60,347 nucleotides of DNA from Arthrobacter sp. H35-D1 (GTDB taxonomy: Bacteria > Actinomycetota > Actinomycetes > Actinomycetales > Micrococcaceae). Each line of letters starts with the position of its first letter. Position 1 is the stretch's first letter. The stretch spans positions 1-60,347 of the forward strand of contig NZ_JASISP010000025.1 in the NCBI RefSeq assembly GCF_030063185.1. Direction: 5' to 3'. The notes beneath the pieces are model-generated. The model searched no databases. It had not been told where the DNA came from and saw nothing but the letters and a program-made list of their open reading frames with translations. Positions 1-60,347 of this stretch are shown here, piece after piece. Position numbers and translations under genes: made by a program.

Positions 1-50
1 GGCCCGACGCGGGCATGACGGCGGAGCGCGGGCTATTTGCGCAGATCTAG
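1..50 (+). CDS. possible C-terminal end of an upstream gene (partial)
   Basis: One forward frame is open from the window edge and stops at a TAG at 48-50, reading PDAGMTAERGLFAQI. Third codon positions are mostly G or C, as in real genes of this chromosome, and a strong hairpin follows nine bases later. Only 15 codons are visible, so the product cannot be named, and chance openness cannot be excluded. Confidence 0.3.
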   Translation, partial: PDAGMTAERGLFAQI

Positions 51-58
51 ATGCTCCC

Positions 59-116
59 GGGGCTGGTGTGGTGATCGGGCGCTTCTATAGCGGCCTCCGA
101 TCACCACAACAGCCCC
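59..116. terminator. long hairpin between genes
   Basis: A 20-bp arm (59-78) pairs with 97-116 with one mismatch, and the loop itself holds a short inverted repeat (gccgc/gcggc type). No T-run follows on the plus strand, so it is either an unusual terminator for whatever ends at position 50 or a processed RNA structure. Confidence 0.45.
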
Positions 117-148
117 CGTCCCACGTTGGGACCGAGGCGAACGGTCCG

Positions 149-178
149 GCAAGTCCCTGCCTGGCAAGTCCCTGCCCC
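149..178. repeat. 15-bp tandem repeat, two copies, in the bpa leader
   Basis: Units at 149-163 and 164-178 differ only at the last base and share GGCAAGTCCCTGCC. They lie about 70 bp upstream of the bpa start. The unit length equals that of the repeats inside the ABC ATPase gene near 4.3 kb and the tmk gene near 29.2 kb. Confidence 0.75.
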
Positions 179-245
179 AACAGGCCTGCCCGAATCTGCA
201 GCTGGTTCCGGGCCCCGCCCCGGCGGCACGTGAGAGACTGGCAGC

Positions 246-908
246 ATGAGTGAAAAGGCGCAGAATCCGGACCCAGAAGCGGTAGCTGTGGGCAACGTCG
301 TGGACGGTTCGCCCGACGGTTCGCCCCACGGTTCGCTCAACAGTGCGCCGGCGGGGGCCGCAGCGAATCAGGCGTCCGCGCCCGGAGCAGCAAAGCAGCC
401 ACCCAGCGTGTCGGACATGGGGGACCAGCCAGCCAAGGTGTTGCGCATTGGCACCATGGTCAAGCAGCTCCTTGACGAGGTCAAGAGCGCACCCTTGGAC
501 GACGCCGCCCGGGCACGGCTGGCCGAGATCCACCAGGCATCCATCACCGAGCTTGAAGAGGGGCTGGCCCCCGAGCTGGTTGCGGAGCTGCACCGCCTGA
601 GCCTGCCGTTCACGGACAATGCCTCGCCGTCGGACGCTGAATTGCGCATTGCCCATGCACAGTTGGTGGGGTGGTTGGAAGGATTGTTCCACGGCATTCA
701 AACCGCGCAAGCCGCCCAGGCCATGGCCAGCCAACAAACTGCCGCCCGCCTGGCCCTGCGCCAGCTTCCGCCGGGAACCATGATCGCCCCCGGAGTGATT
801 GTGGGCGAAAATGGCGAGCCCCAACGTGCCTCGGCAGGCCAGGGCGGACCCCTGGGACATTCACAGCTGGGCGGTCCGGATTCCGGCGGCCCCGGACAGT
901 ACCTCTGA
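246..908 (+). CDS. bpa: bacterial proteasome activator Bpa (PafE)
   Basis: 220 residues. Bpa forms a dodecameric ring that docks on the 20S proteasome and opens its gate without ATP, feeding unfolded proteins for degradation. The helical core (about residues 57-170, from VSDMGDQPAK through the Gln/Ala-rich ASQQTAARLALRQLPPG) matches the Rv3780 family, and the chain ends in GQYL, the HbYX-like tail that inserts into the proteasome alpha ring. The first 55 residues are low complexity and contain a 12-bp DNA repeat giving SPDGSPHGS. Start ATG at 246. The next gene begins six bases after the stop, so the two are probably one operon. Its presence implies that the organism has a proteasome. Confidence 0.9.
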   Translation: MSEKAQNPDPEAVAVGNVVDGSPDGSPHGSLNSAPAGAAANQASAPGAAKQPPSVSDMGDQPAKVLRIGTMVKQLLDEVKSAPLDDAARARLAEIHQASITELEEGLAPELVAELHRLSLPFTDNASPSDAELRIAHAQLVGWLEGLFHGIQTAQAAQAMASQQTAARLALRQLPPGTMIAPGVIVGENGEPQRASAGQGGPLGHSQLGGPDSGGPGQYL

Positions 909-913
909 CGCGC

Positions 914-1432
914 ATGCTCAAGGGACTATTTAGCGCCTCGCGCCAGGCCAAGCACGACGACGCCGAACTCGGCAAGGGTGTGTGGCGCCGGGTCCACGAC
1001 AGGTTCCGCCGCGGCCTGGACCGCTTTCACCAAATGCTTGAAGGCTTGGAAGAAACCGTCCCTGCTCCCCAGGGCTCCGGAGCATCCCAACAGTCGGAGG
1101 CGCAGGCAGCCGAAAATTACCAGTCGATGGTGGTGGTGGCAAACAACCTCGCGGACCTGTTGCCGGTGGTCCGCAGCATCGCCGCCGCGGGCCAAGCCGC
1201 CGGCCCCAGCGAGGGCATGGAAATCCCCACCGGCTCCGGGGGATACCTCAACGACGTGCACCGGGAGCTCTCGCGGGCAGGCAACGCCCTGGCTGCAACA
1301 GCGGAGGCACTCGCCTTGGTGAGGCTGGGCGAAGGGGAAGTGGCCGGCGTGGAACGCAAGGCGGGCATTGTATTTCAGCACGTGGACCGGGCTGGCGAGC
1401 TGCTGCGCAAAACGTCATCTCCCGACACGTAG
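914..1432 (+). CDS. hypothetical protein, downstream partner of bpa
   Basis: 172 residues when started at the ATG at 914, just after the bpa stop; a longer frame would overlap bpa. The protein is hydrophilic and helical, with no signal peptide or membrane segment. An N-terminal basic stretch (WRRVHDRFRRGLDRFHQ) leads into a long amphipathic region. I do not recognise the family. The tight spacing to bpa suggests co-transcription and possibly a related role, but this is inference only. About 125 bp separate it from the iron-uptake operon, and no obvious terminator is visible there. Confidence 0.75.
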   Translation: MLKGLFSASRQAKHDDAELGKGVWRRVHDRFRRGLDRFHQMLEGLEETVPAPQGSGASQQSEAQAAENYQSMVVVANNLADLLPVVRSIAAAGQAAGPSEGMEIPTGSGGYLNDVHRELSRAGNALAATAEALALVRLGEGEVAGVERKAGIVFQHVDRAGELLRKTSSPDT

Positions 1433-1483
1433 TCCGGCCAGAGCAGGCAGGCAAGGGAGAGTCCCGTCACATTTTGTCCCTTG

Positions 1484-1502
1484 TGAGGGTAGGCTGTCCT
1501 CT
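1484..1502. promoter_or_regulatory. candidate DtxR/IdeR iron box
   Basis: By eye the 19-mer matches the consensus TTAGGTTAGGCTAACCTAA at about 13 positions, including the central TAGGCT and both the AGG and CCT half-site cores. It lies 58 bp upstream of the substrate-binding-protein gene, where iron-dependent repression of a ferric importer would be expected. Two positions in each half are off consensus, so affinity is uncertain. Confidence 0.4.
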
Positions 1503-1559
1503 AATGGATTACGATCGAAATACGTTCGCTAATTATTCCTATTGCCGAAAGGCTCCTTT

Positions 1560-2621
1560 ATGACCTCCTTGACCAGGAAGCAGTTCAGCAAGACCGCCTT
1601 GGCCGCACTGGCCGGCGCCTCCGTTTTGGCCCTTGCTGCTTGTGGCGGCTCCACCACTCCGGCGGACAGCAGCGGTGCTGCCGGCGGCGCGGAAGACGCG
1701 ATCACCGTCTACAACGCACAGCACGATTCACTGACCCAGGCCTGGGCGGACGAATTCACCAAGGAAACCGGCATCAGGGTCACGATTCGCCCGGGCAGCG
1801 ACCTGGAGCTGAGCAACCAGATCATCGCCGAAGGCGACAAGTCACCGGCCGATGTTTTCCTGACGGAAAACTCACCGGCCATGACACAGGTTGAAAACGC
1901 CGGCCTGTTCGCCGAGATCAGCTCCACGGTCCAAGACCAGGTCCCCGCCGAGTACCGCCCCTCCACGAACAAGTGGACGGGCATCGCAGCGCGCAGCACC
2001 GTCTTCGCGTACGACAAGACCAAACTGACCGAGGACAAGCTGCCGAAGTCCATCATGGACTTGGCCGATCCGGCGTGGAAGGACCGCTGGGCCGCATCGC
2101 CGTCGGGCGCCGACTTCCAGGCGATCGTCTCCGCCATGCTGGAGCTCGAAGGCGAGGAAGCCACATCCGCATGGCTGAAGTCCATGAAGGAAAACTCCAA
2201 GGCCTACAAGGGCAACAGCACCGCCATGAAGGCCGTCAACGCCGGTGAAGTTGAAGGCGCCATCATCTACCACTACTACTGGTTCGGGGACCAGGCCAAG
2301 ACCGGTGAAAACTCCAAGAACGTGGCCATGCACTACTTCAAGAACGAAGATCCGGGCGCGTTCGTCTCCATCTCCGGCGGCGGCGTCTTGGCCTCCAGCA
2401 AGCACCAGGACAACGCCCAGAAGTTCCTGGAGTACGTCACGGGCAAGGCCGGCCAGACCATCCTGCAGACAGGCGGCAGCTTCGAGTACCCCGTAGCCTC
2501 CGAGGTTCCAGCCAACGAAGAGCTGGTCCCGTTGGATGAGCTGCAGGCACCCAAGATTGACCCGGCGAAGCTGAACTCCGCCAAGGTCACCGAGCTCATG
2601 ACCCAGGCTGGACTACTCTAG
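1560..2621 (+). CDS. iron ABC transporter substrate-binding lipoprotein
   Basis: 353 residues from the ATG at 1560; a TTG at 1542 is in frame but the GAAAGG ribosome site at 1547-1552 fits the ATG. A basic N-region and hydrophobic stretch end in the lipobox LAAC (Cys28), so the protein should be lipid-anchored outside the membrane. The rest is an FbpA/FutA-type solute-binding fold: a YNAQHDSLT start after the linker, and YHYYW near residue 236, where this family places iron-coordinating tyrosines. It heads an operon with a fused permease and an ATPase. Ferric iron is the likely substrate; other polyvalent cations are possible. Confidence 0.88.
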
Positions 2622-2626
2622 TTTTA

Positions 2627-4225
2627 ATGACTTCAAAACAAAGTACGACGGCGGTTGGCCTGCCGGGTGCCACGAAATTGCGCAAGGCGGCTGGGGGCCG
2701 GGGCTCACGCTTCGGCCCTTGGCCCGTCGTCATACTTTGTTTGCTGATCGCCGCGTTCTCCCTGCTTCCGTTGGGGTTCGTGGTGGTCGCCACCGCCAAC
2801 GCCGGGTGGGACACCATTGTTGCTTTGGTGTTCCGTCCGCGCGTTGGCGAATTGTTGTTTAACACGCTGTCGCTGGTGCTGATCACCATTCCGCTGTGCG
2901 TGGTGATTGGAGTTGGCGGTGCCTGGCTGGTGGAACGCACTTCCCTGGCCGGGAACAAGGTGTGGGCGGTGTTGCTGGCCGCGCCACTGGCCATTCCAGC
3001 ATTTGTCAACAGCTACGCCTGGGTCAGTGCCATTCCATCCCTTGGCGGAATCTCCGGCGGTGTGCTGATCTCGGTGCTATCTTATTTCCCGCTGGTGTAC
3101 ATACCTGTGGCAGCCGTGCTGAGCCGGCTGGATCCGGCACTGGAACAATCGGCGGCGGCGCTGGGATTGGGGCCGTGGAAGGTGTTCTTCCGGGTGGTGC
3201 TGCCGCAGTTGCGTTTGGCCACCGCCGGGGGTGCACTGCTGGTGGGATTGCACCTGTTGGCCGAATATGGCGCTTTTGCCATGATTGCCTTCGACACTTT
3301 CACCACGGCCATTTACGATCAGTTCCGTTCCACTTTCAATGGGGCCGCAGCCAACATGCTGGCCGGCGTCCTGGTGCTGTTTTGTTTGCTGATGCTGATG
3401 GCCGAGTCCAAAACGCGCGGCAGCGCCCGCTATGCCCGGGTGGGGGCCGGCGTGCAGTCCAGCCCCAGCCGCTTGTCGCTCGGGGCGTACCAGCTGCCGG
3501 GCCAGCTGGCCTTGATTGCTGTTTCGGCGTTGGCGCTGGGGGTGCCCCTGTGGCATGTGGGCCGCTGGCTGATTGCCGGCGGTACGCAGATTTGGGCGCG
3601 GGACGACCTCCTCAATGCTTTGCTGCTGACCCTCGACTACGGTCTCATCGGGGCTGCCGTGACAACCGCCTTGGCATTCCCGCTGGCGTATTTGGTGATC
3701 CGACACCCGGGCCCGGTCAGCAAGGTCCTGGAAGCCGCCAACTACATTTCAAGTTCCATGCCCGGCATTGTCGTGGCGCTGGCGCTGGTGACCATCACCA
3801 TTCACAATGTGCCTGCCATCTACCAAAGCTCGCTGGTGCTGGTGGCGGCCTATGCCTTGTTGTTCATGCCGCGTGCCCTGGTGAACCTGAGAGCGGGGAT
3901 TGCCCAGGTGCCCCGCGAATTGGACGAGGCAGCCCGGGCACTGGGCAAACCACCGCTGGTCGCCTTCCTGCGCGTGACATTGCGGCTGGCAGCACCGGCA
4001 GCAGCCGGAGGGGCAGCTTTGGTGTTCCTGGGAATTGTGAATGAGCTGACCGCCACGCTGCTCCTTGCACCCAATGGCACCCGCACCCTTGCCACTCAAT
4101 TTTGGTCATTGAGCAGCGAAATTGATTACATGGGAGCAGCGCCCTACGCCTTGTTGATGATTCTGCTCTCAGCACCCATGACCTACCTTCTTTTTGTGCA
4201 ATCCAAGAAAGCCGCCGGACAATGA
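2627..4225 (+). CDS. iron ABC transporter permease, two fused membrane domains
   Basis: 532 residues with about twelve hydrophobic segments in two blocks (roughly 30-270 and 290-525), each a binding-protein-dependent permease domain, as in FbpB/AfuB/ThiP-type permeases. Each half carries the expected cytoplasmic loop that docks on the ATPase: [15 protein letters not shown] in the first and [16 protein letters not shown] in the second. The ATG at 2627 lies five bases after the binding-protein stop, and the TGA overlaps the ATPase start by four bases, so the three genes should be translated together. Confidence 0.92.
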
Positions 4226-5481
4226 CCACCCAGCCCCATGACACCCGCCCCGGCTCCCGGCACAGCAGGGTCCAGAATTCAGCCAGCCAAGGCCCCGCGA
4301 TCCAAGATCCAGCCAGCCAAGATTCCGCCGGGCAAGATCCAGCCAACCAGAGCCCTGCCCGCGAGAGCAGCAGGACGTTTGTACACGATTCCAGCGATGT
4401 GCCGGACCATCTCGACATCGCCGGGATCCGCAAGAGTTTCGGCGCTACGGAGGTTCTCAAAGGCGTTGATCTGAACGTGGCCCAAGGCCGCACCACCGCC
4501 ATTGTGGGCCCCTCGGGATCCGGCAAGACCACGCTCCTGCGTCTCATCGCGGGTTTTTTGGCGCCGGCCTCGGGCCGGATAGCCCTGGGCGGGACCGAGG
4601 TTGCGGGCCCCGCCCAGTGGGTTCCGGCGCACAAGCGCAGCGTCGGCTACGTGGCCCAGGACGGGGCGTTGTTCCCGCATTTGAGTGTTGGGGCGAACAT
4701 CGCGTTTGGGCTGCCGTTGCGCGGCAAGGCTGCCGCATTGCGGGTGGGCGAGCTGCTGGAGATGGTCTCGATGGACGCCTCCTACGCCAAGCGTCGGCCG
4801 CACCAGCTCTCCGGCGGGCAACAACAGCGCGTGGCCTTGGCCCGCGCCTTGGCCCGCCAGCCCGAACTCATGCTGCTCGACGAGCCGTTCAGCTCCTTGG
4901 ACGCCGGCCTGCGGGTGGACACGCGCCGGGCCGTCTCCAAAACCCTCAAAGAGGCAGGCGTGACAACCATTTTGGTCACCCACGATCAAGCGGAGGCGTT
5001 GAGTTTCGCAGACCAGGTTGCCGTGATGCGCGACGGAAAATTGGCCCAAATCGGCAGCCCGTTTGTTGTCTACACCCGCCCCGCGGACAGGGCCACCGCC
5101 GAATTCCTGGGGGACGCCGTGATTCTGGAGGCCTGGCTGGAGGGCTCGCTGGCGCTGTGCTCGCTGGGCGGGATCCCCGTGCGCATGCCCAAGGTGCAGG
5201 GCAAGGTCAACCTGATGCTGCGCCCCGAGCAGATTCGAATTTCCGGCGGCAGCCCCATCCGCGGGCGCGTCGTGGACACCGACTACTTCGGACCCGAAAC
5301 CACCGTGCGGATCCAGCTTGAGCCCATCCCCGTCGACGCGGAGCACCCCCGCGATCCGCACCAGCCCGTGGGCGGGGAGGTCATCAACATTAGGCACTGG
5401 AACGCCATGCTGGCCCGCCCGGGCACCGAACTTTTCCTGAAAGTGGTGGGCGAGGGCGTTGTTTTCCCTTGGACAGACTAG
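4222..5481 (+). CDS. iron ABC transporter ATP-binding protein with repeat-rich N-terminal tail
   Basis: 419 residues. Walker [10 protein letters not shown] at residues 96-104, signature LSGGQQQR at 196-203, Walker B LMLLDEP near 216-222 and the H-loop in [10 protein letters not shown] are all present. A TOBE-like domain follows from about residue 310. The family normally starts about 65 residues later: here an extra tail is built of pentapeptides ([25 protein letters not shown]) from a 15-bp DNA repeat at 4282-4356. ATG overlaps the permease stop (ATGA). An internal start near residue 60 would give a normal-length protein, but I see no better ribosome site there. Its end overlaps the convergent LtrA gene by four bases. 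Confidence 0.9.
4282..4356 (+). repeat. 15-bp coding repeat, five degenerate copies
   Basis: Units 4282-4296, 4297-4311, 4312-4326, 4327-4341 and 4342-4356 share the pattern GCCnnCCAAGnnCC. They encode an AxQ(D/G/S)(P/S) pentapeptide ladder in the disordered tail of the ABC ATPase. Confidence 0.75.
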
Positions 5482-6641
5482 GGCGGGTCGGGCCGGCGTC
5501 GTGCGTTGGCTTCCGCTTGGACGGTGAGTAACAGCAGCAGGGCCACGGCCAAGGCAAGCACGACGGCGGCCGGCAGCTTTCCGCCCAGCGGGACCAGCAC
5601 CAGCGCGGCCACCACGGCGGGGATGCCCCACGGCAGGACTGACCGCAGCGGCGCGCCGAAGCGCAGCGAGACGATCGCATTGGTGCCGTAAAAAAGGGCC
5701 AGCCCGCCGCCCAGGGCAACGGCTGCGCCCGGCGGCAGCAGCGTGTTGGGTGCCGGGATGGCCGTGGCGATGGCAGCGGCGATCGAGGTCACACCGAGCA
5801 CCAGTGCGAACGGCATGAACAGCGTTGTTTGCAGGATGCCGCTGAAGTCCTCGCGTTTGCGCAGCTGCCCAAGGCCGCTGGCAAGAACGTCCATGCCGTA
5901 CTGGAAGAACGCCCAGCCAAGCAGCGCCACGATCATGAAGCCCAATGCAGAGGCGAGGGCCGGGCCGGGGTGCCAATCCTGCGCCAGCTCCGAGACGATC
6001 GTGAAGATGGACTCGCCCAGGACGATGACCACGAACAGGCCCAGCCGTTCCGTCGCGTGCTCCAAGTTGATTCCACCCAGGTTGCGTTGCGCGCCGATCC
6101 ACCGGCTGGCGGCAATCATGCCCACCTCCACGGCGATGGCGACTGCCCACAGGATGACGGCAGCGTGGAGGGGCAGGAAGACGGCAATGAACCACAGCAG
6201 CGACGTTCCGCCGTTGTACATCCAGATGCGCCAGGGTTGTTCAGGTGATAGTTTGCGGTGCTCGTGCAGCCACAGGACCAGCAGCAGGCCGCGCATGGCC
6301 GCATTGGCCAGCGAGAAAGCCCACGCCCGTTCACCGAAGGCGTGCGGGGCAGCGGCCGCCATGAGCCCGGCCGCAGCCATGGCCGCCACCATGGACAGCC
6401 CCAGCACCCGGGAGGTCAGGCCCGGCAGGAGGTTGATGACAGAGACAATGTTCACCCATGCCCACCAGGCCGGGAAGAACAGCAGGACGTAGGTGCCGAA
6501 CTCGGGCCAGCCGGGATCGCCGTGGATGCCGTGGGCCAGTTGCCCGATGAATGCCACAAACACCAGGTCGAAGAAGAGCTCCATCCAGTGGACGCGGCCC
6601 GGTTCGCGGGCCGGGCGGGGGCGTTGAGCTGCTGTGCGCAT
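5478..6641 (-). CDS. LtrA-family low-temperature-requirement membrane protein
   Basis: 387 residues from the ATG at 6641; an in-frame extension to 6722 runs through the insertion-sequence end and is not credible. The N-terminus reads RVHWMELFFDLVFVAFIGQLAHG, the hallmark of the LtrA family, followed by about ten to twelve hydrophobic segments and a conserved ATERLGLFVVIVLGESIF block near residues 195-215. The molecular role of LtrA proteins is not established; the name comes from a Listeria mutant that failed to grow in the cold. An ISAs1-type element sits 67 bp upstream of the start codon, so native promoter sequence has been displaced and expression may be altered. Confidence 0.9.
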   Translation of the reverse strand: MRTAAQRPRPAREPGRVHWMELFFDLVFVAFIGQLAHGIHGDPGWPEFGTYVLLFFPAWWAWVNIVSVINLLPGLTSRVLGLSMVAAMAAAGLMAAAAPHAFGERAWAFSLANAAMRGLLLVLWLHEHRKLSPEQPWRIWMYNGGTSLLWFIAVFLPLHAAVILWAVAIAVEVGMIAASRWIGAQRNLGGINLEHATERLGLFVVIVLGESIFTIVSELAQDWHPGPALASALGFMIVALLGWAFFQYGMDVLASGLGQLRKREDFSGILQTTLFMPFALVLGVTSIAAAIATAIPAPNTLLPPGAAVALGGGLALFYGTNAIVSLRFGAPLRSVLPWGIPAVVAALVLVPLGGKLPAAVVLALAVALLLLLTVQAEANARRRPDPP

Positions 6642-6698
6642 GCGCCCATCGTAAGCCCTGCCCGCCCACGCAGCTCCGCCCACGGGTTTCCCGGAACC

Positions 6699-6708
6699 CA
6701 CCAACTGC
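6699..6708. repeat. target-site duplication, left copy (10 bp)
   Basis: CACCAACTGC directly abuts the left terminal repeat of the insertion sequence and is repeated exactly at 8007-8016. Confidence 0.92.
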
Positions 6709-6786
6709 CAGGGCGATTGCAAAGTCTTTTATGAGAATTCAGCGTCTTAACATGTGAGACGAACGGGGTCGTGGCTGTTAAAAAGT

Positions 6787-6841
6787 GAGAACTCCTGTTA
6801 ATCCAGTAGGTGTCTAATCCGCTGTATTGCCAGGAGTTCTC
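6787..6841 (+). promoter_or_regulatory. inverted repeat that can mask the transposase ribosome site
   Basis: GAGAACTCCTG at about 6787-6797 is the exact reverse complement of CAGGAGTTCTC at about 6831-6841, which contains the AGGAG ribosome-binding core just before the transposase ATG at 6844. A transcript entering from outside would contain both arms and fold the ribosome site into an 11-bp stem; one starting inside the loop would not. Insertion sequences commonly use this to avoid activation by read-through. The function here is inferred from position only. Confidence 0.55.
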
Positions 6842-6843
6842 GC

Positions 6844-7986
6844 ATGTCATCATCCCATCTCGCCTTGTTCATTGACGAATTCGCCACGGCCGGGCAGGTG
6901 AAGATTGACCCGGGCAAGGTGCTTGCTGCATTGTGTGAATTGCCGGATCCACGGAAGAAGCGAGGGGTTCGGCACCGCTTCTCACACTTGTTGGTGATCA
7001 TGATCTGTTCGGTGGTGGCCGGGGCGACTACGTTGGTGGAGATGGCCGAATGGGCTGCCGACACTGCCCGAGGCCAGCTCGCTGACTTGGGTATCGGCGC
7101 CCCGCACGCAACAACATTGGCCAGGATCCTGCAGCGTCTGGATGCAGACGCCCTGGACCGATTGGCCGGGTCGTGGGCACAAGGTATGACTCCGGTGACG
7201 GCCATCGCGATTGATGGGAAGGAAGTCCGTGGGGCCAAGAACGGCGGCGGCACCAGAGTTCATCTGCTCGCCGGCATTGACCACACCACCGGGGCCGTAT
7301 TGGTTCAGGCGAACGTATCCGAGAAACACAATGAGATCACGTACTTCAAGCCCCTGCTGGAAGGCATCAAGGACCTGAAAGACGTGATTGTCTCTGCCGA
7401 TGCGCTGCATACCCAGCGTGAGCATGCCGAGTACCTGCACTCCAGGGAAGCCCACTATGTGCTCACGGTCAAGGGGAACCAGCCCAAGCTTCACGAGCAA
7501 TTGCGCGCCCTGCCGTGGAAGCGGGTACGTGCCGGGAACAAGACCCGCAACACCGCCAATGGCCGCGACATCGAGCGGACCGTCAAATGCGTCAGCGTCG
7601 ATGACGGAATCAAATTCCCCCACGCCGCCCAGGCCGCCCAAATCACCCGCAAATCCAGGCCGCTCGGAACCCGAAAATGGTCAACCGAGACCGTCTACAT
7701 CATCACCTCGCTGACACCAGCACAAGGGAAACCAGAACTCATCGGATCCCTGATCCGAGGCCACTGGGGAATTGAAAACGGCCTCCACTGGCGCCGGGAC
7801 GTAACCTGGCGAGAGGACGGAAGCCAGATCCGATGTGGAAACGCGCCACGGGTCATGGCCTCCCTGAGGAACATCGCCATCACAATTCTGCGCCTGGAAG
7901 GCGAAACCAACATCGCCAAAGCCACTCGCGGAGCACGCAACTACCCGCACCGCGCACTCAAACTCGCCGGCCTAAATATCAGCTAA
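6844..7986 (+). CDS. ISAs1-family DDE transposase
   Basis: 380 residues, full length for the family. The N-terminal segment DPRKKRGVRHRFSHLLVIM is the conserved ISAs1-associated domain. The RNase-H-like core follows, with likely catalytic residues D124 (AIDGKEVRG), D186 (SADALHTQ) and E311 (GHWGIENGLHW). These carry out strand cleavage and transfer of the element ends. The gene is intact and preceded by AGGAG. Codon use is close to that of the chromosome, so the element comes from a similar high-GC host. Confidence 0.95.
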   Translation: MSSSHLALFIDEFATAGQVKIDPGKVLAALCELPDPRKKRGVRHRFSHLLVIMICSVVAGATTLVEMAEWAADTARGQLADLGIGAPHATTLARILQRLDADALDRLAGSWAQGMTPVTAIAIDGKEVRGAKNGGGTRVHLLAGIDHTTGAVLVQANVSEKHNEITYFKPLLEGIKDLKDVIVSADALHTQREHAEYLHSREAHYVLTVKGNQPKLHEQLRALPWKRVRAGNKTRNTANGRDIERTVKCVSVDDGIKFPHAAQAAQITRKSRPLGTRKWSTETVYIITSLTPAQGKPELIGSLIRGHWGIENGLHWRRDVTWREDGSQIRCGNAPRVMASLRNIAITILRLEGETNIAKATRGARNYPHRALKLAGLNIS

Positions 7987-8006
7987 ACGACTTTGCAGAC
8001 ACCCTG

Positions 8007-8016
8007 CACCAACTGC
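8007..8016. repeat. target-site duplication, right copy (10 bp)
   Basis: CACCAACTGC follows the right terminal repeat of the insertion sequence and matches 6699-6708 exactly. Confidence 0.92.
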
Positions 8017-8580
8017 CCATCATGCATCCTCTTTAAACGTTTCAGCGGGAAATAATTGCGACATATTCAAAAATATTTAGAAATTGACTGGATATGTGCC
8101 CATCTTTCTTGTAACTTGACTATTAGTCCTTGACGCTCCGTCTTGGATGTTCGCGTGCAATTGAAGGGAGGCCATGATGTTTGCGTTTATCAAGTCCGGA
8201 GTTGTCGGATCGCGTCATGCCCTGCCTGGCACGCCTGTCCATCGCCGTCACGGCTAACACCGTTTCCGCGTAGGGACGCCACCGCAAGGCTGTTCCGGTC
8301 CTGCCGCACATTCGCGGCCGCTCCTCGAGCAGAATTCATCTGCCACCCCTGCACCCGTTGCCAACACGGCTCCCGGCCATGACCCTTGGGTAATCACGCC
8401 CTTGTGGGAATCCGGTGGTCATGGCTTCCTGTAGTGGCGGACAGGGAATTGCGGCCAGCAAAAAACGCACAAAACAAATCGCGCACTTTTGTGCCCTCTT
8501 AACGCCGTTTTCCATTTATTGCGAGCCGGAAAAGGCTTTAATTGTTGCGCCAAAATGATTTCCGTCCATTTATTTCAAAT
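8017..8580. other. 564-bp stretch without a full-sized gene; AT-rich and structured
   Basis: The first 120 bases are clearly more AT-rich than the surroundings and contain TTGACT-like promoter elements around 8083 and 8115. Further on are an inverted repeat GCCATGACC (about 8376) / GGTCATGGC (about 8417) and GCACAAAA/TTTTGTGC (about 8468-8494). Apart from the 27-codon ORF at 8174 I see no credible coding frame. It may be the original upstream region of LtrA plus a regulatory leader for the small ORF at 8600. Confidence 0.4.
8174..8257 (+). CDS. possible 27-residue leader peptide
   Basis: An ATG at 8174 follows the strong ribosome site GAAGGGAGG and opens a 27-codon frame ending at TAA 8255-8257. 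The peptide starts MMFAFIKSG and ends PGTPVHRRHG, with a basic C-terminus. Size, ribosome site and the structured non-coding DNA after it resemble an actinobacterial leader peptide, but nothing downstream identifies a regulated operon. It could be chance. Confidence 0.25.
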   Translation: MMFAFIKSGVVGSRHALPGTPVHRRHG

Positions 8581-8599
8581 ATCGAAAGGAGGTGTCGGC

Positions 8600-8731
8600 A
8601 TGAGCCCCAAACCCACAAAGTCATCCATCAAGCGGATCTTCTTCACGCCCATTGATGACCGGAAGTTCAATGAACTTCGCGACCGCCACTATCGCGAGAT
8701 CGTCCGCGTTGACCTGTTCAACATCCGGTAG
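8600..8731 (+). CDS. small basic protein (43 residues), unknown
   Basis: The ATG at 8600 is preceded by AAAGGAGG with a 7-base gap, one of the strongest ribosome sites in the window. The peptide starts MSPKPTKSSIKRIFF and is rich in Lys, Arg and charged pairs, with no membrane segment. I do not recognise it. It sits between an AT-rich leader and a second small frame at 8789, with a terminator at 8862, which together look like a compact transcription unit. Confidence 0.5.
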   Translation: MSPKPTKSSIKRIFFTPIDDRKFNELRDRHYREIVRVDLFNIR

Positions 8732-8788
8732 ACCCCCGCGCAGCCGAAGGTGTGCCGGCGACGGCACACTGTTTGAAAGGGGGACGAG

Positions 8789-9241
8789 ATGGCCATTACA
8801 CATTTCGTGCACCGCATCTCCATCCTCGGCCCGGTGGCAAGTTCACCAGCCGGCAATTCTGAACAGCCCGTGCCGATCCGCACGGGCTGTTTCGTTTATT
8901 TACTGCGTCTCCGGTTTGGCAGCATGGGCCTGCAGCGAAAACTGCCATCCCAGGCTTGTTGGCTGCCGTTCGCCTCCGATGGACCCCGGCACGTACTGTT
9001 GCCGCGCGACATTAGACTGGTTGGGGTCGACCAAACGGGCCGGCACGGCAATGGGGGAATGGCGTGGGCATTTTTTGCAGGACAATCACGACGGCGGTGC
9101 TCGGACTGGCGCTGGTGGCCGGACTGGGCGCGTGTACTCCGGAATCGCAGGAGCCATCGCTGCCAACAGCAAGCCAATCCCCGGAATCAGTCCTTGACCC
9201 CGGCTGTCCGACACTGCCTCCAGAGGCGGTCAAGGCAGTGA
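8789..9241 (+). CDS. doubtful ORF with a strong ribosome site, overlapped by a terminator
   Basis: An ATG at 8789 follows GAAAGGGGG and starts MAITHFVHRISILGPVAS. The frame stays open for 150 codons, but a textbook terminator hairpin lies across codons 25-35 and the last third overlaps the lipoprotein gene in another frame. Either only the first part is a real peptide (a leader with an attenuator) or the frame is accidental. The later part looks non-coding. Confidence 0.2.
   Translation: MAITHFVHRISILGPVASSPAGNSEQPVPIRTGCFVYLLRLRFGSMGLQRKLPSQACWLPFASDGPRHVLLPRDIRLVGVDQTGRHGNGGMAWAFFAGQSRRRCSDWRWWPDWARVLRNRRSHRCQQQANPRNQSLTPAVRHCLQRRSRQ
8862..8901 (+). terminator. rho-independent terminator
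   Basis: AACAGCCCGTGC (8862-8873) pairs perfectly with GCACGGGCTGTT (8880-8891) around a six-base loop, followed by TCGTTTATTT. It would end transcripts from the small genes at 8600 and 8789. Confidence 0.8.
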
Positions 9242-9750
9242 GGATCCCGCAAGGAACCCCCGAAGAAGCCATTGCCGGCGTGTTGAAGTCCTACAGCTCA
9301 TGGGTGAATGCGGGAACGGAGATACTGCAGGGCTGGGCCGACACCGCGGGCACCGTGCCGGACGAGTGCATGGAGGGGCTGGCTGAACAGGGCCGGATTG
9401 CCTTCTCGGAAACAATCTTCACCACGCAAACCGACGTTGCCTGGCAGGACTACTACGCCGGGCAGCAGGAGCTCACCGCCCAGTCCCTGCGCAATGCCGT
9501 GGGTGCCGATACCGACAGTCAAGAGCTTCAAGGGCGCTTTGAGCTGCTAAAAGACATCTCTTCCAGTGCTACAGCGAATGGAACGTTCCTGAAGTTCGAT
9601 GCCATCTACCGCCCGGCCCCCGGCACGCCTGCAGATCCGACGGACTGGGCCGGGCTGGCCCAGCCCACACGATGGTACGTGGAGCTGGTGCCCTTCGACG
9701 GCTTCTTCATCATCAACTACATCGAGCAGAAGCCGGCAGCAGGGTACTGA
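9064..9750 (+). CDS. putative secreted lipoprotein, unknown function
   Basis: 228 residues from a GTG at 9064; no in-frame ATG lies upstream of the signal peptide. A hydrophobic core ends in the lipobox LGAC (Cys near residue 24), followed by a Ser/Pro/Glu-rich linker, so it should be lipid-anchored on the outer face of the membrane. The mature part is a single domain of about 180 residues with aromatic-rich strands near the end (RWYVELVPFDGFFIINYIEQ), resembling uncharacterised actinobacterial lipoproteins. No family recognised. A terminator precedes it, so it probably has its own promoter. Confidence 0.8.
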   Translation: MGIFCRTITTAVLGLALVAGLGACTPESQEPSLPTASQSPESVLDPGCPTLPPEAVKAVRIPQGTPEEAIAGVLKSYSSWVNAGTEILQGWADTAGTVPDECMEGLAEQGRIAFSETIFTTQTDVAWQDYYAGQQELTAQSLRNAVGADTDSQELQGRFELLKDISSSATANGTFLKFDAIYRPAPGTPADPTDWAGLAQPTRWYVELVPFDGFFIINYIEQKPAAGY

Positions 9751-9774
9751 ACCCTGCCGTGCCTTGCCGCAGCT

Positions 9775-9816
9775 GCCCCAGCCCCCAACCTCCGAAGCTG
9801 GGGCAGGGGCTGGGGC
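9775..9816. terminator. hairpin between convergent genes
   Basis: GCCCCAGCCCC (9775-9785) pairs with GGGGCTGGGGC (9806-9816). It lies between the lipoprotein stop at 9750 and the oxidoreductase stop at 9818 and could serve both, although no long T-run is present on either strand. Confidence 0.55.
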
Positions 9817-9817
9817 A

Positions 9818-10738
9818 TCAGGGGAGTTCCAGCACGGTCTTGCCGCGGGCACGCCGGGTTTGGACTTTTGCCAGCGCAGCCAGGGCATCGCCGAAGGGAT
9901 GGACCTGCTCGAGCTCGACGTGGATCTTTTCGCCCGCAACGTCTGCCATGAGTTGCAGGACTTCGGCGCGCACATCCGATTGGTAGGGGATCCCCACCAC
10001 TTCGATGCCACGCTCAGGGACCGGGTTGTCGCCGGAGATCGGCACCAGCTGACCGCCGTTTTTCACCACGCCCAACGTTTGCGCAGCGGTGCCCGGCTGG
10101 ACAGCGAGAGCCCCGTCGACGCCGTCGGGCATCCACTGGCGGACCTGCTGAACCCAGTCGGGGGAGTGGTAGTCGACCACCATCTCCGCCCCGAGTGAGC
10201 GCAGATAGCTGTGGTTGGCAGCCGACGCCGAGGCGCCGACCCGCCAATTGTGCTGACGGGCGAGCTGGATGCCCAAGGTGCCGATGGCCCCCGACCCGCC
10301 GGCGATGAAGAGGGAGCCTCCGGACGGGATCCCGGCGAGGGCGTGCAGGGCCCGCAGCACAGTGTTTCCAGCGACCGGGATGGCAGCGGCGTGCACCCAA
10401 TCAACGGCAGCGGGGAGGGGGATGATCAGTGAGTTGGCCTTGACCGCGACGAATTCGGCCCACGTGCCGCCCTTGGGTTGCATGGAACTGACGAACGCAA
10501 TGCGGTCCCCGGGATGAACGCCGGTGGTGTCGGCGCCGATTTCCGCCACGATGCCGGCGGCCTCGATGCCGATCGGAAAGGGATAGCTGGCGTCCTGGGG
10601 CAGAAAATATGAGTCGTGGATGCCCACGCCAACAGCTTTTACCTGCACCAACAGTTCATCGGCGTCGATCAGCGGTTTGGGGACTTCTGCCAGTTCAACT
10701 GTGTTGGCACCAGCCAAGGGCAGAACGAATGCTCTCAT
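9818..10738 (-). CDS. NADP-dependent zinc-free alcohol dehydrogenase / quinone oxidoreductase family protein
   Basis: 306 residues from the ATG at 10738; the frame extends further upstream but runs into the next gene. The N-terminal GroES-like domain (about 1-120; PIGIEAAGIVAEIG) is followed by a Rossmann domain with the nucleotide-binding stretch FIAGGSGAIGTLGIQLA near residue 145. The structural and catalytic cysteine clusters of zinc alcohol dehydrogenases are absent, placing it in the QOR-like medium-chain group that reduces quinones or enones with NADPH. The physiological substrate cannot be inferred. The gene stands 22 bp after the stop of the unknown membrane gene upstream and may share its transcript. 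Confidence 0.85.
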   Translation of the reverse strand: MRAFVLPLAGANTVELAEVPKPLIDADELLVQVKAVGVGIHDSYFLPQDASYPFPIGIEAAGIVAEIGADTTGVHPGDRIAFVSSMQPKGGTWAEFVAVKANSLIIPLPAAVDWVHAAAIPVAGNTVLRALHALAGIPSGGSLFIAGGSGAIGTLGIQLARQHNWRVGASASAANHSYLRSLGAEMVVDYHSPDWVQQVRQWMPDGVDGALAVQPGTAAQTLGVVKNGGQLVPISGDNPVPERGIEVVGIPYQSDVRAEVLQLMADVAGEKIHVELEQVHPFGDALAALAKVQTRRARGKTVLELP

Positions 10739-10760
10739 TGGTGGGTGTCCTCCTGTTTGA

Positions 10761-11327
10761 TTAGTCTTTTGCCTTTGCCTTGATCCAGGCAGGGGTTTCG
10801 CGTTCCATGCGGTCGTCAAGGGCCACTCTGAGCTTTGCTGCCTCGACCTGGACTTCGCCGTCGGCTGCGCTGCCGGCCACAGGGCCGTCTTCCGTTGCCT
10901 CGAGCCCGCCCTCCTGGGCAGCTTCTTCGCCTTGGAGCCCGTCGGGCAGGATGCGTCTTTCCCGGGTGGGGCTTGACGTTTTTCCGCGAAGACCACCGGT
11001 CGCCGACTGAACGAGAGATTGTTCCCACGCCGAGTCCAAAACTTGCAGCTCGTGCTGTCCCAGCCACTTTTCGCGCGACAGGATGAAAATGGTCCTGATT
11101 CCGGCCTTTTGTTTCACGGGGTTGTCACTGAACGCCGCGTCGAGGGCCCACTGGACTTCGCTCCACCAGCGCCCCTGCCTGTTCGACTTCGTCGTCTTCA
11201 CGATGGCCACCCAAGCCGGGATGATCGCGATGGCAGCGATGAAGAGCGTCAAGACCGGGGCAACATCTTGGATACCGACGACCCAATCGGCAGGTGGCGC
11301 GGCAACCAGGGAAGTTAAGTTCTCCAT
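10761..11327 (-). CDS. hypothetical protein with one N-terminal membrane segment
   Basis: 188 residues. A hydrophobic segment at about 20-45 (VAPVLTLFIAAIAIIPAWVAIV) is followed by a soluble domain (RWWSEVQWALDAAFSDNPVKQKAGIRTIFIL) and a long acidic, Glu/Gln/Ala-rich C-terminal tail. The middle part looks like a conserved domain of membrane-attached unknown proteins. No function recognised. It is about 75 bp from the reductase gene upstream on the same strand. Confidence 0.65.
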   Translation of the reverse strand: MENLTSLVAAPPADWVVGIQDVAPVLTLFIAAIAIIPAWVAIVKTTKSNRQGRWWSEVQWALDAAFSDNPVKQKAGIRTIFILSREKWLGQHELQVLDSAWEQSLVQSATGGLRGKTSSPTRERRILPDGLQGEEAAQEGGLEATEDGPVAGSAADGEVQVEAAKLRVALDDRMERETPAWIKAKAKD

Positions 11328-11403
11328 GCTTCATGCTACTTCGCAAGTGGCGGAAGGGGGTTGTCACAATCCGGAGTCGGACACGCCGCGACGTCGATTC
11401 AGT

Positions 11404-11964
11404 TCACCGGGTGTAGCGGAGCAAGACGACTCCTTCGCTGAACGCGCGGCTCTCGGCGAGCTGAAAGTCACGCATGTCGGTCCCGTCCGGGAAGAGGCGG
11501 CGTCCCTTGCCGAGGATGACGGGGTAAACGAAGAGCCGCAGTTCCTCGACCATGCGCAGGCGGAGCAATGACTGCGCCAGTGCGATGCTGCCTGTCAGGA
11601 CGATGTCGGTGCCGTCTTCGGCTTTCAGTTCGTCGATCTGTGCGCCGAGGCCTTCGCCTCCGCGCAGGATGCTGGTTCCTTCCCAGCGGGGATCGTCCAT
11701 GCTGGCGGAGACAACATATTTCTGCACTTGGTTGAGATGGTCGGTGACGCCGGTTTGGTCGTCAACCTGGGTGGGCCAAAATCCCCGCATCTGCTCAAAC
11801 GTGGTTCGACCGACCGGGAATCCGTCCGAGGCTGCGGCATGTTTGCGCGTGACTTCAGCCAGTTCGCGCTGCTGCCGGGAGTCTTTCGTTGGATCGAACC
11901 AGGAACCGTCGTTTTCGATCACCCCGTCCAGACTGATGTTCTCCGTGATCACAAGGCGTCGCAT
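11404..11964 (-). CDS. dihydrofolate reductase / RibD C-terminal family protein
   Basis: 186 residues from the ATG at 11964, supported by GGAGGAG eight bases before it; the open frame upstream crosses the tRNA remnant and is not coding. It starts MRRLVITENISLDGVIEN, typical of the YwjB/YyaP-type DHFR-like family, with GRTTFEQMRGFW and VLTGSIALAQSLL as the NADPH-binding strands and VYPVILGKGRRLF near the end. Members are reductases of the RibD/DHFR fold; the true substrate is generally unknown and this is not the housekeeping DHFR. It is the last chromosomal gene before the integrated element. Confidence 0.85.
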   Translation of the reverse strand: MRRLVITENISLDGVIENDGSWFDPTKDSRQQRELAEVTRKHAAASDGFPVGRTTFEQMRGFWPTQVDDQTGVTDHLNQVQKYVVSASMDDPRWEGTSILRGGEGLGAQIDELKAEDGTDIVLTGSIALAQSLLRLRMVEELRLFVYPVILGKGRRLFPDGTDMRDFQLAESRAFSEGVVLLRYTR

Positions 11965-12156
11965 GGTCTCCTCCTCGATTGTGCCGAACCGTTTGCGCCG
12001 GGTCATCAACGCGTGCGAACGGCACGCTCGGAGCCGGCCGCCAATGCCAGCTTCCCGCAAGGCAGTCCAGGTGGCAACAGATATGGTGATCCGCGCCCGG
12101 AAATACCTGCAGCGGATCACCACAGCGGCAGCGCAAGCGAATAACCAGACGACAAA

Positions 12157-12198
12157 ACAGCCCCGCATCCCTTTGTTTGCAAGGGGTGCGGGGCTGTT
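12157..12198 (-). terminator. original terminator of the tRNA-Thr gene, stranded by the insertion
   Basis: AACAGCCCCGCA and its complement form a long stem with one bulge, followed on the minus strand by TTTTGTCG. It lies seven bases beyond the left attachment copy, where the 3' end of the tRNA gene stood before integration, so it ended that transcript and is now cut off from the gene by 14 kb. Confidence 0.75.
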
Positions 12199-12204
12199 GG
12201 CCGT

Positions 12205-12251
12205 GGGGCCTCCAAACAGAATCGAACTGTTGACCTTCTCATTACGAGTGA
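12205..12251. repeat. attL: 47-bp copy of the tRNA-Thr 3' half
   Basis: This 47-bp sequence is identical to 26166-26212. It corresponds to the tRNA from the anticodon loop to the 3' end and includes no 5' half, so it is the chromosomal remnant left by integration. On the minus strand it continues as C-CCA-CGG, so the original chromosomal gene may have encoded its own CCA. Confidence 0.93.
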
Positions 12252-12864
12252 TACTTCCCAGCACATGAGGCAGACAAAAAGACTGAAAACTACAGCGTTT
12301 AGGCTGACATGTGAGTACTACAAATGTCTATGAATCATAGAAAAGTGTGTTCAGAATGTGTTCACAGTACTGCTGTTGGCTGCACTACACAAACGGCGAT
12401 TCCAACCCCACAGGATCGAATGCATTGGAATACTGGCGCGTGCTCGTATTCTTTGCCGCAACGGGTTCCAAGTTCATTACAATGCCGAGGATGACACGCC
12501 GAGATGAGCCGACACGCCACAGTCTTTTTTGTGGCCAAGTACTCCACAGGCTGTGGACGGGTCGAAATTATGTGCTAGAAACCAACGATTTTTCGTATAC
12601 CTGCCTGTGGACAGTCGGTGCATAAACTACAAGGATGTAATACATCATGTAGTGGTGGAAATGAATGTCAGGCACAAGATGTAGTCTTATGGGGCAAGCA
12701 AGAACCCCGGTTGCAAACGTAACCGAAAAAGGTTCAGCAGGTGACCGGGGCTCTAGTTATCTTGGACAGATACTAAGACCTTACATCGTGACGGGTGGGC
12801 GAGCTAAATGGTTCGAGCACTCCCACGATGACATGTCCCTGTGCTGGCAGATTGGAAGATTGAC
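12252..12864. other. 613 bp of element DNA with no convincing gene
   Basis: Low-GC DNA with stops in all frames every 50-70 codons. The only frame of note, 12665-12868 on the plus strand, has no ribosome site and atypical composition. A palindrome at 12626-12653 is described separately. The left edge, next to attL, may include integrase arm-binding sites. Confidence 0.5.
12626..12653. promoter_or_regulatory. nested palindrome, possible operator
   Basis: ACTACA at 12626-12631 pairs with TGTAGT at 12648-12653, and inside it GATGTA (12634-12639) pairs with TACATC (12641-12646). A further GATGTAGT occurs about 30 bp downstream. Size and symmetry fit a repressor site upstream of the small gene at 12865, but no matching copy was found near the element's repressor gene. 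Confidence 0.35.
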
Positions 12865-13035
12865 TTGACTAAGCCAACTCTCAAACCCGGCAACGACGCT
12901 CCTAGGACGGCCATCTACCAGCAGGTAGGGCCTCGTGGAGGGGTGACAGATCGGATTGTGCATTCCGACCGTGGGGAGACGATGCCCCCGACCCAGAAGC
13001 CCGGTCAGGGATACAAGCCAGTTCGCAAGAACTAG
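12865..13035 (+). CDS. small YjzC-like protein (56 residues)
   Basis: TTG start at 12865 with GGAAG six bases upstream; a GTG at 12841 is in frame but has no ribosome site. The sequence holds the pattern KPGNDAPRTAIYQQVGPRGG followed by ERG-type and PPTQKPGQGYK segments, which matches the small YjzC family (KPG, P..G.Y..VGP.G, .G...P). The role of YjzC proteins is unknown. A clear terminator follows its stop, which supports it as a real single-gene unit. It is the leftmost gene of the element. Confidence 0.6.
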   Translation: MTKPTLKPGNDAPRTAIYQQVGPRGGVTDRIVHSDRGETMPPTQKPGQGYKPVRKN

Positions 13036-13047
13036 GCAATGATCTTC

Positions 13048-13077
13048 AGCGGCCCCACCGAGACGATGGGGCCGCTG
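13048..13077 (+). terminator. hairpin terminator after the YjzC-like gene
   Basis: CAGCGGCCCCA (13048-13058) pairs with TGGGGCCGCTG (13067-13077), starting 12 bases after the stop codon, followed by TGGTTCTC. Confidence 0.7.
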
Positions 13078-13189
13078 TGGTTCTCGCACGACCGAGACGA
13101 CTGCATTAGTAGCGGTGCATACCTGAGGTCTTCTGATGGCGTTTGGGATGCGAAAGTGTGTCCGTATTGCGGCGTCTGAGGGGCGTCTT

Positions 13190-13405
13190 TTTGCTCACCA
13201 AATACGTTTGGTGAGCAAATTGCCGACATGGTGACAACGCCAAGACATTGATTGGTGAGCAAGTGGTGAGATAAAAAAGCCCTGAGTAGTGCTCAAAGTA
13301 CGTTGCTCACCACTCACCATTTGCTCACCACTGACTCACCAAATACCGCCCAATCATCTCACCACCACCACCCGATCACCGTAGGTGTGAGGAGTGGTGA
13401 GATAA
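13190..13405. repeat. cluster of TTGCTCACCA / TGGTGAGCAA repeats, candidate origin or partition site
   Basis: A perfect 13-bp inverted repeat, TTTGCTCACCAAA (13190-13202) and TTTGGTGAGCAAA (13207-13219), starts the cluster. Further copies of the core lie at 13252-13262, 13303-13312 and 13320-13330, with shortened CTCACCA or TGGTGAG cores at 13263-13270, 13312-13319, 13334-13343, 13357-13364 and 13394-13405. Both orientations occur and spacing is often 10-12 bp. This is the arrangement of iterons or a partition centromere. The element encodes replication proteins at 21993-23841, so an origin is expected somewhere within it. Confidence 0.7.
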
Positions 13406-13661
13406 GTGAATAGTGAATAGAAACAAACTGACAAATAGGTCGAAGGCAAGAGGATAAATGAACGGCCACTGTTCCCCGGCATGAAGTCAGTCCGTTATTA
13501 CTCAGCTGGTTCATTGCATGAGATCGCCGACCAAGTGGCGTTTGCTGTCCCCAGTACTCGATGAGCACCCCACTATCAAGGGCACATCGCTGGGCGGCAA
13601 TGGCAGACGTCAATGGGTTGCCCCACGCGTCCAATGGGCCGTTGTATGCGTATTCACTCAT
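13359..13661 (-). CDS. doubtful small ORF in the origin-like region
   Basis: 100 codons starting MSEYAYNGPLDAWGNPL. The first half reads like protein; the last part runs into the short repeats and does not. A frame upstream (start about 13816, MYTSWIFHT) ends with a TGA overlapping this ATG by four bases, the junction style used by the element's real operons. Neither start has a good ribosome site. Listed because of the overlap; it may be chance. Confidence 0.25.
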   Translation of the reverse strand: MSEYAYNGPLDAWGNPLTSAIAAQRCALDSGVLIEYWGQQTPLGRRSHAMNQLSNNGLTSCRGTVAVHLSSCLRPICQFVSIHYSLISPLLTPTVIGWWW

Positions 13662-13994
13662 GACGATGATTCTGGCGTCTGACGTTGTTCTGCACGATCA
13701 GGTGACCCCTGTGTCTGGGCTATGTACGCTTGACGATTCTCAGCATCTGTTGGAGGGAAAAAGCACGACGGAGGGCCGTTAGTGGGACAGGTGTGGAAAA
13801 TCCACGAGGTGTACATAATGCGTGTACCCGAACGCTCCGGGCCGCTTTGTGACCCCTGGGGGAGGGTTGACCAGGGGGGATGGTTTGGCACCTCGTTGCG
13901 TCGTCGTTTGGGTCAGGGATGCAGCGTAAGACATGCAGGCATGGGCAGCAGACGTCAGCATGGTCGTCGTGCATGATGACATGGTCATGCATAT

Positions 13995-14387
13995 GTTGGC
14001 ACGTGTCAGAGCACAGCAGATCGTTGGCACATCACGTCATGGTTGCGGGTACAGATGACAAGGTCAACAGCACGGGATCAGGAACGCATCGCCAGCAGTG
14101 ACGGCACAGACGCCTTGGATACGTGCGTATGTTCACACGTGCACATATACAGGCATCGTCAGTGTTGGCACGTCAATGGCACAGGCAACATGAGGCGTCA
14201 CAGTATCGGACAACCATCGACGGGCAGGGAATGATTCTCGCCAGCCAAGCCACTACTTCGTCAACGCCCAGGCGATGCCAACACCTATTGCAATCGTCCG
14301 CATTGGCACGCGTGAGACCCCGAGCAACTGCATGCAAGCAAGTGCCAGCCATTGCGTACTCTGCCGTTGTCAGCGTTCGAGTGCCAA
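13995..14387. repeat. scattered GTTGGCAC / GTGCCAAC repeats, second iteron-like cluster
   Basis: Direct copies of GTTGGCAC occur at 13995-14002, 14023-14030 and 14164-14171, with TTGGCAC at 14303-14309 and ATGGCAC at 14176-14182. Inverted copies are ATGCCAAC at 14275-14282, GTGCCAG at 14342-14348 and GTGCCAA at 14381-14387. The whole interval lacks a convincing gene. The repeats are irregular, so this is weaker than the cluster at 13190. Confidence 0.5.
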
Positions 14388-14768
14388 TGCGCGAACCGGA
14401 CGCACGGGAACCAGCCCCTCGACCATGAACAGCGAAAATTGACCCGTGCATGCCCACCTGACAAGTACGGCAGGGATTCTTGGGCAACGTCTCATAAATG
14501 AAAACGGGAAAAGGATCGACTCAGTGCAATGGGGCGTTTCTCTTCACGTCTGCGCATAGAACATCATGCAATCGTTGAGGAAGCGTTACAGACAGTGGAA
14601 TAGCGAAGTGAGGTATCGACTCGCACGCGCAACTCTCGAGCATCAGGGCAGCGGTTACGGACGTCACAGGGATAGGTGTTCTGATTCTCGTCAATTGTGC
14701 AACACGTTCTCATTTATCCACCACTCGACCCCATCCAACTAAATGAACGGGGTCAGGGGGTACTTGCT
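14388..14768. other. gene-free stretch of the element
   Basis: No frame of useful length with a ribosome site was found on either strand. Together with 13036-14387 it makes about 1.7 kb of mostly non-coding, repeat-bearing DNA, which is notable in an otherwise tightly packed element. Confidence 0.5.
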
Positions 14769-14945
14769 TTAGGGGAACATCGTCAGTCGGGCAACTTCTT
14801 CGTTGTCGAAGGCGAAGAACGCATGGATCACACCGTGTGATGTCGTGATGTACGCAGATCCGTCGTCTTCAATTTCAACTTCTGTGTTCGGCCCGAAAAT
14901 TTCGGTGGCAAAGTCACCTGCGTGAATCATCATATTTCGTGTCAT
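14769..14945 (-). CDS. small acidic protein (58 residues), unknown
   Basis: ATG at 14945 overlaps the stop of the preceding gene (TAATG) and GAGG lies nine bases upstream. The peptide starts MTRNMMIHAGDF and is acidic (TEVEIEDDGSAYITT), with a short hydrophobic stretch HGVIHAFFAF; it reads like a small beta-rich domain. It is the last gene of a three-gene unit with the genes at 14945-15103 and 15100-15387. No family recognised. Confidence 0.65.
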   Translation of the reverse strand: MTRNMMIHAGDFATEIFGPNTEVEIEDDGSAYITTSHGVIHAFFAFDNEEVARLTMFP

Positions 14946-15103
14946 TAGTTTTGCCTCACAGCTTTGTCGTGGGTCACCAAATAGGTGTGGGAGATTCCGG
15001 TGAGTGTTGCCTCGTACCGGTTCATGTTGATGTACAAGACGGAAACGACGTGGCCCGGGTACAGCATGGCCATATCGTCAAGGATCAGTTCCTCCGGGGT
15101 CAT
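14945..15103 (-). CDS. small protein (52 residues), unknown
   Basis: ATG at 15103 overlaps the stop of the upstream gene by four bases (ATGA), and GGAG-like sequence precedes it. The peptide starts MTPEELILDDMAMLYPGH and continues VVSVLYINMNRYEATLTG, which reads like a small OB- or SH3-type fold. Coupling at both ends supports translation. No function assigned. Confidence 0.65.
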   Translation of the reverse strand: MTPEELILDDMAMLYPGHVVSVLYINMNRYEATLTGISHTYLVTHDKAVRQN

Positions 15104-15387
15104 GCCTTGACCGTCTTTGCAGCAGCAGCGCGTTCCTTGCGACAGGCAGCGCGTGCTTTCTTGCCAGCGGCACCTTTGGATTCATGGATGCATTCGGTGT
15201 GCGACGTGCGGACGGTTTCCTCTGCAGAGGTCTTGGTCGTTGCAACGGGGGCGGGAGTCGTTGCCTTTGCAGGTGTTGCCTTCGTCGCAGGGGTCTTGGT
15301 CGTTGCCTTCACAGGCACTGCAACTACCTTGGCAGTCGGTGTCTTTGCGGGGGCAACAGCCTTGGTTGCGGGTGATGTGGTGGTCAT
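15100..15387 (-). CDS. Ala/Lys/Thr/Pro-rich basic protein (95 residues)
   Basis: ATG at 15387 with AAGGA ten bases upstream. The first 55 residues are a low-complexity chain of PATKA, PAKTP and PVKATT units, like the basic tails of histone H1-like and actinobacterial DNA-binding proteins. The end (residues 65-95) has two Cys and a basic helix (KKARAACRKERAAAAK). It could bind DNA or RNA, but this is composition-based inference. It heads a unit of three small genes and is transcribed away from the gene at 15559. Confidence 0.7.
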   Translation of the reverse strand: MTTTSPATKAVAPAKTPTAKVVAVPVKATTKTPATKATPAKATTPAPVATTKTSAEETVRTSHTECIHESKGAAGKKARAACRKERAAAAKTVKA

Positions 15388-15558
15388 TTAGATCGTGTCC
15401 TTAGTCGTTGTTTGTATCGTTCCTTCGGATCGATATAAGAAATGTAAGAGACGCAGCAGAAGCTACCCAAGGACTATCTGCGACGTGGGCGGCTTGAATC
15501 GTATTGGAAAGTCTGACGAGAGGAACTTTTGTCTGTACCGATGGGTAGGCTTGGAAAC

Positions 15559-16371
15559 ATGACTGAGAAATGGGTGCCCCCAGCAATATCGAACGAGGAA
15601 TATGAGCGGCTAACTGCAATCGAGGTTGGCTTCCCCGACTACGTCAGGAATCAAGTGGAGAGCTGGGTCGTAGACAGCGCTTCCTCCAGGGGGCAGTTTG
15701 CCCACGCACTACCTAGATTCTTATCCCGCCACATGAAGCGGGTGTTCTCGTTGGACTACTCAGGATTCTTGTTGCAGGTCCATCAGCTTGAAGATGACGA
15801 ATTGGCCAACGTCATAGATTGCATGTTGTTCCATGGCTTAAAAACGGCGAGTGTGTACGACTTGGGAAAGGTGCTGGCTGAGAGTCGTGCTGGGTGGGTA
15901 TTGACCTCGGACGGCAGAGGACGTACGCGGGTGACTGCGGCGCAACCCAGTGGTGTCATTCAGGCGCTTGAGGGTGTAATGAACAAGACGGCGAAAGCGG
16001 GTGCATTGCTGGGGGAAGCCTTCGAAGCTGCATATGGAACCTCGACCAACCCGAACCACGCCTATGACTTGAGCGTAAAAGCCGTAGAGACACTAGCCTG
16101 CCCGGCTTTCATCCCGAACAACACCACTCGCGCAACCCTTGGCACGGTGATCAAGCACCTAGAGCAGAAGAATGTTTCCTTGCCTTTGGTTGAGAAAAAT
16201 GCGGATCACAGGGAGACGCTGACCAAGATGATGCGGCTGCTTTGGGAGGGTGGTCAGCGTCACGGGGAAGAGACATATGAGCATGTTTCGCTTGGTGGGG
16301 CACGGACCGCTCATGCGCTGGCAACGTGCCTAGTTTCGATGATTCACGAGGACGTGATCACGGTAGTTTGA
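15559..16371 (+). CDS. unknown accessory protein, possibly abortive-infection (HEPN/Abi) related
   Basis: 270 residues from the ATG at 15559 (GGAA five bases upstream); alternative starts at 15541 (ATG) and 15529 (TTG, after AGAGGAA) would add 6-10 residues. Mostly helical. The C-terminal part reads RLLWEGGQRHGEET, then ARTAHALATCLVSMIHEDV, which resembles the conserved end of Abi-type C-terminal domains (an arginine-histidine-glycine motif followed by an alanine-rich helix). In that family the domain is HEPN-like and acts on RNA. The resemblance is by eye and weak. It is the only plus-strand gene in the cargo half, between two minus-strand operons, and has lower GC than the chromosome. Confidence 0.6.
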   Translation: MTEKWVPPAISNEEYERLTAIEVGFPDYVRNQVESWVVDSASSRGQFAHALPRFLSRHMKRVFSLDYSGFLLQVHQLEDDELANVIDCMLFHGLKTASVYDLGKVLAESRAGWVLTSDGRGRTRVTAAQPSGVIQALEGVMNKTAKAGALLGEAFEAAYGTSTNPNHAYDLSVKAVETLACPAFIPNNTTRATLGTVIKHLEQKNVSLPLVEKNADHRETLTKMMRLLWEGGQRHGEETYEHVSLGGARTAHALATCLVSMIHEDVITVV

Positions 16372-16572
16372 ACCCGGTAGCCATCCAGGCATTTGATCCA
16401 GTGGTAGGGAGGACTACGTGCGCCGCTCAGGCTTGAGCCCTTGCTGAAAGGTCACGATCGTGACGTTGTGCGTGGTCACGTCCGTTCAATCCCTGGGCAC
16501 GCCTGTCGGTGCGTCACTGGAGTTTCGTGTGTCATTGCTCGGCGACAAAATGATGGCAGCTGTCAGACGCGC
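16372..16572. other. intergenic segment with a perfect 14-bp palindrome
   Basis: GTCACGATCGTGAC at 16451-16464 is a perfect palindrome, followed by a further GGTCACGTCC at about 16477. It lies between the converging ends of the genes at 16371 and 16573 and could be a protein-binding site or part of a weak bidirectional terminator. Confidence 0.4.
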
Positions 16573-17841
16573 TCAGTGCGCTGATTGGGGAGGCGCAGAA
16601 TCTCTCCATGCCGTCAGTGCGTCAGCCGGTTCGTCATTTGGCTCCCCATTGACGTGGACCAGCTGTTCAAGGGTGTAGACGAATTTGCTTTCTCCCGTGG
16701 CACCTTCGTATGTCGTGATCTCTGTCAGCGTTGCGTCGTACTCATCTCCAAGGGTCGCTCGTGAAACCTGATGGTCAGCTGCCTCAGAGACCGTCCCTTG
16801 ATACTCAACATCTGTTTCAACATCCCGGAGCCCAAAACGCTTACGGTTCGAATTAGCGGCGAATAGCACCATGCGAGAACGAATCTCCACTGGCTCCTGA
16901 GCCGTTATGCCCTCAAGTAGTTTGGTAAGTTGTTGCAATTTCTCCGCACTTAGTTTGGCAATGCGACTTCCGAAGTTGGGACTACCTGCGGTAATTGAAA
17001 CGTCGCCATTGGTTAGCGATAGTTCTCTGATCAACTGTCGATAGCTCCGTGCGCCCCTAGGCTGCAATTTGGAGACGCTAGCGGGGAGTTCCACGTCCTC
17101 GAGTGCAACTCCTGCAAGGGTTACAAGGTGATCAACGGCGCTGGAAAAGGGAGACCCACCGAAAAGGTCTTGACCGTCAGTGGATGCGATCCCGAGAACG
17201 AAACTTGCAGCGGTAAGGGAAACAAGATCAGACGCTGCTGCGTTTGTGATGCTGCTGGGTAGTGGACCGGCCTGCGGTGGTGTGTCGTCAATTTCCAGAG
17301 CGCTGAAGTTGTCCAGCACCGTTTGCAGCGCAAGCAGGATTCCACCAATACGACGTGTCGGGGCCTCCGTGCGGAAATACTCCGGCAAATGAACTCGGAG
17401 ATCCAATCGCGTACGTCCCTCTTGGACAGCTGTCCGTTCGAGTTCCAAAGGTGAAGCGGCGGTATCAGTCGTGGGCGTATCAATGTCTAAACCAAAGTCG
17501 GCGTCGGGCAACCAATCTTCGAGAATATCGGACTTGGCCAGTGTCTTTACTTCGTCCCCGTCTGTACCGGCATGGGGGAGATTTGCTAGATAAACGAACC
17601 CTTCTGCATGGAGAAAAGCGTCTCGCAGCTTCACGCCACCCGAACGCACAGCCGTTAGCCGGGTTGGTGATACAGGGGCGTACAACCAAAGATCGTGGTC
17701 ATCTCCCTCGCTGGCCCAAGTAGCGATATACGACTGTTCGGTTGCTGAACGGCAAGAGAAAATACGGGGTCCGTCGTAGTCGACGAATACCTCGACTATT
17801 TCCAACTCCCCAAGGAACGATCCGACTGGCAACCAGCTCAT
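16573..17841 (-). CDS. DUF6575-like protein, cargo of the integrated element
   Basis: 422 residues. The N-terminal block (about 1-100) starts WLPVGSFLGELEIVEVFVDY and continues DGPRIFSCRSATEQSYIATWASE; it resembles the DUF6575 family of bacterial accessory proteins, recognised from memory. A helical middle and a C-terminal domain with PVEIRSRMVLFAANSNRKRFGLR follow. No signal peptide, membrane segment or known catalytic motif is visible. Its ATG overlaps the stop of the 176-residue gene by four bases, so the two are made together, and with the DUF4352-like gene they form a three-gene unit. Function unknown. Confidence 0.7.
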   Translation of the reverse strand: MSWLPVGSFLGELEIVEVFVDYDGPRIFSCRSATEQSYIATWASEGDDHDLWLYAPVSPTRLTAVRSGGVKLRDAFLHAEGFVYLANLPHAGTDGDEVKTLAKSDILEDWLPDADFGLDIDTPTTDTAASPLELERTAVQEGRTRLDLRVHLPEYFRTEAPTRRIGGILLALQTVLDNFSALEIDDTPPQAGPLPSSITNAAASDLVSLTAASFVLGIASTDGQDLFGGSPFSSAVDHLVTLAGVALEDVELPASVSKLQPRGARSYRQLIRELSLTNGDVSITAGSPNFGSRIAKLSAEKLQQLTKLLEGITAQEPVEIRSRMVLFAANSNRKRFGLRDVETDVEYQGTVSEAADHQVSRATLGDEYDATLTEITTYEGATGESKFVYTLEQLVHVNGEPNDEPADALTAWRDSAPPQSAH

Positions 17842-18368
17842 TCTTTTACCTCAAACGAGGTCCATTGGACGTCATTCTCGGGCCGCCACCAAGTCCTATG
17901 TGTTTTGTTGCCTTTTGACGGAGTGGCTTGCATCAGGCCGGACCCGTCGATGGACCCAGCTGCTATCGACTTATTCCTGAAAGGGGGAATGGACTTTCGG
18001 GTCCTCTCAGCGTCTTCCTTGGTGTCGAAAACACTCAGGCCCATGGACATGCAAAGACGATCCTCTTCGTAATCCTTGAACCTCGCAGGCTTCAAAGCAT
18101 AACCGCTGACGAAATCCTTGGGATTGGGTTGACTACCTTCTACCAGCCGAAAAACGGCACCAGACGAGGGCTCGGCTTCTTGGGGAGGGCAAGAAGCTGG
18201 GTACTCGTTTGGCCACTCAGTAGGGGTCTCCTGGTCCTCGGCATTCGGCATACTGTGAAGTGTAGTTCGCATCCTGTAGTCGGCTAAATGCGTTGGATGC
18301 CCAATTTGTAAGCGGGAATCGTTTGTCTGGTCCTCAGAGTTGTCGAGGCTCGTCTGGACAGTCGTCAT
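17838..18368 (-). CDS. 176-residue protein, partner of the DUF6575-like gene
   Basis: ATG at 18368 overlaps the stop of the DUF4352-like gene by four bases, and its own TGA overlaps the next start. The N-terminal 90 residues are polar and probably disordered. The core (about 90-176) includes GAVFRLVEGSQPNPKDFVSGY and SIAAGSIDGSGLMQATPSK, ending in HRTWWRPENDVQWTSFEV. It reads as a small globular domain with a conserved tryptophan-rich end. No family recognised. Double coupling suggests that the three products act in a fixed ratio or a complex. Confidence 0.7.
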   Translation of the reverse strand: MTTVQTSLDNSEDQTNDSRLQIGHPTHLADYRMRTTLHSMPNAEDQETPTEWPNEYPASCPPQEAEPSSGAVFRLVEGSQPNPKDFVSGYALKPARFKDYEEDRLCMSMGLSVFDTKEDAERTRKSIPPFRNKSIAAGSIDGSGLMQATPSKGNKTHRTWWRPENDVQWTSFEVKE

Positions 18369-18985
18369 TTCAAGTTGATTGTGGCCGATTTGCCGAAAAG
18401 CGTGTCTTTGATCGTGACGACGTTCGGAGTCTTGTCGGTAGGCACATCGAAGTAGATGCTGCCCTTGACCTTGAGTCCCGGGTTGATTTTGTCCAGAAAT
18501 CCTGATGATTCATCGTCGTTGCTTGCCTTGATGTTCACCCATGAGTCTGTGCTGTACTCGATCTCGCCTGATAAGAGTTTGAAGTCGTCAAAATCCAGCC
18601 TCTCGGCCTTGTTGGCAATATTCGCGGCTGTGATGGACAGCTGACAAAAATGACCCTTGGCGATTTCCTTGGTCACTTCGTACTGCCCCAGCGAGGGTAT
18701 GCCGCACTCATATCCGGTGACGACGTACTCGAACTTCTTGGATTGCACCGGTTGACCGATTGCAAAGGTAGTTTGTGTGGCAGGTTTAGTCTCCACTGCT
18801 AGAGCCGCAGTTGACTGTTCATGACCGGCACCTGCGGGGGAATCGTCGGGCGATGAACTTCCATTGGTCAGCGGCACCACGACGAAAACGGCGATCAGGC
18901 ACGCTAGGACTATGAGTAGCGTCCTCGGACTCTTCTTCCGGCTCTGAGATGGCGGCTTGTTAGGTGGCGGCGAGTAGAAGACCAA
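18365..18985 (-). CDS. membrane-anchored DUF4352-like protein
   Basis: 206 residues. A basic proline-rich start (PPPNKPPSQSRKKSPR) precedes one membrane helix (TLLIVLACLIAVFVVVPL, about 22-40), a Ser/Gly/Ala linker and a C-terminal beta-sandwich of the DUF4352 type (about 70-206; FAIGQPVQSKKFEYVVTGYE through ITAANIANKAERLDF and GLKVKGSIYFDVP). The topology puts the sandwich outside the cell. DUF4352 domains occur in many lipoproteins and membrane proteins of unknown role. It is the first gene of the three-gene cargo unit. Confidence 0.75.
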   Translation of the reverse strand: MVFYSPPPNKPPSQSRKKSPRTLLIVLACLIAVFVVVPLTNGSSSPDDSPAGAGHEQSTAALAVETKPATQTTFAIGQPVQSKKFEYVVTGYECGIPSLGQYEVTKEIAKGHFCQLSITAANIANKAERLDFDDFKLLSGEIEYSTDSWVNIKASNDDESSGFLDKINPGLKVKGSIYFDVPTDKTPNVVTIKDTLFGKSATINLK

Positions 18986-19086
18986 GGAATTTCCCCCAAT
19001 ATTTTCACTGCAATCGATGATGTTCCCTGATACTAACCACGAGGACTGACAACCCCATAAGCGGGTACTTCATTCACCGAGGCCCC

Positions 19087-19425
19087 TTAGTCATACAGGC
19101 CCACTTCACGGATACGCTGGGTGAGTTTCTCCTGGCGTAGGCGTCGTGATTCTTGGATAGCTTTGCGTAGCGCGGGATCGTCTCGCAGGCTCAGCAACTG
19201 GTCAGTCGTGATGCCTGGGGCAGCGTTGAGATACTCGAACTCTGGTGGATCGAAGGAGTTGCCCTGAGTGCCTACGCGTGGGACGTAGGCGTGGACTCGG
19301 TTAGCACCTTGACGACGGGCAAATGCTCGTTCGCTCTTTCCCTGATTCTTACAGGGCCTCTCTCCACAAATTATGGCGCCGACTCGCTTGGTCGTTATAA
19401 GACAGCCGCAGTATTTACAGTTCAT
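19087..19425 (-). CDS. zinc-ribbon protein A (112 residues)
   Basis: Start ATG at 19425, with AAAGGA six bases upstream; an in-frame ATG at 19464 lies inside the preceding gene and lacks a ribosome site. The N-terminus carries CKYCGC and, about 15 residues later, ICGERPC, a four-cysteine zinc-ribbon pattern. The rest is helical and basic (SRRLRQEKLTQRIREVG). The pattern fits a small nucleic-acid-binding or HNH-adjacent phage protein, but I see no nuclease residues. Its start overlaps the stop of the second zinc-ribbon gene. Confidence 0.7.
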   Translation of the reverse strand: MNCKYCGCLITTKRVGAIICGERPCKNQGKSERAFARRQGANRVHAYVPRVGTQGNSFDPPEFEYLNAAPGITTDQLLSLRDDPALRKAIQESRRLRQEKLTQRIREVGLYD

Positions 19426-19736
19426 CGTGTTTCCTTTGTCTCGGTGCGACGGTGATTTTTCCAAGCACCACTGTTCTTCTGGCTGCGTCGTCGGATCGTC
19501 TTTGCCTTGGTCTTACATGCAATCGAGCATCGTGCGGTCGTTGATGGTTCACCACAGATTTCACAGGCCATGGGCGACTCATGGTTGGCAACGGGACGAC
19601 CAAAAGACTTTTCCCGTCTGGAGCGTTCACGTTGGGTTTTACTGGTGCGGCGGCATCGTTGGTCGGGACAGGTCAGCCGTTGTCTGCCTTGGATGGACAC
19701 GTGGCAAATGATGCATGAATTTCTCGCTGGGCGCAT
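19422..19736 (-). CDS. zinc-ribbon protein B (104 residues)
   Basis: Very basic protein with two cysteine clusters: CIICH plus CPDQRC in the first 30 residues, and CEICGEPS plus CSIACK around residues 58-73. Each pair looks like a treble-clef or ribbon zinc site, so the protein is probably a two-finger nucleic-acid binder. Its TGA overlaps the start of zinc-ribbon protein A by four bases, which shows that the two are a unit. The CxxC spacing resembles that of A, so they may be diverged duplicates. Confidence 0.7.
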   Translation of the reverse strand: MRPARNSCIICHVSIQGRQRLTCPDQRCRRTSKTQRERSRREKSFGRPVANHESPMACEICGEPSTTARCSIACKTKAKTIRRRSQKNSGAWKNHRRTETKETR

Positions 19737-20015
19737 GGGTATAAACGTAGGAAATTATCGGGTTCTCGGCAGGGTGGGAGACTACACGCGTGTGTGCGTC
19801 TGCAGGCGTCCGTTGACTGCTCGACGTGCAAACACTCGTGAACGTGTGTGTTGGACGCCTCTACAGCGCTTTTTGGCTCTGTTGTCGTTCGCCTGGGCGT
19901 GATGAGTGATCAATGATCGACGAATGCATTGGAATGTTGTGCGGGAGGATTGCATCAATCCACCACGAAACCCCGTACCTCAGATGGGGCACGGGGTATC
20001 GCAGTTTATTGGTGT
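19737..20015. other. intergenic stretch between the early operon and the zinc-ribbon genes
   Basis: No credible gene on either strand. It holds the terminator at 19970-19997 and presumably a promoter for the two zinc-ribbon genes. Confidence 0.5.
19970..19997 (-). terminator. terminator of the element's early operon
   Basis: ACCCCGT (19970-19976) pairs with ACGGGGT (19991-19997), 19 bases beyond the stop at 20016 on the minus strand, followed on that strand by TTTCG. Confidence 0.55.
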
Positions 20016-21014
20016 CTAGCTGATGTGGCTGAGGTAGCTTTCACCCAGCGAGGACTTTTTGGTGTTCGGTGCTTTGCGGTATCCGTCCTGACCCCCTGCT
20101 GAGTAATCGCTGGTGGGCGTCGTTCCCGTGATTTCGTAGTATTGGTTGCGGGATTCTTCCATGCCTTTGAGACGGTCGAAGCTCACGGGCTGTGCAGCGC
20201 TGTTGGCAGCGTTCCAAGCGGCAAGCAGTTTGCCGATGGATGGCACCCACAACTGGCTGTTGGTGCAGACGTCCAGCAGGTAAGCGATGTGTTGATCATT
20301 GCTGACCGGCATCACTTCGCGTTTGTGCGGGTACTTTGCCGACTCACAATTGGTCAGCCAGTTGTTGTAGCGAACCACATGGTCATCTTGGTCATGGGCG
20401 GCACGGGGCGTGTACGCCTGGGATCGCTGATCATTCCAGAATGCGGAGTCATCCAAAGAGTTGCGGAGGAATCCGGCTTCATAGATGAAGTTGAGTTGTC
20501 CCGCGTCGAGGCATTGCCGGGTGATCGTCACCTGTGCACTGCGGATTTCAATGTAGCGCTCGACAAGCTTCGTCGTGTTGCGCCACGCTTTGATCTGTTC
20601 GCTGGTGCCTGCTTCTAGGATGCGCTGAACGTCGCTGAGTGAACCCAGTGAATCCGCGGTGTCAACGACTTCGGAAATAAGTTCCTGAAGTTCATGGTCA
20701 AGGTATGCGAGAGCCTTGTCCGCGTGATCCTGAACAGCTTCGGTGCGCAGGCGTTCAACCTGTGCCTTTGCTGCTTTCAGCTTTTCGCCGCGAATCTGAA
20801 TGTTGTGAATTGCGCGGAGACGGTCATCTCCCGCGCTGGTCACGTCGAGAGGAAACGGTTCCCCTGCGAGTGCAAGGTCAACGAAATCAATTTCCACGGC
20901 TGGGGGGACACTTTGGTTGTTGGTGCGACTTTCCCGGGTAATGCTGTCCAGTGCAGTGGTGAGGGCGTCGTGGTCGCCCAAGAGGGAGTATGCGGAGTTG
21001 GTGATCGTGGTCAT
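20016..21014 (-). CDS. hypothetical helical protein, last gene of the early operon
   Basis: 332 residues from the ATG at 21014, preceded by AGAAGGA; a longer frame to 21059 overlaps the upstream small gene without a ribosome site. The sequence is strongly helical with coiled-coil potential around residues 75-140 (GEKLKAAKAQVERLRTEAV and following). No signal peptide, membrane segment or enzymatic motif. It resembles phage-type accessory proteins in composition only. It starts one base after the stop of the 58-residue gene. Confidence 0.7.
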   Translation of the reverse strand: MTTITNSAYSLLGDHDALTTALDSITRESRTNNQSVPPAVEIDFVDLALAGEPFPLDVTSAGDDRLRAIHNIQIRGEKLKAAKAQVERLRTEAVQDHADKALAYLDHELQELISEVVDTADSLGSLSDVQRILEAGTSEQIKAWRNTTKLVERYIEIRSAQVTITRQCLDAGQLNFIYEAGFLRNSLDDSAFWNDQRSQAYTPRAAHDQDDHVVRYNNWLTNCESAKYPHKREVMPVSNDQHIAYLLDVCTNSQLWVPSIGKLLAAWNAANSAAQPVSFDRLKGMEESRNQYYEITGTTPTSDYSAGGQDGYRKAPNTKKSSLGESYLSHIS

Positions 21015-21015
21015 G

Positions 21016-21192
21016 TTAGTTGTCCTTCTTGTTGGGGTGCATGGTTGCGTGCAATTCACGGCCTTTGGCGACCGAACTGGTGGGGCGGTTCTTCGTGCTG
21101 TTCGTTACGAAGTCCCTCGCCAATCTCTTGATCGAGACTCTTTCCTCGAACGTGCCATCCTTGACGGCTTCCATTGCTTCTCTGACGTTCAT
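21016..21192 (-). CDS. small basic protein (58 residues), unknown
   Basis: ATG at 21192 has GGAG seven bases upstream and overlaps the stop of the preceding gene (ATGA); its TAA is followed after one base by the next ATG. Starts MNVREAMEAVKDGTFEE and ends in a basic tail. Helical, no family recognised. Coupling on both sides strongly supports translation. Confidence 0.7.
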   Translation of the reverse strand: MNVREAMEAVKDGTFEERVSIKRLARDFVTNSTKNRPTSSVAKGRELHATMHPNKKDN

Positions 21193-21632
21193 TTAGTGCT
21201 CCTTTTGTTTTTGGTGAACTTCGACCACGGGTTTTCCCGAGTCAAGATTGGTGGGGCCTCGAGTTGGAGGGTCAAGAATTCTTGGATGTCCGGGTGTAGG
21301 GCCTTGATTTCATGCAGGCAGATCGACGATGCGCGGAGGTGGCCCTGTGGGGTGACTACGACCAGATCGAGGAAGAGTGAGTCAAGAAGAACACGGCCCA
21401 GAACCTCAACGTCCCCATTCATGAGGCCTGCCCAGTTGCGGTACTCCTTGAGCGTGTGGAAGTGGGACTTTGAGAAGTAGTCCCCATCGATAGCGACAAC
21501 ACGGCAGTTCGTGCTGGTCCAGACGTCAGCGGGAACGTACTCAAATGCGTTTCCGGGGTGATGGTCCCGACTGGGCGAAGTGCGCGATGGTACAGGCAAC
21601 CCGTGTGGGTTTATCAGTTGGTGGTTATTCAT
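21189..21632 (-). CDS. hypothetical protein (147 residues), element early operon
   Basis: Starts at 21632, overlapping the stop of the upstream gene by four bases, and itself overlaps the next start. A central stretch (VLGRVLLDSLFLDLVVVTPQGHL) looks like a beta-alpha core, with a polar N-terminal 35 residues. No catalytic motif or membrane segment. Unknown function; position suggests a replication or copy-control accessory. Confidence 0.65.
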   Translation of the reverse strand: MNNHQLINPHGLPVPSRTSPSRDHHPGNAFEYVPADVWTSTNCRVVAIDGDYFSKSHFHTLKEYRNWAGLMNGDVEVLGRVLLDSLFLDLVVVTPQGHLRASSICLHEIKALHPDIQEFLTLQLEAPPILTRENPWSKFTKNKRSTK

Positions 21633-21949
21633 GGTGTTACTCCTTCGGTGAGGATAAGTTGGGGGAGGTCGGAGGCTGACCCGGGGGCGCGGACAACATG
21701 GCCGTCGATCAGGCCGAGGAGCTCGTGCTGGTCGTCAAAGGTCACCCATGCAATCGGTTGGTCGAGTGGGCCAGTCGTCGACGGGATCTGTGCGTACACG
21801 GCAGACGTCAGCGGTACGGTGCCGAGCGTTCCTGTCACCATGCCGTTGACAAGCGGTGACAGAGTCACAAGCAGGTCTACAGCACCTTTCACGTGGGTGA
21901 CGCGGGATCGTCGCCGGGGCGGCGTATAAGGGGTTGGGTGGATATTCAT
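21629..21949 (-). CDS. hypothetical protein (106 residues), element early operon
   Basis: Follows the ATPase gene by about 43 bp. A basic proline-rich start (PTPYTPPRRRSR) leads into a small domain with alternating hydrophobic strands (AVDLLVTLSPLVNGMVTG and PIAWVTFDDQHELLGLIDG). Ends coupled to the next gene by an ATGA overlap. No family recognised. Confidence 0.65.
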   Translation of the reverse strand: MNIHPTPYTPPRRRSRVTHVKGAVDLLVTLSPLVNGMVTGTLGTVPLTSAVYAQIPSTTGPLDQPIAWVTFDDQHELLGLIDGHVVRAPGSASDLPQLILTEGVTP

Positions 21950-21992
21950 GGGAGTTCCTTTCAGTTACGAATGCAGTTGGGGGATTTGGACG

Positions 21993-23156
21993 CTAAGCAA
22001 GGAGTGCCGTCCCTTCAGCGGTAATTTGGTATAGGGCTGCACGGCCCGGATTCTCGGGTGTCAAGGGTTTTGCTTCGGCGATGAATCCCATGGCGACCAG
22101 ATTGTCTACGTGTCGCTTGGCAGTTGAAGGGGCCAGTTTTCTCGGCTTTGAATTGGCACAGATGGTCTTCATACCCACCCCTCCTGTTTCGGTGGACAAC
22201 ACATCAAGCACGGCACGGGGCAGACCAGAAATCTCGTCATCCGAACGGATCAGCGTGTGACCACTTGGGGCTTCAAGGCTGTACAAGAGTTTGCTCGGCT
22301 GGGTGGAGTCGAACACTGCCACTGCGATTGCTGCGGTTTGGTCGGAAGAACGAAAATCCGTTGAATGGCTACGGACCAGGCCCTCACGGTCTTTGCCTAC
22401 TCGTATTTCGATTTTCCCGACTCGGCCCACGGCAAGTTGTTGAGTCATCCTGGCTGTGTAAGCGGCTCCGGTAAGAAACGACATCTTCATTTGAGCGCCT
22501 AGAGCAAAGCGTCCTCGGCCATCTGAACTTTTAGTGACGTGGTCAATAAGGATGACCGCAGCACCCGTCTTTGACGCCAGCCGCAAAGGGAGTTTACGAC
22601 CCCACTTCATGGTGTCGCCGTTATCCATAGAGTTGAGCCCATAGACGTCGAAAGCAGCCGTTACCCCGTCAATGACAATGAGGTCGTAAACCCCGCCCAA
22701 GTGTCGTTGGAAGGCTTCCTCTTCTGCTTCACCAAAGGTTTCAGGGTCAAACTCGGGGCGAACGTACTTGAACCGCTTGAGGATGATCTCAGCGGTTGCA
22801 CCCATACCCAAGAGTCGTCCGATGACTGAAACTGCGTCGGATTCAAAATCGAGGAAAAGAACACGGCCGCCCGACTTGATAACCCTCACGCACTCGGCCT
22901 GGGCTATGAGCGACTTAGCCGACTCCGATTCACCGTGGAGCGAATGAACCTTGCCCGGGTAGAGCAGACGGACCCCATCGGAACGCCTCATCAGCTTGGG
23001 CCTCGTGGACTTTCGTGTTCCGTCCAGAATGTCCCTAACGTCTTCAGGGGACCATGACGGTCTCAGCCCATCAGCCTCAGCCACGATGGCCGCCAAAGAC
23101 ACTCGAGACGGTGTTTGAGATTTCCCAGTCGCCCAGGCCGATGTAGCTGGCCTCAC
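21993..23156 (-). CDS. RepA-like AAA ATPase / replicative helicase of the element
   Basis: Up to 387 residues. Walker A-type loop GESESAKS at residues 75-82, with the unusual acidic spacing found in RepA-family hexameric helicases; Walker B DLIVIDG near 157; a conserved IDHVTKS near 205. A C-terminal winged-helix-like part (about 310-385; RHVDNLVAMGFIAEA) could bind DNA. The start is uncertain: the ATG at 23156 overlaps the primase gene by 80 bp, while a GTG overlapping the primase stop also fits. Together with the primase-polymerase it would form the replication core. Walker A lysine (K81) and serine are intact. Confidence 0.8.
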   Translation of the reverse strand: MRPATSAWATGKSQTPSRVSLAAIVAEADGLRPSWSPEDVRDILDGTRKSTRPKLMRRSDGVRLLYPGKVHSLHGESESAKSLIAQAECVRVIKSGGRVLFLDFESDAVSVIGRLLGMGATAEIILKRFKYVRPEFDPETFGEAEEEAFQRHLGGVYDLIVIDGVTAAFDVYGLNSMDNGDTMKWGRKLPLRLASKTGAAVILIDHVTKSSDGRGRFALGAQMKMSFLTGAAYTARMTQQLAVGRVGKIEIRVGKDREGLVRSHSTDFRSSDQTAAIAVAVFDSTQPSKLLYSLEAPSGHTLIRSDDEISGLPRAVLDVLSTETGGVGMKTICANSKPRKLAPSTAKRHVDNLVAMGFIAEAKPLTPENPGRAALYQITAEGTALLA

Positions 23157-23841
23157 GGCTGAGTTGATTGATCAGACGGTGGTGCATTTTTTGTGGCATC
23201 TCAGACACACGTTGGAGACACCAATACAGATTTGCGTTTCGCTGGCCCTCAGGGGCGTTCGCAAGCGTCTGCATCAGCCCATTGATGGAATGTTTCGCCT
23301 GTCCTCCCGCGGCGTCTGTCCTGCGTAGCGGCGAGTCTGCTGGAGTGAGCATGTTCGCCAGCCACAACGGCAGTTCAAGCACAGATGCCTTCAGTAGGTA
23401 TTCATAACCCGGGGTGGGCGGTGCAATGACGTACCCGCCAGCAGCGCGGGTGTCGATGCCCTGGCCGAGCTTGCTCACTGTGTTCTTCACGGGATGACCA
23501 TCGATTGCATTGAAGTACACGTGTTTTCCACGCGGCGTCTTGACGACAGGCGTTTTGATGCGAGAGGTGCCCTCATTTTCGATCCACAGTCCAACGAATG
23601 TCTTCCACGCTTTGCGGGAGTCACAGTCGATGACGACCAAGTCGTTACGGCCACAGTCGACGGCGAACTGTTCGTTCCCCCTGAGGTTGAGCTGACTGAC
23701 GGGCGTCAGTGGTGCTGTCTTCCATGCGGGTACTATCGGTTTCTTGTTCTTTGTCTTGAAGCCCGTGAAATCAGGCATTTCTTGGCGAGGAGAGTGACCC
23801 GAGACGCTCGTCCTATCATTCTGTTGTGTTCGGTTGGTCAC
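23077..23841 (-). CDS. bifunctional DNA primase/polymerase (PrimPol) of the element
   Basis: 254 residues. Conserved archaeo-eukaryotic primase signatures are visible: DLVVIDCDS (metal-binding aspartates), VVKTPRGKHVYF, and GIDTRAAGGYVIAPP, the prim-pol hallmark. The enzyme lays down primers and can extend them, allowing plasmid-like replication. The C-terminal helical part (from about 190) is shorter than in fused primase-helicases, consistent with the helicase being the separate next gene. Start ATG at 23841, transcribed from the excisionase side. Such pairs occur in phage satellites, plasmids and actinomycete integrative elements. Confidence 0.88.
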   Translation of the reverse strand: MTNRTQQNDRTSVSGHSPRQEMPDFTGFKTKNKKPIVPAWKTAPLTPVSQLNLRGNEQFAVDCGRNDLVVIDCDSRKAWKTFVGLWIENEGTSRIKTPVVKTPRGKHVYFNAIDGHPVKNTVSKLGQGIDTRAAGGYVIAPPTPGYEYLLKASVLELPLWLANMLTPADSPLRRTDAAGGQAKHSINGLMQTLANAPEGQRNANLYWCLQRVSEMPQKMHHRLINQLSREASYIGLGDWEISNTVSSVFGGHRG

Positions 23842-23925
23842 CGTTTACACCTTTCTAATTAGTGATCAAGAGCCGGGTATTTAGTCGTTTCGGGTGAGTG
23901 CCCGGTTCTTTGGTGGCTTGTGTTG

Positions 23926-24147
23926 TTACTGCGCTGCAAGCGGGGTGTCAGTGCGAGTGAACTTCTTCGTCTTTTCCCAGGCCTCCAAATCCCGCACGTC
24001 GTAGCGGACCCTGCTTCCCAGTCGAATGAACACTGGGCCGCGTCCCTGAAATCGAAGCTGACCTGCGGTGCCTTTGGGCAATCCGTAACGCTCTTCGAAC
24101 TCCTTGCTGTCGATGTACCGGGGCAATTCATTTGTCGTGCGTGTCAT
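23926..24147 (-). CDS. AlpA/Xis-type excisionase or operon activator
   Basis: 73 residues. A short winged-helix protein: PRYIDSKEFEERYGLPKGTA (helix-turn-helix) then FQGRGPVFIRLGSRVRYDVRDLEAW, the typical MerR/AlpA-like ending with the tryptophan. Such proteins direct the integrase to excise the element and may activate early genes. It is the first gene on the minus strand, facing the repressor across 172 bp of control DNA, the classic phage switch arrangement. Confidence 0.88.
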   Translation of the reverse strand: MTRTTNELPRYIDSKEFEERYGLPKGTAGQLRFQGRGPVFIRLGSRVRYDVRDLEAWEKTKKFTRTDTPLAAQ

Positions 24148-24319
24148 GACGACACCTCCAATTTATGTAGCTCACTTTGTTGAGAACTCCTGATTTCCGG
24201 CGTTCCGGTTGACATCGCTTGTCGTTCACGTAGAATTTATAACGATGAACACAACATAATCACGAAAATTTGATTACGGCAAACACTGGAGCGCGAATAA
24301 ATGAAGGTAGGCTATCTGC
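24148..24319. promoter_or_regulatory. divergent control region between excisionase and repressor
   Basis: 172 bp between the two divergent genes. It holds the plus-strand promoter at 24209-24236 and AT-rich DNA at 24231-24300, unusually low in GC for this genome. Operators for the repressor should lie here; short ATAATC/GATTAC-type elements are visible, but no clear symmetric pair that I would commit to. Confidence 0.6.
24209..24236 (+). promoter_or_regulatory. sigma-70-type promoter for the repressor gene
   Basis: TTGACA at 24209-24214 and TAGAAT at 24231-24236 with a 16-bp spacer, about 84 bp upstream of the repressor ATG. The -35 box is perfect. Confidence 0.65.
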
Positions 24320-24814
24320 ATGGCAAACAAGACGATTGAAGAAGGCCCATCCGCTCGCACGGCTAGGGAGAACCTGAAGCGGATTCGAGAAGAGAAAGAC
24401 ATCACGTGGACGGTACTCAGCAACATGCTGGCGAAGGAGGGGCGCAAGATTCCACCGATCAGCATCAGGCGCGCTGAGGAGGGGGAACGTCGGTTAGACG
24501 TTGATGACCTCATGGCACTCGCGTTCGTTCTTGACGTCAGTCCTAACGAGTTGTTGCTCCCCGCAAAGGATTTCTCAGGGGTCGTTGAGGTTACCGGGCC
24601 GGGTGAACGGTCGAACGCGGAAGTGTGGGCATGGGCGATGGATGGCGCGGATATAGGGAGTCCTACCGCAGGATTCGCCAAAGGTACAGAGTTTTATGTG
24701 GACGACAACGATGTCCGCAATTCGCTCCAACAGGTGGCAGCGGTAACCGAAAGCGAAGCGTTCAGACAGGCAGTGCGTGATGCTGTCCGGGAGGCGTTGG
24801 CCGATGAAAAATAG
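24320..24814 (+). CDS. XRE/Cro-family repressor
   Basis: 164 residues. Residues 12-80 form an HTH_3-type DNA-binding domain (ARTARENLKRIREEKDITW, then ISIRRAEEGERRLDVDDLMALAFVLDVSPNELL). A C-terminal part with no peptidase motif (about 90-164) is probably for oligomerisation. It would silence the excisionase and replication operon on the opposite strand. There is no RecA-type autocleavage site, so induction must work differently, for instance through an anti-repressor supplied by a helper. Confidence 0.85.
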   Translation: MANKTIEEGPSARTARENLKRIREEKDITWTVLSNMLAKEGRKIPPISIRRAEEGERRLDVDDLMALAFVLDVSPNELLLPAKDFSGVVEVTGPGERSNAEVWAWAMDGADIGSPTAGFAKGTEFYVDDNDVRNSLQQVAAVTESEAFRQAVRDAVREALADEK

Positions 24815-24929
24815 TAGACGACCCTTACCAGCCGGACGAGGCGTACACATCGCGTCGCGCGTGAGCGGTCATGTGCCCGTGCAGATCACGTCAGATGCTC
24901 CACCAGACGATTGCATAATGTGGCGACGA

Positions 24930-24988
24930 GTTTACCCGTATTGCGTGCGTGCTCGTGCGTCAGACCCACTGAGAGTGGGCGGGTAAAC
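24930..24988 (+). promoter_or_regulatory. inverted repeat flanking the integrase start
   Basis: GTTTACCCG (24930-24938) is the exact complement of CGGGTAAAC (24980-24988), whose last base abuts the integrase ATG. The right arm overlaps the GGGCGGG ribosome-binding stretch. Folding would hide the integrase ribosome site in any transcript that reads through from the repressor gene. Confidence 0.45.
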
Positions 24989-26080
24989 ATGGCATCTGTG
25001 GTCAGTTACGAGACCAAGACTCAAGGCAAGCTGTGGATGGTTCGCTATCGAACTCCTGACCGTGTGCAGACTATGCAGCGGGGATTCAAGACCAAACGTG
25101 ACGCATTGCTATGGCTGTCAAACATGGAAGTCGCAAAATCGCGGGGTGAATACATCGGCAATGCTGCAGGGAAGATTGGCTTTGCTGAATGGGCTGAAGT
25201 TTGGTTCGATGCCCAGGTTCACCTGAAACCGACCACGCGATCGAATTACCGGCAGTGTCTGGACAAGCATGTGATCGCTCGATGGGGCGAGAGACAGATA
25301 GGAAGCATCACACACGGAGAGGTCCAAGCATGGATCAAACTGTTGGCACAGACCATGACGCCGTCTTCTCTTCGCATCCAATACCAAACCCTGTCTGCTG
25401 TCCTGAAACATGCAGTCCGGGATGGCCGGCTAGTGAAGAACGCGTGTGATGGTGTGAAGCTTCCGAAGATCGTGAAAAGAAAACATGGGTATTTGACCCA
25501 TGAGCAGGTTGCGGCACTTGCTGAAGAATGTAAGGACTACGGAGACGTGGTCCTTTTCCTTTCCTACACGGGTCTTAGGTATGGGGAAATGGCTGCGCTC
25601 AGGGTAGGTCGATTGAACATGCTGAGGCGACGGATTGACGTTGCCGAAGCTGTGGCGGACGTCAGGGGCACTCTTGAATGGGGAACCCCCAAGTCGCATG
25701 AGGCACGAAGCGTCCCTTTCCCAAAGTTTCTGGCCGAATCTCTTGCCCGGCGGTGTGACGGGAAAGGTCGAGATGACTTGGTGTTCACCGGCGCTAGAGG
25801 TTCCGTGCTTAGGGGGAACAATTTCAGGAAAAGGGTCTTCAACGACGCTGTTGAAAAGCTGATCGATGCTGACCCCGATTTTCCACTGATCACGCCTCAT
25901 GACTTGCGGCACACTGCGGCATCTCTAGCTATCTCTGCTCACGCAAACGTGAAGTCGATCCAACGCATGTTGGGCCATGCAGATGCGGCAATGACGCTGA
26001 ACACATACGCAGACTTGTTTGAAGATGATCTGGACGCTGTCGCTGACGCACTAGATGCAGCCTATAAGAAAATACTGTGA
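24989..26080 (+). CDS. tyrosine recombinase / integrase of the element
   Basis: 363 residues from the ATG at 24989; an in-frame extension to 24911 lacks similarity to the family. An N-terminal AP2-like arm-binding region (YETKTQGKLWMVRYRTPD), a SAM-like core-binding domain (about 60-150) and the catalytic domain are present. Catalytic residues: R197 (TGLRYGE), H304 and R307 (HDLRHTAAS), His of the LGHAD motif, and the tyrosine nucleophile Y340 (LNTYADLF). It integrates the element into the 3' half of tRNA-Thr, which lies 88 bp downstream. Complete and probably functional. Confidence 0.93.
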   Translation: MASVVSYETKTQGKLWMVRYRTPDRVQTMQRGFKTKRDALLWLSNMEVAKSRGEYIGNAAGKIGFAEWAEVWFDAQVHLKPTTRSNYRQCLDKHVIARWGERQIGSITHGEVQAWIKLLAQTMTPSSLRIQYQTLSAVLKHAVRDGRLVKNACDGVKLPKIVKRKHGYLTHEQVAALAEECKDYGDVVLFLSYTGLRYGEMAALRVGRLNMLRRRIDVAEAVADVRGTLEWGTPKSHEARSVPFPKFLAESLARRCDGKGRDDLVFTGARGSVLRGNNFRKRVFNDAVEKLIDADPDFPLITPHDLRHTAASLAISAHANVKSIQRMLGHADAAMTLNTYADLFEDDLDAVADALDAAYKKIL

Positions 26081-26117
26081 TCATGATGTGCTCACGCCTA
26101 TACTTCAGGGCATAAAA

Positions 26118-26160
26118 AAATCGTTGCATTGGCGTTTATTTCGCGTCAATACAACGATTT
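26118..26160 (-). terminator. element-supplied terminator for tRNA-Thr
   Basis: AAATCGTTG and ACGATTT arms with ATTGGCG/CGCGTCAAT inside form a long hairpin followed, on the minus strand, by a run of T residues (plus-strand AAAAAAA). It lies a few bases beyond the tRNA 3' end and replaces the chromosomal terminator that was displaced to 12157. Confidence 0.75.
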
Positions 26161-26165
26161 CAGTG

Positions 26166-26212
26166 GGGGCCTCCAAACAGAATCGAACTGTTGACCTTCT
26201 CATTACGAGTGA
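26166..26212. repeat. attR: 47-bp repeat inside tRNA-Thr
   Basis: Identical to 12205-12251. It spans the tRNA from the anticodon loop to two bases past the 3' end. Next to it the element copy has five G residues where the chromosomal copy has four, so the mature 3' terminus differs by one C. Confidence 0.93.
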
Positions 26213-26240
26213 GACGCTCTACCAACTGAGCTATGGAGGC
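26168..26240 (-). tRNA. tRNA-Thr (anticodon CGU)
   Basis: Cloverleaf folds cleanly: acceptor GCCTCCA/TGGAGGC, D-stem GCTC/GAGC, anticodon stem TCTCA/TGAGA with loop CTCGTAA (anticodon CGT), T-stem AACAG/CTGTT with loop TTCGATT. CCA is not encoded in register. The 3' half is supplied by the integrated element and restores a complete gene. Confidence 0.95.
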
Positions 26241-26348
26241 CTGCGCTAGCCGAACTCCTAGTGGAGCGCGCGGCTGAACACAAGAAACAACTCTAATATG
26301 CGCGGGGTGGATGTACAAAATCCGCCCCGCGCGCATCGCCTGCAACGC

Positions 26349-27899
26349 TTAGCAGGTGGTGCCGTCTTTAGGGACTTTTCCGTCCACAAAGTAGTCGTCA
26401 ACTGTCTTTGTCAGGCATTTGTTGGCGCGGCCGTAAGCGGTGTGGCCTTCACCCTTCCACGTGACATGGACGCCCGAGTCCAGCTGCTTGGCCAGGGCCT
26501 TGGACCATTTATAGGGTGTGGCCGGATCCCCGGTGGTGCCCACCACCAGGATGGGCCCTGCGCCGGCAGCGGAGATGGGGGCCGGTTCGCCGGTGGCCGG
26601 GACCGGCCAATACTTGCAGGACAAACCGGAGAAGCCCAGCAGCTTGCCAAAGGTGGGTGCGGCCTTTTTCAGCTCGGCCGCCTGTTGGCGCATGTGGTCA
26701 ACATCGGAATTCATGGGGTAGTCAAGGCAGTTGACGGCATTGAATGCCGCAGCGGTGTTGGAGTTGTACTTGCCATCCGAGTCCCTGTCGGCGGAGAAAT
26801 CGGCCAGCATCAGCATCCCCGAGGCGTCGCCTGCGAAGGCCTGCTTCAAGGCGCCGGTAAGCGGAGCCCACAGATCCGTGGAATACATGCCGAATGCCAG
26901 GCCCCCGGTGAATTCAGTGCCCGTCACCGCCCTTCCGTCAGGGGTTTGCTGGGGCGTTTCGGCATAGACGGACTGCAGCTCGCGGATCTGCTCCATGGCT
27001 TTGTCGACAGTCCCCGAGACAGGGCAGTCGCTGGTGCCCAAGCAGTCCTTGGCCCACGCCCGCAAGGCGTTTTCAAAGCCCACGGCCTGGCCCATGGAAA
27101 CTTGGTCAATGTCCAGGGACGGGTCCATGGCGCCGTCCAGGGAGAACTTGCCCACCCGCTTCGGGAACAACCCGGCATAAGTGGCACCCAACTTGGTCCC
27201 GTAGGAGAAGCCCATGTAATTCAACTGCTTGTCGCCCACCACGGCGCGCAAAACATCCATGTCGCGAGCCGCACTGACTGTGTCCATGTGTTCCAGGACG
27301 GGACCAGAATTTTTCTCGCACAGTTTGCTCTGGCGCTTCACTTCGGCTTCGGCGCGGGCCAGGCCGGGATCCGTGGCCGGATCAAACTCCTCCTGGCGTG
27401 CCGCGTCCATCTGCGCATCGTCCAAGCACTTCACACCCTCCGAGCGCTGCACCCCGCGAGGGTCGAAACCCACCACGTCATAGGCGCCGCGCAATTTGGC
27501 GGAGAAGTAGTTTTGCCCGCCGTCCTTGACCATGTTCACGCCGGAACCGCCGGGCCCGCCGGGGTTGATCAGCAGGGAACCGAGCCGTTTTCCGGTGGCC
27601 GGCAACCGGATCGCGGAGATCTGGATGGAGTCTCGCTTGGGCTTGTCGTAGTCCAACGGCACTTTCACCTCGGCGCACTGAAAGCCGCCATTGCATGAAG
27701 TCCACGTCACTGCCTGCGTGTAAAAGTCCAGCATTTCCGCCGGCACGTCGCCGACGATGTCCGCTTCGGCAGTGGGGTTGACGGGAGCATCCGGCGCCAG
27801 CACCGAGCACGAGCTCAACGTCAGGGCAGCGATGCCGGCCACGGCGGCGGCGAGGAACAGGCGGTGGCGGGGTCGCCGTCGTAGATTTCCGGCAGGCAT
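26349..27899 (-). CDS. secreted alpha/beta-hydrolase, tripeptidyl aminopeptidase family lipoprotein
   Basis: 516 residues from the ATG at 27899 with AAGGA upstream; a longer frame reaches into holB and is not used. A basic start and hydrophobic helix end in the lipobox LSSC, so it is anchored outside the membrane. The hydrolase core begins with LLINPGGPGGSG, has the nucleophile serine in GFSYGTKLG, and the later TAP-like C-terminal domain carries the acid (VVGTTGDPATP) and histidine (GEGHTAYG). It probably removes tripeptides or acts on small peptides or esters. It is 20 bp after the holB stop and may be co-transcribed. Confidence 0.9.
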   Translation of the reverse strand: MPAGNLRRRPRHRLFLAAAVAGIAALTLSSCSVLAPDAPVNPTAEADIVGDVPAEMLDFYTQAVTWTSCNGGFQCAEVKVPLDYDKPKRDSIQISAIRLPATGKRLGSLLINPGGPGGSGVNMVKDGGQNYFSAKLRGAYDVVGFDPRGVQRSEGVKCLDDAQMDAARQEEFDPATDPGLARAEAEVKRQSKLCEKNSGPVLEHMDTVSAARDMDVLRAVVGDKQLNYMGFSYGTKLGATYAGLFPKRVGKFSLDGAMDPSLDIDQVSMGQAVGFENALRAWAKDCLGTSDCPVSGTVDKAMEQIRELQSVYAETPQQTPDGRAVTGTEFTGGLAFGMYSTDLWAPLTGALKQAFAGDASGMLMLADFSADRDSDGKYNSNTAAAFNAVNCLDYPMNSDVDHMRQQAAELKKAAPTFGKLLGFSGLSCKYWPVPATGEPAPISAAGAGPILVVGTTGDPATPYKWSKALAKQLDSGVHVTWKGEGHTAYGRANKCLTKTVDDYFVDGKVPKDGTTC

Positions 27900-27918
27900 G
27901 GGAGAAGTCCTTACGTGG

Positions 27919-29088
27919 TTAGAGCAGGCTGACTGCCATGGCTTCAAGGGCCAGCAGCGGGGCAACATTGGTGGTGGTGAGGCGGCGGCGCACGGAATTG
28001 ACGGCGTCCATGCGCTCCAGCGTGGCTTCAGGGCGTGAGTGGGCGGCAAACTCCTGCAGCTGTGTACGCAGCGGATCGTTGACAAGCTCCACTGCTTCGC
28101 GGCCGACGCCGGAGCCTCCCCGGGCGTCCAGCTGCAGCACCAGCACATCCCGGTAGAAGGAGAGCAGGTCCGTCAGGGCCCTGTCCAGCTGGTCGGTGAC
28201 CGAACGCTTGGCGCGGCGCTTTTGGTCTTCTTCCAGCGCCCGGACCTGCGCGCGCATGGGGGGCGGGAGCGTCCCCGTCTCGGGTGCGCCCAGGGAGCGC
28301 AACAGCGACACCTTCTCAACGGCGTCGCGCTCTTCATTGGAGGAGGACGCCTCCGCCTGGGCCAGCTCCAGCAAGGAGGCGGCAGCCATGACGGCGGTGG
28401 AAACGTCGCGCAGCTTCAGCGGCAAGTTCACTGTGGCGTCGCGACGTTCACGGGCCCCGGGATCGGTGGCCAGGCGCCGGGCGATGCCGATGTGGCTTTG
28501 GGCAGCACGGGCGGCCATCAGGGCCAGCTCCGGTTCGATGCCGTCGCGGCGCACCAAAAGCGCTGCAACATCCGCCACGGGCGGCAGGCGCAGCGTCAGC
28601 GTCCGGCAGCGCGAACGGATGGTGACCAGCACATCCGCCGGGCTGGGTGCGCACAGGATCCAAATGGTCCGCGGCGGCGGCTCCTCGATGGCCTTGAGCA
28701 GGACGTTTGTGGTGCGCTCGGCCATGCGGTCGGCGTCGCCCACGATGATGACCCGCCAGCGGGACGACGACGGGCTGTCGTGGGCCTTGCGCACAAGGGT
28801 GCGGGCTTCCTCGATGGTGATGGTGGTTTTTTCCGTGGCGACGTAGGTGACGTCGGCGTTGGTGCCGGCCAGCGTGGTGTGGCAGGCCTTGCAGACGCCG
28901 CAGCCGCGGGCCGCCAGCTCGGGGCGTTCGCAGACCAGCGCTGCGGCGAAGGCCAAAGCGGCGTTGGAACGGCCGGAGCCCGGGGGACCGGTCAGCAACC
29001 AGGCATGCGTGGGTTGGGTGGACTGGGCGGCGCGGCGCAGCTGGGCCACGACGGAGTCCTGGCCCTGCAGGTCAACCCAGACGCTCAT
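27919..29088 (-). CDS. holB: DNA polymerase III subunit delta'
   Basis: 389 residues. Delta' is the stator of the clamp loader that opens and places the beta clamp. It starts MSVWVDLQGQDSVVAQL, has a P-loop GPPGSGRS with Arg in place of the usual Lys (delta' does not hydrolyse ATP in many bacteria), a zinc site CGVCKACH, and the sensor region RTTNVLLKAIEEPPP. Its ATG overlaps the tmk stop by four bases, the usual tmk-holB arrangement in actinobacteria. Confidence 0.93.
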   Translation of the reverse strand: MSVWVDLQGQDSVVAQLRRAAQSTQPTHAWLLTGPPGSGRSNAALAFAAALVCERPELAARGCGVCKACHTTLAGTNADVTYVATEKTTITIEEARTLVRKAHDSPSSSRWRVIIVGDADRMAERTTNVLLKAIEEPPPRTIWILCAPSPADVLVTIRSRCRTLTLRLPPVADVAALLVRRDGIEPELALMAARAAQSHIGIARRLATDPGARERRDATVNLPLKLRDVSTAVMAAASLLELAQAEASSSNEERDAVEKVSLLRSLGAPETGTLPPPMRAQVRALEEDQKRRAKRSVTDQLDRALTDLLSFYRDVLVLQLDARGGSGVGREAVELVNDPLRTQLQEFAAHSRPEATLERMDAVNSVRRRLTTTNVAPLLALEAMAVSLL

Positions 29089-29891
29089 GCGCTGCCGACG
29101 AGTCCGCTTGAAGCGGGTCGGTCCTGGCCGGATGTGGCCTGGCCAGATGTCGCTTGGTCTGATGTCGCTTGGTCTGATGCCGGCGTGCCAGATGTGGCTT
29201 GGCCTGATGAGGCCTGACCCTGTACGGACGCGGTGCTGCCTGCGCGCTGCGCCACAAGGGCCATGACCCGTTGTTCAATGGCGCCAGCCAACGCCTCGAC
29301 GGAGTCGCTTGCCGGCAGCACCAGATAGCGGTCGGGATGGGCGGCGGCCAATTCAAGGAAGGCGGCGCGAATGGTGGCGTGGAACGCGTCGGGTTCCGTT
29401 TCCATCCTGTCCTCAGTGGAGTCGCCTGCCGTGCGGCGCTGGCGCCCTGACTCCGGGGAGACGTCAAGCAACACGGTCAGATCCGGCCACAGTCCGCCCG
29501 TGGCCCAATCGTTGAGCTGAAATATGGTCTCGGTGCCCAGTCCGCGGCCTGCGCCTTGGTAGGCGACGGAGGAATCGGCGTAGCGATCGCTGAGCACAAC
29601 TTCGCCACGGGCCATCGCCGGAGCAATGACCTGGGTGGCGTGCGCGGCCCGGGCAGCGGCAAAGATCAGCGCCTCGGTCGTGGCATCAATCTCGCCCTGT
29701 CCGTGGTCAAGGACAAGGGAGCGCAGTTTTTCGCCGACGGGAGTCCCGCCCGGCTCCCGTGTGCGCACCACTGTACATCCGGCGTCGGACAGGGCTTGGG
29801 TGAGCAGCGCGGCCTGGGTTGATTTTCCCGCGCCGTCGCCACCTTCGAAAGCGATGAACAAGCCCGGCGACGGGGCAGAAGAATGAGTCAC
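29085..29891 (-). CDS. tmk: thymidylate kinase with a repeat-built C-terminal tail
   Basis: 268 residues; phosphorylates dTMP to dTDP for DNA synthesis. P-loop GGDGAGKST at residues 17-25, DR(Y) motif LSDRYADSSVAYQG and a lid region rich in Arg are present. Normal bacterial enzymes stop at about 210-220 residues; here residues 222-268 form an extra polar tail made of Ser/Gln/Ala/Thr pentapeptides (SGQAT, SDQAT) from a 15-bp DNA repeat at 29131-29220. The tail should be disordered and dispensable for catalysis. It is coupled to holB by an ATGA overlap. Confidence 0.93.
   Translation of the reverse strand: MTHSSAPSPGLFIAFEGGDGAGKSTQAALLTQALSDAGCTVVRTREPGGTPVGEKLRSLVLDHGQGEIDATTEALIFAAARAAHATQVIAPAMARGEVVLSDRYADSSVAYQGAGRGLGTETIFQLNDWATGGLWPDLTVLLDVSPESGRQRRTAGDSTEDRMETEPDAFHATIRAAFLELAAAHPDRYLVLPASDSVEALAGAIEQRVMALVAQRAGSTASVQGQASSGQATSGTPASDQATSDQATSGQATSGQDRPASSGLVGSA
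29131..29220 (-). repeat. 15-bp repeat, six degenerate copies, in the tmk tail
   Basis: Six units (29131, 29146, 29161, 29176, 29191, 29206) start with GAT on the plus strand; the two at 29146 and 29161 are identical (GATGTCGCTTGGTCT). They encode the pentapeptide tail of thymidylate kinase without disturbing the frame. Confidence 0.85.
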
Positions 29892-30059
29892 CCAACCAGC
29901 CTACCGGCCGAAGCTGGAAGCAGCCTTGACTGCGGAGGGTGGCTCTGTGCACAACTGGCCGTTTGGATAGCTTGTCCACAGCGGCGACTTATCCACAAAG
30001 TTGAGGCAAGCCGTCATATTGCCGACTCTGTCCTTGGCGCGCGGTCTACTGTGGAGGAT

Positions 30060-31238
30060 ATGACGTATCAGCCTGCCACGCACCCGGAAGACCTCAGCGC
30101 CGACACCATCGTGGTGGCAGCGGGCAGGCCGCCGCGCGGCCACGATTCGCCCGTGAACCCGCCCATTGTGCTCTCCTCCACCTATGTGGGCACCGGCACC
30201 GTAGTTGACGGGGACAGGGCCTACGGGCGCTATTCCAACCCCACCTGGGATCCGCTGGAAGACGCCTTGGGGCAGCTTGAAGGAGCCACGCTTCCGGCCC
30301 TCATTCTCAGCTCGGGCCTGGCCGCCGTCTCCGCCGCGCTGTCCTTGATTCCCGCCGGCGGTGTGCTTGTCATGCCCACGCACTCCTACCAGGGCGCACT
30401 AGTCATGGCGCAGGAACAAGCCGCCAAGGGCCTTTTCACGCTGCGCGCCGTGGACATCGCCAACAACGACGAGGTCATCGAAGCACTCACGGGCACCGGG
30501 GGCAAGGCTGCCGACATGCTCTGGCTGGAGAGTCCCACCAACCCCATGCTTGAAGTGGCCGACATCGCCGTTCTCTGCCGTTCTGCCCAGGCCGTGGGCG
30601 CCCTCATCGTCACCGACAACACGTTCTCCACCCCGCTGGTGCAAAAGCCGCTGGAGCTCGGAGCGGACGTGGTGCTGCACTCCGTCACCAAGTACCTGGC
30701 CGGGCACTCCGACGTGGTTCTCGGCGCCCTCGTCACTTCCAATCCGGCACTGCGCGAGGCCCTGCTGCACCACCGCTCCATCCATGGCGCCATCGCCGGG
30801 CCCTTCGAGGCGTGGCTGGCCTTGCGCGGACTGCGCACCCTGGCACTGCGAGTTGAGCGCTCGCAGGCGAGTGCCCTGGTGCTGGCGCAACGCCTTGACT
30901 TGCACGACGACGTGGAGCGGGTTTTGTTCCCCGGCCTGCCGTCGGATCCGGGCCATGTCAGGGCCAAGGCGCAGATGTCCGGCTTTGGCTCCGTCCTGTG
31001 CATGGAAGTTGCCGGAGGCGAAGAAGCTGCCAATGCCGTGGTGGAGGCCTTGCGGGTGTGGACTCCCGCCACGTCGCTGGGCGGGGTGGAATCGCTCATT
31101 GAGCGCCGCCGCCGCCACGCCAACGAACCCGACACCGTGCCGGCCAACCTGCTGCGCCTGAGCGTCGGTATTGAAAATGTTGAAGATCTCTGGAACGACT
31201 TGGAACAGGCCTTGGCCCAAGCGGCTGGGCGCGGGTAG
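30060..31238 (+). CDS. PLP-dependent trans-sulfuration enzyme (cystathionine gamma-synthase/lyase family)
   Basis: 392 residues from the ATG at 30060 with GGAGG upstream. Fold-type I Cys/Met metabolism family: substrate-site YGRYSNPTWDPLEDAL, active-site lysine K211 in SVTKYLAGHSD, and the C-terminal SLGGVESLIERRRRH. The family makes or splits cystathionine, or degrades methionine. The glycine- and serine-rich loop SSGLAAVSAALSL is standard. Which reaction is performed cannot be told from sequence by eye. It is divergent from tmk with about 170 bp between. Confidence 0.9.
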   Translation: MTYQPATHPEDLSADTIVVAAGRPPRGHDSPVNPPIVLSSTYVGTGTVVDGDRAYGRYSNPTWDPLEDALGQLEGATLPALILSSGLAAVSAALSLIPAGGVLVMPTHSYQGALVMAQEQAAKGLFTLRAVDIANNDEVIEALTGTGGKAADMLWLESPTNPMLEVADIAVLCRSAQAVGALIVTDNTFSTPLVQKPLELGADVVLHSVTKYLAGHSDVVLGALVTSNPALREALLHHRSIHGAIAGPFEAWLALRGLRTLALRVERSQASALVLAQRLDLHDDVERVLFPGLPSDPGHVRAKAQMSGFGSVLCMEVAGGEEAANAVVEALRVWTPATSLGGVESLIERRRRHANEPDTVPANLLRLSVGIENVEDLWNDLEQALAQAAGRG

Positions 31239-31319
31239 CGAACGTTTGCAGCGATTTCCCAGCACACCGGCACCACCATTCACGGTGGCGGCCTGTAAGC
31301 TTGAGTCGGGAGTGGTTTC

Positions 31320-31673
31320 GTGAACTTTATGGAATTCCTTATCCTGGCGTCCTTGGGCCTGCTGGCATTGGGAATTCAAGTGTGGGCTCTGAGCGACTGC
31401 GTGCGCACGTCCGCACCCGATTTTGAGCGGGTCAGCAAGCGGACCAAGACATTCTGGACGGCCGTGCTGGCCGCGTCGGTGTTCTTCGGTTTCCTGTACG
31501 TGGTTGTCCCCGTGATGTCGCTCAGGGTTCCTCCGATGGGCATGGGCATGATCTTCTGCCTCGCCGGGGCCACCGCCGCCGGTGTCTACTTGGCCGACGT
31601 CCGGCCCATGCTGGCCGAAGTGCGCGGCCGCGGCCGTGGACGCGGACAACAAAACCGCGGCTCGTCCTGGTAA
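31320..31673 (+). CDS. DUF2516-family membrane protein
   Basis: 117 residues from a GTG at 31320. Three hydrophobic segments: FLILASLGLLALGIQVWAL, FWTAVLAASVFFGFLYVVV and MGMGMIFCLAGATAAGVYL, with the conserved SDCVRTSAPDF after the first. It ends in an Arg/Gly tail. DUF2516 proteins are small actinobacterial membrane proteins of unknown role. Confidence 0.85.
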   Translation: MNFMEFLILASLGLLALGIQVWALSDCVRTSAPDFERVSKRTKTFWTAVLAASVFFGFLYVVVPVMSLRVPPMGMGMIFCLAGATAAGVYLADVRPMLAEVRGRGRGRGQQNRGSSW

Positions 31674-31776
31674 ATCGGCTTCAGCTGACCGGACCGGTTG
31701 GCCCGGATAAGTTAGCGCCGCGTCAGTTGGCCCGGACCTGTGAACTAACGAACACTTCCTAACTGACGAGCGTTGC

Positions 31777-32736
31777 CTAACTGACGAGCGCTGCGACCTT
31801 GGGCGCGTGAACGGGGGCCGGTGCCACAGCGGCCCAGTCAACAGTCAGCTCACCCAAGCGCCAACGTGCCGGCGACCGCACGACCGGCCAGCCGCCGTCG
31901 TACATTTTTTGGCACATGTTCAACCAGCGTTGGCGGTTGCCGAAGGACGCCAGCGGGGCGCCCGCCAGCCAATGCTTGTCAAGGGCCTGCAGGAAGTCGT
32001 GGATTTTCTCCCCCGGCATGTTGTGGTGGATGAGCGCCTTGGGGAGCCGCTCGGCACTGTCCGAGGGCAAATCAAAATCACCAAAGCGCAGGGAAATGGT
32101 CAGCGACAGGGGCCCGGTCCCATCCAGCGCCACCCAGGTGCTGCGCCGGCCGATTTCATCGCAGGTGCCGTCAACAAAGATTCCCTTCGGGGCCAGGCGC
32201 GAGCAGACGGTGAGCCAGATCAGCTGGACATCGGCTTCGTCGTACTGGCGCAGCACGTTGAAGGCGCGCACCATGCTGGGCCGGCCGGGGACGGGGATTT
32301 CGAAACCGCCCACGCAAAAGTCGAGGCCGTCATGCTCCAACGGCTTGGCGATACGCACACGCTCGGGCTCAATTTCAATCCCGGTGACATGGGCGCCAGG
32401 GCAAACGGCGTGGATACGCGCATACAGCTCAACGGCCGTGGTGGGGGCGCCGCCGTAGCCAAGGTCGATCACCAGCGGCGTGCTTTCGCTGCGCAGCCGC
32501 CATGCCTGCGGGCCGGCCAGCCAGCGGTCCACGCGGCGCAGCCGATTGGGGTTGGTGGTGCCGCGGGTGGCGTTGCCAAAGGGTTTGCCACGATGCCGCG
32601 CAATACGCCTTGAAGGGTCGGCGGAGGCGTTCTTGACCCGTTGCGCACGTTGAACCACGGAGTAAATGCTAAGTGCCAGGGCCCGCGCGATTGTAAAAAT
32701 GTGGGCACACTCACGCCTTGGATTCCTGCGGACCAT
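31777..32736 (-). CDS. class I SAM-dependent methyltransferase family protein
   Basis: 319 residues from the ATG at 32736; the start is uncertain because the frame continues to 32862 and a GTG near 32661 also fits. SAM-binding motif I VIDLGYGGAPTTAVELY is followed by an acidic strand end (GIEIEPERV) and a motif near FCVGGFEIP. The N-terminal RVDRWLAG segment and C-terminal KALIHHNMPGEKIHDFLQALD are not ones I recognise. Substrate unknown. It is divergent from gpmA; the intergenic region should hold both promoters. An 18-bp direct repeat (CTAACTGACGAGCG core) overlaps its 3' end at 31759-31794. Confidence 0.8.
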   Translation of the reverse strand: MVRRNPRRECAHIFTIARALALSIYSVVQRAQRVKNASADPSRRIARHRGKPFGNATRGTTNPNRLRRVDRWLAGPQAWRLRSESTPLVIDLGYGGAPTTAVELYARIHAVCPGAHVTGIEIEPERVRIAKPLEHDGLDFCVGGFEIPVPGRPSMVRAFNVLRQYDEADVQLIWLTVCSRLAPKGIFVDGTCDEIGRRSTWVALDGTGPLSLTISLRFGDFDLPSDSAERLPKALIHHNMPGEKIHDFLQALDKHWLAGAPLASFGNRQRWLNMCQKMYDGGWPVVRSPARWRLGELTVDWAAVAPAPVHAPKVAALVS

Positions 32737-32860
32737 CGCCTGTGCATGCGGCGCAGCCGTCACAGTGGCGGCACATGCGCAAACATGGGTGCGCAGGCGT
32801 CGGCCTGTCCACGGAGCGTAGCAATTCCGGTCCTCCGGTCCCGGCCGGTAGAATGAAGCC

Positions 32861-33607
32861 ATGACTTATACGCTGATTTTGCTTCGCCATGGCCACAGTG
32901 AGTGGAACGCCAAGAACCTGTTCACCGGTTGGGTGGACGTGGACCTCAACGACCAGGGCCGCACCGAGGCCGTTCGCGGCGGCGAGCTGCTGGTGGAAAA
33001 CAACCTCCTCCCCGACGTGGTCTACACCTCGCGCCTGAAGCGTGCCATCAACACGGCCAACTTGACGCTGGAAAAGGCCGACCGCGGCTGGATCGACGTC
33101 AAGCGCGACTGGCGCCTGAACGAGCGCCACTACGGTGCACTGCAGGGCAAGGACAAGGCCCAGACGCTTGCCGAGTTCGGCGAGGAGCAGTTCATGGAGT
33201 GGCGCCGCAGCTACGACACCGCGCCGCCGGCGCTGTCAGACGACAGCGAATTCTCGCAGATCAACGACCCCCGCTACGCGGACCTGGGCAACGACATGCC
33301 GCGCACCGAGTGCCTCAAGGACGTCCTGGAGCGCCTGTTGCCGTACTGGGAATCGGACATCAAGGAAGACCTCAAGGCCGGCAAGACCGTCCTCGTCACG
33401 GCCCACGGCAACTCGCTGCGCGCCATGGTCAAGCACCTGGACGGCATCTCCGACGACGCCATCTCGGCCCTGAACGTCCCCACCGGCATCCCGCTGGTGT
33501 ACGAACTGGATGAGAACTTCGCCCCCATCTCCCCCGGCGGCAAGTACCTGGACCCGGTGGCCGCCGCGGCCGCCATCCAAGCTGTTGCAAACCAGGGCAA
33601 GAAGTAG
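32861..33607 (+). CDS. gpmA: 2,3-bisphosphoglycerate-dependent phosphoglycerate mutase
   Basis: 248 residues, normal length. Interconverts 3- and 2-phosphoglycerate in glycolysis. LRHGHSEWN with the phosphohistidine H10, [11 protein letters not shown]-type loop ([11 protein letters not shown]), [13 protein letters not shown], and the second histidine in [10 protein letters not shown] are all intact. It is followed by a hairpin terminator at 33626. Confidence 0.95.
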
Positions 33608-33625
33608 CCCGCTTTTAAGCACGAC

Positions 33626-33663
33626 GGCGGCGGGTGACCTTTGCAGAAAAGGTCACCCGCCGC
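33626..33663. terminator. hairpin terminator after gpmA
   Basis: GCGGCGGGTGACCTT pairs with AAGGTCACCCGCCGC around a short AT-richer loop, 19 bases after the gpmA stop. Strong stem but no T-run. Confidence 0.6.
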
Positions 33664-33720
33664 CCGTTCGCCGCCGCCCACTGCTCGCAATCCCCAGACG
33701 CTCCCACTGCTCGCAAGCTC

Positions 33721-33792
33721 ACAGCGGGGCCCACGCGTCTGTGGCCCCTCACAACGGGGCCCACGCGTCTGTGGCCCCCTACAGCGGGGCCC
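33721..33792. repeat. 30-bp tandem repeat between gpmA and phoU
   Basis: Units 33721-33750 and 33751-33780 differ at two positions, and a partial third follows. Each holds CGGGGCCCACGCGTCTGTGG. A 14-bp direct repeat CCCACTGCTCGCAA (about 33677 and 33703) precedes them. No gene overlaps. Confidence 0.8.
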
Positions 33793-33815
33793 TCGGCGGC
33801 TTCGCTTGGGCAGTT

Positions 33816-34478
33816 CTAGCCGACGAGGAAGTCTTCGGCCTGCCACTCGCCGGTGACGAGGTAGGAGACCTTGCGGGCCACGGAGACCCCGTGGTCGCCA
33901 AAGCGCTCAAAGTAGCGGCTGGCCAAGGTGACGTCCACGGTGGTTGCCGCGGTCTCGGTCCAGTCCGGGGAGGCCATCGTGGAAAAAACGGTCTTGTGCA
34001 GGATGCTGATGCGGGCCTTCGCGGCGGCGATGCTGGCCACCAGCTCCAGATCGCGGGAGTCCAGCAGCTCGGTGACTTTCTCGGCGATGAGAATGTCAAG
34101 GCTGGCCAACTCGGCAAAAGTTTCCGTCAGGGGTGCCGGGATTACCGTGTTGGGGAAACGCAGGCGGGTCAGCTGGCCGATGTGGCGCGCCAAGTCGCCC
34201 ATGCGTTCGAGCGAGGCGCTCATCCGCAGGGAGCCAACGATCATGCGCAGGTCGCTGGCCACCGGACCCTGCAACGCCAGACCATCGATGGCGCGTTCGT
34301 CCAAGTCATTTTGCAGGAAGTCAATGCGCGCATCTGCAGCAATGACTTCCTGGGCTGCTTGCAGGTCGGCTGCGGCAAAGGCTGTTGAAGCCTTGGAGAT
34401 GGCTTCGCCCACCAGCGCGGATATCTCAATGAGGCCCTCGCCAATTTGGTGGAGCTCGGCCTGGAAAACTTTACGCAC
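33816..34478 (-). CDS. phoU: phosphate-signalling regulator PhoU
   Basis: 220 residues; two repeated PhoU helical domains, the first starting with FQAELHQIGEGLIEI and the second after LRFPNTVIP. Acidic metal-binding clusters and LQNDLDERAIDGLALQ are present. PhoU dampens signalling through the phosphate two-component system, here SenX3-RegX3, whose genes are divergent and start 160 bp away. The shared intergenic region probably contains a RegX3-regulated promoter. Confidence 0.93.
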   Translation of the reverse strand: MRKVFQAELHQIGEGLIEISALVGEAISKASTAFAAADLQAAQEVIAADARIDFLQNDLDERAIDGLALQGPVASDLRMIVGSLRMSASLERMGDLARHIGQLTRLRFPNTVIPAPLTETFAELASLDILIAEKVTELLDSRDLELVASIAAAKARISILHKTVFSTMASPDWTETAATTVDVTLASRYFERFGDHGVSVARKVSYLVTGEWQAEDFLVG

Positions 34479-34639
34479 GCGGGTGTCCTTTCATGGGCAG
34501 GGCGGTAGGGCCCTCGTTGTCCCTTAGCATGCCATTCCAACGTGAACGCGGCGGCACGGCAAAGTGAACGTTTGCTTAACGAGCGGTGGCAGGGAACCGC
34601 TTTGGCAAAATTGTGGCTGCCAACGCATAGTCTTATGGC

Positions 34640-35893
34640 GTGGATCCCTTGGTGGTTGGACTGGTAGCCGGGCTCATAGGCCTTGCCGTGGGCGTGTTTG
34701 GCATGTTCGCGTTCAGCCTCAGTGAACGCACCCGCCACCTCACGCTCGACATTGGCGAACCCGCCCTGCCAGACGGGGCGGCCGAAGTCCTTTCGGTGGT
34801 GGGCAAGGCCTACATTGTCATTGACACTGTGGACGGCGTGGTGCGTGCCAGTGCCGGCGCCTACGCCTTCGGCCTGGTGCGCGGCCACACGGTGGTCCAC
34901 AAGGAGTTGCTGGAACTGGCCCACCGGGTCCGCCGCGACGGCGTCATTGAAGAACGCGACCTCACCCTTCCGCGGATCCTGCCGGCGTCGGCAGTGAATG
35001 CGGTTCCCGGGGAACTTCCGGCAGCCGCGGCGGAACTGCCGGGCGCCCAGGGCGCTCCCGGGCAAGGGACACTCGTGATCCAGCTCCGGGTGGCGCCACT
35101 GGGGGAGGAGTACATTCTCCTGCTGGCAGACGACCGCACCGAAATTGCCCGCACCGAGGCCGTGCGCAACGACTTTGTGGCCAATGTGTCGCACGAGCTG
35201 AAGACCCCCGTCGGCGCCATTTCACTGCTGGCCGAGGCCATTGAATCCGCGCCGGAGGATCAAGTCACCGTCCGCCGCTTCGCATCGCGCATGATGACCG
35301 AATCGGCGCGCTTGGCGGCCCTGGTCCAAGACATCATTGAACTGTCCCGGCTGCAGGGCAAGGACGTGGCCCGCGCCGGCATCGCAGTGGATATGAACTC
35401 CGTCATCGCCGAGGCCGTGGACAGGACCAGGCTGCCGGCGCAGAGCAAAAACATCACCCTGGTTGCAGGGGCGCAGCAGCCCGCCGTCGTCCATGGCGAC
35501 CAGGCGCAGCTGGTGACCGCCCTGCGCAACCTGATCGACAATGCCGTGCGGTATTCGCCGGAGAACACGCAGGTGGGCATCGGGCTCGCTGTGGGCGACG
35601 GCGTCGTCTCCGTCAGCATCTCCGACCAAGGCGACGGGCTCACCCCGCAGGAGCAGGACAGGGTCTTTGAGCGCTTCTATCGCGTTGACACCGCCCGCTC
35701 CCGGCACACCGGCGGCACGGGGCTGGGCCTGAGCATCGTCAAGCACATTGTGGGCAACCATGGCGGCGAGGTGACGCTGTGGTCCACTCCGAAAACGGGG
35801 TCCACCTTCACCGTGCGGCTGCCCCAACTTTCCCTTCCAACGTCCGACGGCGGTTCGCAACACAGCGCCGACCGGCACCCCGGCTTGAGCTAA
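34640..35893 (+). CDS. senX3: sensor histidine kinase SenX3
   Basis: 417 residues from a GTG at 34640. One N-terminal membrane segment (VVGLVAGLIGLAVGVFGMFAF) with only a short outside part, a PAS-like region (about 45-165), then the kinase core: H-box FVANVSHELKTPVGAIS with H185, N-box NLIDNAVRYSPEN, and G-boxes ISDQGDGL and GGTGLGLSIVKHI. It phosphorylates RegX3 in response to low phosphate. The next gene starts 16 bases after its stop. Confidence 0.94.
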   Translation: MDPLVVGLVAGLIGLAVGVFGMFAFSLSERTRHLTLDIGEPALPDGAAEVLSVVGKAYIVIDTVDGVVRASAGAYAFGLVRGHTVVHKELLELAHRVRRDGVIEERDLTLPRILPASAVNAVPGELPAAAAELPGAQGAPGQGTLVIQLRVAPLGEEYILLLADDRTEIARTEAVRNDFVANVSHELKTPVGAISLLAEAIESAPEDQVTVRRFASRMMTESARLAALVQDIIELSRLQGKDVARAGIAVDMNSVIAEAVDRTRLPAQSKNITLVAGAQQPAVVHGDQAQLVTALRNLIDNAVRYSPENTQVGIGLAVGDGVVSVSISDQGDGLTPQEQDRVFERFYRVDTARSRHTGGTGLGLSIVKHIVGNHGGEVTLWSTPKTGSTFTVRLPQLSLPTSDGGSQHSADRHPGLS

Positions 35894-35908
35894 AGGAGCG
35901 CAACGAGC

Positions 35909-36589
35909 GTGAGCAGAATTTTGATAGTTGAGGACGAGGAGTCCATCAGCGACCCCTTGTCATTTTTGCTGGGCAAGGAAGGGTACGAGGTCCGGGTTGC
36001 CGACAACGGCTTGGATGCGCTGCTGGAATTCGAGCGCAGCGGGGCCGATTTGGTGCTCCTTGACCTGCAGCTGCCGGGCATGAGCGGCACCGAAGTGTGC
36101 AAGCACCTGCGGCAACGCTCCAATGTCCCCGTCATCATGCTCACCGCCAAGGATTCCGAAATTGACAAGGTCGTGGGGCTGGAGCTCGGGGCCGACGACT
36201 ACGTGACGAAGCCTTATTCCTCGCGCGAATTGATCGCCCGGATCAGGGCGGTGCTGCGGCGCCAGGCGGAGCCGGAAGAACTGCTGCATGCCACGGTGCA
36301 GGCCGGCCCGGTGCGCATGGATGTAGAGCGGCATGTGGTCAGTGTCCACGGGGAAACCACGGGCTTTCCGCTGAAGGAATTCGAACTCCTGGAGATGCTG
36401 CTGCGCAATGCCGGAAAGGTGCTGACCCGCGGCCAGCTCATCGACAGGGTTTGGGGTTCGGATTATGTAGGCGACACGAAAACCCTGGATGTTCACGTCA
36501 AGCGCCTGCGCAGCAAGATTGAGCCCGACCCGGCGGTACCGAAGCACCTGCTGACAGTGCGCGGGCTCGGCTACAAGTTCGAACCGTAG
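35909..36589 (+). CDS. regX3: response regulator RegX3
   Basis: 226 residues from a GTG at 35909, preceded by GGAG. OmpR family: receiver domain with acidic pocket EDEE and phospho-acceptor D52 (LLDLQLPG), conserved T and K (MLTAKDSE), then a winged-helix effector domain (about 128-226; ending RGLGYKFEP). Controls the phosphate-starvation regulon with SenX3. Confidence 0.95.
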   Translation: MSRILIVEDEESISDPLSFLLGKEGYEVRVADNGLDALLEFERSGADLVLLDLQLPGMSGTEVCKHLRQRSNVPVIMLTAKDSEIDKVVGLELGADDYVTKPYSSRELIARIRAVLRRQAEPEELLHATVQAGPVRMDVERHVVSVHGETTGFPLKEFELLEMLLRNAGKVLTRGQLIDRVWGSDYVGDTKTLDVHVKRLRSKIEPDPAVPKHLLTVRGLGYKFEP

Positions 36590-36749
36590 GCCTTGGCTGA
36601 CAAATGTGACCGGACTCGTGCAAAAACGTGCGTAACATGCTCAAATAAGTGAGATTTTGGTTGCCCCTGTGTGGCCTCCGTCATATGCTGTGACGGATAA
36701 CATACGGTGTGGCCGGTGCGGCTGCCATCACATTTGAGGGACTTGATCC

Positions 36750-39700
36750 ATGACTGCACATTCTTTCAGGGGTTCCGGGAGATCACGGGGGCTCAAGGCG
36801 GCGGCCATCATGGCCACCGCCGCCATGGGCCTGATGACCATATCGAGCCCGGCACTGGCCATCGATTCCGAGACCACGGTGGAAACCGTCGCCGAGTCAG
36901 CCATGGCCGGGGACAAGGTCGTCTTCCCGGGCAACGACGGCCAAAGCCACGAGGTCACCTTTGACTCGAAGTCGTTCATGGTGGACGGCGAACGGCTCAA
37001 CGTGTGGAGCGGTGAATTCCACTACTGGCGCCTGCCCGGCACCGATGACTGGCGCGACATGTTCCAGAAGATGCGCGCCAGCGGCTTCAACGCCGTCTCC
37101 CTGTACTTTTTCTGGGGGTTGCACTCCACCGAGTCCGGGGAATTCGACTTCACCGGCATCAAGGACATTGAACTGCTGCTGACCATGGCCGAGGAGGAAG
37201 GCCTGTACGTCATTGCCCGCCCGGGCCCCTACGTCAACGCGGAAATTTCGATGGGCGGCCTGCCAGCGTACCTGACCAAGAACGGCGCACGTTCGCTGCG
37301 CAGCACGGATCCGGAGGCGCTGCGCGAGTCGCTGGGCTGGATAAACGCCTTCAATGAAATCGCCGTCAAGCACCAAGTCACCGACGGCGGCGGCTCCATC
37401 GTCACCTATCAGGCCGAGAATGAGCTGTACAACGAAGATTATGACCGAGTTCCCTTCATGAAGGAACTGGTCGAGAAAATCAAGGGCGACGGCGTCACCG
37501 TGCCCGTGTTCCACAATGGCTGGGGCTTCAAGGGCGACTTCAACCCCGGAAGCGACAGGCCGAGCGGTGGCGGCGACACAGGCCTGGATTTCTATGCCTT
37601 TGACCAGTATCCGCTGGGCTTCAACTGCTCCGCCGGGCGCGGTCAGGTTCCCGACATGGAGTCACGCTTCCGTGCCATGACTACCACCAGCCCCATGTTC
37701 ATTGCCGAAGGCCAGGGCGGTGCGTTCACCCCTTGGGGTGCCAACTTCAACACCGACCGCTGCGCCGAATTTGTTGACCCTGCCTTCACCCGCCAATACG
37801 GGGTCAACAACCTGAACAACGGCATCAACATGTTCAACTACTACATGCAGTACGGCGGCACCAACTGGGGCTGGACTGGTTCCCCGTCCTCGGGCTTCAC
37901 CTCCTACGACTATGGCGCCGCCATCAACGAAGACCGCCAGCTGACGCCCAAGGCATCCGTGCAAAAGGAACTGGGCTACTTCCAGCGGGACTTCGACCCG
38001 ATCTCCAACATGGTTCCACAGCCGGGCGCACCCGTCACGATCGACGGCGGAGCCGGAAACATCAAGTCCTACCAGCGCATTGCCACCGAGAATGTGGAGT
38101 CGGAGTCGGTCTCCGGCAACGGCTCCCGCTACCTTGGCTTCCGCCAGGGAGACAGCAACAGCACCACGGAGCTGAGCTACTCCATTCCGCTGACGCTTTC
38201 ACCGCAAGAAGAAGTGGTCGCGGCCAGCTACACCGCCGATGACAGGGACCCCGCCATCACCTACACGGGTACATGGGGCAAGTCCAACGGCGAAGGATGG
38301 GCCGCCGGAAACTACAAGGGCACCGAAACGTTCAGTGACAAGACCGGGGACTCCGTATCCTACAAGTTCACCGGGGCAGGCATCCGCGTCATTTCCGCCC
38401 AGTCCATCAACCACGGCTACGGGGACGTCTACATCGACGGTGAAAAGGTGGGCCAAACCAACACCTTCCGCGGTCAGAACGCCAACTTCCAGTACGTGGC
38501 GTTCCAGACGGACGGCCTGGACCCCAACATTGAGCACACCATCAAGATTGTGGTCACCGGCGAGAAGGACGCGGCCAGCTCAGGCACCAATGTCACCATC
38601 GACGCCTTTGACGTGATTGCCGCACCCGACGCCGCCGTCGACCCGGTCGACGTGAAGGTCGACGACGTCGACCCCGCCATCACGTTCTCCGAGACCAACG
38701 GGGTCTTGGACTGGAGCCGTGACACCGGCAAGACCTGGACCGAGAACGACTACATGGGCACCGAGTCCAACAGCAACAAGACCGGCGCCTATTACGAGTA
38801 CACCTTCAAGGCCGCCGAAGTGCGCCTGATCTCCGCTACCGCGTACAACCACGCCATTGGCGACGTCTATATTGACGGGGAGAAGGTGGGCCAGACCAAC
38901 ACCTATCAGGTCGACGTCGCAAGCACCCCCGGCCAGATTGCCTTTGAGAAAACGGGCCTGGACCCCACTAAAGAGCACACCATCAAGGTGGTCAACACGG
39001 GCGTCAAGGGCGACCCTGCAGCAAAGGGGACGTTCCTTTCCATCGATGCCATCGAGACCTCAACTCCGGCGGCAACCGACCCCGAGGTGCCGGGCAACTC
39101 CATCACCTTCGACCGTGTTCCGCAAAAGGCGGGCACGTTCTTGAAGCTGCACGGCCGCGATGCCAACATGGTGATCGCCGACTACGCCTTTGCGGACCAG
39201 AAGCTGATGTACAGCACCTCCGAGCTCTTCACCAAGATGCCGGTGGACAACGGCTCGCTGCTGGTGCTGAACGGCGCCAAGGGCGACGACGGCGAAACCG
39301 TCCTGCAGTACGACTCTGAACCCACGGTGGCCACACTGGACGGCACCGCCGTCGAGCATGTTTGGGACGCTGACACGAAGATGTTGCGCCTGAACTACGT
39401 GCACGGCAACGCAACCTCGGTGAAGATCACCGGCGGCGGCGCCCCCGATCTGACCATCGTCACCACCGACCGCTCGGCCACGGCCCTGCAGTGGAGCATC
39501 GACGGTATCGTGAAGGACGGCACCACCAACAAGACCGTCATGGTCGACGGTGCCGATCTTGTCCGTTCGGCCGAGTTCGACGGCGACACCGTGAACTTGG
39601 TGGGCGACACCAAGGAAGCACGCAACATCGGCATCTACGTGCCGGCCGGCATCACCAAGGCCAGCTGGAACGGTGAGGCGTTGGCAACCACGCCTGGCAC

Positions 39701-41327
39701 GAACGGCCAACTCGTGGCAGATCTGGCCGGCCCGGCCGCCGCTGTCCTTCCGGCACTGACTGACTGGAAGGTTTCCGGGGAGAACCCGGAATCTGCCGTT
39801 GAGTTCGATGATTCCGCCTGGCTGGAAGCAACTGCCACCACGGCGGCGAACACCCGCCAGGGTCCCGGCCCCATCCAGGGCAAGGTCCTTGACACGGCGT
39901 TCTACGGCTTCTACGAAGGCGACACCTGGTACCGGGCACACTTCACCGCGGACTCCGCAGCCACCAGCATCAAGCTGCGCGGGCAGGGCGGCAGTGCGGC
40001 GAACATGCTGGTCTGGGTCAACGGCGCCTTTGCCGGAGCGGCAGCAGCCAACGGCAGAATGCAAACGATCCAGGTTCCGGCCGGGGTCATCAAAAAGGGT
40101 GAAGAAGCCGTGGTTTCGGCCGTGGTCCGCAACCAGGGGCAAAACCTTGACTGGTCCGACAATGGGCTTTCACGCGAAAACCGCGGCCTGTTTGACGCGG
40201 AACTGCCTGCCAACGGCGAGGTGACCTGGAAACTGCAGGGCGCCAAGGACAAGGCCGCACCGGTGGACACCGCGCGGACCATGTACAACACCGGCGGTCT
40301 TTACGGCGAGCGTGCCGGCTGGTACTTGCCGGATTACCCGGACAGCGAGTGGGCAGACGCCGACTCGTTCAAGCCGGCCAAGGCAGGGGTCACCTGGTAC
40401 CGGACCAACTTTGAGCTGAATGTACCGGAAGGAACCGACACGGCCGTTGCGTTGAAGATCAACGACGCCAAGTTTGAAGAAGGACGCAATTCCCATGCCC
40501 GTGCCGTGATCTACGTCAACGGCTGGAACACCGGCACTTGGGTTGGCAACGTTGGTCCGCAGGGCACCTTCACCATCCCCAGCGGATTCCTAAACAAGAC
40601 CGGAGGCAATACCTTGGCCATCGCGCTGACCACTGAGCGCGACGCCCAGGGACCGGACTCCTTCACCCTGGTGGACCGTGGCACCAGCCTCGGAGGTGTG
40701 CCGACGACGCTGAACACGGCACCCGACTACACCCTGCCGGTTGTTGCCGCAGAGGTGGACAAGGCCAAGCACGACGTCGGCGAGAAGGCGGTCGTCAGCG
40801 GCACCTCGGCGCTGGCAGCCATCGGCGACGGGGCGTTGACCAACGCTGTGATCGACTTTGGCGACGGCAGTGAAGCGGTGACTGTGCCCGTGGTTGACGG
40901 TGCCTTCTCGGCGGAGCGCAGCTTCGCCGAGAAGGGTCCGTACACGGCCATGGTCGCCATCAAGGATGCTGTGTCCGGATCCGTTCTGGGCACCGATTCA
41001 GTCGAGATCGCCGTTGCGGGTGAGGGCACCGCTCCCACTGAGACGGCGGCACCGAGTGAGTCTGCAACGCCGTCTGACACGGCGGCCCCGACGGCGAGCG
41101 CAACGCCGTCGGGGTCTGCGAATGCCTCGGCCGTCCCCACGGCGTCGAAGGCAGCGTCCCAAACGCCGGCTGCGGATGCCACCACGGCTGCCAACAACGC
41201 AGCGGCGGAGGACGATCTGGCCAACACGGGTGCCAACAACAAGTTGCTCGGCGGCATGGCGATCCTGCTGCTGCTGGCCGGTGCAACAGTGTTTGGCGTG
41301 AGCCGTCGGAAGCAGGCCAGCCACTAG
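36750..41327 (+). CDS. secreted, sortase-anchored GH35 beta-galactosidase, multidomain
   Basis: 1525 residues. Signal peptide with Ala-rich core ends near ALA-IDSE (about residue 38). GH35 TIM barrel (about 60-420): acid/base glutamate E225 in YQAENELYN and nucleophile E320 in FIAEGQGGAF. Two homologous 125-residue modules follow (near 490-625 and 640-770), each holding GDVYIDGEKVGQTNT and probably sugar-binding. Jelly-roll GH35 domains and a PKD-like module come next, then a Ser/Thr/Ala-rich wall-spanning stretch, LANTG at 1490-1494, a membrane helix and a basic tail. It should release galactose from plant or arabinogalactan-type glycans at the cell surface. It is preceded by GAGGG. Confidence 0.92.
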   Translation: MTAHSFRGSGRSRGLKAAAIMATAAMGLMTISSPALAIDSETTVETVAESAMAGDKVVFPGNDGQSHEVTFDSKSFMVDGERLNVWSGEFHYWRLPGTDDWRDMFQKMRASGFNAVSLYFFWGLHSTESGEFDFTGIKDIELLLTMAEEEGLYVIARPGPYVNAEISMGGLPAYLTKNGARSLRSTDPEALRESLGWINAFNEIAVKHQVTDGGGSIVTYQAENELYNEDYDRVPFMKELVEKIKGDGVTVPVFHNGWGFKGDFNPGSDRPSGGGDTGLDFYAFDQYPLGFNCSAGRGQVPDMESRFRAMTTTSPMFIAEGQGGAFTPWGANFNTDRCAEFVDPAFTRQYGVNNLNNGINMFNYYMQYGGTNWGWTGSPSSGFTSYDYGAAINEDRQLTPKASVQKELGYFQRDFDPISNMVPQPGAPVTIDGGAGNIKSYQRIATENVESESVSGNGSRYLGFRQGDSNSTTELSYSIPLTLSPQEEVVAASYTADDRDPAITYTGTWGKSNGEGWAAGNYKGTETFSDKTGDSVSYKFTGAGIRVISAQSINHGYGDVYIDGEKVGQTNTFRGQNANFQYVAFQTDGLDPNIEHTIKIVVTGEKDAASSGTNVTIDAFDVIAAPDAAVDPVDVKVDDVDPAITFSETNGVLDWSRDTGKTWTENDYMGTESNSNKTGAYYEYTFKAAEVRLISATAYNHAIGDVYIDGEKVGQTNTYQVDVASTPGQIAFEKTGLDPTKEHTIKVVNTGVKGDPAAKGTFLSIDAIETSTPAATDPEVPGNSITFDRVPQKAGTFLKLHGRDANMVIADYAFADQKLMYSTSELFTKMPVDNGSLLVLNGAKGDDGETVLQYDSEPTVATLDGTAVEHVWDADTKMLRLNYVHGNATSVKITGGGAPDLTIVTTDRSATALQWSIDGIVKDGTTNKTVMVDGADLVRSAEFDGDTVNLVGDTKEARNIGIYVPAGITKASWNGEALATTPGTNGQLVADLAGPAAAVLPALTDWKVSGENPESAVEFDDSAWLEATATTAANTRQGPGPIQGKVLDTAFYGFYEGDTWYRAHFTADSAATSIKLRGQGGSAANMLVWVNGAFAGAAAANGRMQTIQVPAGVIKKGEEAVVSAVVRNQGQNLDWSDNGLSRENRGLFDAELPANGEVTWKLQGAKDKAAPVDTARTMYNTGGLYGERAGWYLPDYPDSEWADADSFKPAKAGVTWYRTNFELNVPEGTDTAVALKINDAKFEEGRNSHARAVIYVNGWNTGTWVGNVGPQGTFTIPSGFLNKTGGNTLAIALTTERDAQGPDSFTLVDRGTSLGGVPTTLNTAPDYTLPVVAAEVDKAKHDVGEKAVVSGTSALAAIGDGALTNAVIDFGDGSEAVTVPVVDGAFSAERSFAEKGPYTAMVAIKDAVSGSVLGTDSVEIAVAGEGTAPTETAAPSESATPSDTAAPTASATPSGSANASAVPTASKAASQTPAADATTAANNAAAEDDLANTGANNKLLGGMAILLLLAGATVFGVSRRKQASH

Positions 41328-41385
41328 CTTCACGGCGCATCCGATACACAACAACAAGCACTGAAACAACAAGCATGGACTTGAC

Positions 41386-41430
41386 CTTCGGGCGGGCGCG
41401 GGAACTTCTTCCGTTGCCCGCCCGAAGTGT
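41386..41430 (+). terminator. terminator after the beta-galactosidase
   Basis: CTTCGGGCGGGC (41386-41397) pairs with GCCCGCCCGAAG (41416-41427), followed by TGTTT. Confidence 0.75.
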
Positions 41431-41590
41431 TTAACCTGTATTTAACCTGCGTGCCCGTCGGGCCCGAATACGCACCGGTTCAGGTGCCCCGCCCGCCCAC
41501 CGCGAAAGTGGGGTCTGTGGGCTGTACCCGCCAAGATGGGACAGGCCGGCGTGGCGTGGTGGGACGAAGCCTGGCAGCGCCGGAGACAAA

Positions 41591-41629
41591 AAATGGGGCC
41601 GGTTGTCGAGAAGACAACCGGCCCCATTT
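41591..41629 (-). terminator. rho-independent terminator of the lipoprotein gene
   Basis: A perfect 17-bp stem (AAATGGGGCCGGTTGTC and its complement) with a five-base loop, followed on the minus strand by TTTTTTGTC. About 70 bp beyond the stop at 41698. Confidence 0.85.
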
Positions 41630-41697
41630 GCCCCTGCAGCTGGTGCACGGGATGGTGCGAACAAACGCTGGAACAAGAAACCAGCTGGAGCAAGAAA

Positions 41698-42213
41698 CTA
41701 GGGCGTGGAGGGTGCCGCACTGGGCACCAGGTTTTTGTACTCCTGCAAGGTGCCGTCGAGGATGGGAACGTTCAATGTGGCTGTTTCGGACTCGGCGCCC
41801 GAAGATTGCAAGTCAATGGTCTCGAAAGCCCCCGGAGCTGCAGCCATGGAGCTCAGAATGGCTTTGTCCGACTGGCCGTTGAGGACCAGCGGAATGCCGG
41901 GCTTCACTGTGATCTCGGTCTGGGCGCCCTGGGCGCCGCTGAAGGTCAGCGTGATGTCAGAATCGGCCTTGTTGTAGAACGTGCCAAGGACCCGGCCGGG
42001 TCCTCCTTCGGCTTTGGAGATGATTAGAACAGTGCGCAGTTGCAGCTGGCCCACGCCCGAGTTCACCCCATCCGAGACGGTGACCTCCAAGGCTGTGCTT
42101 TGCTGGTTGATGGCACTGCAACCGGTGAACGCCATGGCGCCAATGCCGATGGCTGCAATCAGACTCAAGCGTTGTGCTCGTTTGGTGCCTCGCATGCCGG
42201 AAGCGATTCTCAC
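41698..42213 (-). CDS. putative lipoprotein upstream of carD
   Basis: 171 residues from a GTG at 42213 with GAGGAG eight bases upstream. A basic N-terminus and hydrophobic segment (LSLIAAIGIGAMAF) end in the lipobox FTGC (Cys near 32). The mature part is a beta-rich domain (TALEVTVSDGVNSGVGQLQLR and following) resembling small actinobacterial surface lipoproteins that share features with metallochaperone folds, though no metal ligands stand out. Function unknown. Divergent from carD. Confidence 0.8.
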   Translation of the reverse strand: MRIASGMRGTKRAQRLSLIAAIGIGAMAFTGCSAINQQSTALEVTVSDGVNSGVGQLQLRTVLIISKAEGGPGRVLGTFYNKADSDITLTFSGAQGAQTEITVKPGIPLVLNGQSDKAILSSMAAAPGAFETIDLQSSGAESETATLNVPILDGTLQEYKNLVPSAAPSTP

Positions 42214-42487
42214 GTCAGTAACTCCTCAGGGAAAAGACAAAATATCTTTGCCCAGCTTATCCGCAATTGTGGTAAAAGTGCGCTTCCTTCGATGCGGCCA
42301 GCCCATTGGGCAAGGTGCGGCAGTTCGTTGAAGCATCTCAAGGGCTTTTAGTCAAGGGGTCGACAATTCTCCAATTGTTGGAACAATTGCGCGGTCAGCG
42401 TAGGCCCGGCGGCTCCTGACCTGCGGAAACTCAAGGGAGTGAGCCGTTAACCGTGGTAAACTGGAGTATTGGAAAGGGAGAATCCAC

Positions 42488-42970
42488 ATGCTTTTTGAGG
42501 TCGGCGAGACAGTAGTTTACCCACATCACGGTGCGGCGAAGATCGAAGAGATCAAGATGCGCACTGTACGGGGTGAAGAGAAGATGTATCTCAAGCTCAA
42601 GGTCGCGCAAGGGGATCTGACAATTGAGGTTCCCGCGGAGAATGTAGACCTTGTTGGGGTTCGTGACGTTGTAGGCAAGGAAGGACTGGAACACGTTTTT
42701 GAAGTGCTCCGCGCTGAGTTTACGGAGGAACCCACCAACTGGTCCCGCCGTTACAAGGCAAATCTGGAGAAGCTTGCATCCGGCGATGTCATCAAGGTCG
42801 CAGAGGTCGTTCGCGACCTCTGGCGCAGGGACAACGACCGGGGCTTGTCGGCAGGCGAAAAGCGGATGCTGGCCAAGGCCCGGCAGATCTTGATTTCCGA
42901 GCTTGCACTGGCGGAAAAGACTGACGAGGACAAGGCAGCTGAAGTCCTTGACGAGGTTTTGGCTTCATAG
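42488..42970 (+). CDS. carD: CarD-family RNA polymerase-binding transcription regulator
   Basis: 160 residues; ribosome site GGAAAGGGAG. N-terminal Tudor-like RNA-polymerase-interaction domain ([20 protein letters not shown]) and the C-terminal helical DNA-binding domain (from about 65; [30 protein letters not shown]). It stabilises open promoter complexes, especially at rRNA promoters. A TAAACT -10 box lies about 25 bp upstream, and a terminator follows at 42991. Confidence 0.95.
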
Positions 42971-42990
42971 CCTCGAAAGAGAACAATGGG

Positions 42991-43024
42991 AAAACCCTGC
43001 ACCGGTCGGTGCAGGGTTTTTTCA
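42991..43024 (+). terminator. rho-independent terminator after carD
   Basis: AACCCTGCACC and GGTGCAGGGTT form a perfect stem with a four-base loop, followed by TTTTT. Confidence 0.9.
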
Positions 43025-43065
43025 TGTCCGGCCCAATTCCACTGCGGCCGACTAGTGTAGGTGTT

Positions 43066-43845
43066 ATGACTGAGATGAAGGCTGGCTCGTGCGCCGTCGT
43101 GATAGTTGCAGCAGGATCCGGGCGGCGTCTGGGCCACGGGGTTCCCAAGGCGAGGGTGCCGTTGGGTGCAGACCCGTTGCTGGTCCATGCCGTTCGTGGA
43201 GTCCTCAAGGCGGGCATTGCCACACAAATCTGTGTTGCCATACCTGCCGATGACCCTGAACTGGCAGAAATCTGTCGCAAGCTGGGGGCCGAGGCCGCCA
43301 CTGCGGGGCTGCTGTTCAGTGTTGTTGCAGGCGGTGCGCAACGATCGGAATCGGTGAACGCGGCGCTGGCCGAAATTGCCGACGGCGTTGCCACCGTCAT
43401 GGTCCACGACGCCGCCAGGCCGCTGACACCCTCGGGCGTGTTCAACCGAGTGGCGGGCGCCCTCCGCGACGGCGCAAAAGCCGTGATTCCGGCGCTGGCC
43501 GTCACGGACACCATTAAGACTGTTGAACCTGCAAGCCTTCCCGCCACAGGCGCCGGAGTTGAAAAGGTGGTGGGCACGCCAGCGCGCAACCAGCTGCGCT
43601 CCGTGCAGACTCCGCAGGGTTTTGAGCTGGAAACCTTGCGCCGGGCCCACGCCTATGCGCTGACGCTCGACGACGAGGCCGCCTCCCGCATCACCGATGA
43701 CGCCATGCTGGTGGAAGCGATGGGTGAGGAAGTGTTTGTGGTCCAGGGTTCAACCCACAGCTTCAAGATCACCGCGCCCCTTGACCTGTTGCTGGCCGAG
43801 GCCATGCTCGAGGGCCCGTTGCGCCCCCGCTGGCTGGAAGGGTAG
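43066..43845 (+). CDS. ispD: 2-C-methyl-D-erythritol 4-phosphate cytidylyltransferase
   Basis: 259 residues from the ATG at 43066; an upstream in-frame ATG at 43024 lies in the terminator. Third step of the non-mevalonate isoprenoid pathway: joins CTP and MEP. Nucleotide-binding loop [35 protein letters not shown] and the C-terminal TDDAMLVEA and DLLLAEAM motifs match the family. It lies five bases before ispF, as in many actinobacteria. Confidence 0.94.
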
Positions 43846-43850
43846 GGCCC

Positions 43851-44372
43851 ATGAATTTGCCCCGCACAGGCATTGGGATCGATATCCACGCCTTCGCCCC
43901 GGAAGACAACCCCGCGCCACTCTGGCTGGCGGGCCTGCACTGGGAAGGCGAACGCGGCCTCAGCGGCCATTCCGACGGCGATGCCGTGGCCCACGCAGCC
44001 GCGGACGCGTTGTTTTCAGCCGCCGGTTTGGGCGACCTTGGCACACACTTTGGCACGGATCGCCCCGAATACCAAGGCGCATCCGGGGTGAGCCTGTTGG
44101 CCGAAGCTGCCCGCATTGTCCGTGCGGCAGGCTTTGAGATCGGCAACATCGCCGTGCAATTTGTGGGCAACAGGCCCAAATTCTCGCCCCGCCGACTCGA
44201 AGCGGAAGCTGCCTTGAGCGCAGCGGCCGGGGCCCCGGTTTCGGTCAGTGCCACCACCTCCGACGGGCTGGGCTTCCCCGGCCGCAGCGAAGGGATCACG
44301 GCGGTCGCCACGGCGCTGGTGGCCGGCCGCGGACGCGCGGATGCCGGGCGAGAGGATAGCCTAGAGCCGTGA
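43851..44372 (+). CDS. ispF: 2-C-methyl-D-erythritol 2,4-cyclodiphosphate synthase
   Basis: 173 residues. Cyclises CDP-ME 2-phosphate. Metal ligands in GIDIHAF and [14 protein letters not shown], plus the substrate loop [15 protein letters not shown], are intact. It overlaps the cysS start by four bases, so ispD, ispF and cysS form one operon. Confidence 0.95.
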
Positions 44373-45793
44373 CCCTGCGCTTCCATGACTCCGCCACCGC
44401 CTCCATCCGCGACTTTGCCCCGCTCAAAGACGGGCAGGTGTCGCTGTACTACTGCGGCGCCACCGTCCAGGGTGAGCCGCACATTGGCCACGTCCGCTCC
44501 GCACTCGCCTTTGACCAGCTCACCCGCTGGCTGCAGGTGAGCGGCTACCACGTTACGGTTATCCGCAATGTGACGGACATCGACGACAAAATTCTTGTCA
44601 AGGCCGCCGAAAACAACGAGCCCTGGTGGGCGCTGGCCTACCGGTTCGAGCAGGCCTTCGAGGACGCCTACGCCGCCCTTGGGATCCGAAAGCCCACCTA
44701 TGAGCCGCGTGCCACCGGCCACATCCCGGAAATGCACGCGCTCATCGCCACGCTCATTGAGCGAGGCCACGCGTACCCCGCCAGCGACGACTCCGGAGAC
44801 GTCTACTTCGACGTGCGCTCCTGGCCGCAGTACGGTTCGCTGACGCACCAGAACATTGATGACATGCAGGCCGCGCCCGACGCCGACCCGCGGGGCAAGC
44901 GCGACCCCCGCGACTTTGCGCTGTGGAAGGGCCACAAAGCAGGCGAACCCGAGACTGCCAAATGGGAGTCCCCGTGGGGCGCCGGCCGCCCCGGCTGGCA
45001 CCTTGAATGCTCGGCCATGGTCACCAAGTACCTCGGCACCGAGTTCGACATCCACGGCGGCGGGCTTGACTTGCGCTTCCCGCACCACGAAAACGAGATG
45101 GCCCAGTCCCAGGCCGCCGGCCACGGCTTCGCAAACTTCTGGATGCACAACGGGATGGTCACCTACCAGGGTGAAAAAATGTCAAAGTCCATTGGCAACA
45201 CCATCAACCCGCGCGAAATGCTTGAGCTGGCCCGCCCGCTGGTGGTCCGCTACTACCTGGGCCAGGCCCACTACCGCTCCGTGCTGGACTACCGGCCCGG
45301 CTCGCTCGCCGAGGCCGCGGCCGCCGTCGAACGCATTGAAACGTTCATGCATGCCGCCGTCGCCCGCTTGTTCCCTGGTGGCAACGGTGATTGGGGTGTG
45401 GCTGCCAAGCTCCCGGATGCCTTCCGTGCCGCCATGGATGATGACCTGAACGTCCCGGCCGCCCTCGCCGTCCTGCATGAAACGGTGCGTGCAGGCAACA
45501 CCGCTTTGGCCGCCAAGGACGACGACGGGACAGCGCTGGCGCTGCAGTCGGCCGTGGGCATGATGTCCGCTTTGGGGATCAACCCGCTGGATAAGCAGTG
45601 GCAGCAGGGGAGCGGTTCGGCGGCACAACAGGCGGCCCTTGATGTGCTGGCCAACGCCCAGTTGGAAGCGCGCAGTAAAGCGCGGGCGGAGAAAAACTGG
45701 GCCGAGTCGGACAAGATTCGAGACACCCTGGCCGCAGCCGGAGTGGAAATCGCCGATTCAGCAGAAGGCTCCACCTGGTCGCTGAAGAACTAA
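44369..45793 (+). CDS. cysS: cysteinyl-tRNA synthetase
   Basis: 474 residues from a GTG at 44369. Class I signatures HIGH at 38-41 ([11 protein letters not shown]) and KMSKS at 270-274, zinc-site cysteine in YYCGATVQG, and the conserved GWHLECSAM and HHENEMAQS motifs. Charges tRNA-Cys. Confidence 0.96.
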
Positions 45794-46123
45794 CTACCGA
45801 CGCTCCTGCAGTTTCGGGGGTGAAACGCCCAACGCTCCCGCAGTTTCGGGGGTGAAACGCGGAACGCTCCTGCGCCGGATGCTGGAGCGTTCGCAATTTC
45901 TGCCCCCAAGCTGCAGGAGCGTCGTTGGGGGAGAGGGGCGCGGGGTGAGGCGGAACACTATTGGGTTCCCATACCACTAAATTTACCTTCAGGCCGTAAG
46001 CTGTTAGCTACGGGAATGTTGTTTTCCGTAATGCGGTGTGCCCCAAACGTGCGCACTGGCTGATCAGTTTGACGAGCTTCGGCGCCATTTTGAGGGCGCC
46101 GCACCAATCGTAAGGGTTTTACC
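45794..46123. other. 330-bp intergenic region before rlmB
   Basis: The first 130 bp are a palindromic repeat block (described separately). The rest is more AT-rich at 45955-46040 and probably contains the rlmB promoter. No credible gene. Confidence 0.6.
45800..45924. repeat. palindromic intergenic repeat: ACGCTCCTGCAGTTTCGGGGGTG units
   Basis: Direct copies at 45800-45828 and 45832-45860 differ at one position. An inverted third copy occupies about 45895-45924, so the block folds into a long outer stem (CGACGCTCCTGCAG with CTGCAGGAGCGTCG) with an inner hairpin GAACGCTCC/GGAGCGTTC near 45862-45891. The pattern is that of a REP-like extragenic element; it could also act as the cysS terminator. 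Confidence 0.8.
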
Positions 46124-47125
46124 ATGGCCAATAGTTCACGCTCCGGGGCAGTACGCAAGACCAAGAAGGGCCCCAGCGTCGGCACAGGCGGCCACGGCCG
46201 GAAGGCGCTGGAAGGCAAGGGCCCCACGCCCAAGGCCAGTGAGCGCACCTACCACAAGGCCTTCAAGAACGAAGAGCTGGCAGAGCGCTCCGCCGCCAAG
46301 CATTCCGGTGGCGGCAGCAAACCAGCCGGCCGCCGCACCAACGGGCCCAAGGGCCGTGCCACCGAAGAGCTCGTCACCGGCCGCAACTCGGTTGTCGAGG
46401 CGCTGCGCGCGGGCATTCCCGCCAAGGCGCTCTACGTGGCCGTGCGCGTGGACATGGACGAGCGCGTCCGCGAATCCATCAAGCTGGCCACCGAACGCGG
46501 CATCCCGTTGTTGGAAGCGCACAAGCCGGAACTTGACCGCCTGACCGAAGACGCCATCCACCAGGGCCTGGTCCTGCAAATTCCCCCGTACGAGTACGAG
46601 GACGCCGTGGACACGGCCAGCGACATCATCGCCAAGTGGAAAAAGGGCCACATTGCCAACGCCCCGCTCATCGTGGCACTTGACGGGATCACCGACACCC
46701 GCAACCTCGGTGCCATCATCCGCAGCGTCTCGGCTTTCTCCGGCCACGCAGTGATCGTTCCCGAGCGCCGCAGTGCCGGCGTGACGGCAGCGGCCTGGAA
46801 GACCAGCGCCGGTGCCGCCGTGCGCGTGCCCGTGGCCAAGGCCCCCAACTTGAACCGCGCCATTGGCGCCTTCCAAAAGATGGGCTACTTTGTGCTGGGG
46901 CTCGACGGCGACGGCGATGTCTCGCTGCCCGATCTCACCCTGGCCACCGAACCGGTGTGCTTGGTGGTGGGCTCCGAAGGCAAGGGCCTCTCCCGCCTGG
47001 TCCGGGAAAACTGCGATCAGATTGTTTCCATCCCCATCGACTCCGCCATGGAGTCCCTGAACGCTTCAATGGCAGTGGGAATCAGCCTGTACGAGATCTC
47101 CAGGCAGCGCGCGGTCCAGGGCTAA
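46124..47125 (+). CDS. rlmB: 23S rRNA (guanosine-2251-2'-O)-methyltransferase, TrmH/SpoU family
   Basis: 333 residues. A disordered basic leader (about 1-80), an L30e-like substrate domain (GRNSVVEALRAGIPAKALYVA, 85-160) and the SPOUT knot domain: LDGITDTRNLGAIIRSVSAF, LVVGSEGKGLSRLVRENCD and SIPIDSAMESLNASMAVGISLYE. Methylates the P-loop of 23S rRNA. Normal for the family, including the long basic N-terminus seen in actinobacteria. Confidence 0.93.
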   Translation: MANSSRSGAVRKTKKGPSVGTGGHGRKALEGKGPTPKASERTYHKAFKNEELAERSAAKHSGGGSKPAGRRTNGPKGRATEELVTGRNSVVEALRAGIPAKALYVAVRVDMDERVRESIKLATERGIPLLEAHKPELDRLTEDAIHQGLVLQIPPYEYEDAVDTASDIIAKWKKGHIANAPLIVALDGITDTRNLGAIIRSVSAFSGHAVIVPERRSAGVTAAAWKTSAGAAVRVPVAKAPNLNRAIGAFQKMGYFVLGLDGDGDVSLPDLTLATEPVCLVVGSEGKGLSRLVRENCDQIVSIPIDSAMESLNASMAVGISLYEISRQRAVQG

Positions 47126-47127
47126 CC

Positions 47128-49509
47128 ATGCCCATTACCGTCATAGAGTCAAGCAACACCCTGGGAGCGGCGCTGTCGCGCCATTTTCCGTTGGGTGTCA
47201 GCCCCATTCCCCGGAAACACGGCGCGGCTGCGGCCAACGTTGCTGTGTATGCACCGGACCACCGCGATGTGGTGCTGTGCTTCCAGCCGCCGGAGGGGGC
47301 ATGGAAGGCTGTGCTGCTGCCGGACAAGACCGACGGTATCCACCATGGCCTGGTCGAAGGCATGCCGTTTGGGAGCCGCTACGGTTTCCATACGGACATT
47401 TCAGCCTCCCAGGAGGAACTGCTCCTGGTGGACCCCGAAGCGCATCAGCTGCTGCTTGACCCTTACGGCCGCTACATCGACGAACAGGTCGACGCCGACG
47501 GCAAGAGCAAGTACCTGTCGGTGCGGATGGCTGCTGAATTTGATTGGGGCACCGTGGAACGCCCCAAGACTCCGTGGCGCGAAACAGTAATCTATGAAGC
47601 CCACGTGCGCGGGCAGACAGAGCTGCACCCGGACGTGCCCGAAGAAATTCGCGGGACCTATGCGGGCATGGCCCACCCTGCCATGATCAAGCACCTGCAA
47701 AAGGTGGGTGTGACCGCAGTCGAGCTTTTGCCCATCCACTTCCACATTTCCGAGCCCCACCTGCAGGACGCCGGAATGAGCAACTATTGGGGCTACAACA
47801 CACTGGGCTTCTTCGCCCCGCATGTGAAGTACGCCAGTGCCGCCGCGCAGGCTGCCGGTCCGGCAGCGGTGCAAGCCGAGCTCAAGGGCATGATCAAGCT
47901 GCTGCACACGGAAGGGATCGAAGTGATCCTTGACGTGGTTTACAACCACACGGCTGAAGGCGGCTCCGGCGGGCCCACGTTCAGCTGGCGCGGCCTGGCC
48001 GAAGAGCAGTACTACCGCATGCGCGACGGCCACTACTATGACACGACGGGCTGCGGAAACACGCTGAACTTTGGCAATCCACACGTCATCAAGATGGCGA
48101 TGGATTCGCTGCGTTACTGGGTGGAGGAATTCCACATTGACGGCTTCCGGTTTGACTTGGCCGTTTCACTGGCACGCGACGGCCTGCACGAGTTCACCAA
48201 CCAGCACCCGTTCCTGCTCGCTGCGGCCACCGACGGCGTGCTGTCTTCGGCAAAGCTCATCTCGGAGCCGTGGGATGTTGGCTACGGCGGCTGGCAGACG
48301 GGCAACTTCCCCACCGGCTGGGCGGACTGGAATGACACGTTCCGCGACACCGTGCGCGAAGTGTGGCTGACGGACAGGGCCGCCATGTTGGCCGGCTACC
48401 ACCACAACGGCTTGGCAACCTTTGGCGACGCGTTGGGTGGCTCGGCGTCGATCTTTGCCGAATCGGGGCGCAGCCTGCTGGCCTCGATCAACATGGTCAC
48501 GGCCCACGACGGCTTCACCATGGCCGACTTGACCGCCTACAACCACAAAAGCAACATCGACAACCAGGAAGACAACCGCGACGGCACGGGCAACAACCGC
48601 AGCTGGAACCACGGCGTTGAGGGCATCACCGACAACCCGAACACCCAGCGCCAGCGCGCCCGCACAGCTCGCAACCTCATGGCCACCATGCTCCTTGCCC
48701 AAGGCGTGCCCATGATCACGGCCGGCGACGAGCTGGGGCGCAGCCAGGGCGGCAACAACAATGTGTACTGCCAGGACAATGAGATCGCCTGGCTTGACTG
48801 GAGCATGGACGAAGAGTCCAAAACCATGCTGGCCGCCACCCAGCGGCTCCTGCGCATTCGCAAGGACTTCCTGTCCGCCCAGCCCAGCAGCTATCCCACC
48901 CGCGGGGGCCAGTCGTTCATCCACTGGTTCGGTTCCGACGGGCAGCCCATGTCGGGCGAGGGCTGGAAGAATCCGCACCAACGCGTGCTCACCATGCTCT
49001 TGGGGTCCCCCGATGGCACCATGGACGGCCTTGTCGTATTCAACACGGGGATCACCGATGAAGAGGTGGTCCTGCCGGCCAACCCGCGCTTCACCGCCGC
49101 ACCCACGGTCGAGGAAACGGTTGACCTCACAGCCGGGCCCACCGACGCGGACACGGACGAGGACTCGGATGCGGAGCCGGTCTCGGCCGAGTCCGCCGAC
49201 GTTGGCGCAGGGGAAGCCGCGCACGACTCCGCTGATGAAGCCACGGATGCGGCCCGGGCTGCGGCTACGGATGACGACCTGGTTGCGGCCGGGGATGCAG
49301 CGGCAGACACCGAGTCCGAAAGCATCGCGGAGATTCCCGTTCCACGCCCTTATCTGCTGCGGATGACAACGGAGGAACCGTCCAAGACGGACGACGGCGA
49401 GCCCACCTTCAGGCTGCCCCGTTCAGGCCCGGAGACTCAGGCGGGCGAATCCGTGCTGGTCAAGGCCAACACCGTCCATCTGTACAGCAACGTCTTGGGC
49501 CCGCGCTAG
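47128..49509 (+). CDS. glgX: glycogen debranching enzyme GlgX with an acidic C-terminal insert
   Basis: 793 residues from the ATG at 47128, two bases after the rlmB stop. A CBM48 domain (about 20-140) precedes the GH13 barrel, with nucleophile D343 (GFRFDLAVSLARD), acid/base E380 (ISEPWD) and transition-state D461 (AHDGFT). It removes alpha-1,6 branches trimmed by GlgP. Near the C-terminus, about 60 acidic Asp/Glu/Ala residues (DADTDEDSDAEP to DTESESIAE, roughly 672-735) interrupt the usual beta-sandwich domain. The rest of that domain resumes after it. Confidence 0.93.
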   Translation: MPITVIESSNTLGAALSRHFPLGVSPIPRKHGAAAANVAVYAPDHRDVVLCFQPPEGAWKAVLLPDKTDGIHHGLVEGMPFGSRYGFHTDISASQEELLLVDPEAHQLLLDPYGRYIDEQVDADGKSKYLSVRMAAEFDWGTVERPKTPWRETVIYEAHVRGQTELHPDVPEEIRGTYAGMAHPAMIKHLQKVGVTAVELLPIHFHISEPHLQDAGMSNYWGYNTLGFFAPHVKYASAAAQAAGPAAVQAELKGMIKLLHTEGIEVILDVVYNHTAEGGSGGPTFSWRGLAEEQYYRMRDGHYYDTTGCGNTLNFGNPHVIKMAMDSLRYWVEEFHIDGFRFDLAVSLARDGLHEFTNQHPFLLAAATDGVLSSAKLISEPWDVGYGGWQTGNFPTGWADWNDTFRDTVREVWLTDRAAMLAGYHHNGLATFGDALGGSASIFAESGRSLLASINMVTAHDGFTMADLTAYNHKSNIDNQEDNRDGTGNNRSWNHGVEGITDNPNTQRQRARTARNLMATMLLAQGVPMITAGDELGRSQGGNNNVYCQDNEIAWLDWSMDEESKTMLAATQRLLRIRKDFLSAQPSSYPTRGGQSFIHWFGSDGQPMSGEGWKNPHQRVLTMLLGSPDGTMDGLVVFNTGITDEEVVLPANPRFTAAPTVEETVDLTAGPTDADTDEDSDAEPVSAESADVGAGEAAHDSADEATDAARAAATDDDLVAAGDAAADTESESIAEIPVPRPYLLRMTTEEPSKTDDGEPTFRLPRSGPETQAGESVLVKANTVHLYSNVLGPR

Positions 49510-49543
49510 CCGCTAAATGGGCCGGCGCTGGCCGCTAAAAAAC

Positions 49544-49606
49544 GGCGAGGTTGGAGATTGTGGGCCTGTTTTGAACGAACAGGTCCCCGCAATCTCCAAC
49601 CTCGCC
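49544..49606. terminator. large hairpin between the convergent glgX and glgP genes
   Basis: GGCGAGGTTGGAGATTG (49544-49560) pairs perfectly with its complement at 49590-49606; the loop contains an inner hairpin CCTGTT/GAACAGG. A likely bidirectional terminator. Confidence 0.75.
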
Positions 49607-49645
49607 AATGTTTAACGAGCGGCAGTGGCGGTCATACGGCGGCGG

Positions 49646-52270
49646 TCATACGGTGGTGGTCAAGCCCAGCTCGGCCTGATTTGCCAACGCCTTGTGCCGC
49701 GGCAGCACTTGGACGCCATACCCGAAGCTGCCGGAGCGGTCAATGACCAAATTGGTCGAGAACTGGTAGCGTCCGGGGCCGTTTTCCACCACAGTGTCCA
49801 ACGGCAGGGTGGCCGTGTCGGAGAGTTCGTCGGATTCCCCCACCGTTCCATACACCACTGTGATGCTGACATCCTCCGGACGCAGCCGGCCCAAATTCAC
49901 GCGGGCCCGCACCTGCAATGTCTCACCAATTTGGGGCTCGTCGGCGAGGCCGTGGGATTCCACATGCTCAATGCCCACCCCGGGCCAAGCACTGCGAACA
50001 CGCTCAACCCAGCCTGCAAACTCCTTCGTGGCCGCATACCCGTCCGCCCGTGCCAGGCGCCCGGCTTCTGCCGCCGGCTGGTACAGGCGCTGCACGTACT
50101 CGGCGACCATGCGGTTGGCTGAGACTTGCGGGCCCAAGTGCGCCACGGTGTGCTTGATCATGGAAATCCAGTGGGCGGGCAGATCTCCCTCTTGCGGCTT
50201 CGACGGACCGGCTGCTCCGGCGGCACCGGCGGCAGCATCTACTGTTTCCCCATAGAACCTCGGCGCCACCTGCGTTTCCAACAGCTCGTACAGGGCGGCG
50301 GATTCAATGTCGTCGCGCTCCTCCTCACTGGTGCCGGTATTTGCCGTGGGGATCGCCCAGCCGTTCTCGCCGTCGTACATTTCATCCCACCAGCCGTCCA
50401 TGACGGAGAGGTTCAACGAGCCGTTGATGGCCGCCTTCATTCCGGAGGTGCCGCATGCTTCCAGCGGCCGCAGCGGGTTGTTCAACCACACGTCGCAGCC
50501 GGGGAAGAGCGTGCGCGCCATGGCGATGTCGTAGTTGGGCAGGAAGACGATCCGGTGGCGCACTTCGGGGTCGTCGGTGAACTGCACCAGGTCCTGGATC
50601 ATTTTCTTGCCGGAGTCGTCGGCCGGGTGGGACTTGCCCGCGATGATGATCTGGATGGGGTGCGTGGGGTGCAGCAACAGCGCCTTCAGCCGGGCAGGGT
50701 CGCGGAGCATCAGGGTCAGGCGCTTGTAGGTGGGTACGCGTCGGGCAAAACCAATCGTGAGCACATCGGGGTCAAGGGCCGAATCGGTCCACGCCAGTTG
50801 CGCGTCGGCGGCCCCGCGCTTCCGCCACGAGGAGCGCAGCCGACGCCGGGCATCCTTGACCAGCGCGGCACGAACGCTCCGGCGCAGGGCCCAGATGTCC
50901 TCGTCGCTGATTTCCCACACCTTGGACCAGTCGCTGGCGTCAAGGACATCGGTGTTGAAGCGTTCCCGGACCAAGGCCACCCATGCAGGGTCCACCCAGG
51001 TGGGCACATGCACGCCGTTGGTGACCGAGGTGATCGGCACATCCTGCACGTCAAAGCCCGGCCACAAACCGGAGAACATGCCGCGGGAGACCACGCCGTG
51101 CAGCTTGGCCACACCGTTGGCGCGCTGGGCCAGGCGCAGGCCCATGACGGCCATGTTGAAGACGTCGGGGTCGCCGTCGTCGTACGTCTCCGCGCCCAGG
51201 GCAAGAATCTGCTCCACTGGGACCCCCGGTGCCAGCTCTCCGGCGAAGAAGTGCTCGATCATGCCGCGCGGGAAGCGGTCGATCCCGGCAGGGACGGGCG
51301 TGTGGGTGGTAAAAACGGTGGAGGCGCGGCCGGCCGCCAGCGCCTCGTTCCACGTCAGCGGCGCCTCGGTCACGGCCGGGTCCATGAGCTCGCGGATGCG
51401 TTCAATGCCCAGGAAGCCGGCGTGGCCTTCATTGGTGTGGAACACTTCCGGGGCCGGCGTGCCGGTGAGGCGGGCATGCACCCGCAGCGCCTTGACCCCG
51501 CCCATACCCAGCAGCAGCTCCTGCGTTAGCCGGTGGTCGCCGCCGCCGCCGTAGAGCCTGTCCGTCACACCGCGGGCGGCGTCGTCGTTTTCGGCAACGT
51601 TGGAATCGAGCAGCAGCAGCGGAACACGCCCCACGTCGGCACGCCAAATATTTGCGCGCAGCACGCGGTTCTCCGGCAGCGGGAGCTGAATCTGGATGGG
51701 GGTGCCGTCGTCTTCGCGCAGCAGCGTCAGGGGGAGGGCGTCCGGGTCAAGCAGAGGGTAGGTTTCCTGCTGCCAGGCGTCCCTGGACAGTGACTGCTTG
51801 AAGTAGCCGGCCTGGTACAAAAGTCCGACGCCGATCAGCGGCACCCCGAGGTCGGAGGCGGACTTGAGGTGGTCGCCGGCCAAAATACCGAGCCCGCCCG
51901 AGTACTGCGGAAGGACTTCGGTGATGCCAAATTCAGGGGAGAAGTAGGCAATGCACTCCGGGGCGCCCTCTCCGAGCCCCTGGTACCAGCGCGGTTTGCT
52001 GAGGTAGCGTTCAAGGCTTTGCGCGGCTTTTTCCACACCGTCCACAACGTCGTGGTCCTGGGCCAAGTCCTGCAATTGTGCACGGGACAGGGCCGAGAGC
52101 ATGGCCAGGGGGTCGTGGCGGGACTCTTCCCACAGGTCCGGGTTGAGCGATTCAAACAAGGCGCGAGTGGGCAGGTGCCAAGACCAGCGGAGGTTGGTGG
52201 CCAGTTGCGTCAGCGCGGAGATCTGGGCGGGGATCAGGGAGCGAACGGTAAATCTGCGAGTTGCCTTCAT
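49646..52270 (-). CDS. glgP: alpha-glucan phosphorylase (GT35)
   Basis: 874 residues from the ATG at 52270 (MKATRRFTVRSL, matching the family start); an ATG four codons upstream is possible. Cleaves alpha-1,4-glucan with phosphate to glucose-1-phosphate. N-terminal DUF3417-type region (RWSWHLPTRALFESL), the core QYSGGLGILAGDHLKSASD, and the PLP-site motif ACGTSGMKAAINGSLNLS. Longer, actinobacterial-type phosphorylase with a C-terminal beta-rich extension. Divergent from glgE. Confidence 0.93.
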   Translation of the reverse strand: MKATRRFTVRSLIPAQISALTQLATNLRWSWHLPTRALFESLNPDLWEESRHDPLAMLSALSRAQLQDLAQDHDVVDGVEKAAQSLERYLSKPRWYQGLGEGAPECIAYFSPEFGITEVLPQYSGGLGILAGDHLKSASDLGVPLIGVGLLYQAGYFKQSLSRDAWQQETYPLLDPDALPLTLLREDDGTPIQIQLPLPENRVLRANIWRADVGRVPLLLLDSNVAENDDAARGVTDRLYGGGGDHRLTQELLLGMGGVKALRVHARLTGTPAPEVFHTNEGHAGFLGIERIRELMDPAVTEAPLTWNEALAAGRASTVFTTHTPVPAGIDRFPRGMIEHFFAGELAPGVPVEQILALGAETYDDGDPDVFNMAVMGLRLAQRANGVAKLHGVVSRGMFSGLWPGFDVQDVPITSVTNGVHVPTWVDPAWVALVRERFNTDVLDASDWSKVWEISDEDIWALRRSVRAALVKDARRRLRSSWRKRGAADAQLAWTDSALDPDVLTIGFARRVPTYKRLTLMLRDPARLKALLLHPTHPIQIIIAGKSHPADDSGKKMIQDLVQFTDDPEVRHRIVFLPNYDIAMARTLFPGCDVWLNNPLRPLEACGTSGMKAAINGSLNLSVMDGWWDEMYDGENGWAIPTANTGTSEEERDDIESAALYELLETQVAPRFYGETVDAAAGAAGAAGPSKPQEGDLPAHWISMIKHTVAHLGPQVSANRMVAEYVQRLYQPAAEAGRLARADGYAATKEFAGWVERVRSAWPGVGIEHVESHGLADEPQIGETLQVRARVNLGRLRPEDVSITVVYGTVGESDELSDTATLPLDTVVENGPGRYQFSTNLVIDRSGSFGYGVQVLPRHKALANQAELGLTTTV

Positions 52271-52426
52271 GCCGGAAACCATAGTTCATCAAGCTTGAAA
52301 ACACTGGGAACATGTGTCTTTTTGGCCCGTGACGACGTAACTTGGCCGGAACCACCGCTTATGTGTCCTGCACGTGACGTCCCAATCCCGCCATTTGGCG
52401 CCGGACCTTAGCATTATGCGCGTGGA

Positions 52427-54556
52427 GTGACTAACGTCGTGTTTGTGACTACTTCCCAGCCTTCGCGCCAAGTACCAGCCGTCAGCGCCACGCCAGCCGC
52501 AGAAAACGGTGCTTCACAGCACCATCGCGCCGTACCGGCGGACCCGCAGGATGGGCTGCGTTTTGGCCGGATTCCCATCACGAACGTCCAGCCGGTGCTG
52601 GAAGGCGGAAAGTTCCCGGCCAAGGGCGTTCGCGGCGCCGATGTGCGTGTCAGCGCCGTGGTCTTTCGTGAAGGCCACGACGTCCTGGGAGTCACGGCGG
52701 TTTTGTTTGCTCCCGACGGAAGCGAAACCCAGCGCACCCGGCTGGCTGCCGGACCCAAGGGCAGCGACTCGTGGGAGGGGGCGCTCACCCCGGCCTATGA
52801 GGGCGCGTGGAGTTTTGCCATTGAGGGCTGGAGCGACCGCTACGCCACCTGGGCGCACAATGCCCAGGTGAAGATCAACGCCGAGGTGGACGTCGAGGTC
52901 ATGTTGGCCGAGGGGGCCGAGCTGTTGCACGGCGCCGCCAAGGACACTTCCGACGACGTGGCCGCCAAGGTCTTCAAGCACGCCGCAAAAACCCTGGCCA
53001 ACGCCTCGCTCAACGTCAACGACCGCCTGGCCGCAGGGACCAGCGCGGAGGTGCGTGCCGCCGTCGTGCGTTATCCGTTGCGGGATCTTGTGACCCGCAG
53101 CGAATCGTTCCCGCTGAACGTGGAGCGCGACGCCGCAGGACGCGGCGCCTGGTACGAATTTTTCCCGCGCTCGGAAGGTGCACGCCACGATGCGCAGACG
53201 AGGCAGTGGAGCAGCGGAAACTTTCGCACCGCCGTCGACAGGCTGCCGGCCGTCGCCGCCATGGGTTTCGACGTGGTGTACCTGCCGCCGATCCACCCCA
53301 TCGGCACCGTCAACCGCAAGGGCCCCAACAATTCCCTGACGGCGGGGCCGGCCGACCCCGGTTCCCCCTGGGCCATCGGATCGGCCGACGGCGGACACGA
53401 CGCCATCCACCCGGAACTGGGCAATTTCGCCGACTTTGACGCCTTCGTCGCCGCAGCCAACGAGATGCAGTTGGAAGTTGCGCTGGATCTGGCGCTGCAG
53501 TGCGCCCCGGACCACCCTTGGGCCACGACGAATCCGGAGTGGTTCACCACCCGGGTTGACGGCACCATCGCCTATGCGGAGAACCCGCCGAAAAAGTACC
53601 AGGACATCTACCCGCTGAACTTTGACAACGACCCTGCCGGGTTGTCGGCGGAAATCCTGCGCATTGTGAGGCTGTGGATCGATCACGGGGTGCGGATTTT
53701 TCGGGTGGACAACCCGCACACCAAGCCCGTCTGGTTCTGGGAATGGCTCATTGGCACCATCAACGCCGAACGCCCCGACATTGTCTTCCTCGCCGAGGCG
53801 TTTACCCGCCCGGCCATGATGGCGGCGTTGGGCCGGGCCGGGTTCCAGCAGTCGTACAGCTACTTCACCTGGCGCAACACCAAGGAAGAACTCGAAGAGT
53901 ACCTTGTGCACGTCAGCGCCGAATCAGCGGGCTATTTCCGGCCCAACTTCTTCGTCAACACCCCTGACATTCTCACCGAGTACCTGCAATATGGCGGACC
54001 GGCGGCATTCAAGATTCGCGCCATCCTGGCCGCCATGGGCAGCCCGCTCTGGGGCATGTATGCCGGCTATGAACTCTACGAACACGTGGCACGGCCCGGC
54101 TCCGAAGAGAACATTGACAATGAAAAATACGAATTCAAGAACCGGGACTTTGCCGGTGCCGTTGCCCAAGGCAAGTCGCTGGCGCCGTTCGTCACGCTGC
54201 TGAACAAGATTCGCCGTGCCCACCCGTCGCTGCTTGACCTGCAAAACCTGAGCCTGCATGAAAGCTCCGACGAGGCGACGCTGGTCTTCAGCAAGCACAA
54301 ACACATTGCGGCCACCGGCAGCGAACCGGCCCGCAAGGACACCATCATCGTTGTCATCAACGTTGACCCGCACAGCATGCGCGAAGGCGAAGTGACCCTT
54401 GACCTTGACGCGCTTGACCTTGACGGGCTCTCCCCGGACGGGACGTTCATCGTGGACGAACTCATCACCGGGGCCAGCTGGAATTGGAGCAAACGGAACT
54501 ACTTCAGGCTGGATGCCCACATGGAACCGGCCCACATTCTGCACGTCAGGAGATAA
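52427..54556 (+). CDS. glgE: maltosyltransferase GlgE (GH13_3)
   Basis: 709 residues with a GTG at 52427; a GTG at 52439 is better spaced from GGAG at 52424 and may be the true start. Adds maltose from maltose-1-phosphate to alpha-1,4-glucan. N-terminal helical S-domain plus beta-sandwich (about 40-225), GH13 barrel with catalytic D428 (RIFRVDNPHTKP) and E457 (LAEAFTRP), and a phosphate-binding loop region near 320 (NRKGPNNSLTAGPADPGS). It is upstream of treS, whose ATG lies two bases after its stop. Confidence 0.94.
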   Translation: MTNVVFVTTSQPSRQVPAVSATPAAENGASQHHRAVPADPQDGLRFGRIPITNVQPVLEGGKFPAKGVRGADVRVSAVVFREGHDVLGVTAVLFAPDGSETQRTRLAAGPKGSDSWEGALTPAYEGAWSFAIEGWSDRYATWAHNAQVKINAEVDVEVMLAEGAELLHGAAKDTSDDVAAKVFKHAAKTLANASLNVNDRLAAGTSAEVRAAVVRYPLRDLVTRSESFPLNVERDAAGRGAWYEFFPRSEGARHDAQTRQWSSGNFRTAVDRLPAVAAMGFDVVYLPPIHPIGTVNRKGPNNSLTAGPADPGSPWAIGSADGGHDAIHPELGNFADFDAFVAAANEMQLEVALDLALQCAPDHPWATTNPEWFTTRVDGTIAYAENPPKKYQDIYPLNFDNDPAGLSAEILRIVRLWIDHGVRIFRVDNPHTKPVWFWEWLIGTINAERPDIVFLAEAFTRPAMMAALGRAGFQQSYSYFTWRNTKEELEEYLVHVSAESAGYFRPNFFVNTPDILTEYLQYGGPAAFKIRAILAAMGSPLWGMYAGYELYEHVARPGSEENIDNEKYEFKNRDFAGAVAQGKSLAPFVTLLNKIRRAHPSLLDLQNLSLHESSDEATLVFSKHKHIAATGSEPARKDTIIVVINVDPHSMREGEVTLDLDALDLDGLSPDGTFIVDELITGASWNWSKRNYFRLDAHMEPAHILHVRR

Positions 54557-54558
54557 CG

Positions 54559-56346
54559 ATGGCCTTCCCGCACAGCAACAGCGCACCCAATTTCAACCTC
54601 AACGCCCCGGGGCTGGCCCACGATCCGCACTGGTACCGCAAGGCTGTCTTCTATGAAGTCCTGGTGCAGAGTTTTGCCGATGCCAACGGCGACGGGGCCG
54701 GGGACTTTTCCGGGCTCATTTCCCGTCTTGACTACCTGCAATGGTTGGGCGTTGATTGCCTCTGGCTGCCGCCGTTCCTTGATTCGCCCTTGCGCGACGG
54801 CGGCTACGATGTCCGTGATTTCAAGACGGTCATCGACGCCTACGGCACCATTTCCGATTTCAAGTCCCTGGTCGCGCAGGCTCACGAGCGCGGCATGCGG
54901 ATCATCATTGACTTGCCGTTGAACCACACTTCGGACCAGCATGCGTGGTTTAAGGCGTCCAGGGAGGACCCGGAAGGGCCCATGGGCGACTTCTACATGT
55001 GGAGCGACACCACCGAACTGTACGAGGACGCCCGGGTCATCTTTGTGGACACCGAGGAATCCAACTGGACCTTCGACCCGGTTCGCCGGCAGTTCTTTTG
55101 GCACAGGTTCTTCAGCCACCAACCGGATTTGAACTTCAAGAATCCGCTGGTGCGCGAAGCCATCTTTGACATCGTGCGTTTCTGGCTCCAGCAGGGCATC
55201 GACGGGTTTCGCGCCGACGCCATTCCCTACCTCTATGCGGAGGACGGCACCAACTGCGAGAATCTGCCGGCCACGCACGAGTTCCTGCAGGAACTGCGTG
55301 CCATGGTCGACGAGGAATTCCCTGGCCGGATCATCATCGCCGAAGCCAACCAGATGCCGCACGAAGTGGTGGACTACTTTGGCACAGCGGAAAAACCCGA
55401 ATGCCATATGGCCTTCCATTTCCCCATCATGCCCCGGCTCTACTACGCGCTGCGTGATCAAAAAGCGGCGCCGATCGTCGAGACCATGGCCAACACTCCC
55501 GAAATTCCCCGCGGGTCCCAGTGGGGTACGTTCCTGCGCAACCACGACGAGCTCACGCTGGAAATGGTCACGCCCAGTGAGCGCGAGGCCATGATGGGCT
55601 GGTACGCCCCGGACTCGCGCATGCGGGCCAACATCGGAATTCGACGCCGGCTGGCACCCTTGCTGGACAACTCACGGTCGGAAATCGAGCTCATCAACGC
55701 CCTCCTGCTGGGCCTGCCCGGCAGTCCTTTCCTGTACTACGGCGATGAGATCGGCATGGGAGACAACATTTGGCTCAATGACAGGGACGCCTCGCGCACC
55801 CCCATGCAATGGAACCCCGACCGCAACGCCGGGTTTTCCAACGCCGATCCGGGCAAACTCTTTCTGCCCGTCGTGCAGTCGCTGGTCTACAACTACAGCC
55901 ACGTCAACGTTGAGGCGCAGTCGGCCCACACCAGTTCGCTGCTCCACTGGACCAAACAAATCTTGCAGGTGCGCAAGGCGCACCCGGCTTTTGGTCTGGG
56001 CCACTATGAGCCCGTGACCAGCAGCAACGAGGCCGTGCTGGCGTTTCTTCGCGTCCTGCCGGCGGAAAATGCGGCGGGGGAGTGGCCGGAAACCATCCTG
56101 TGCATCTACAACCTCTCCCAACACCCCGCTTCCGTGCTCCTGGACGTGCCCACCCTGGCCGGCCGCGGCCTGCGGGACGTTTTCGGCAGGGGCATCTTTC
56201 CCGGCATTGACGACGACGGACAGGTGACCCTGACCCTGGGGTCCTACGACTTCTACTGGCTGCGGGTCCGCTCGCAGGAATCCAACGTGCTCTCCACCCA
56301 CACCACGGCGATTCCCATCATTGCTGGAACGGAGCACGGATACTGA
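54559..56346 (+). CDS. treS: trehalose synthase (maltose-trehalose isomerase)
   Basis: 595 residues from the ATG at 54559 with GGAG upstream. Interconverts trehalose and maltose. GH13_16 barrel with catalytic D220 (GFRADAIPYL), E262 (IIAEANQMP) and D330 (RNHDELTLEM). Ends before any kinase domain; in mycobacteria TreS pairs with separate Pep2, here the kinase is fused to GlgB in the next gene. The ATG of that gene overlaps the TGA by one base. Confidence 0.95.
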   Translation: MAFPHSNSAPNFNLNAPGLAHDPHWYRKAVFYEVLVQSFADANGDGAGDFSGLISRLDYLQWLGVDCLWLPPFLDSPLRDGGYDVRDFKTVIDAYGTISDFKSLVAQAHERGMRIIIDLPLNHTSDQHAWFKASREDPEGPMGDFYMWSDTTELYEDARVIFVDTEESNWTFDPVRRQFFWHRFFSHQPDLNFKNPLVREAIFDIVRFWLQQGIDGFRADAIPYLYAEDGTNCENLPATHEFLQELRAMVDEEFPGRIIIAEANQMPHEVVDYFGTAEKPECHMAFHFPIMPRLYYALRDQKAAPIVETMANTPEIPRGSQWGTFLRNHDELTLEMVTPSEREAMMGWYAPDSRMRANIGIRRRLAPLLDNSRSEIELINALLLGLPGSPFLYYGDEIGMGDNIWLNDRDASRTPMQWNPDRNAGFSNADPGKLFLPVVQSLVYNYSHVNVEAQSAHTSSLLHWTKQILQVRKAHPAFGLGHYEPVTSSNEAVLAFLRVLPAENAAGEWPETILCIYNLSQHPASVLLDVPTLAGRGLRDVFGRGIFPGIDDDGQVTLTLGSYDFYWLRVRSQESNVLSTHTTAIPIIAGTEHGY

Positions 56347-59300
56347 TGGCCGGGACACTCCTTGACCTGCTGGCCGATTGGCTCCCGCAGCAGCGCTGGT
56401 ATCCGCGCAAGGGCGAAGCCGGCGTTGGCGCGCAGTTCGGCATTGATGCGAGTTTTGAGCTCCCGTCCCCGGACCCCTCACGCACACTGTTGGTGCTCCT
56501 GGTGAGTGTGGAGTCCCCCCGTGCAGGCAAGCACGACGCCGGGACCCGGCTCACGCTGCAAGTCCCGTTGAGCTTTCACCAGGATGACACAGCTGTATCA
56601 AAAAATGATGCCGGTGGCGACACCCCGCCGGACGGTTCGCTTGTTGGCGAACTTGCCGGCGGGACACTTGCCGGCGGTGGCGCCTGGCCAAGCGGACGCG
56701 TGTACGACGGTTTGGGTGATCCGGCGTTCATGCAGGCTTGGTTGTTGGAGCTCGCCAAGCAAGAAGTTGAAGTCGACCGGGCATCCGGTGCGGTCGGGCA
56801 CTTGTGGGTGTGGCGGAATTCCGGCTTGGGCCCGTTGGGCGGTGTGCCGGCGTCGGGCGTTCGGCTGGTCGGTGCCGAGCAGTCCAACAGTTCCGTCATT
56901 TTTGATCTTGGCGACAGGCACCTCATTGCCAAATTCTTCAGGGTGCTCCAGGCCGGGGCCCATCCGGAGGTGGAAATTGGAAGTGCCTTGGCCGGTTTGG
57001 ACGGTGGTGCCGGTGAACCGCACGTCCCGGCGCTGCAGGCCGCGGTGGGCTTCGGTGAAGGAAATACAACCCTTTTTGTGATTCATGACTTCATTGCGGA
57101 TGCGCGCGAAGGATGGGTGGTGGCCCTCGCTGCGGCCAGCGCCCAAGCCGATTTCGCCTCCAGTTCCCATGCCATGGGAGTGGCACTGGGGCACGTTCAC
57201 GCCAGCCTGCGCAGCAGTCTGGGCACGCACGAAAGCACGGAAGCAGAGACGGCCGTCTTCGTTGACGCGATTGCTGCCCGGCTGGAGTGGGCATGGAGGC
57301 TGGCGGGCCCGGCCGTGGGGCCGTACGATGAGCAGCTGAAGTCTTTTATGGTGCAACTGCACCAAATAGATTTCCTCCCGCCGACCCAGCGCATCCACGG
57401 GGATCTGCACTTGGGCCAGTTGCTGCGCAGCGGACAGGGGACCGAGCAGTGGTACATCCTCGACTTCGAAGGTGAACCCTTGCGTCCGTTGGCTGAGCGT
57501 GGGAGGGCGGATGTGGCCCTGCGCGACATTGCCGGGATGCTGCGCTCGTTTGACTATGCCGGCGCCCAAGCTGCGGCCAACACTTCTTCGCCCTCCATCC
57601 ACGGCGCCGCGTGGGCCCGAACCAGCGCAGATGCCTTCATGAACGGCTATGAAAGCGTGTCAGGGGAGAGCGTTGCGCGCAACAGTCCACTATTCGTGGC
57701 ATTGTGGCTGGATAAGGCCCTGTATGAGGTTGTTTATGAATTGCAAAATCGGCCCGATTGGGCGTGGGTGCCGATAAAGGCCGTGCAGGATTTGTTTGAT
57801 TCAAGGGAAAGTGGAGTGGACATGGGACTGGATATGCAAGCCCCTCTGGCAATCGATGCGGGAGTCTTGGCGCGAATTTCCGCGGGCACCTACTATGCCC
57901 CGCATTCGGTGCTTGGCGCACATCTGCACGGGGACGGCCATGTCACGGTCCGGGCACTGCGGCATTTGGCCAAGTCCGTGCAACTGGTGACGGATCATGG
58001 AGAATTCCCCATGACGCACGAACACGGAGGCATCTGGACGGCCGTGTTGCAGGTGGAGGATCCGGGACACGTCCCGGACTACCGCTTGGACGTCAACTAC
58101 GCCGACGGTGTCCACCGCTGCGACGACCCCTACCGCTACATGCCCACGGTGGGGGAGTTGGACATGCACCTCATTGCCGAGGGCAGGCACGAATCGCTGT
58201 GGACCGTTTTGGGTGCCCACGTGCAGCGCTACCATTCGGCGATGGGAGAAGTTTCGGGCGTCAGCTTTGCCGTCTGGGTGCCGGCCGTGCAAGCTGTGCG
58301 CGTCATCGGCGAATTCAACGACTGGGACGGCCGCGGCCACGCCATGAGAAGCCTGGGCACCAGTGGGATCTGGGAACTGTTCATCCCCGACGCAGCAGCG
58401 GGGGACCGCTACAAGTTTGAAATCCTCAGCGAACACGGCGAATGGCTGGAAAAAGCGGACCCCATGGCCTATGGCACCGAAGTTCCGCCACTGACTGCCT
58501 CGCGGGTTGTCGAATCGAGCTATGTGTTCCAGGACGACGACTGGATGAACCTGCGCGCACAAACCGATCCGCACAATTCACCCATGAGCGCCTACGAAGT
58601 CCACCTGGGATCTTGGCGTCCGGGGCTCAGCTACAAGCAGCTCGCCACGGAACTCGTTGAGTATGTCCATAACCTTGGCTTCACCCACGTGGAACTCATG
58701 CCAGTTTCCGAACACCCCTTTGGCGGCTCATGGGGCTACCAAGTCACGTCCTACTACGCACCGACGTCCCGCTTCGGACACCCCGACGAGTTCCGCCTTC
58801 TGGTTGACTCGCTGCACCAGGCCGGCATCGGCGTCATCATGGACTGGGTTCCGGCCCACTTCCCGAAGGATGAATGGGCACTGGCCAAGTTCAACGGCCA
58901 AGCGCAATACGAACACGCGGATCCGCGCTTGGGCGAACACCCCGACTGGGGAACGCTGATCTTCGACTTTGGCCGCAATGAGGTCAAGAACTTCCTGGTG
59001 GCCAACGCTCTTTATTGGATGGAGGAGTTCCACATCGACGGGCTCCGCGTGGACGCCGTCGCCTCCATGCTCTACCTTGACTACTCGCGGGATGACGGGG
59101 CCTGGAGCCCCAACCGCTATGGCGGCAGGGAAAACCTGGAGGCCATCAACTTCCTGCAGGAAATGAACGCCACCGCCTACCGCCGCAACCCCGGCATCGT
59201 CACCATCGCCGAGGAATCCACAGCATTCCCCGGAGTCACGGCTCCCACCAGCGGCGGCGGGCTGGGCTTCGGCATCAAATGGAACATGGGGTGGATGCAC

Positions 59301-60020
59301 GACTCGCTCACCTACATGGAAGAGGACCCGGTCAACCGTGGTTGGCACCACAACCAGATCACCTTCTCGCTTGTCTACGCGTTCACGGAGAACTTCCTTT
59401 TGCCCATCAGCCACGATGAAGTGGTGCACGGCAAGGGATCGCTACTACGCAAAATGCCAGGCGACAGGTGGCAGCAGTTGGCCAACCTGCGCGTCTACCT
59501 AGCCTTCCAATGGGCGCATCCGGGCAAGCAGCTGATCTTCATGGGAACGGAGTTTGGCCAGGAATCCGAGTGGAGCGAGCAGTATGGCCTGGACTGGTGG
59601 CTGGCTGAAAACCCTGGGCACAGTGCCATTCAAACCTTGGTCAAGGAGCTCAACGAAAACTACACCGGCATTCCTGCACTGTATGAGCAGGACAATGTCC
59701 CGGAAGGCTTCACTTGGCTCAACGGCGGGGACACCGAGCACAACGTGGTCTCCTTTGTACGTTGGGACAAGAGCGGCAACCCGCTCGTGTGCGTGTTCAA
59801 CTTTGCCGGCATGGCTTACGAGGGCTACCGGATTGGGGTGCCGGATGTCGGCAAGTGGCAGGAAGTACTCAATACCGATCTGGCCAAGTTCGGCGGATCC
59901 GACGTTGCCAACACGGGCACCTTGCTGGCTGAAGAGCTCCCGTGGGACGGGCAGGAAACCTCGTTGAGGCTCCGGGTTCCGCCCCTCGGAGCGCTGTATT
60001 TGGCACCCGTCGAGCGCTAG
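56346..60020 (+). CDS. glgB: fused maltokinase (Pep2/Mak) and glycogen branching enzyme
   Basis: 1224 residues, two enzymes in one chain. Residues 1 to about 480 are maltokinase: TLLDLLADWLPQQRWYPRKG start, then the kinase catalytic motif IHGDLHLGQLL (HGD at 351-353) and ILDFEGEPLRPLAERG. Residues from about 495 are GlgB: CBM48 regions, YEVHLGSWRPG, nucleophile D903 (GLRVDAVASML), acid/base in IAEESTAFPGV (E956/E957), and SHDEVVHGKGSL. The chain would make maltose-1-phosphate from TreS maltose and branch the GlgE product. Both halves appear intact. A short low-complexity stretch lies near 100-125. Confidence 0.94.
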   Translation: MAGTLLDLLADWLPQQRWYPRKGEAGVGAQFGIDASFELPSPDPSRTLLVLLVSVESPRAGKHDAGTRLTLQVPLSFHQDDTAVSKNDAGGDTPPDGSLVGELAGGTLAGGGAWPSGRVYDGLGDPAFMQAWLLELAKQEVEVDRASGAVGHLWVWRNSGLGPLGGVPASGVRLVGAEQSNSSVIFDLGDRHLIAKFFRVLQAGAHPEVEIGSALAGLDGGAGEPHVPALQAAVGFGEGNTTLFVIHDFIADAREGWVVALAAASAQADFASSSHAMGVALGHVHASLRSSLGTHESTEAETAVFVDAIAARLEWAWRLAGPAVGPYDEQLKSFMVQLHQIDFLPPTQRIHGDLHLGQLLRSGQGTEQWYILDFEGEPLRPLAERGRADVALRDIAGMLRSFDYAGAQAAANTSSPSIHGAAWARTSADAFMNGYESVSGESVARNSPLFVALWLDKALYEVVYELQNRPDWAWVPIKAVQDLFDSRESGVDMGLDMQAPLAIDAGVLARISAGTYYAPHSVLGAHLHGDGHVTVRALRHLAKSVQLVTDHGEFPMTHEHGGIWTAVLQVEDPGHVPDYRLDVNYADGVHRCDDPYRYMPTVGELDMHLIAEGRHESLWTVLGAHVQRYHSAMGEVSGVSFAVWVPAVQAVRVIGEFNDWDGRGHAMRSLGTSGIWELFIPDAAAGDRYKFEILSEHGEWLEKADPMAYGTEVPPLTASRVVESSYVFQDDDWMNLRAQTDPHNSPMSAYEVHLGSWRPGLSYKQLATELVEYVHNLGFTHVELMPVSEHPFGGSWGYQVTSYYAPTSRFGHPDEFRLLVDSLHQAGIGVIMDWVPAHFPKDEWALAKFNGQAQYEHADPRLGEHPDWGTLIFDFGRNEVKNFLVANALYWMEEFHIDGLRVDAVASMLYLDYSRDDGAWSPNRYGGRENLEAINFLQEMNATAYRRNPGIVTIAEESTAFPGVTAPTSGGGLGFGIKWNMGWMHDSLTYMEEDPVNRGWHHNQITFSLVYAFTENFLLPISHDEVVHGKGSLLRKMPGDRWQQLANLRVYLAFQWAHPGKQLIFMGTEFGQESEWSEQYGLDWWLAENPGHSAIQTLVKELNENYTGIPALYEQDNVPEGFTWLNGGDTEHNVVSFVRWDKSGNPLVCVFNFAGMAYEGYRIGVPDVGKWQEVLNTDLAKFGGSDVANTGTLLAEELPWDGQETSLRLRVPPLGALYLAPVER

Positions 60021-60039
60021 CCTCAAGCCCCTTGGGCGC

Positions 60040-60076
60040 CACCTCCCTGCCGTTTGGTAATCACGGCGGGGAGGTG
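60040..60076. terminator. terminator after the glgE operon, overlapping a promoter
   Basis: CACCTCCCTGCCG (60040-60052) pairs with CGGCGGGGAGGTG (60064-60076), 20 bases after the glgB stop. The right arm is also the spacer of the candidate promoter at 60054-60083. Confidence 0.65.
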
Positions 60077-60083
60077 CTAGAGT
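60054..60083 (+). promoter_or_regulatory. candidate upstream rRNA promoter (P1)
   Basis: TTGGTA at 60054-60059 and TAGAGT at 60078-60083 with an 18-bp spacer. Weak -35 match but good -10, just upstream of the leader. Confidence 0.4.
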
Positions 60084-60199
60084 TAGTACTCCGCTGAACG
60101 AACAGTTCGGATCCGGACAAGACCAATTCCCCTGGCCTCGAAAATAGGCCTAATGGATTGTGTTCAAATGTAAATTTGAATTTCGTCGTAATCACGGAT

Positions 60200-60229
60200 T
60201 TGACTTGTTGGAATTCAGTCGGGTAAGCT
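60200..60229 (+). promoter_or_regulatory. rRNA operon promoter
   Basis: TTGACT at 60200-60205 and TAAGCT at 60224-60229, spacer 18, in AT-rich DNA. Spacing and boxes match actinobacterial rrn promoters. Confidence 0.7.
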
Positions 60230-60302
60230 TGAAAAGTTGCCTCGGTGCTGATCATTGCGAATGAACGTGTGTTTGTTTGGGTGTGTGGCTGGGTGTGTTT
60301 GT

Positions 60303-60347
60303 TGTTTGAGAACTCAATAGTGTGCCAAGTTTTATTGATACCAATTT
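60303..60347 (+). ncRNA. start of the rRNA operon leader (partial)
   Basis: TGTTTGAGAACTCAATAG followed by TGTGCCAAGTTT is the conserved antitermination/processing leader found before 16S rRNA in Arthrobacter and other actinobacteria. The 16S gene itself lies beyond the window. A T/G-rich stretch precedes it. Confidence 0.75.

Follow-up and report, generated by a model that had tools for sequence, protein, structure and literature searches.

The insert at tRNA-Thr(CGT) and its genes

The window, a 60,347-nucleotide stretch of Arthrobacter sp. H35-D1 DNA, contains a 14.0-kb insert of low GC content (12205-26212; 0.53-0.57 within the element against mostly 0.60-0.70 outside) framed by a perfect 47-bp repeat. 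The left copy occupies 12205-12251, and the identical right copy, at 26166-26212, lies in the 3′ part of the integration target, a tRNA-Thr(CGT) gene on the minus strand (26164-26241; ARAGORN and Rfam RF00005). These coordinates are correct: a letter check of the repeat and the tRNA calls agree with the initial annotation, which had described an element of about 14 kb inserted in tRNA-Thr between perfect 47-bp repeats. tRNA-Thr(CGT) adjoins the same right-hand gene in 23 of 23 genomes of the genus. In 3 of the 22 other genomes the DNA to its left aligns with a segment a little left of the element (window positions 9947-11384), and the 0.8 kb at 11385-12204 is absent from these 3 too. Integration at this tRNA is supported because the genus keeps the tRNA and the right-hand gene and three genomes align near the left end. 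The left-flank DNA of seven of the 22 aligns further left (4.4-6.6 kb) and that of 12 gave no match to the window; the spot left of the tRNA is therefore variable.

Next to the right end lie genes for a tyrosine integrase (24989-26080, plus strand; PF00589 at 4.8e-22, PF14659 and PF14657) and, on the same strand, an XRE-type repressor (24320-24814; PF01381). A divergent operon on the minus strand opens with an AlpA-like excisionase or regulator (23926-24147), followed by a PrimPol-type primase/polymerase (23077-23841; PF09250 at 1.7e-15) and a RepA-like AAA_25 ATPase (21993-23156; PF13481 at 4.3e-9). The integrase, XRE, PrimPol and RepA-like proteins all exceed the Pfam cut-offs; AlpA stays below its own (HTH_17, 22.1 of 27 bits), yet matches the phrog_66 excisionase family at 3.4e-7. 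The same five genes had been named from the sequence beforehand, and the profile matches bear this out. We infer that the XRE protein acts as a repressor and that AlpA provides the excision function.

Further along the minus strand are two conserved proteins of 106 aa (21629-21949) and 147 aa (21189-21632), neither with a Pfam or PHROGs match, a small conserved protein of 58 aa (21016-21192; 40% identical to positions 12085-12246 of locus L023), a 332-aa protein that we used as a marker (20016-21014), two small Cys-rich proteins (19422-19736, an ORF with sub-threshold family matches, and 19087-19425, conserved) and a DUF4352 protein (18365-18985; PF11611 at 2.2e-17). Beyond the cargo follow a Lys/Ala-rich protein (15100-15387, minus strand; 39% over 66 aa to positions 483-635 of relative L033, within its ORF 408-647), a 52-aa ORF (14945-15103, minus), a conserved 58-aa protein (14769-14945, minus; 55% to L033 644-820) and, on the plus strand, a YjzC-like small protein (12841-13035; phrog_3202 at 3.2e-13, PF14168 at 22.9 of 25 bits). 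The stretch at approximately 13.4-14.7 kb is poorly coding. When 396 genomes of the order were searched for the 106-aa protein, its own genome and two weak partial matches came up. Scanned against Pfam and PHROGs, a set of 20 ORFs that leaves aside some short ones such as 21016-21192 and 13600-13782 revealed no credible terminase, capsid, FtsK or relaxase gene, as had been noted initially, and no Terminase family of Pfam that would indicate a TerS. An NCBIfam search of ten proteins gave nothing useful. The initial annotation mentions neither the defence-like cargo nor the iterons nor the 332-aa protein.

A same-order element, its iterons and its cargo

The initial annotation had proposed looking for other copies with the same gene order, and one was found in a second genome of the family, G376, as a bounded element of approximately 14.8 kb in tRNA-Ser. 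Twelve of its 18 called genes match the window element with the order kept. Identities to the window proteins are 48% for the integrase, 44% for XRE, 38-40% for AlpA, 50% for PrimPol, 67% for RepA, 58% and 34% for the 106- and 147-aa proteins, 31-43% over part of the conserved Cys-rich protein and 43% for the DUF4352 protein. In all relatives discussed here, genes were called with a simple script that produced at least one wrong frame (the Lys/Ala-rich gene of L033) and many were named by eye; gene identities were checked only where a family or comparison search was run.

Both elements carry ten clustered TGGTGAG iterons near the far attachment site. In the window, 10 of the 16 copies of TGGTGAG/CTCACCA fall within 13190-13402, together with a palindrome (13-bp arms, 4-base spacer) that folds at z -5.6, and we consider this cluster a putative replication origin. 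It lies 8.6 kb from rep (the repA stop is at 21993) and is thus not adjacent to it. No repeat peak was seen at the repA stop of the G376 element either. Unlike these two members, 73 of 95 RepA relatives show a repeat peak at the repA stop codon, according to a statistic that ranks 300-bp stretches within a locus by counting any 7-mer, in a set of which 61 loci come from the viral collection and some are duplicates of one place (L030/L037 and L027/L034).

The cargo between the common genes differs. The window element carries a putative antitoxin resembling PD-T4-10A (17838-18368, minus strand, start possibly at 18251; PADLOC PD-T4-10_A at 3e-5) and a putative toxin resembling PD-T4-10B, DUF6575 and PDC-M63B (16573-17841, minus; PF20215 at 2.3e-22, PADLOC PDC-M63B at 1.2e-10 and PD-T4-10_B at 3.5e-8), whereas G376 carries an MmeI-type restriction enzyme and an AbiJ-like protein. 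The two window genes overlap by 4 bases in the order A-B, and overlapping A and B genes are also described for the original PD-T4-10 system (PMC9519451, in the part consulted). The weak PD-T4-10 matches are partial, covering residues 58-127 of the 176-aa A protein and 13-129 of the 422-aa B protein; in contrast to PD-T4-10, the latter resembles PD-T4-10_B in that segment alone and PDC-M63B further on (residues 191-394). A PDB sequence search with the putative toxin matched a single designed protein at E 0.27. These similarities indicate that 16573-18368 is probably an anti-phage gene pair. The third cargo gene encodes a 276-aa protein (15541-16371, plus strand) with no credible family, whose C-terminus resembles the AbiJ-like protein of G376 at no better than E 0.018.

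Defence-like cargo in both members, with no sign of current mobility in this analysis, would be expected of a defence island with non-functional mobility genes that is kept for the PD-T4-10-like pair. We regard this as the least probable of the explanations considered here, given that the replication genes, regulators and iterons are what the members have in common (32-67% protein identity) and the cargo is what has been replaced.

Distribution of the marker protein and of RepA

The search for the 332-aa protein covered 395 family genomes and 394 class genomes, sampled evenly out of larger groups, and found its family in 13 loci, some of them weak: L143 matches at E 5.7e-4, and L151-L154 match part of the profile, with E 6e-8 to 8e-5. 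A weak first-round match in L024 (2.5e-4) was lost in later rounds and left out of the count. TerS accompanies the marker in five of the 13 loci (L028, L139, L141, L143 and L150) and a tape-measure protein in two (L151 and L153). No virion gene was recognised in the other six (the window element, G376, L140, L142, L152 and L154); beyond the window element, family scans covered part of L140 and of L142, a single protein of L152, none of L154 and four proteins of the G376 element, which was also judged by its likeness to the window element. A tblastn search with the marker against 50,697 phage and 72,556 plasmid records gave no match. It is a candidate for a gene unique to this class of elements, the 13 loci not all being established satellites. 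A PDB sequence search with the marker alignment returned nothing, the AlphaFold model of the protein alone (mean pLDDT 39) was not usable, and scans of viral contigs with the protein or with a two-row marker alignment were unproductive.

Some RepA relatives have a capsid gene or a TerS on its own, others a large terminase with no capsid recognised. L030, between 33-bp repeats, has a capsid gene; L028, between 55-bp repeats, a TerS; and L124 combines repressor and AlpA homologues with a capsid gene. The bounded L025 (15.0 kb) and L026 (16.0 kb) both have a TerL, the two TerL proteins being 68% alike, and each encodes one of two related proteins some 900 residues long, of which one weakly matches a tape-measure protein. 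We rejected the view that L024-L027 are ordinary prophages since no portal or capsid gene was recognised in the partly scanned gene lists of the two that were bounded, L025 and L026. Across 97 RepA loci, mostly from the viral collection, a virion-gene homologue was detected within 10 kb in 24 and FtsK in 2, and 72 matched none of the queries, which were taken from these same elements. Scans of viral contigs with RepA alone and of genome contigs with a two-row RepA alignment were unproductive, as was a megablast of 12252-24000 against plasmids.

These data bear on the idea of a decayed prophage that retains its early region only. Its phage-like genes (integrase, XRE, AlpA and primase-type) and the poorly coding stretch would fit decay, but another genome holds the same layout at nearly the same length with the common ORFs open, RepA is no more than 36% identical to its phage matches and the marker has no phage match. 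Such decay is highly improbable in our view, and a lone prophage remnant was rejected in view of the second, same-order member.

The RepA family also occurs on plasmids, namely pKRAD02 (12.9 kb; 37% identity) and a Streptomyces plasmid with an FtsK gene, in both of which repeats peak at repA. The element could accordingly be an integrative non-conjugative plasmid, or an AICE that lost or never had an FtsK-type transfer gene, whose circle excises and replicates and moves only via a conjugative element. AICEs use tRNA sites and a Prim-Pol with a Rep protein, as does the window element, and Frankia elements without tra or rep have been described as remnants or mobilizable elements (both as presented in the sections consulted of PMC3218068). 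Against this, none of the 20 scanned ORFs belongs to an FtsK or relaxase family, FtsK homologues were found in none of the 12 other marker-bearing loci (one FtsK query) and in only 2 of the 97 RepA loci, and the marker protein has no plasmid match and often accompanies TerS. We consider this reading unlikely.

A probable PICI-like satellite and its comparison with known systems

We favour the interpretation that the element is an integrated PICI-like phage satellite, a reading that we hold to be fairly probable, with its helper, packaging and transfer all putative. It is based on the tRNA-Thr insertion with attachment repeats, the integrase-repressor pair divergent from the AlpA-PrimPol-RepA operon, the iteron cluster common to the nearest relative, a cargo slot filled differently in the two members, and the fact that no virion or conjugation genes were recognised. 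The gene content of the relatives likewise suggests travel by phage hijacking. The initial annotation had left the choice between a phage satellite and a mobilisable island: the satellite half is strengthened by the gene order of G376 and by RepA and marker relatives that are small elements with isolated virion genes, and the mobilisable half receives no support from the FtsK and relaxase results.

A helper phage would lift XRE repression, upon which AlpA and the integrase would excise the circle, RepA would open the iterons and PrimPol would prime copying. Helper particles would then package the DNA. The marker protein, perhaps aided by the 106- and 147-aa proteins, would have a part in packaging or in interference with the helper, and the PD-T4-10-like pair may guard host and satellite against competing phages. 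Counting against a satellite, neither the window element nor that of G376 has a recognised TerS, capsid or other packaging gene; for want of a recognised TerS, packaging would depend on the terminase of the helper acting at a site on the element, or on a TerS that escapes recognition. Hijacking of a cos site through shared DNA was rejected, as blastn of 12250-16400 against phages found no match and thus no shared cos site; a short one could have escaped this search. The genome itself contains neither TerL (phrog_2) nor TerS (PF05119), the two families tried, so that no resident helper was seen. Further points against the satellite reading are the distance of the putative origin from rep, the occurrence of RepA on plasmids, the six marker loci in which no virion gene was recognised, the weak or partial nature of several marker matches and the 72 RepA loci that matched no query.

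More tentatively, the relatives may form an actinobacterial satellite lineage built on one RepA-iteron replicon, whose branches own different virion fragments (TerS only, capsid only, or a large terminase with a tape-measure-like protein). The window branch, owning none, might use its satellite-specific 332-aa protein to capture helper particles by a so far undescribed route, its origin having moved to the attachment end. Single virion genes spread over one-replicon relatives would bear on how satellites gain or lose virion parts. Little has been described of actinobacterial phage satellites; a survey covering 2406 complete actinobacterial genomes, in the part consulted, goes no further than the assumption that satellites or PICIs could account for many of the small prophage-like elements (PMC10023795). 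With its defined ends, marker protein and candidate origin, the present element type opens the satellite idea to testing in Micrococcaceae, and it offers a candidate slot for exchangeable anti-phage genes.

Compared with pKRAD02-type plasmids, the element has a related RepA and repeats, but those are free plasmids with the repeats directly at repA. It resembles AICEs in its tRNA integration, tyrosine integrase and Prim-Pol with Rep; membership was rejected because no FtsK/SpoIIIE-type Tra protein was found among the 20 scanned ORFs in addition to the integrase and Rep/Prim-Pol module. Capsid-forming PICIs and the Streptomyces phage satellites MulchRoom and MiniFlayer, the latter two actinobacterial, encode capsid and packaging proteins of their own, and neither of the two Streptomyces phage satellites has a known primase according to the portion consulted of PMC10690885; the window element, in contrast, has a primase and no capsid genes were found in it. 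The layout, judged from gene positions, fits most of the description of Gram-positive PICIs given in section 3 of PMC6092414: an integrase and attachment repeats in a specific site, a repressor beside int on the same strand and divergent from the rest, a divergent operon that holds an excision function (putatively AlpA), primase and rep, a lack of structural or lytic phage genes among the 20 ORFs, possible phage-resistance cargo and a size of 14.0 kb against approximately 15 kb. It differs in that the PICI origin directly follows rep whereas the iterons here lie near the attachment site, in that its induction by a helper is putative, and in that no TerS was recognised, terS being optional in PICIs according to the same section.

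Boundaries and gene content

The element lies between two identical 47-bp attachment repeats (12205-12251 and 26166-26212), the right copy of which is inside a tRNA-Thr(CGT) gene (26164-26241, minus strand) and covers its 3′ part, which bears out the perfect repeats and tRNA-Thr integration proposed in the initial annotation. The attachment repeats of tyrosine integrases usually cover the 3′ part of the tRNA gene. GC content is 0.53-0.57 between the repeats and mostly 0.60-0.70 outside the element, where other 1-kb dips (0.55) occur at 42001-43000 and 8001-9000. The tRNA-Thr(CGT) gene adjoins the same right-hand gene in all 23 genus genomes searched. Its left flank aligns with window positions 9947-11384 in three of the 22 other genus genomes (G016, G020 and G007) and at 4.4-6.6 kb in seven, while 12 show no match; the element is therefore absent from comparable sites and the insertion spot is variable. 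The 0.8 kb left of the element, with a RibD-like gene (named by eye), is likewise absent from G016, G020 and G007.

Next to the tRNA, the integrase and XRE repressor genes are on the plus strand. Divergent from them are, in order, genes for an AlpA-like protein, a PrimPol and a RepA-like AAA_25 ATPase (RepA; 21993-23156, minus strand), followed in the same direction by unknowns of 106, 147, 58 and 332 aa, the last being a conserved protein used here as a marker (20016-21014, minus strand), then by two small Cys-rich proteins, a DUF4352 protein and a cargo pair (17838-18368 and 16573-17841, both minus strand). Beyond the pair, a 276-aa unknown lies on the plus strand, followed by small ORFs and a gene for a YjzC-like protein. 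The region 13400-14700 contains few genes and several GGCAC-type words (by eye). Profile searches of 20 element ORFs against Pfam and PHROGs gave no credible family match to terminase, portal, capsid, tail, lysis, FtsK or relaxase, in agreement with the earlier reading that no terminase, capsid, FtsK or relaxase was visible. The sole head-and-packaging entry, a match of the marker protein to phrog_5750 (E 0.21), was taken for chance.

Nearest relative and repeats away from repA

RepA searches matched two of 23 genomes in the genus and 18 of 395 in the family, the source genome included in both counts. The best match was in G376, a second genome of the family, whose element is bounded: its integrase adjoins tRNA-Ser(CGA), the end of which is repeated ~14.8 kb away (24 bp identical). 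The initial annotation proposed looking for copies with the same gene order, and G376 provides one: of 18 genes called in it, tblastn pairs 12 with the window element, with order kept. Identities are 48% for the integrase, 44% for XRE, 38% for AlpA, 50% for PrimPol and 67% for RepA, then, downstream of RepA and in order, 58, 34, 40, 32 (marker), 43 (partial) and 43% (DUF4352), with one more match beyond the cargo (55%). A thirteenth, the Lys/Ala-rich gene, matches over 66 aa in a reading frame absent from the gene calls, whereas the ORF called there in another frame does not match. Of the remaining unmatched genes, two occupy the cargo slot and three are at the far end. A second RepA element in the G376 genome (locus L024, 7393-16514) encodes a DUF6602 protein, a tail-fibre-like protein (phrog_4549, 6e-5) and, judged by eye, a serine-recombinase-like protein.

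Ten of the 16 copies of TGGTGAG/CTCACCA in the 60-kb window fall within 13194-13401, 0.9 kb inside the left attachment repeat, and 10 of the 11 copies in the 19-kb G376 locus fall within 3783-3988, 0.2 kb inside the far repeat. Each cluster contains one perfect palindrome, with 13-bp arms in the window (folding as DNA at z −5.6) and 11-bp arms in G376. Among 95 loci of RepA relatives, the window's own repA stop being left out, 7-base-word repetition at the repA stop codon ranks within the highest 5% for its locus in 73, is the unique maximum in 58 and falls short of that 5% in 22. In the G376 element every other stretch scores at least as high as the repA stop, and the only strong repeat cluster of the window is that at 13.2 kb. 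Our inference is that repeats of this kind, normally adjoining repA, are what RepA acts on, and that the window/G376 type has them farther off, 8.6 kb (window) and ~10.5 kb (G376) from the gene. These iteron clusters are putative replication origins. The repeat words vary between elements yet peak at the repA stop in those 73 loci, which makes the set suitable for pairing the C-terminal domains of RepA proteins with DNA sites.

Virion genes in related loci

The marker protein had zero tblastn matches in 50,697 phage records or 72,556 plasmids, and two distant members used as queries found nothing in phages. In profile searches, 7 genomes out of 395 from the family and 6 out of 394 from the class encode it (the source genome counted in both); these matches, plus L028 from a script search, make up 13 marker loci, the weaker being L143 (E 5.7e-4) and L151-L154 (6e-8 to 8e-5, partial). 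A terminase small subunit (TerS) is present in five (L028, L139, L141, L143 and L150), those of L143 and L150 being below the Pfam cut-off (PHROGs 3.5e-12 and 2.9e-16) and those of L028 and L141 scoring better against phrog_226 (labelled minor tail protein) than against the PHROGs family for TerS. L143 additionally encodes an HNH protein and a tail protein. Large tape-measure genes occur in L151 (1835-6623; phrog_2337, 3e-272) and L153 (1312-6611; phrog_4197, 3e-97), directly behind the marker relative, with one small ORF between in L153; by eye, no further virion gene is nearby except an HNH-like protein in L153. No virion gene was recognised in six loci, including the window element and G376, and an FtsK query matched none of the 12 marker loci other than the window.

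Isolated virion genes also accompany RepA relatives. L028 is 10.9 kb long, flanked by 55-bp repeats (87% alike), and carries its TerS; L030 is 8.4 kb long, flanked by 33-bp repeats (91% alike), and carries an HK97-type capsid gene. L124, with a RepA identity of only 31%, has homologues of the window's repressor and AlpA, a capsid, an HNH protein and a Panacea-GNAT pair. L030 (5711-14113) and L124 (7643-16958) are both small elements of int-XRE-AlpA-RepA layout, each having a single HK97-type capsid gene and, by eye, no other virion gene; no further portal gene was recognised in L030, L028 or L124 (mostly by eye). L025 (with L179) and L026 (with L178) are tRNA-integrated, contain RepA and are bounded at 15.0 and 16.0 kb. 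They share a terminase large subunit (68% identical; phrog_2, 1.8e-37 for L025) and a large protein (34% identical) that weakly matches a tape-measure family in L025 (0.0012) and nothing in L026. No portal or capsid gene was recognised in either (mostly by eye), and both are possibly satellites with a borrowed head. Over 97 RepA loci, a virion-type gene was found within 10 kb in 24, FtsK in two and neither in 72. With queries drawn from the elements described here, and loci mainly from a viral collection, these counts are not natural frequencies.

Cargo, helper and comparison with known islands

The 17838-18368 protein, a putative antitoxin, matches the PADLOC model PD-T4-10_A (3e-5), and the 16573-17841 protein, a putative toxin, matches PD-T4-10_B over residues 13-129 (3.5e-8) and PDC-M63B over residues 191-394 (1.2e-10). 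In E. coli, PD-T4-10 is a toxin-antitoxin system encoded by two ORFs that overlap, and it gives protection against T-even phages (PMC9519451). The cargo ORFs overlap too, by four bases. The G376 slot instead encodes an MmeI-type restriction-modification enzyme (PF20473, 1.6e-43) and an AbiJ_NTD4 protein (PF18863, 2.4e-19), neither gene matching the window element by tblastn.

The terminase families PF05119 and phrog_2 had no match in the source genome (among 14 control genomes, 3 and 11 had one, respectively); any helper would therefore have to enter from outside, unless it is of a family other than these two. A literature search that covered few subscription papers turned up none on satellites of Micrococcaceae phages.

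Most likely, the element works like a phage-inducible chromosomal island (PICI). It would be kept repressed until a phage triggers its excision and replication, its DNA may then be packaged in helper particles, and the cargo would hinder other phages. Its layout agrees with the PICI plan (PMC6092414) except in two points: the putative origin does not follow rep, and a TerS was not recognised. For these reasons we do not file the element as a PICI.
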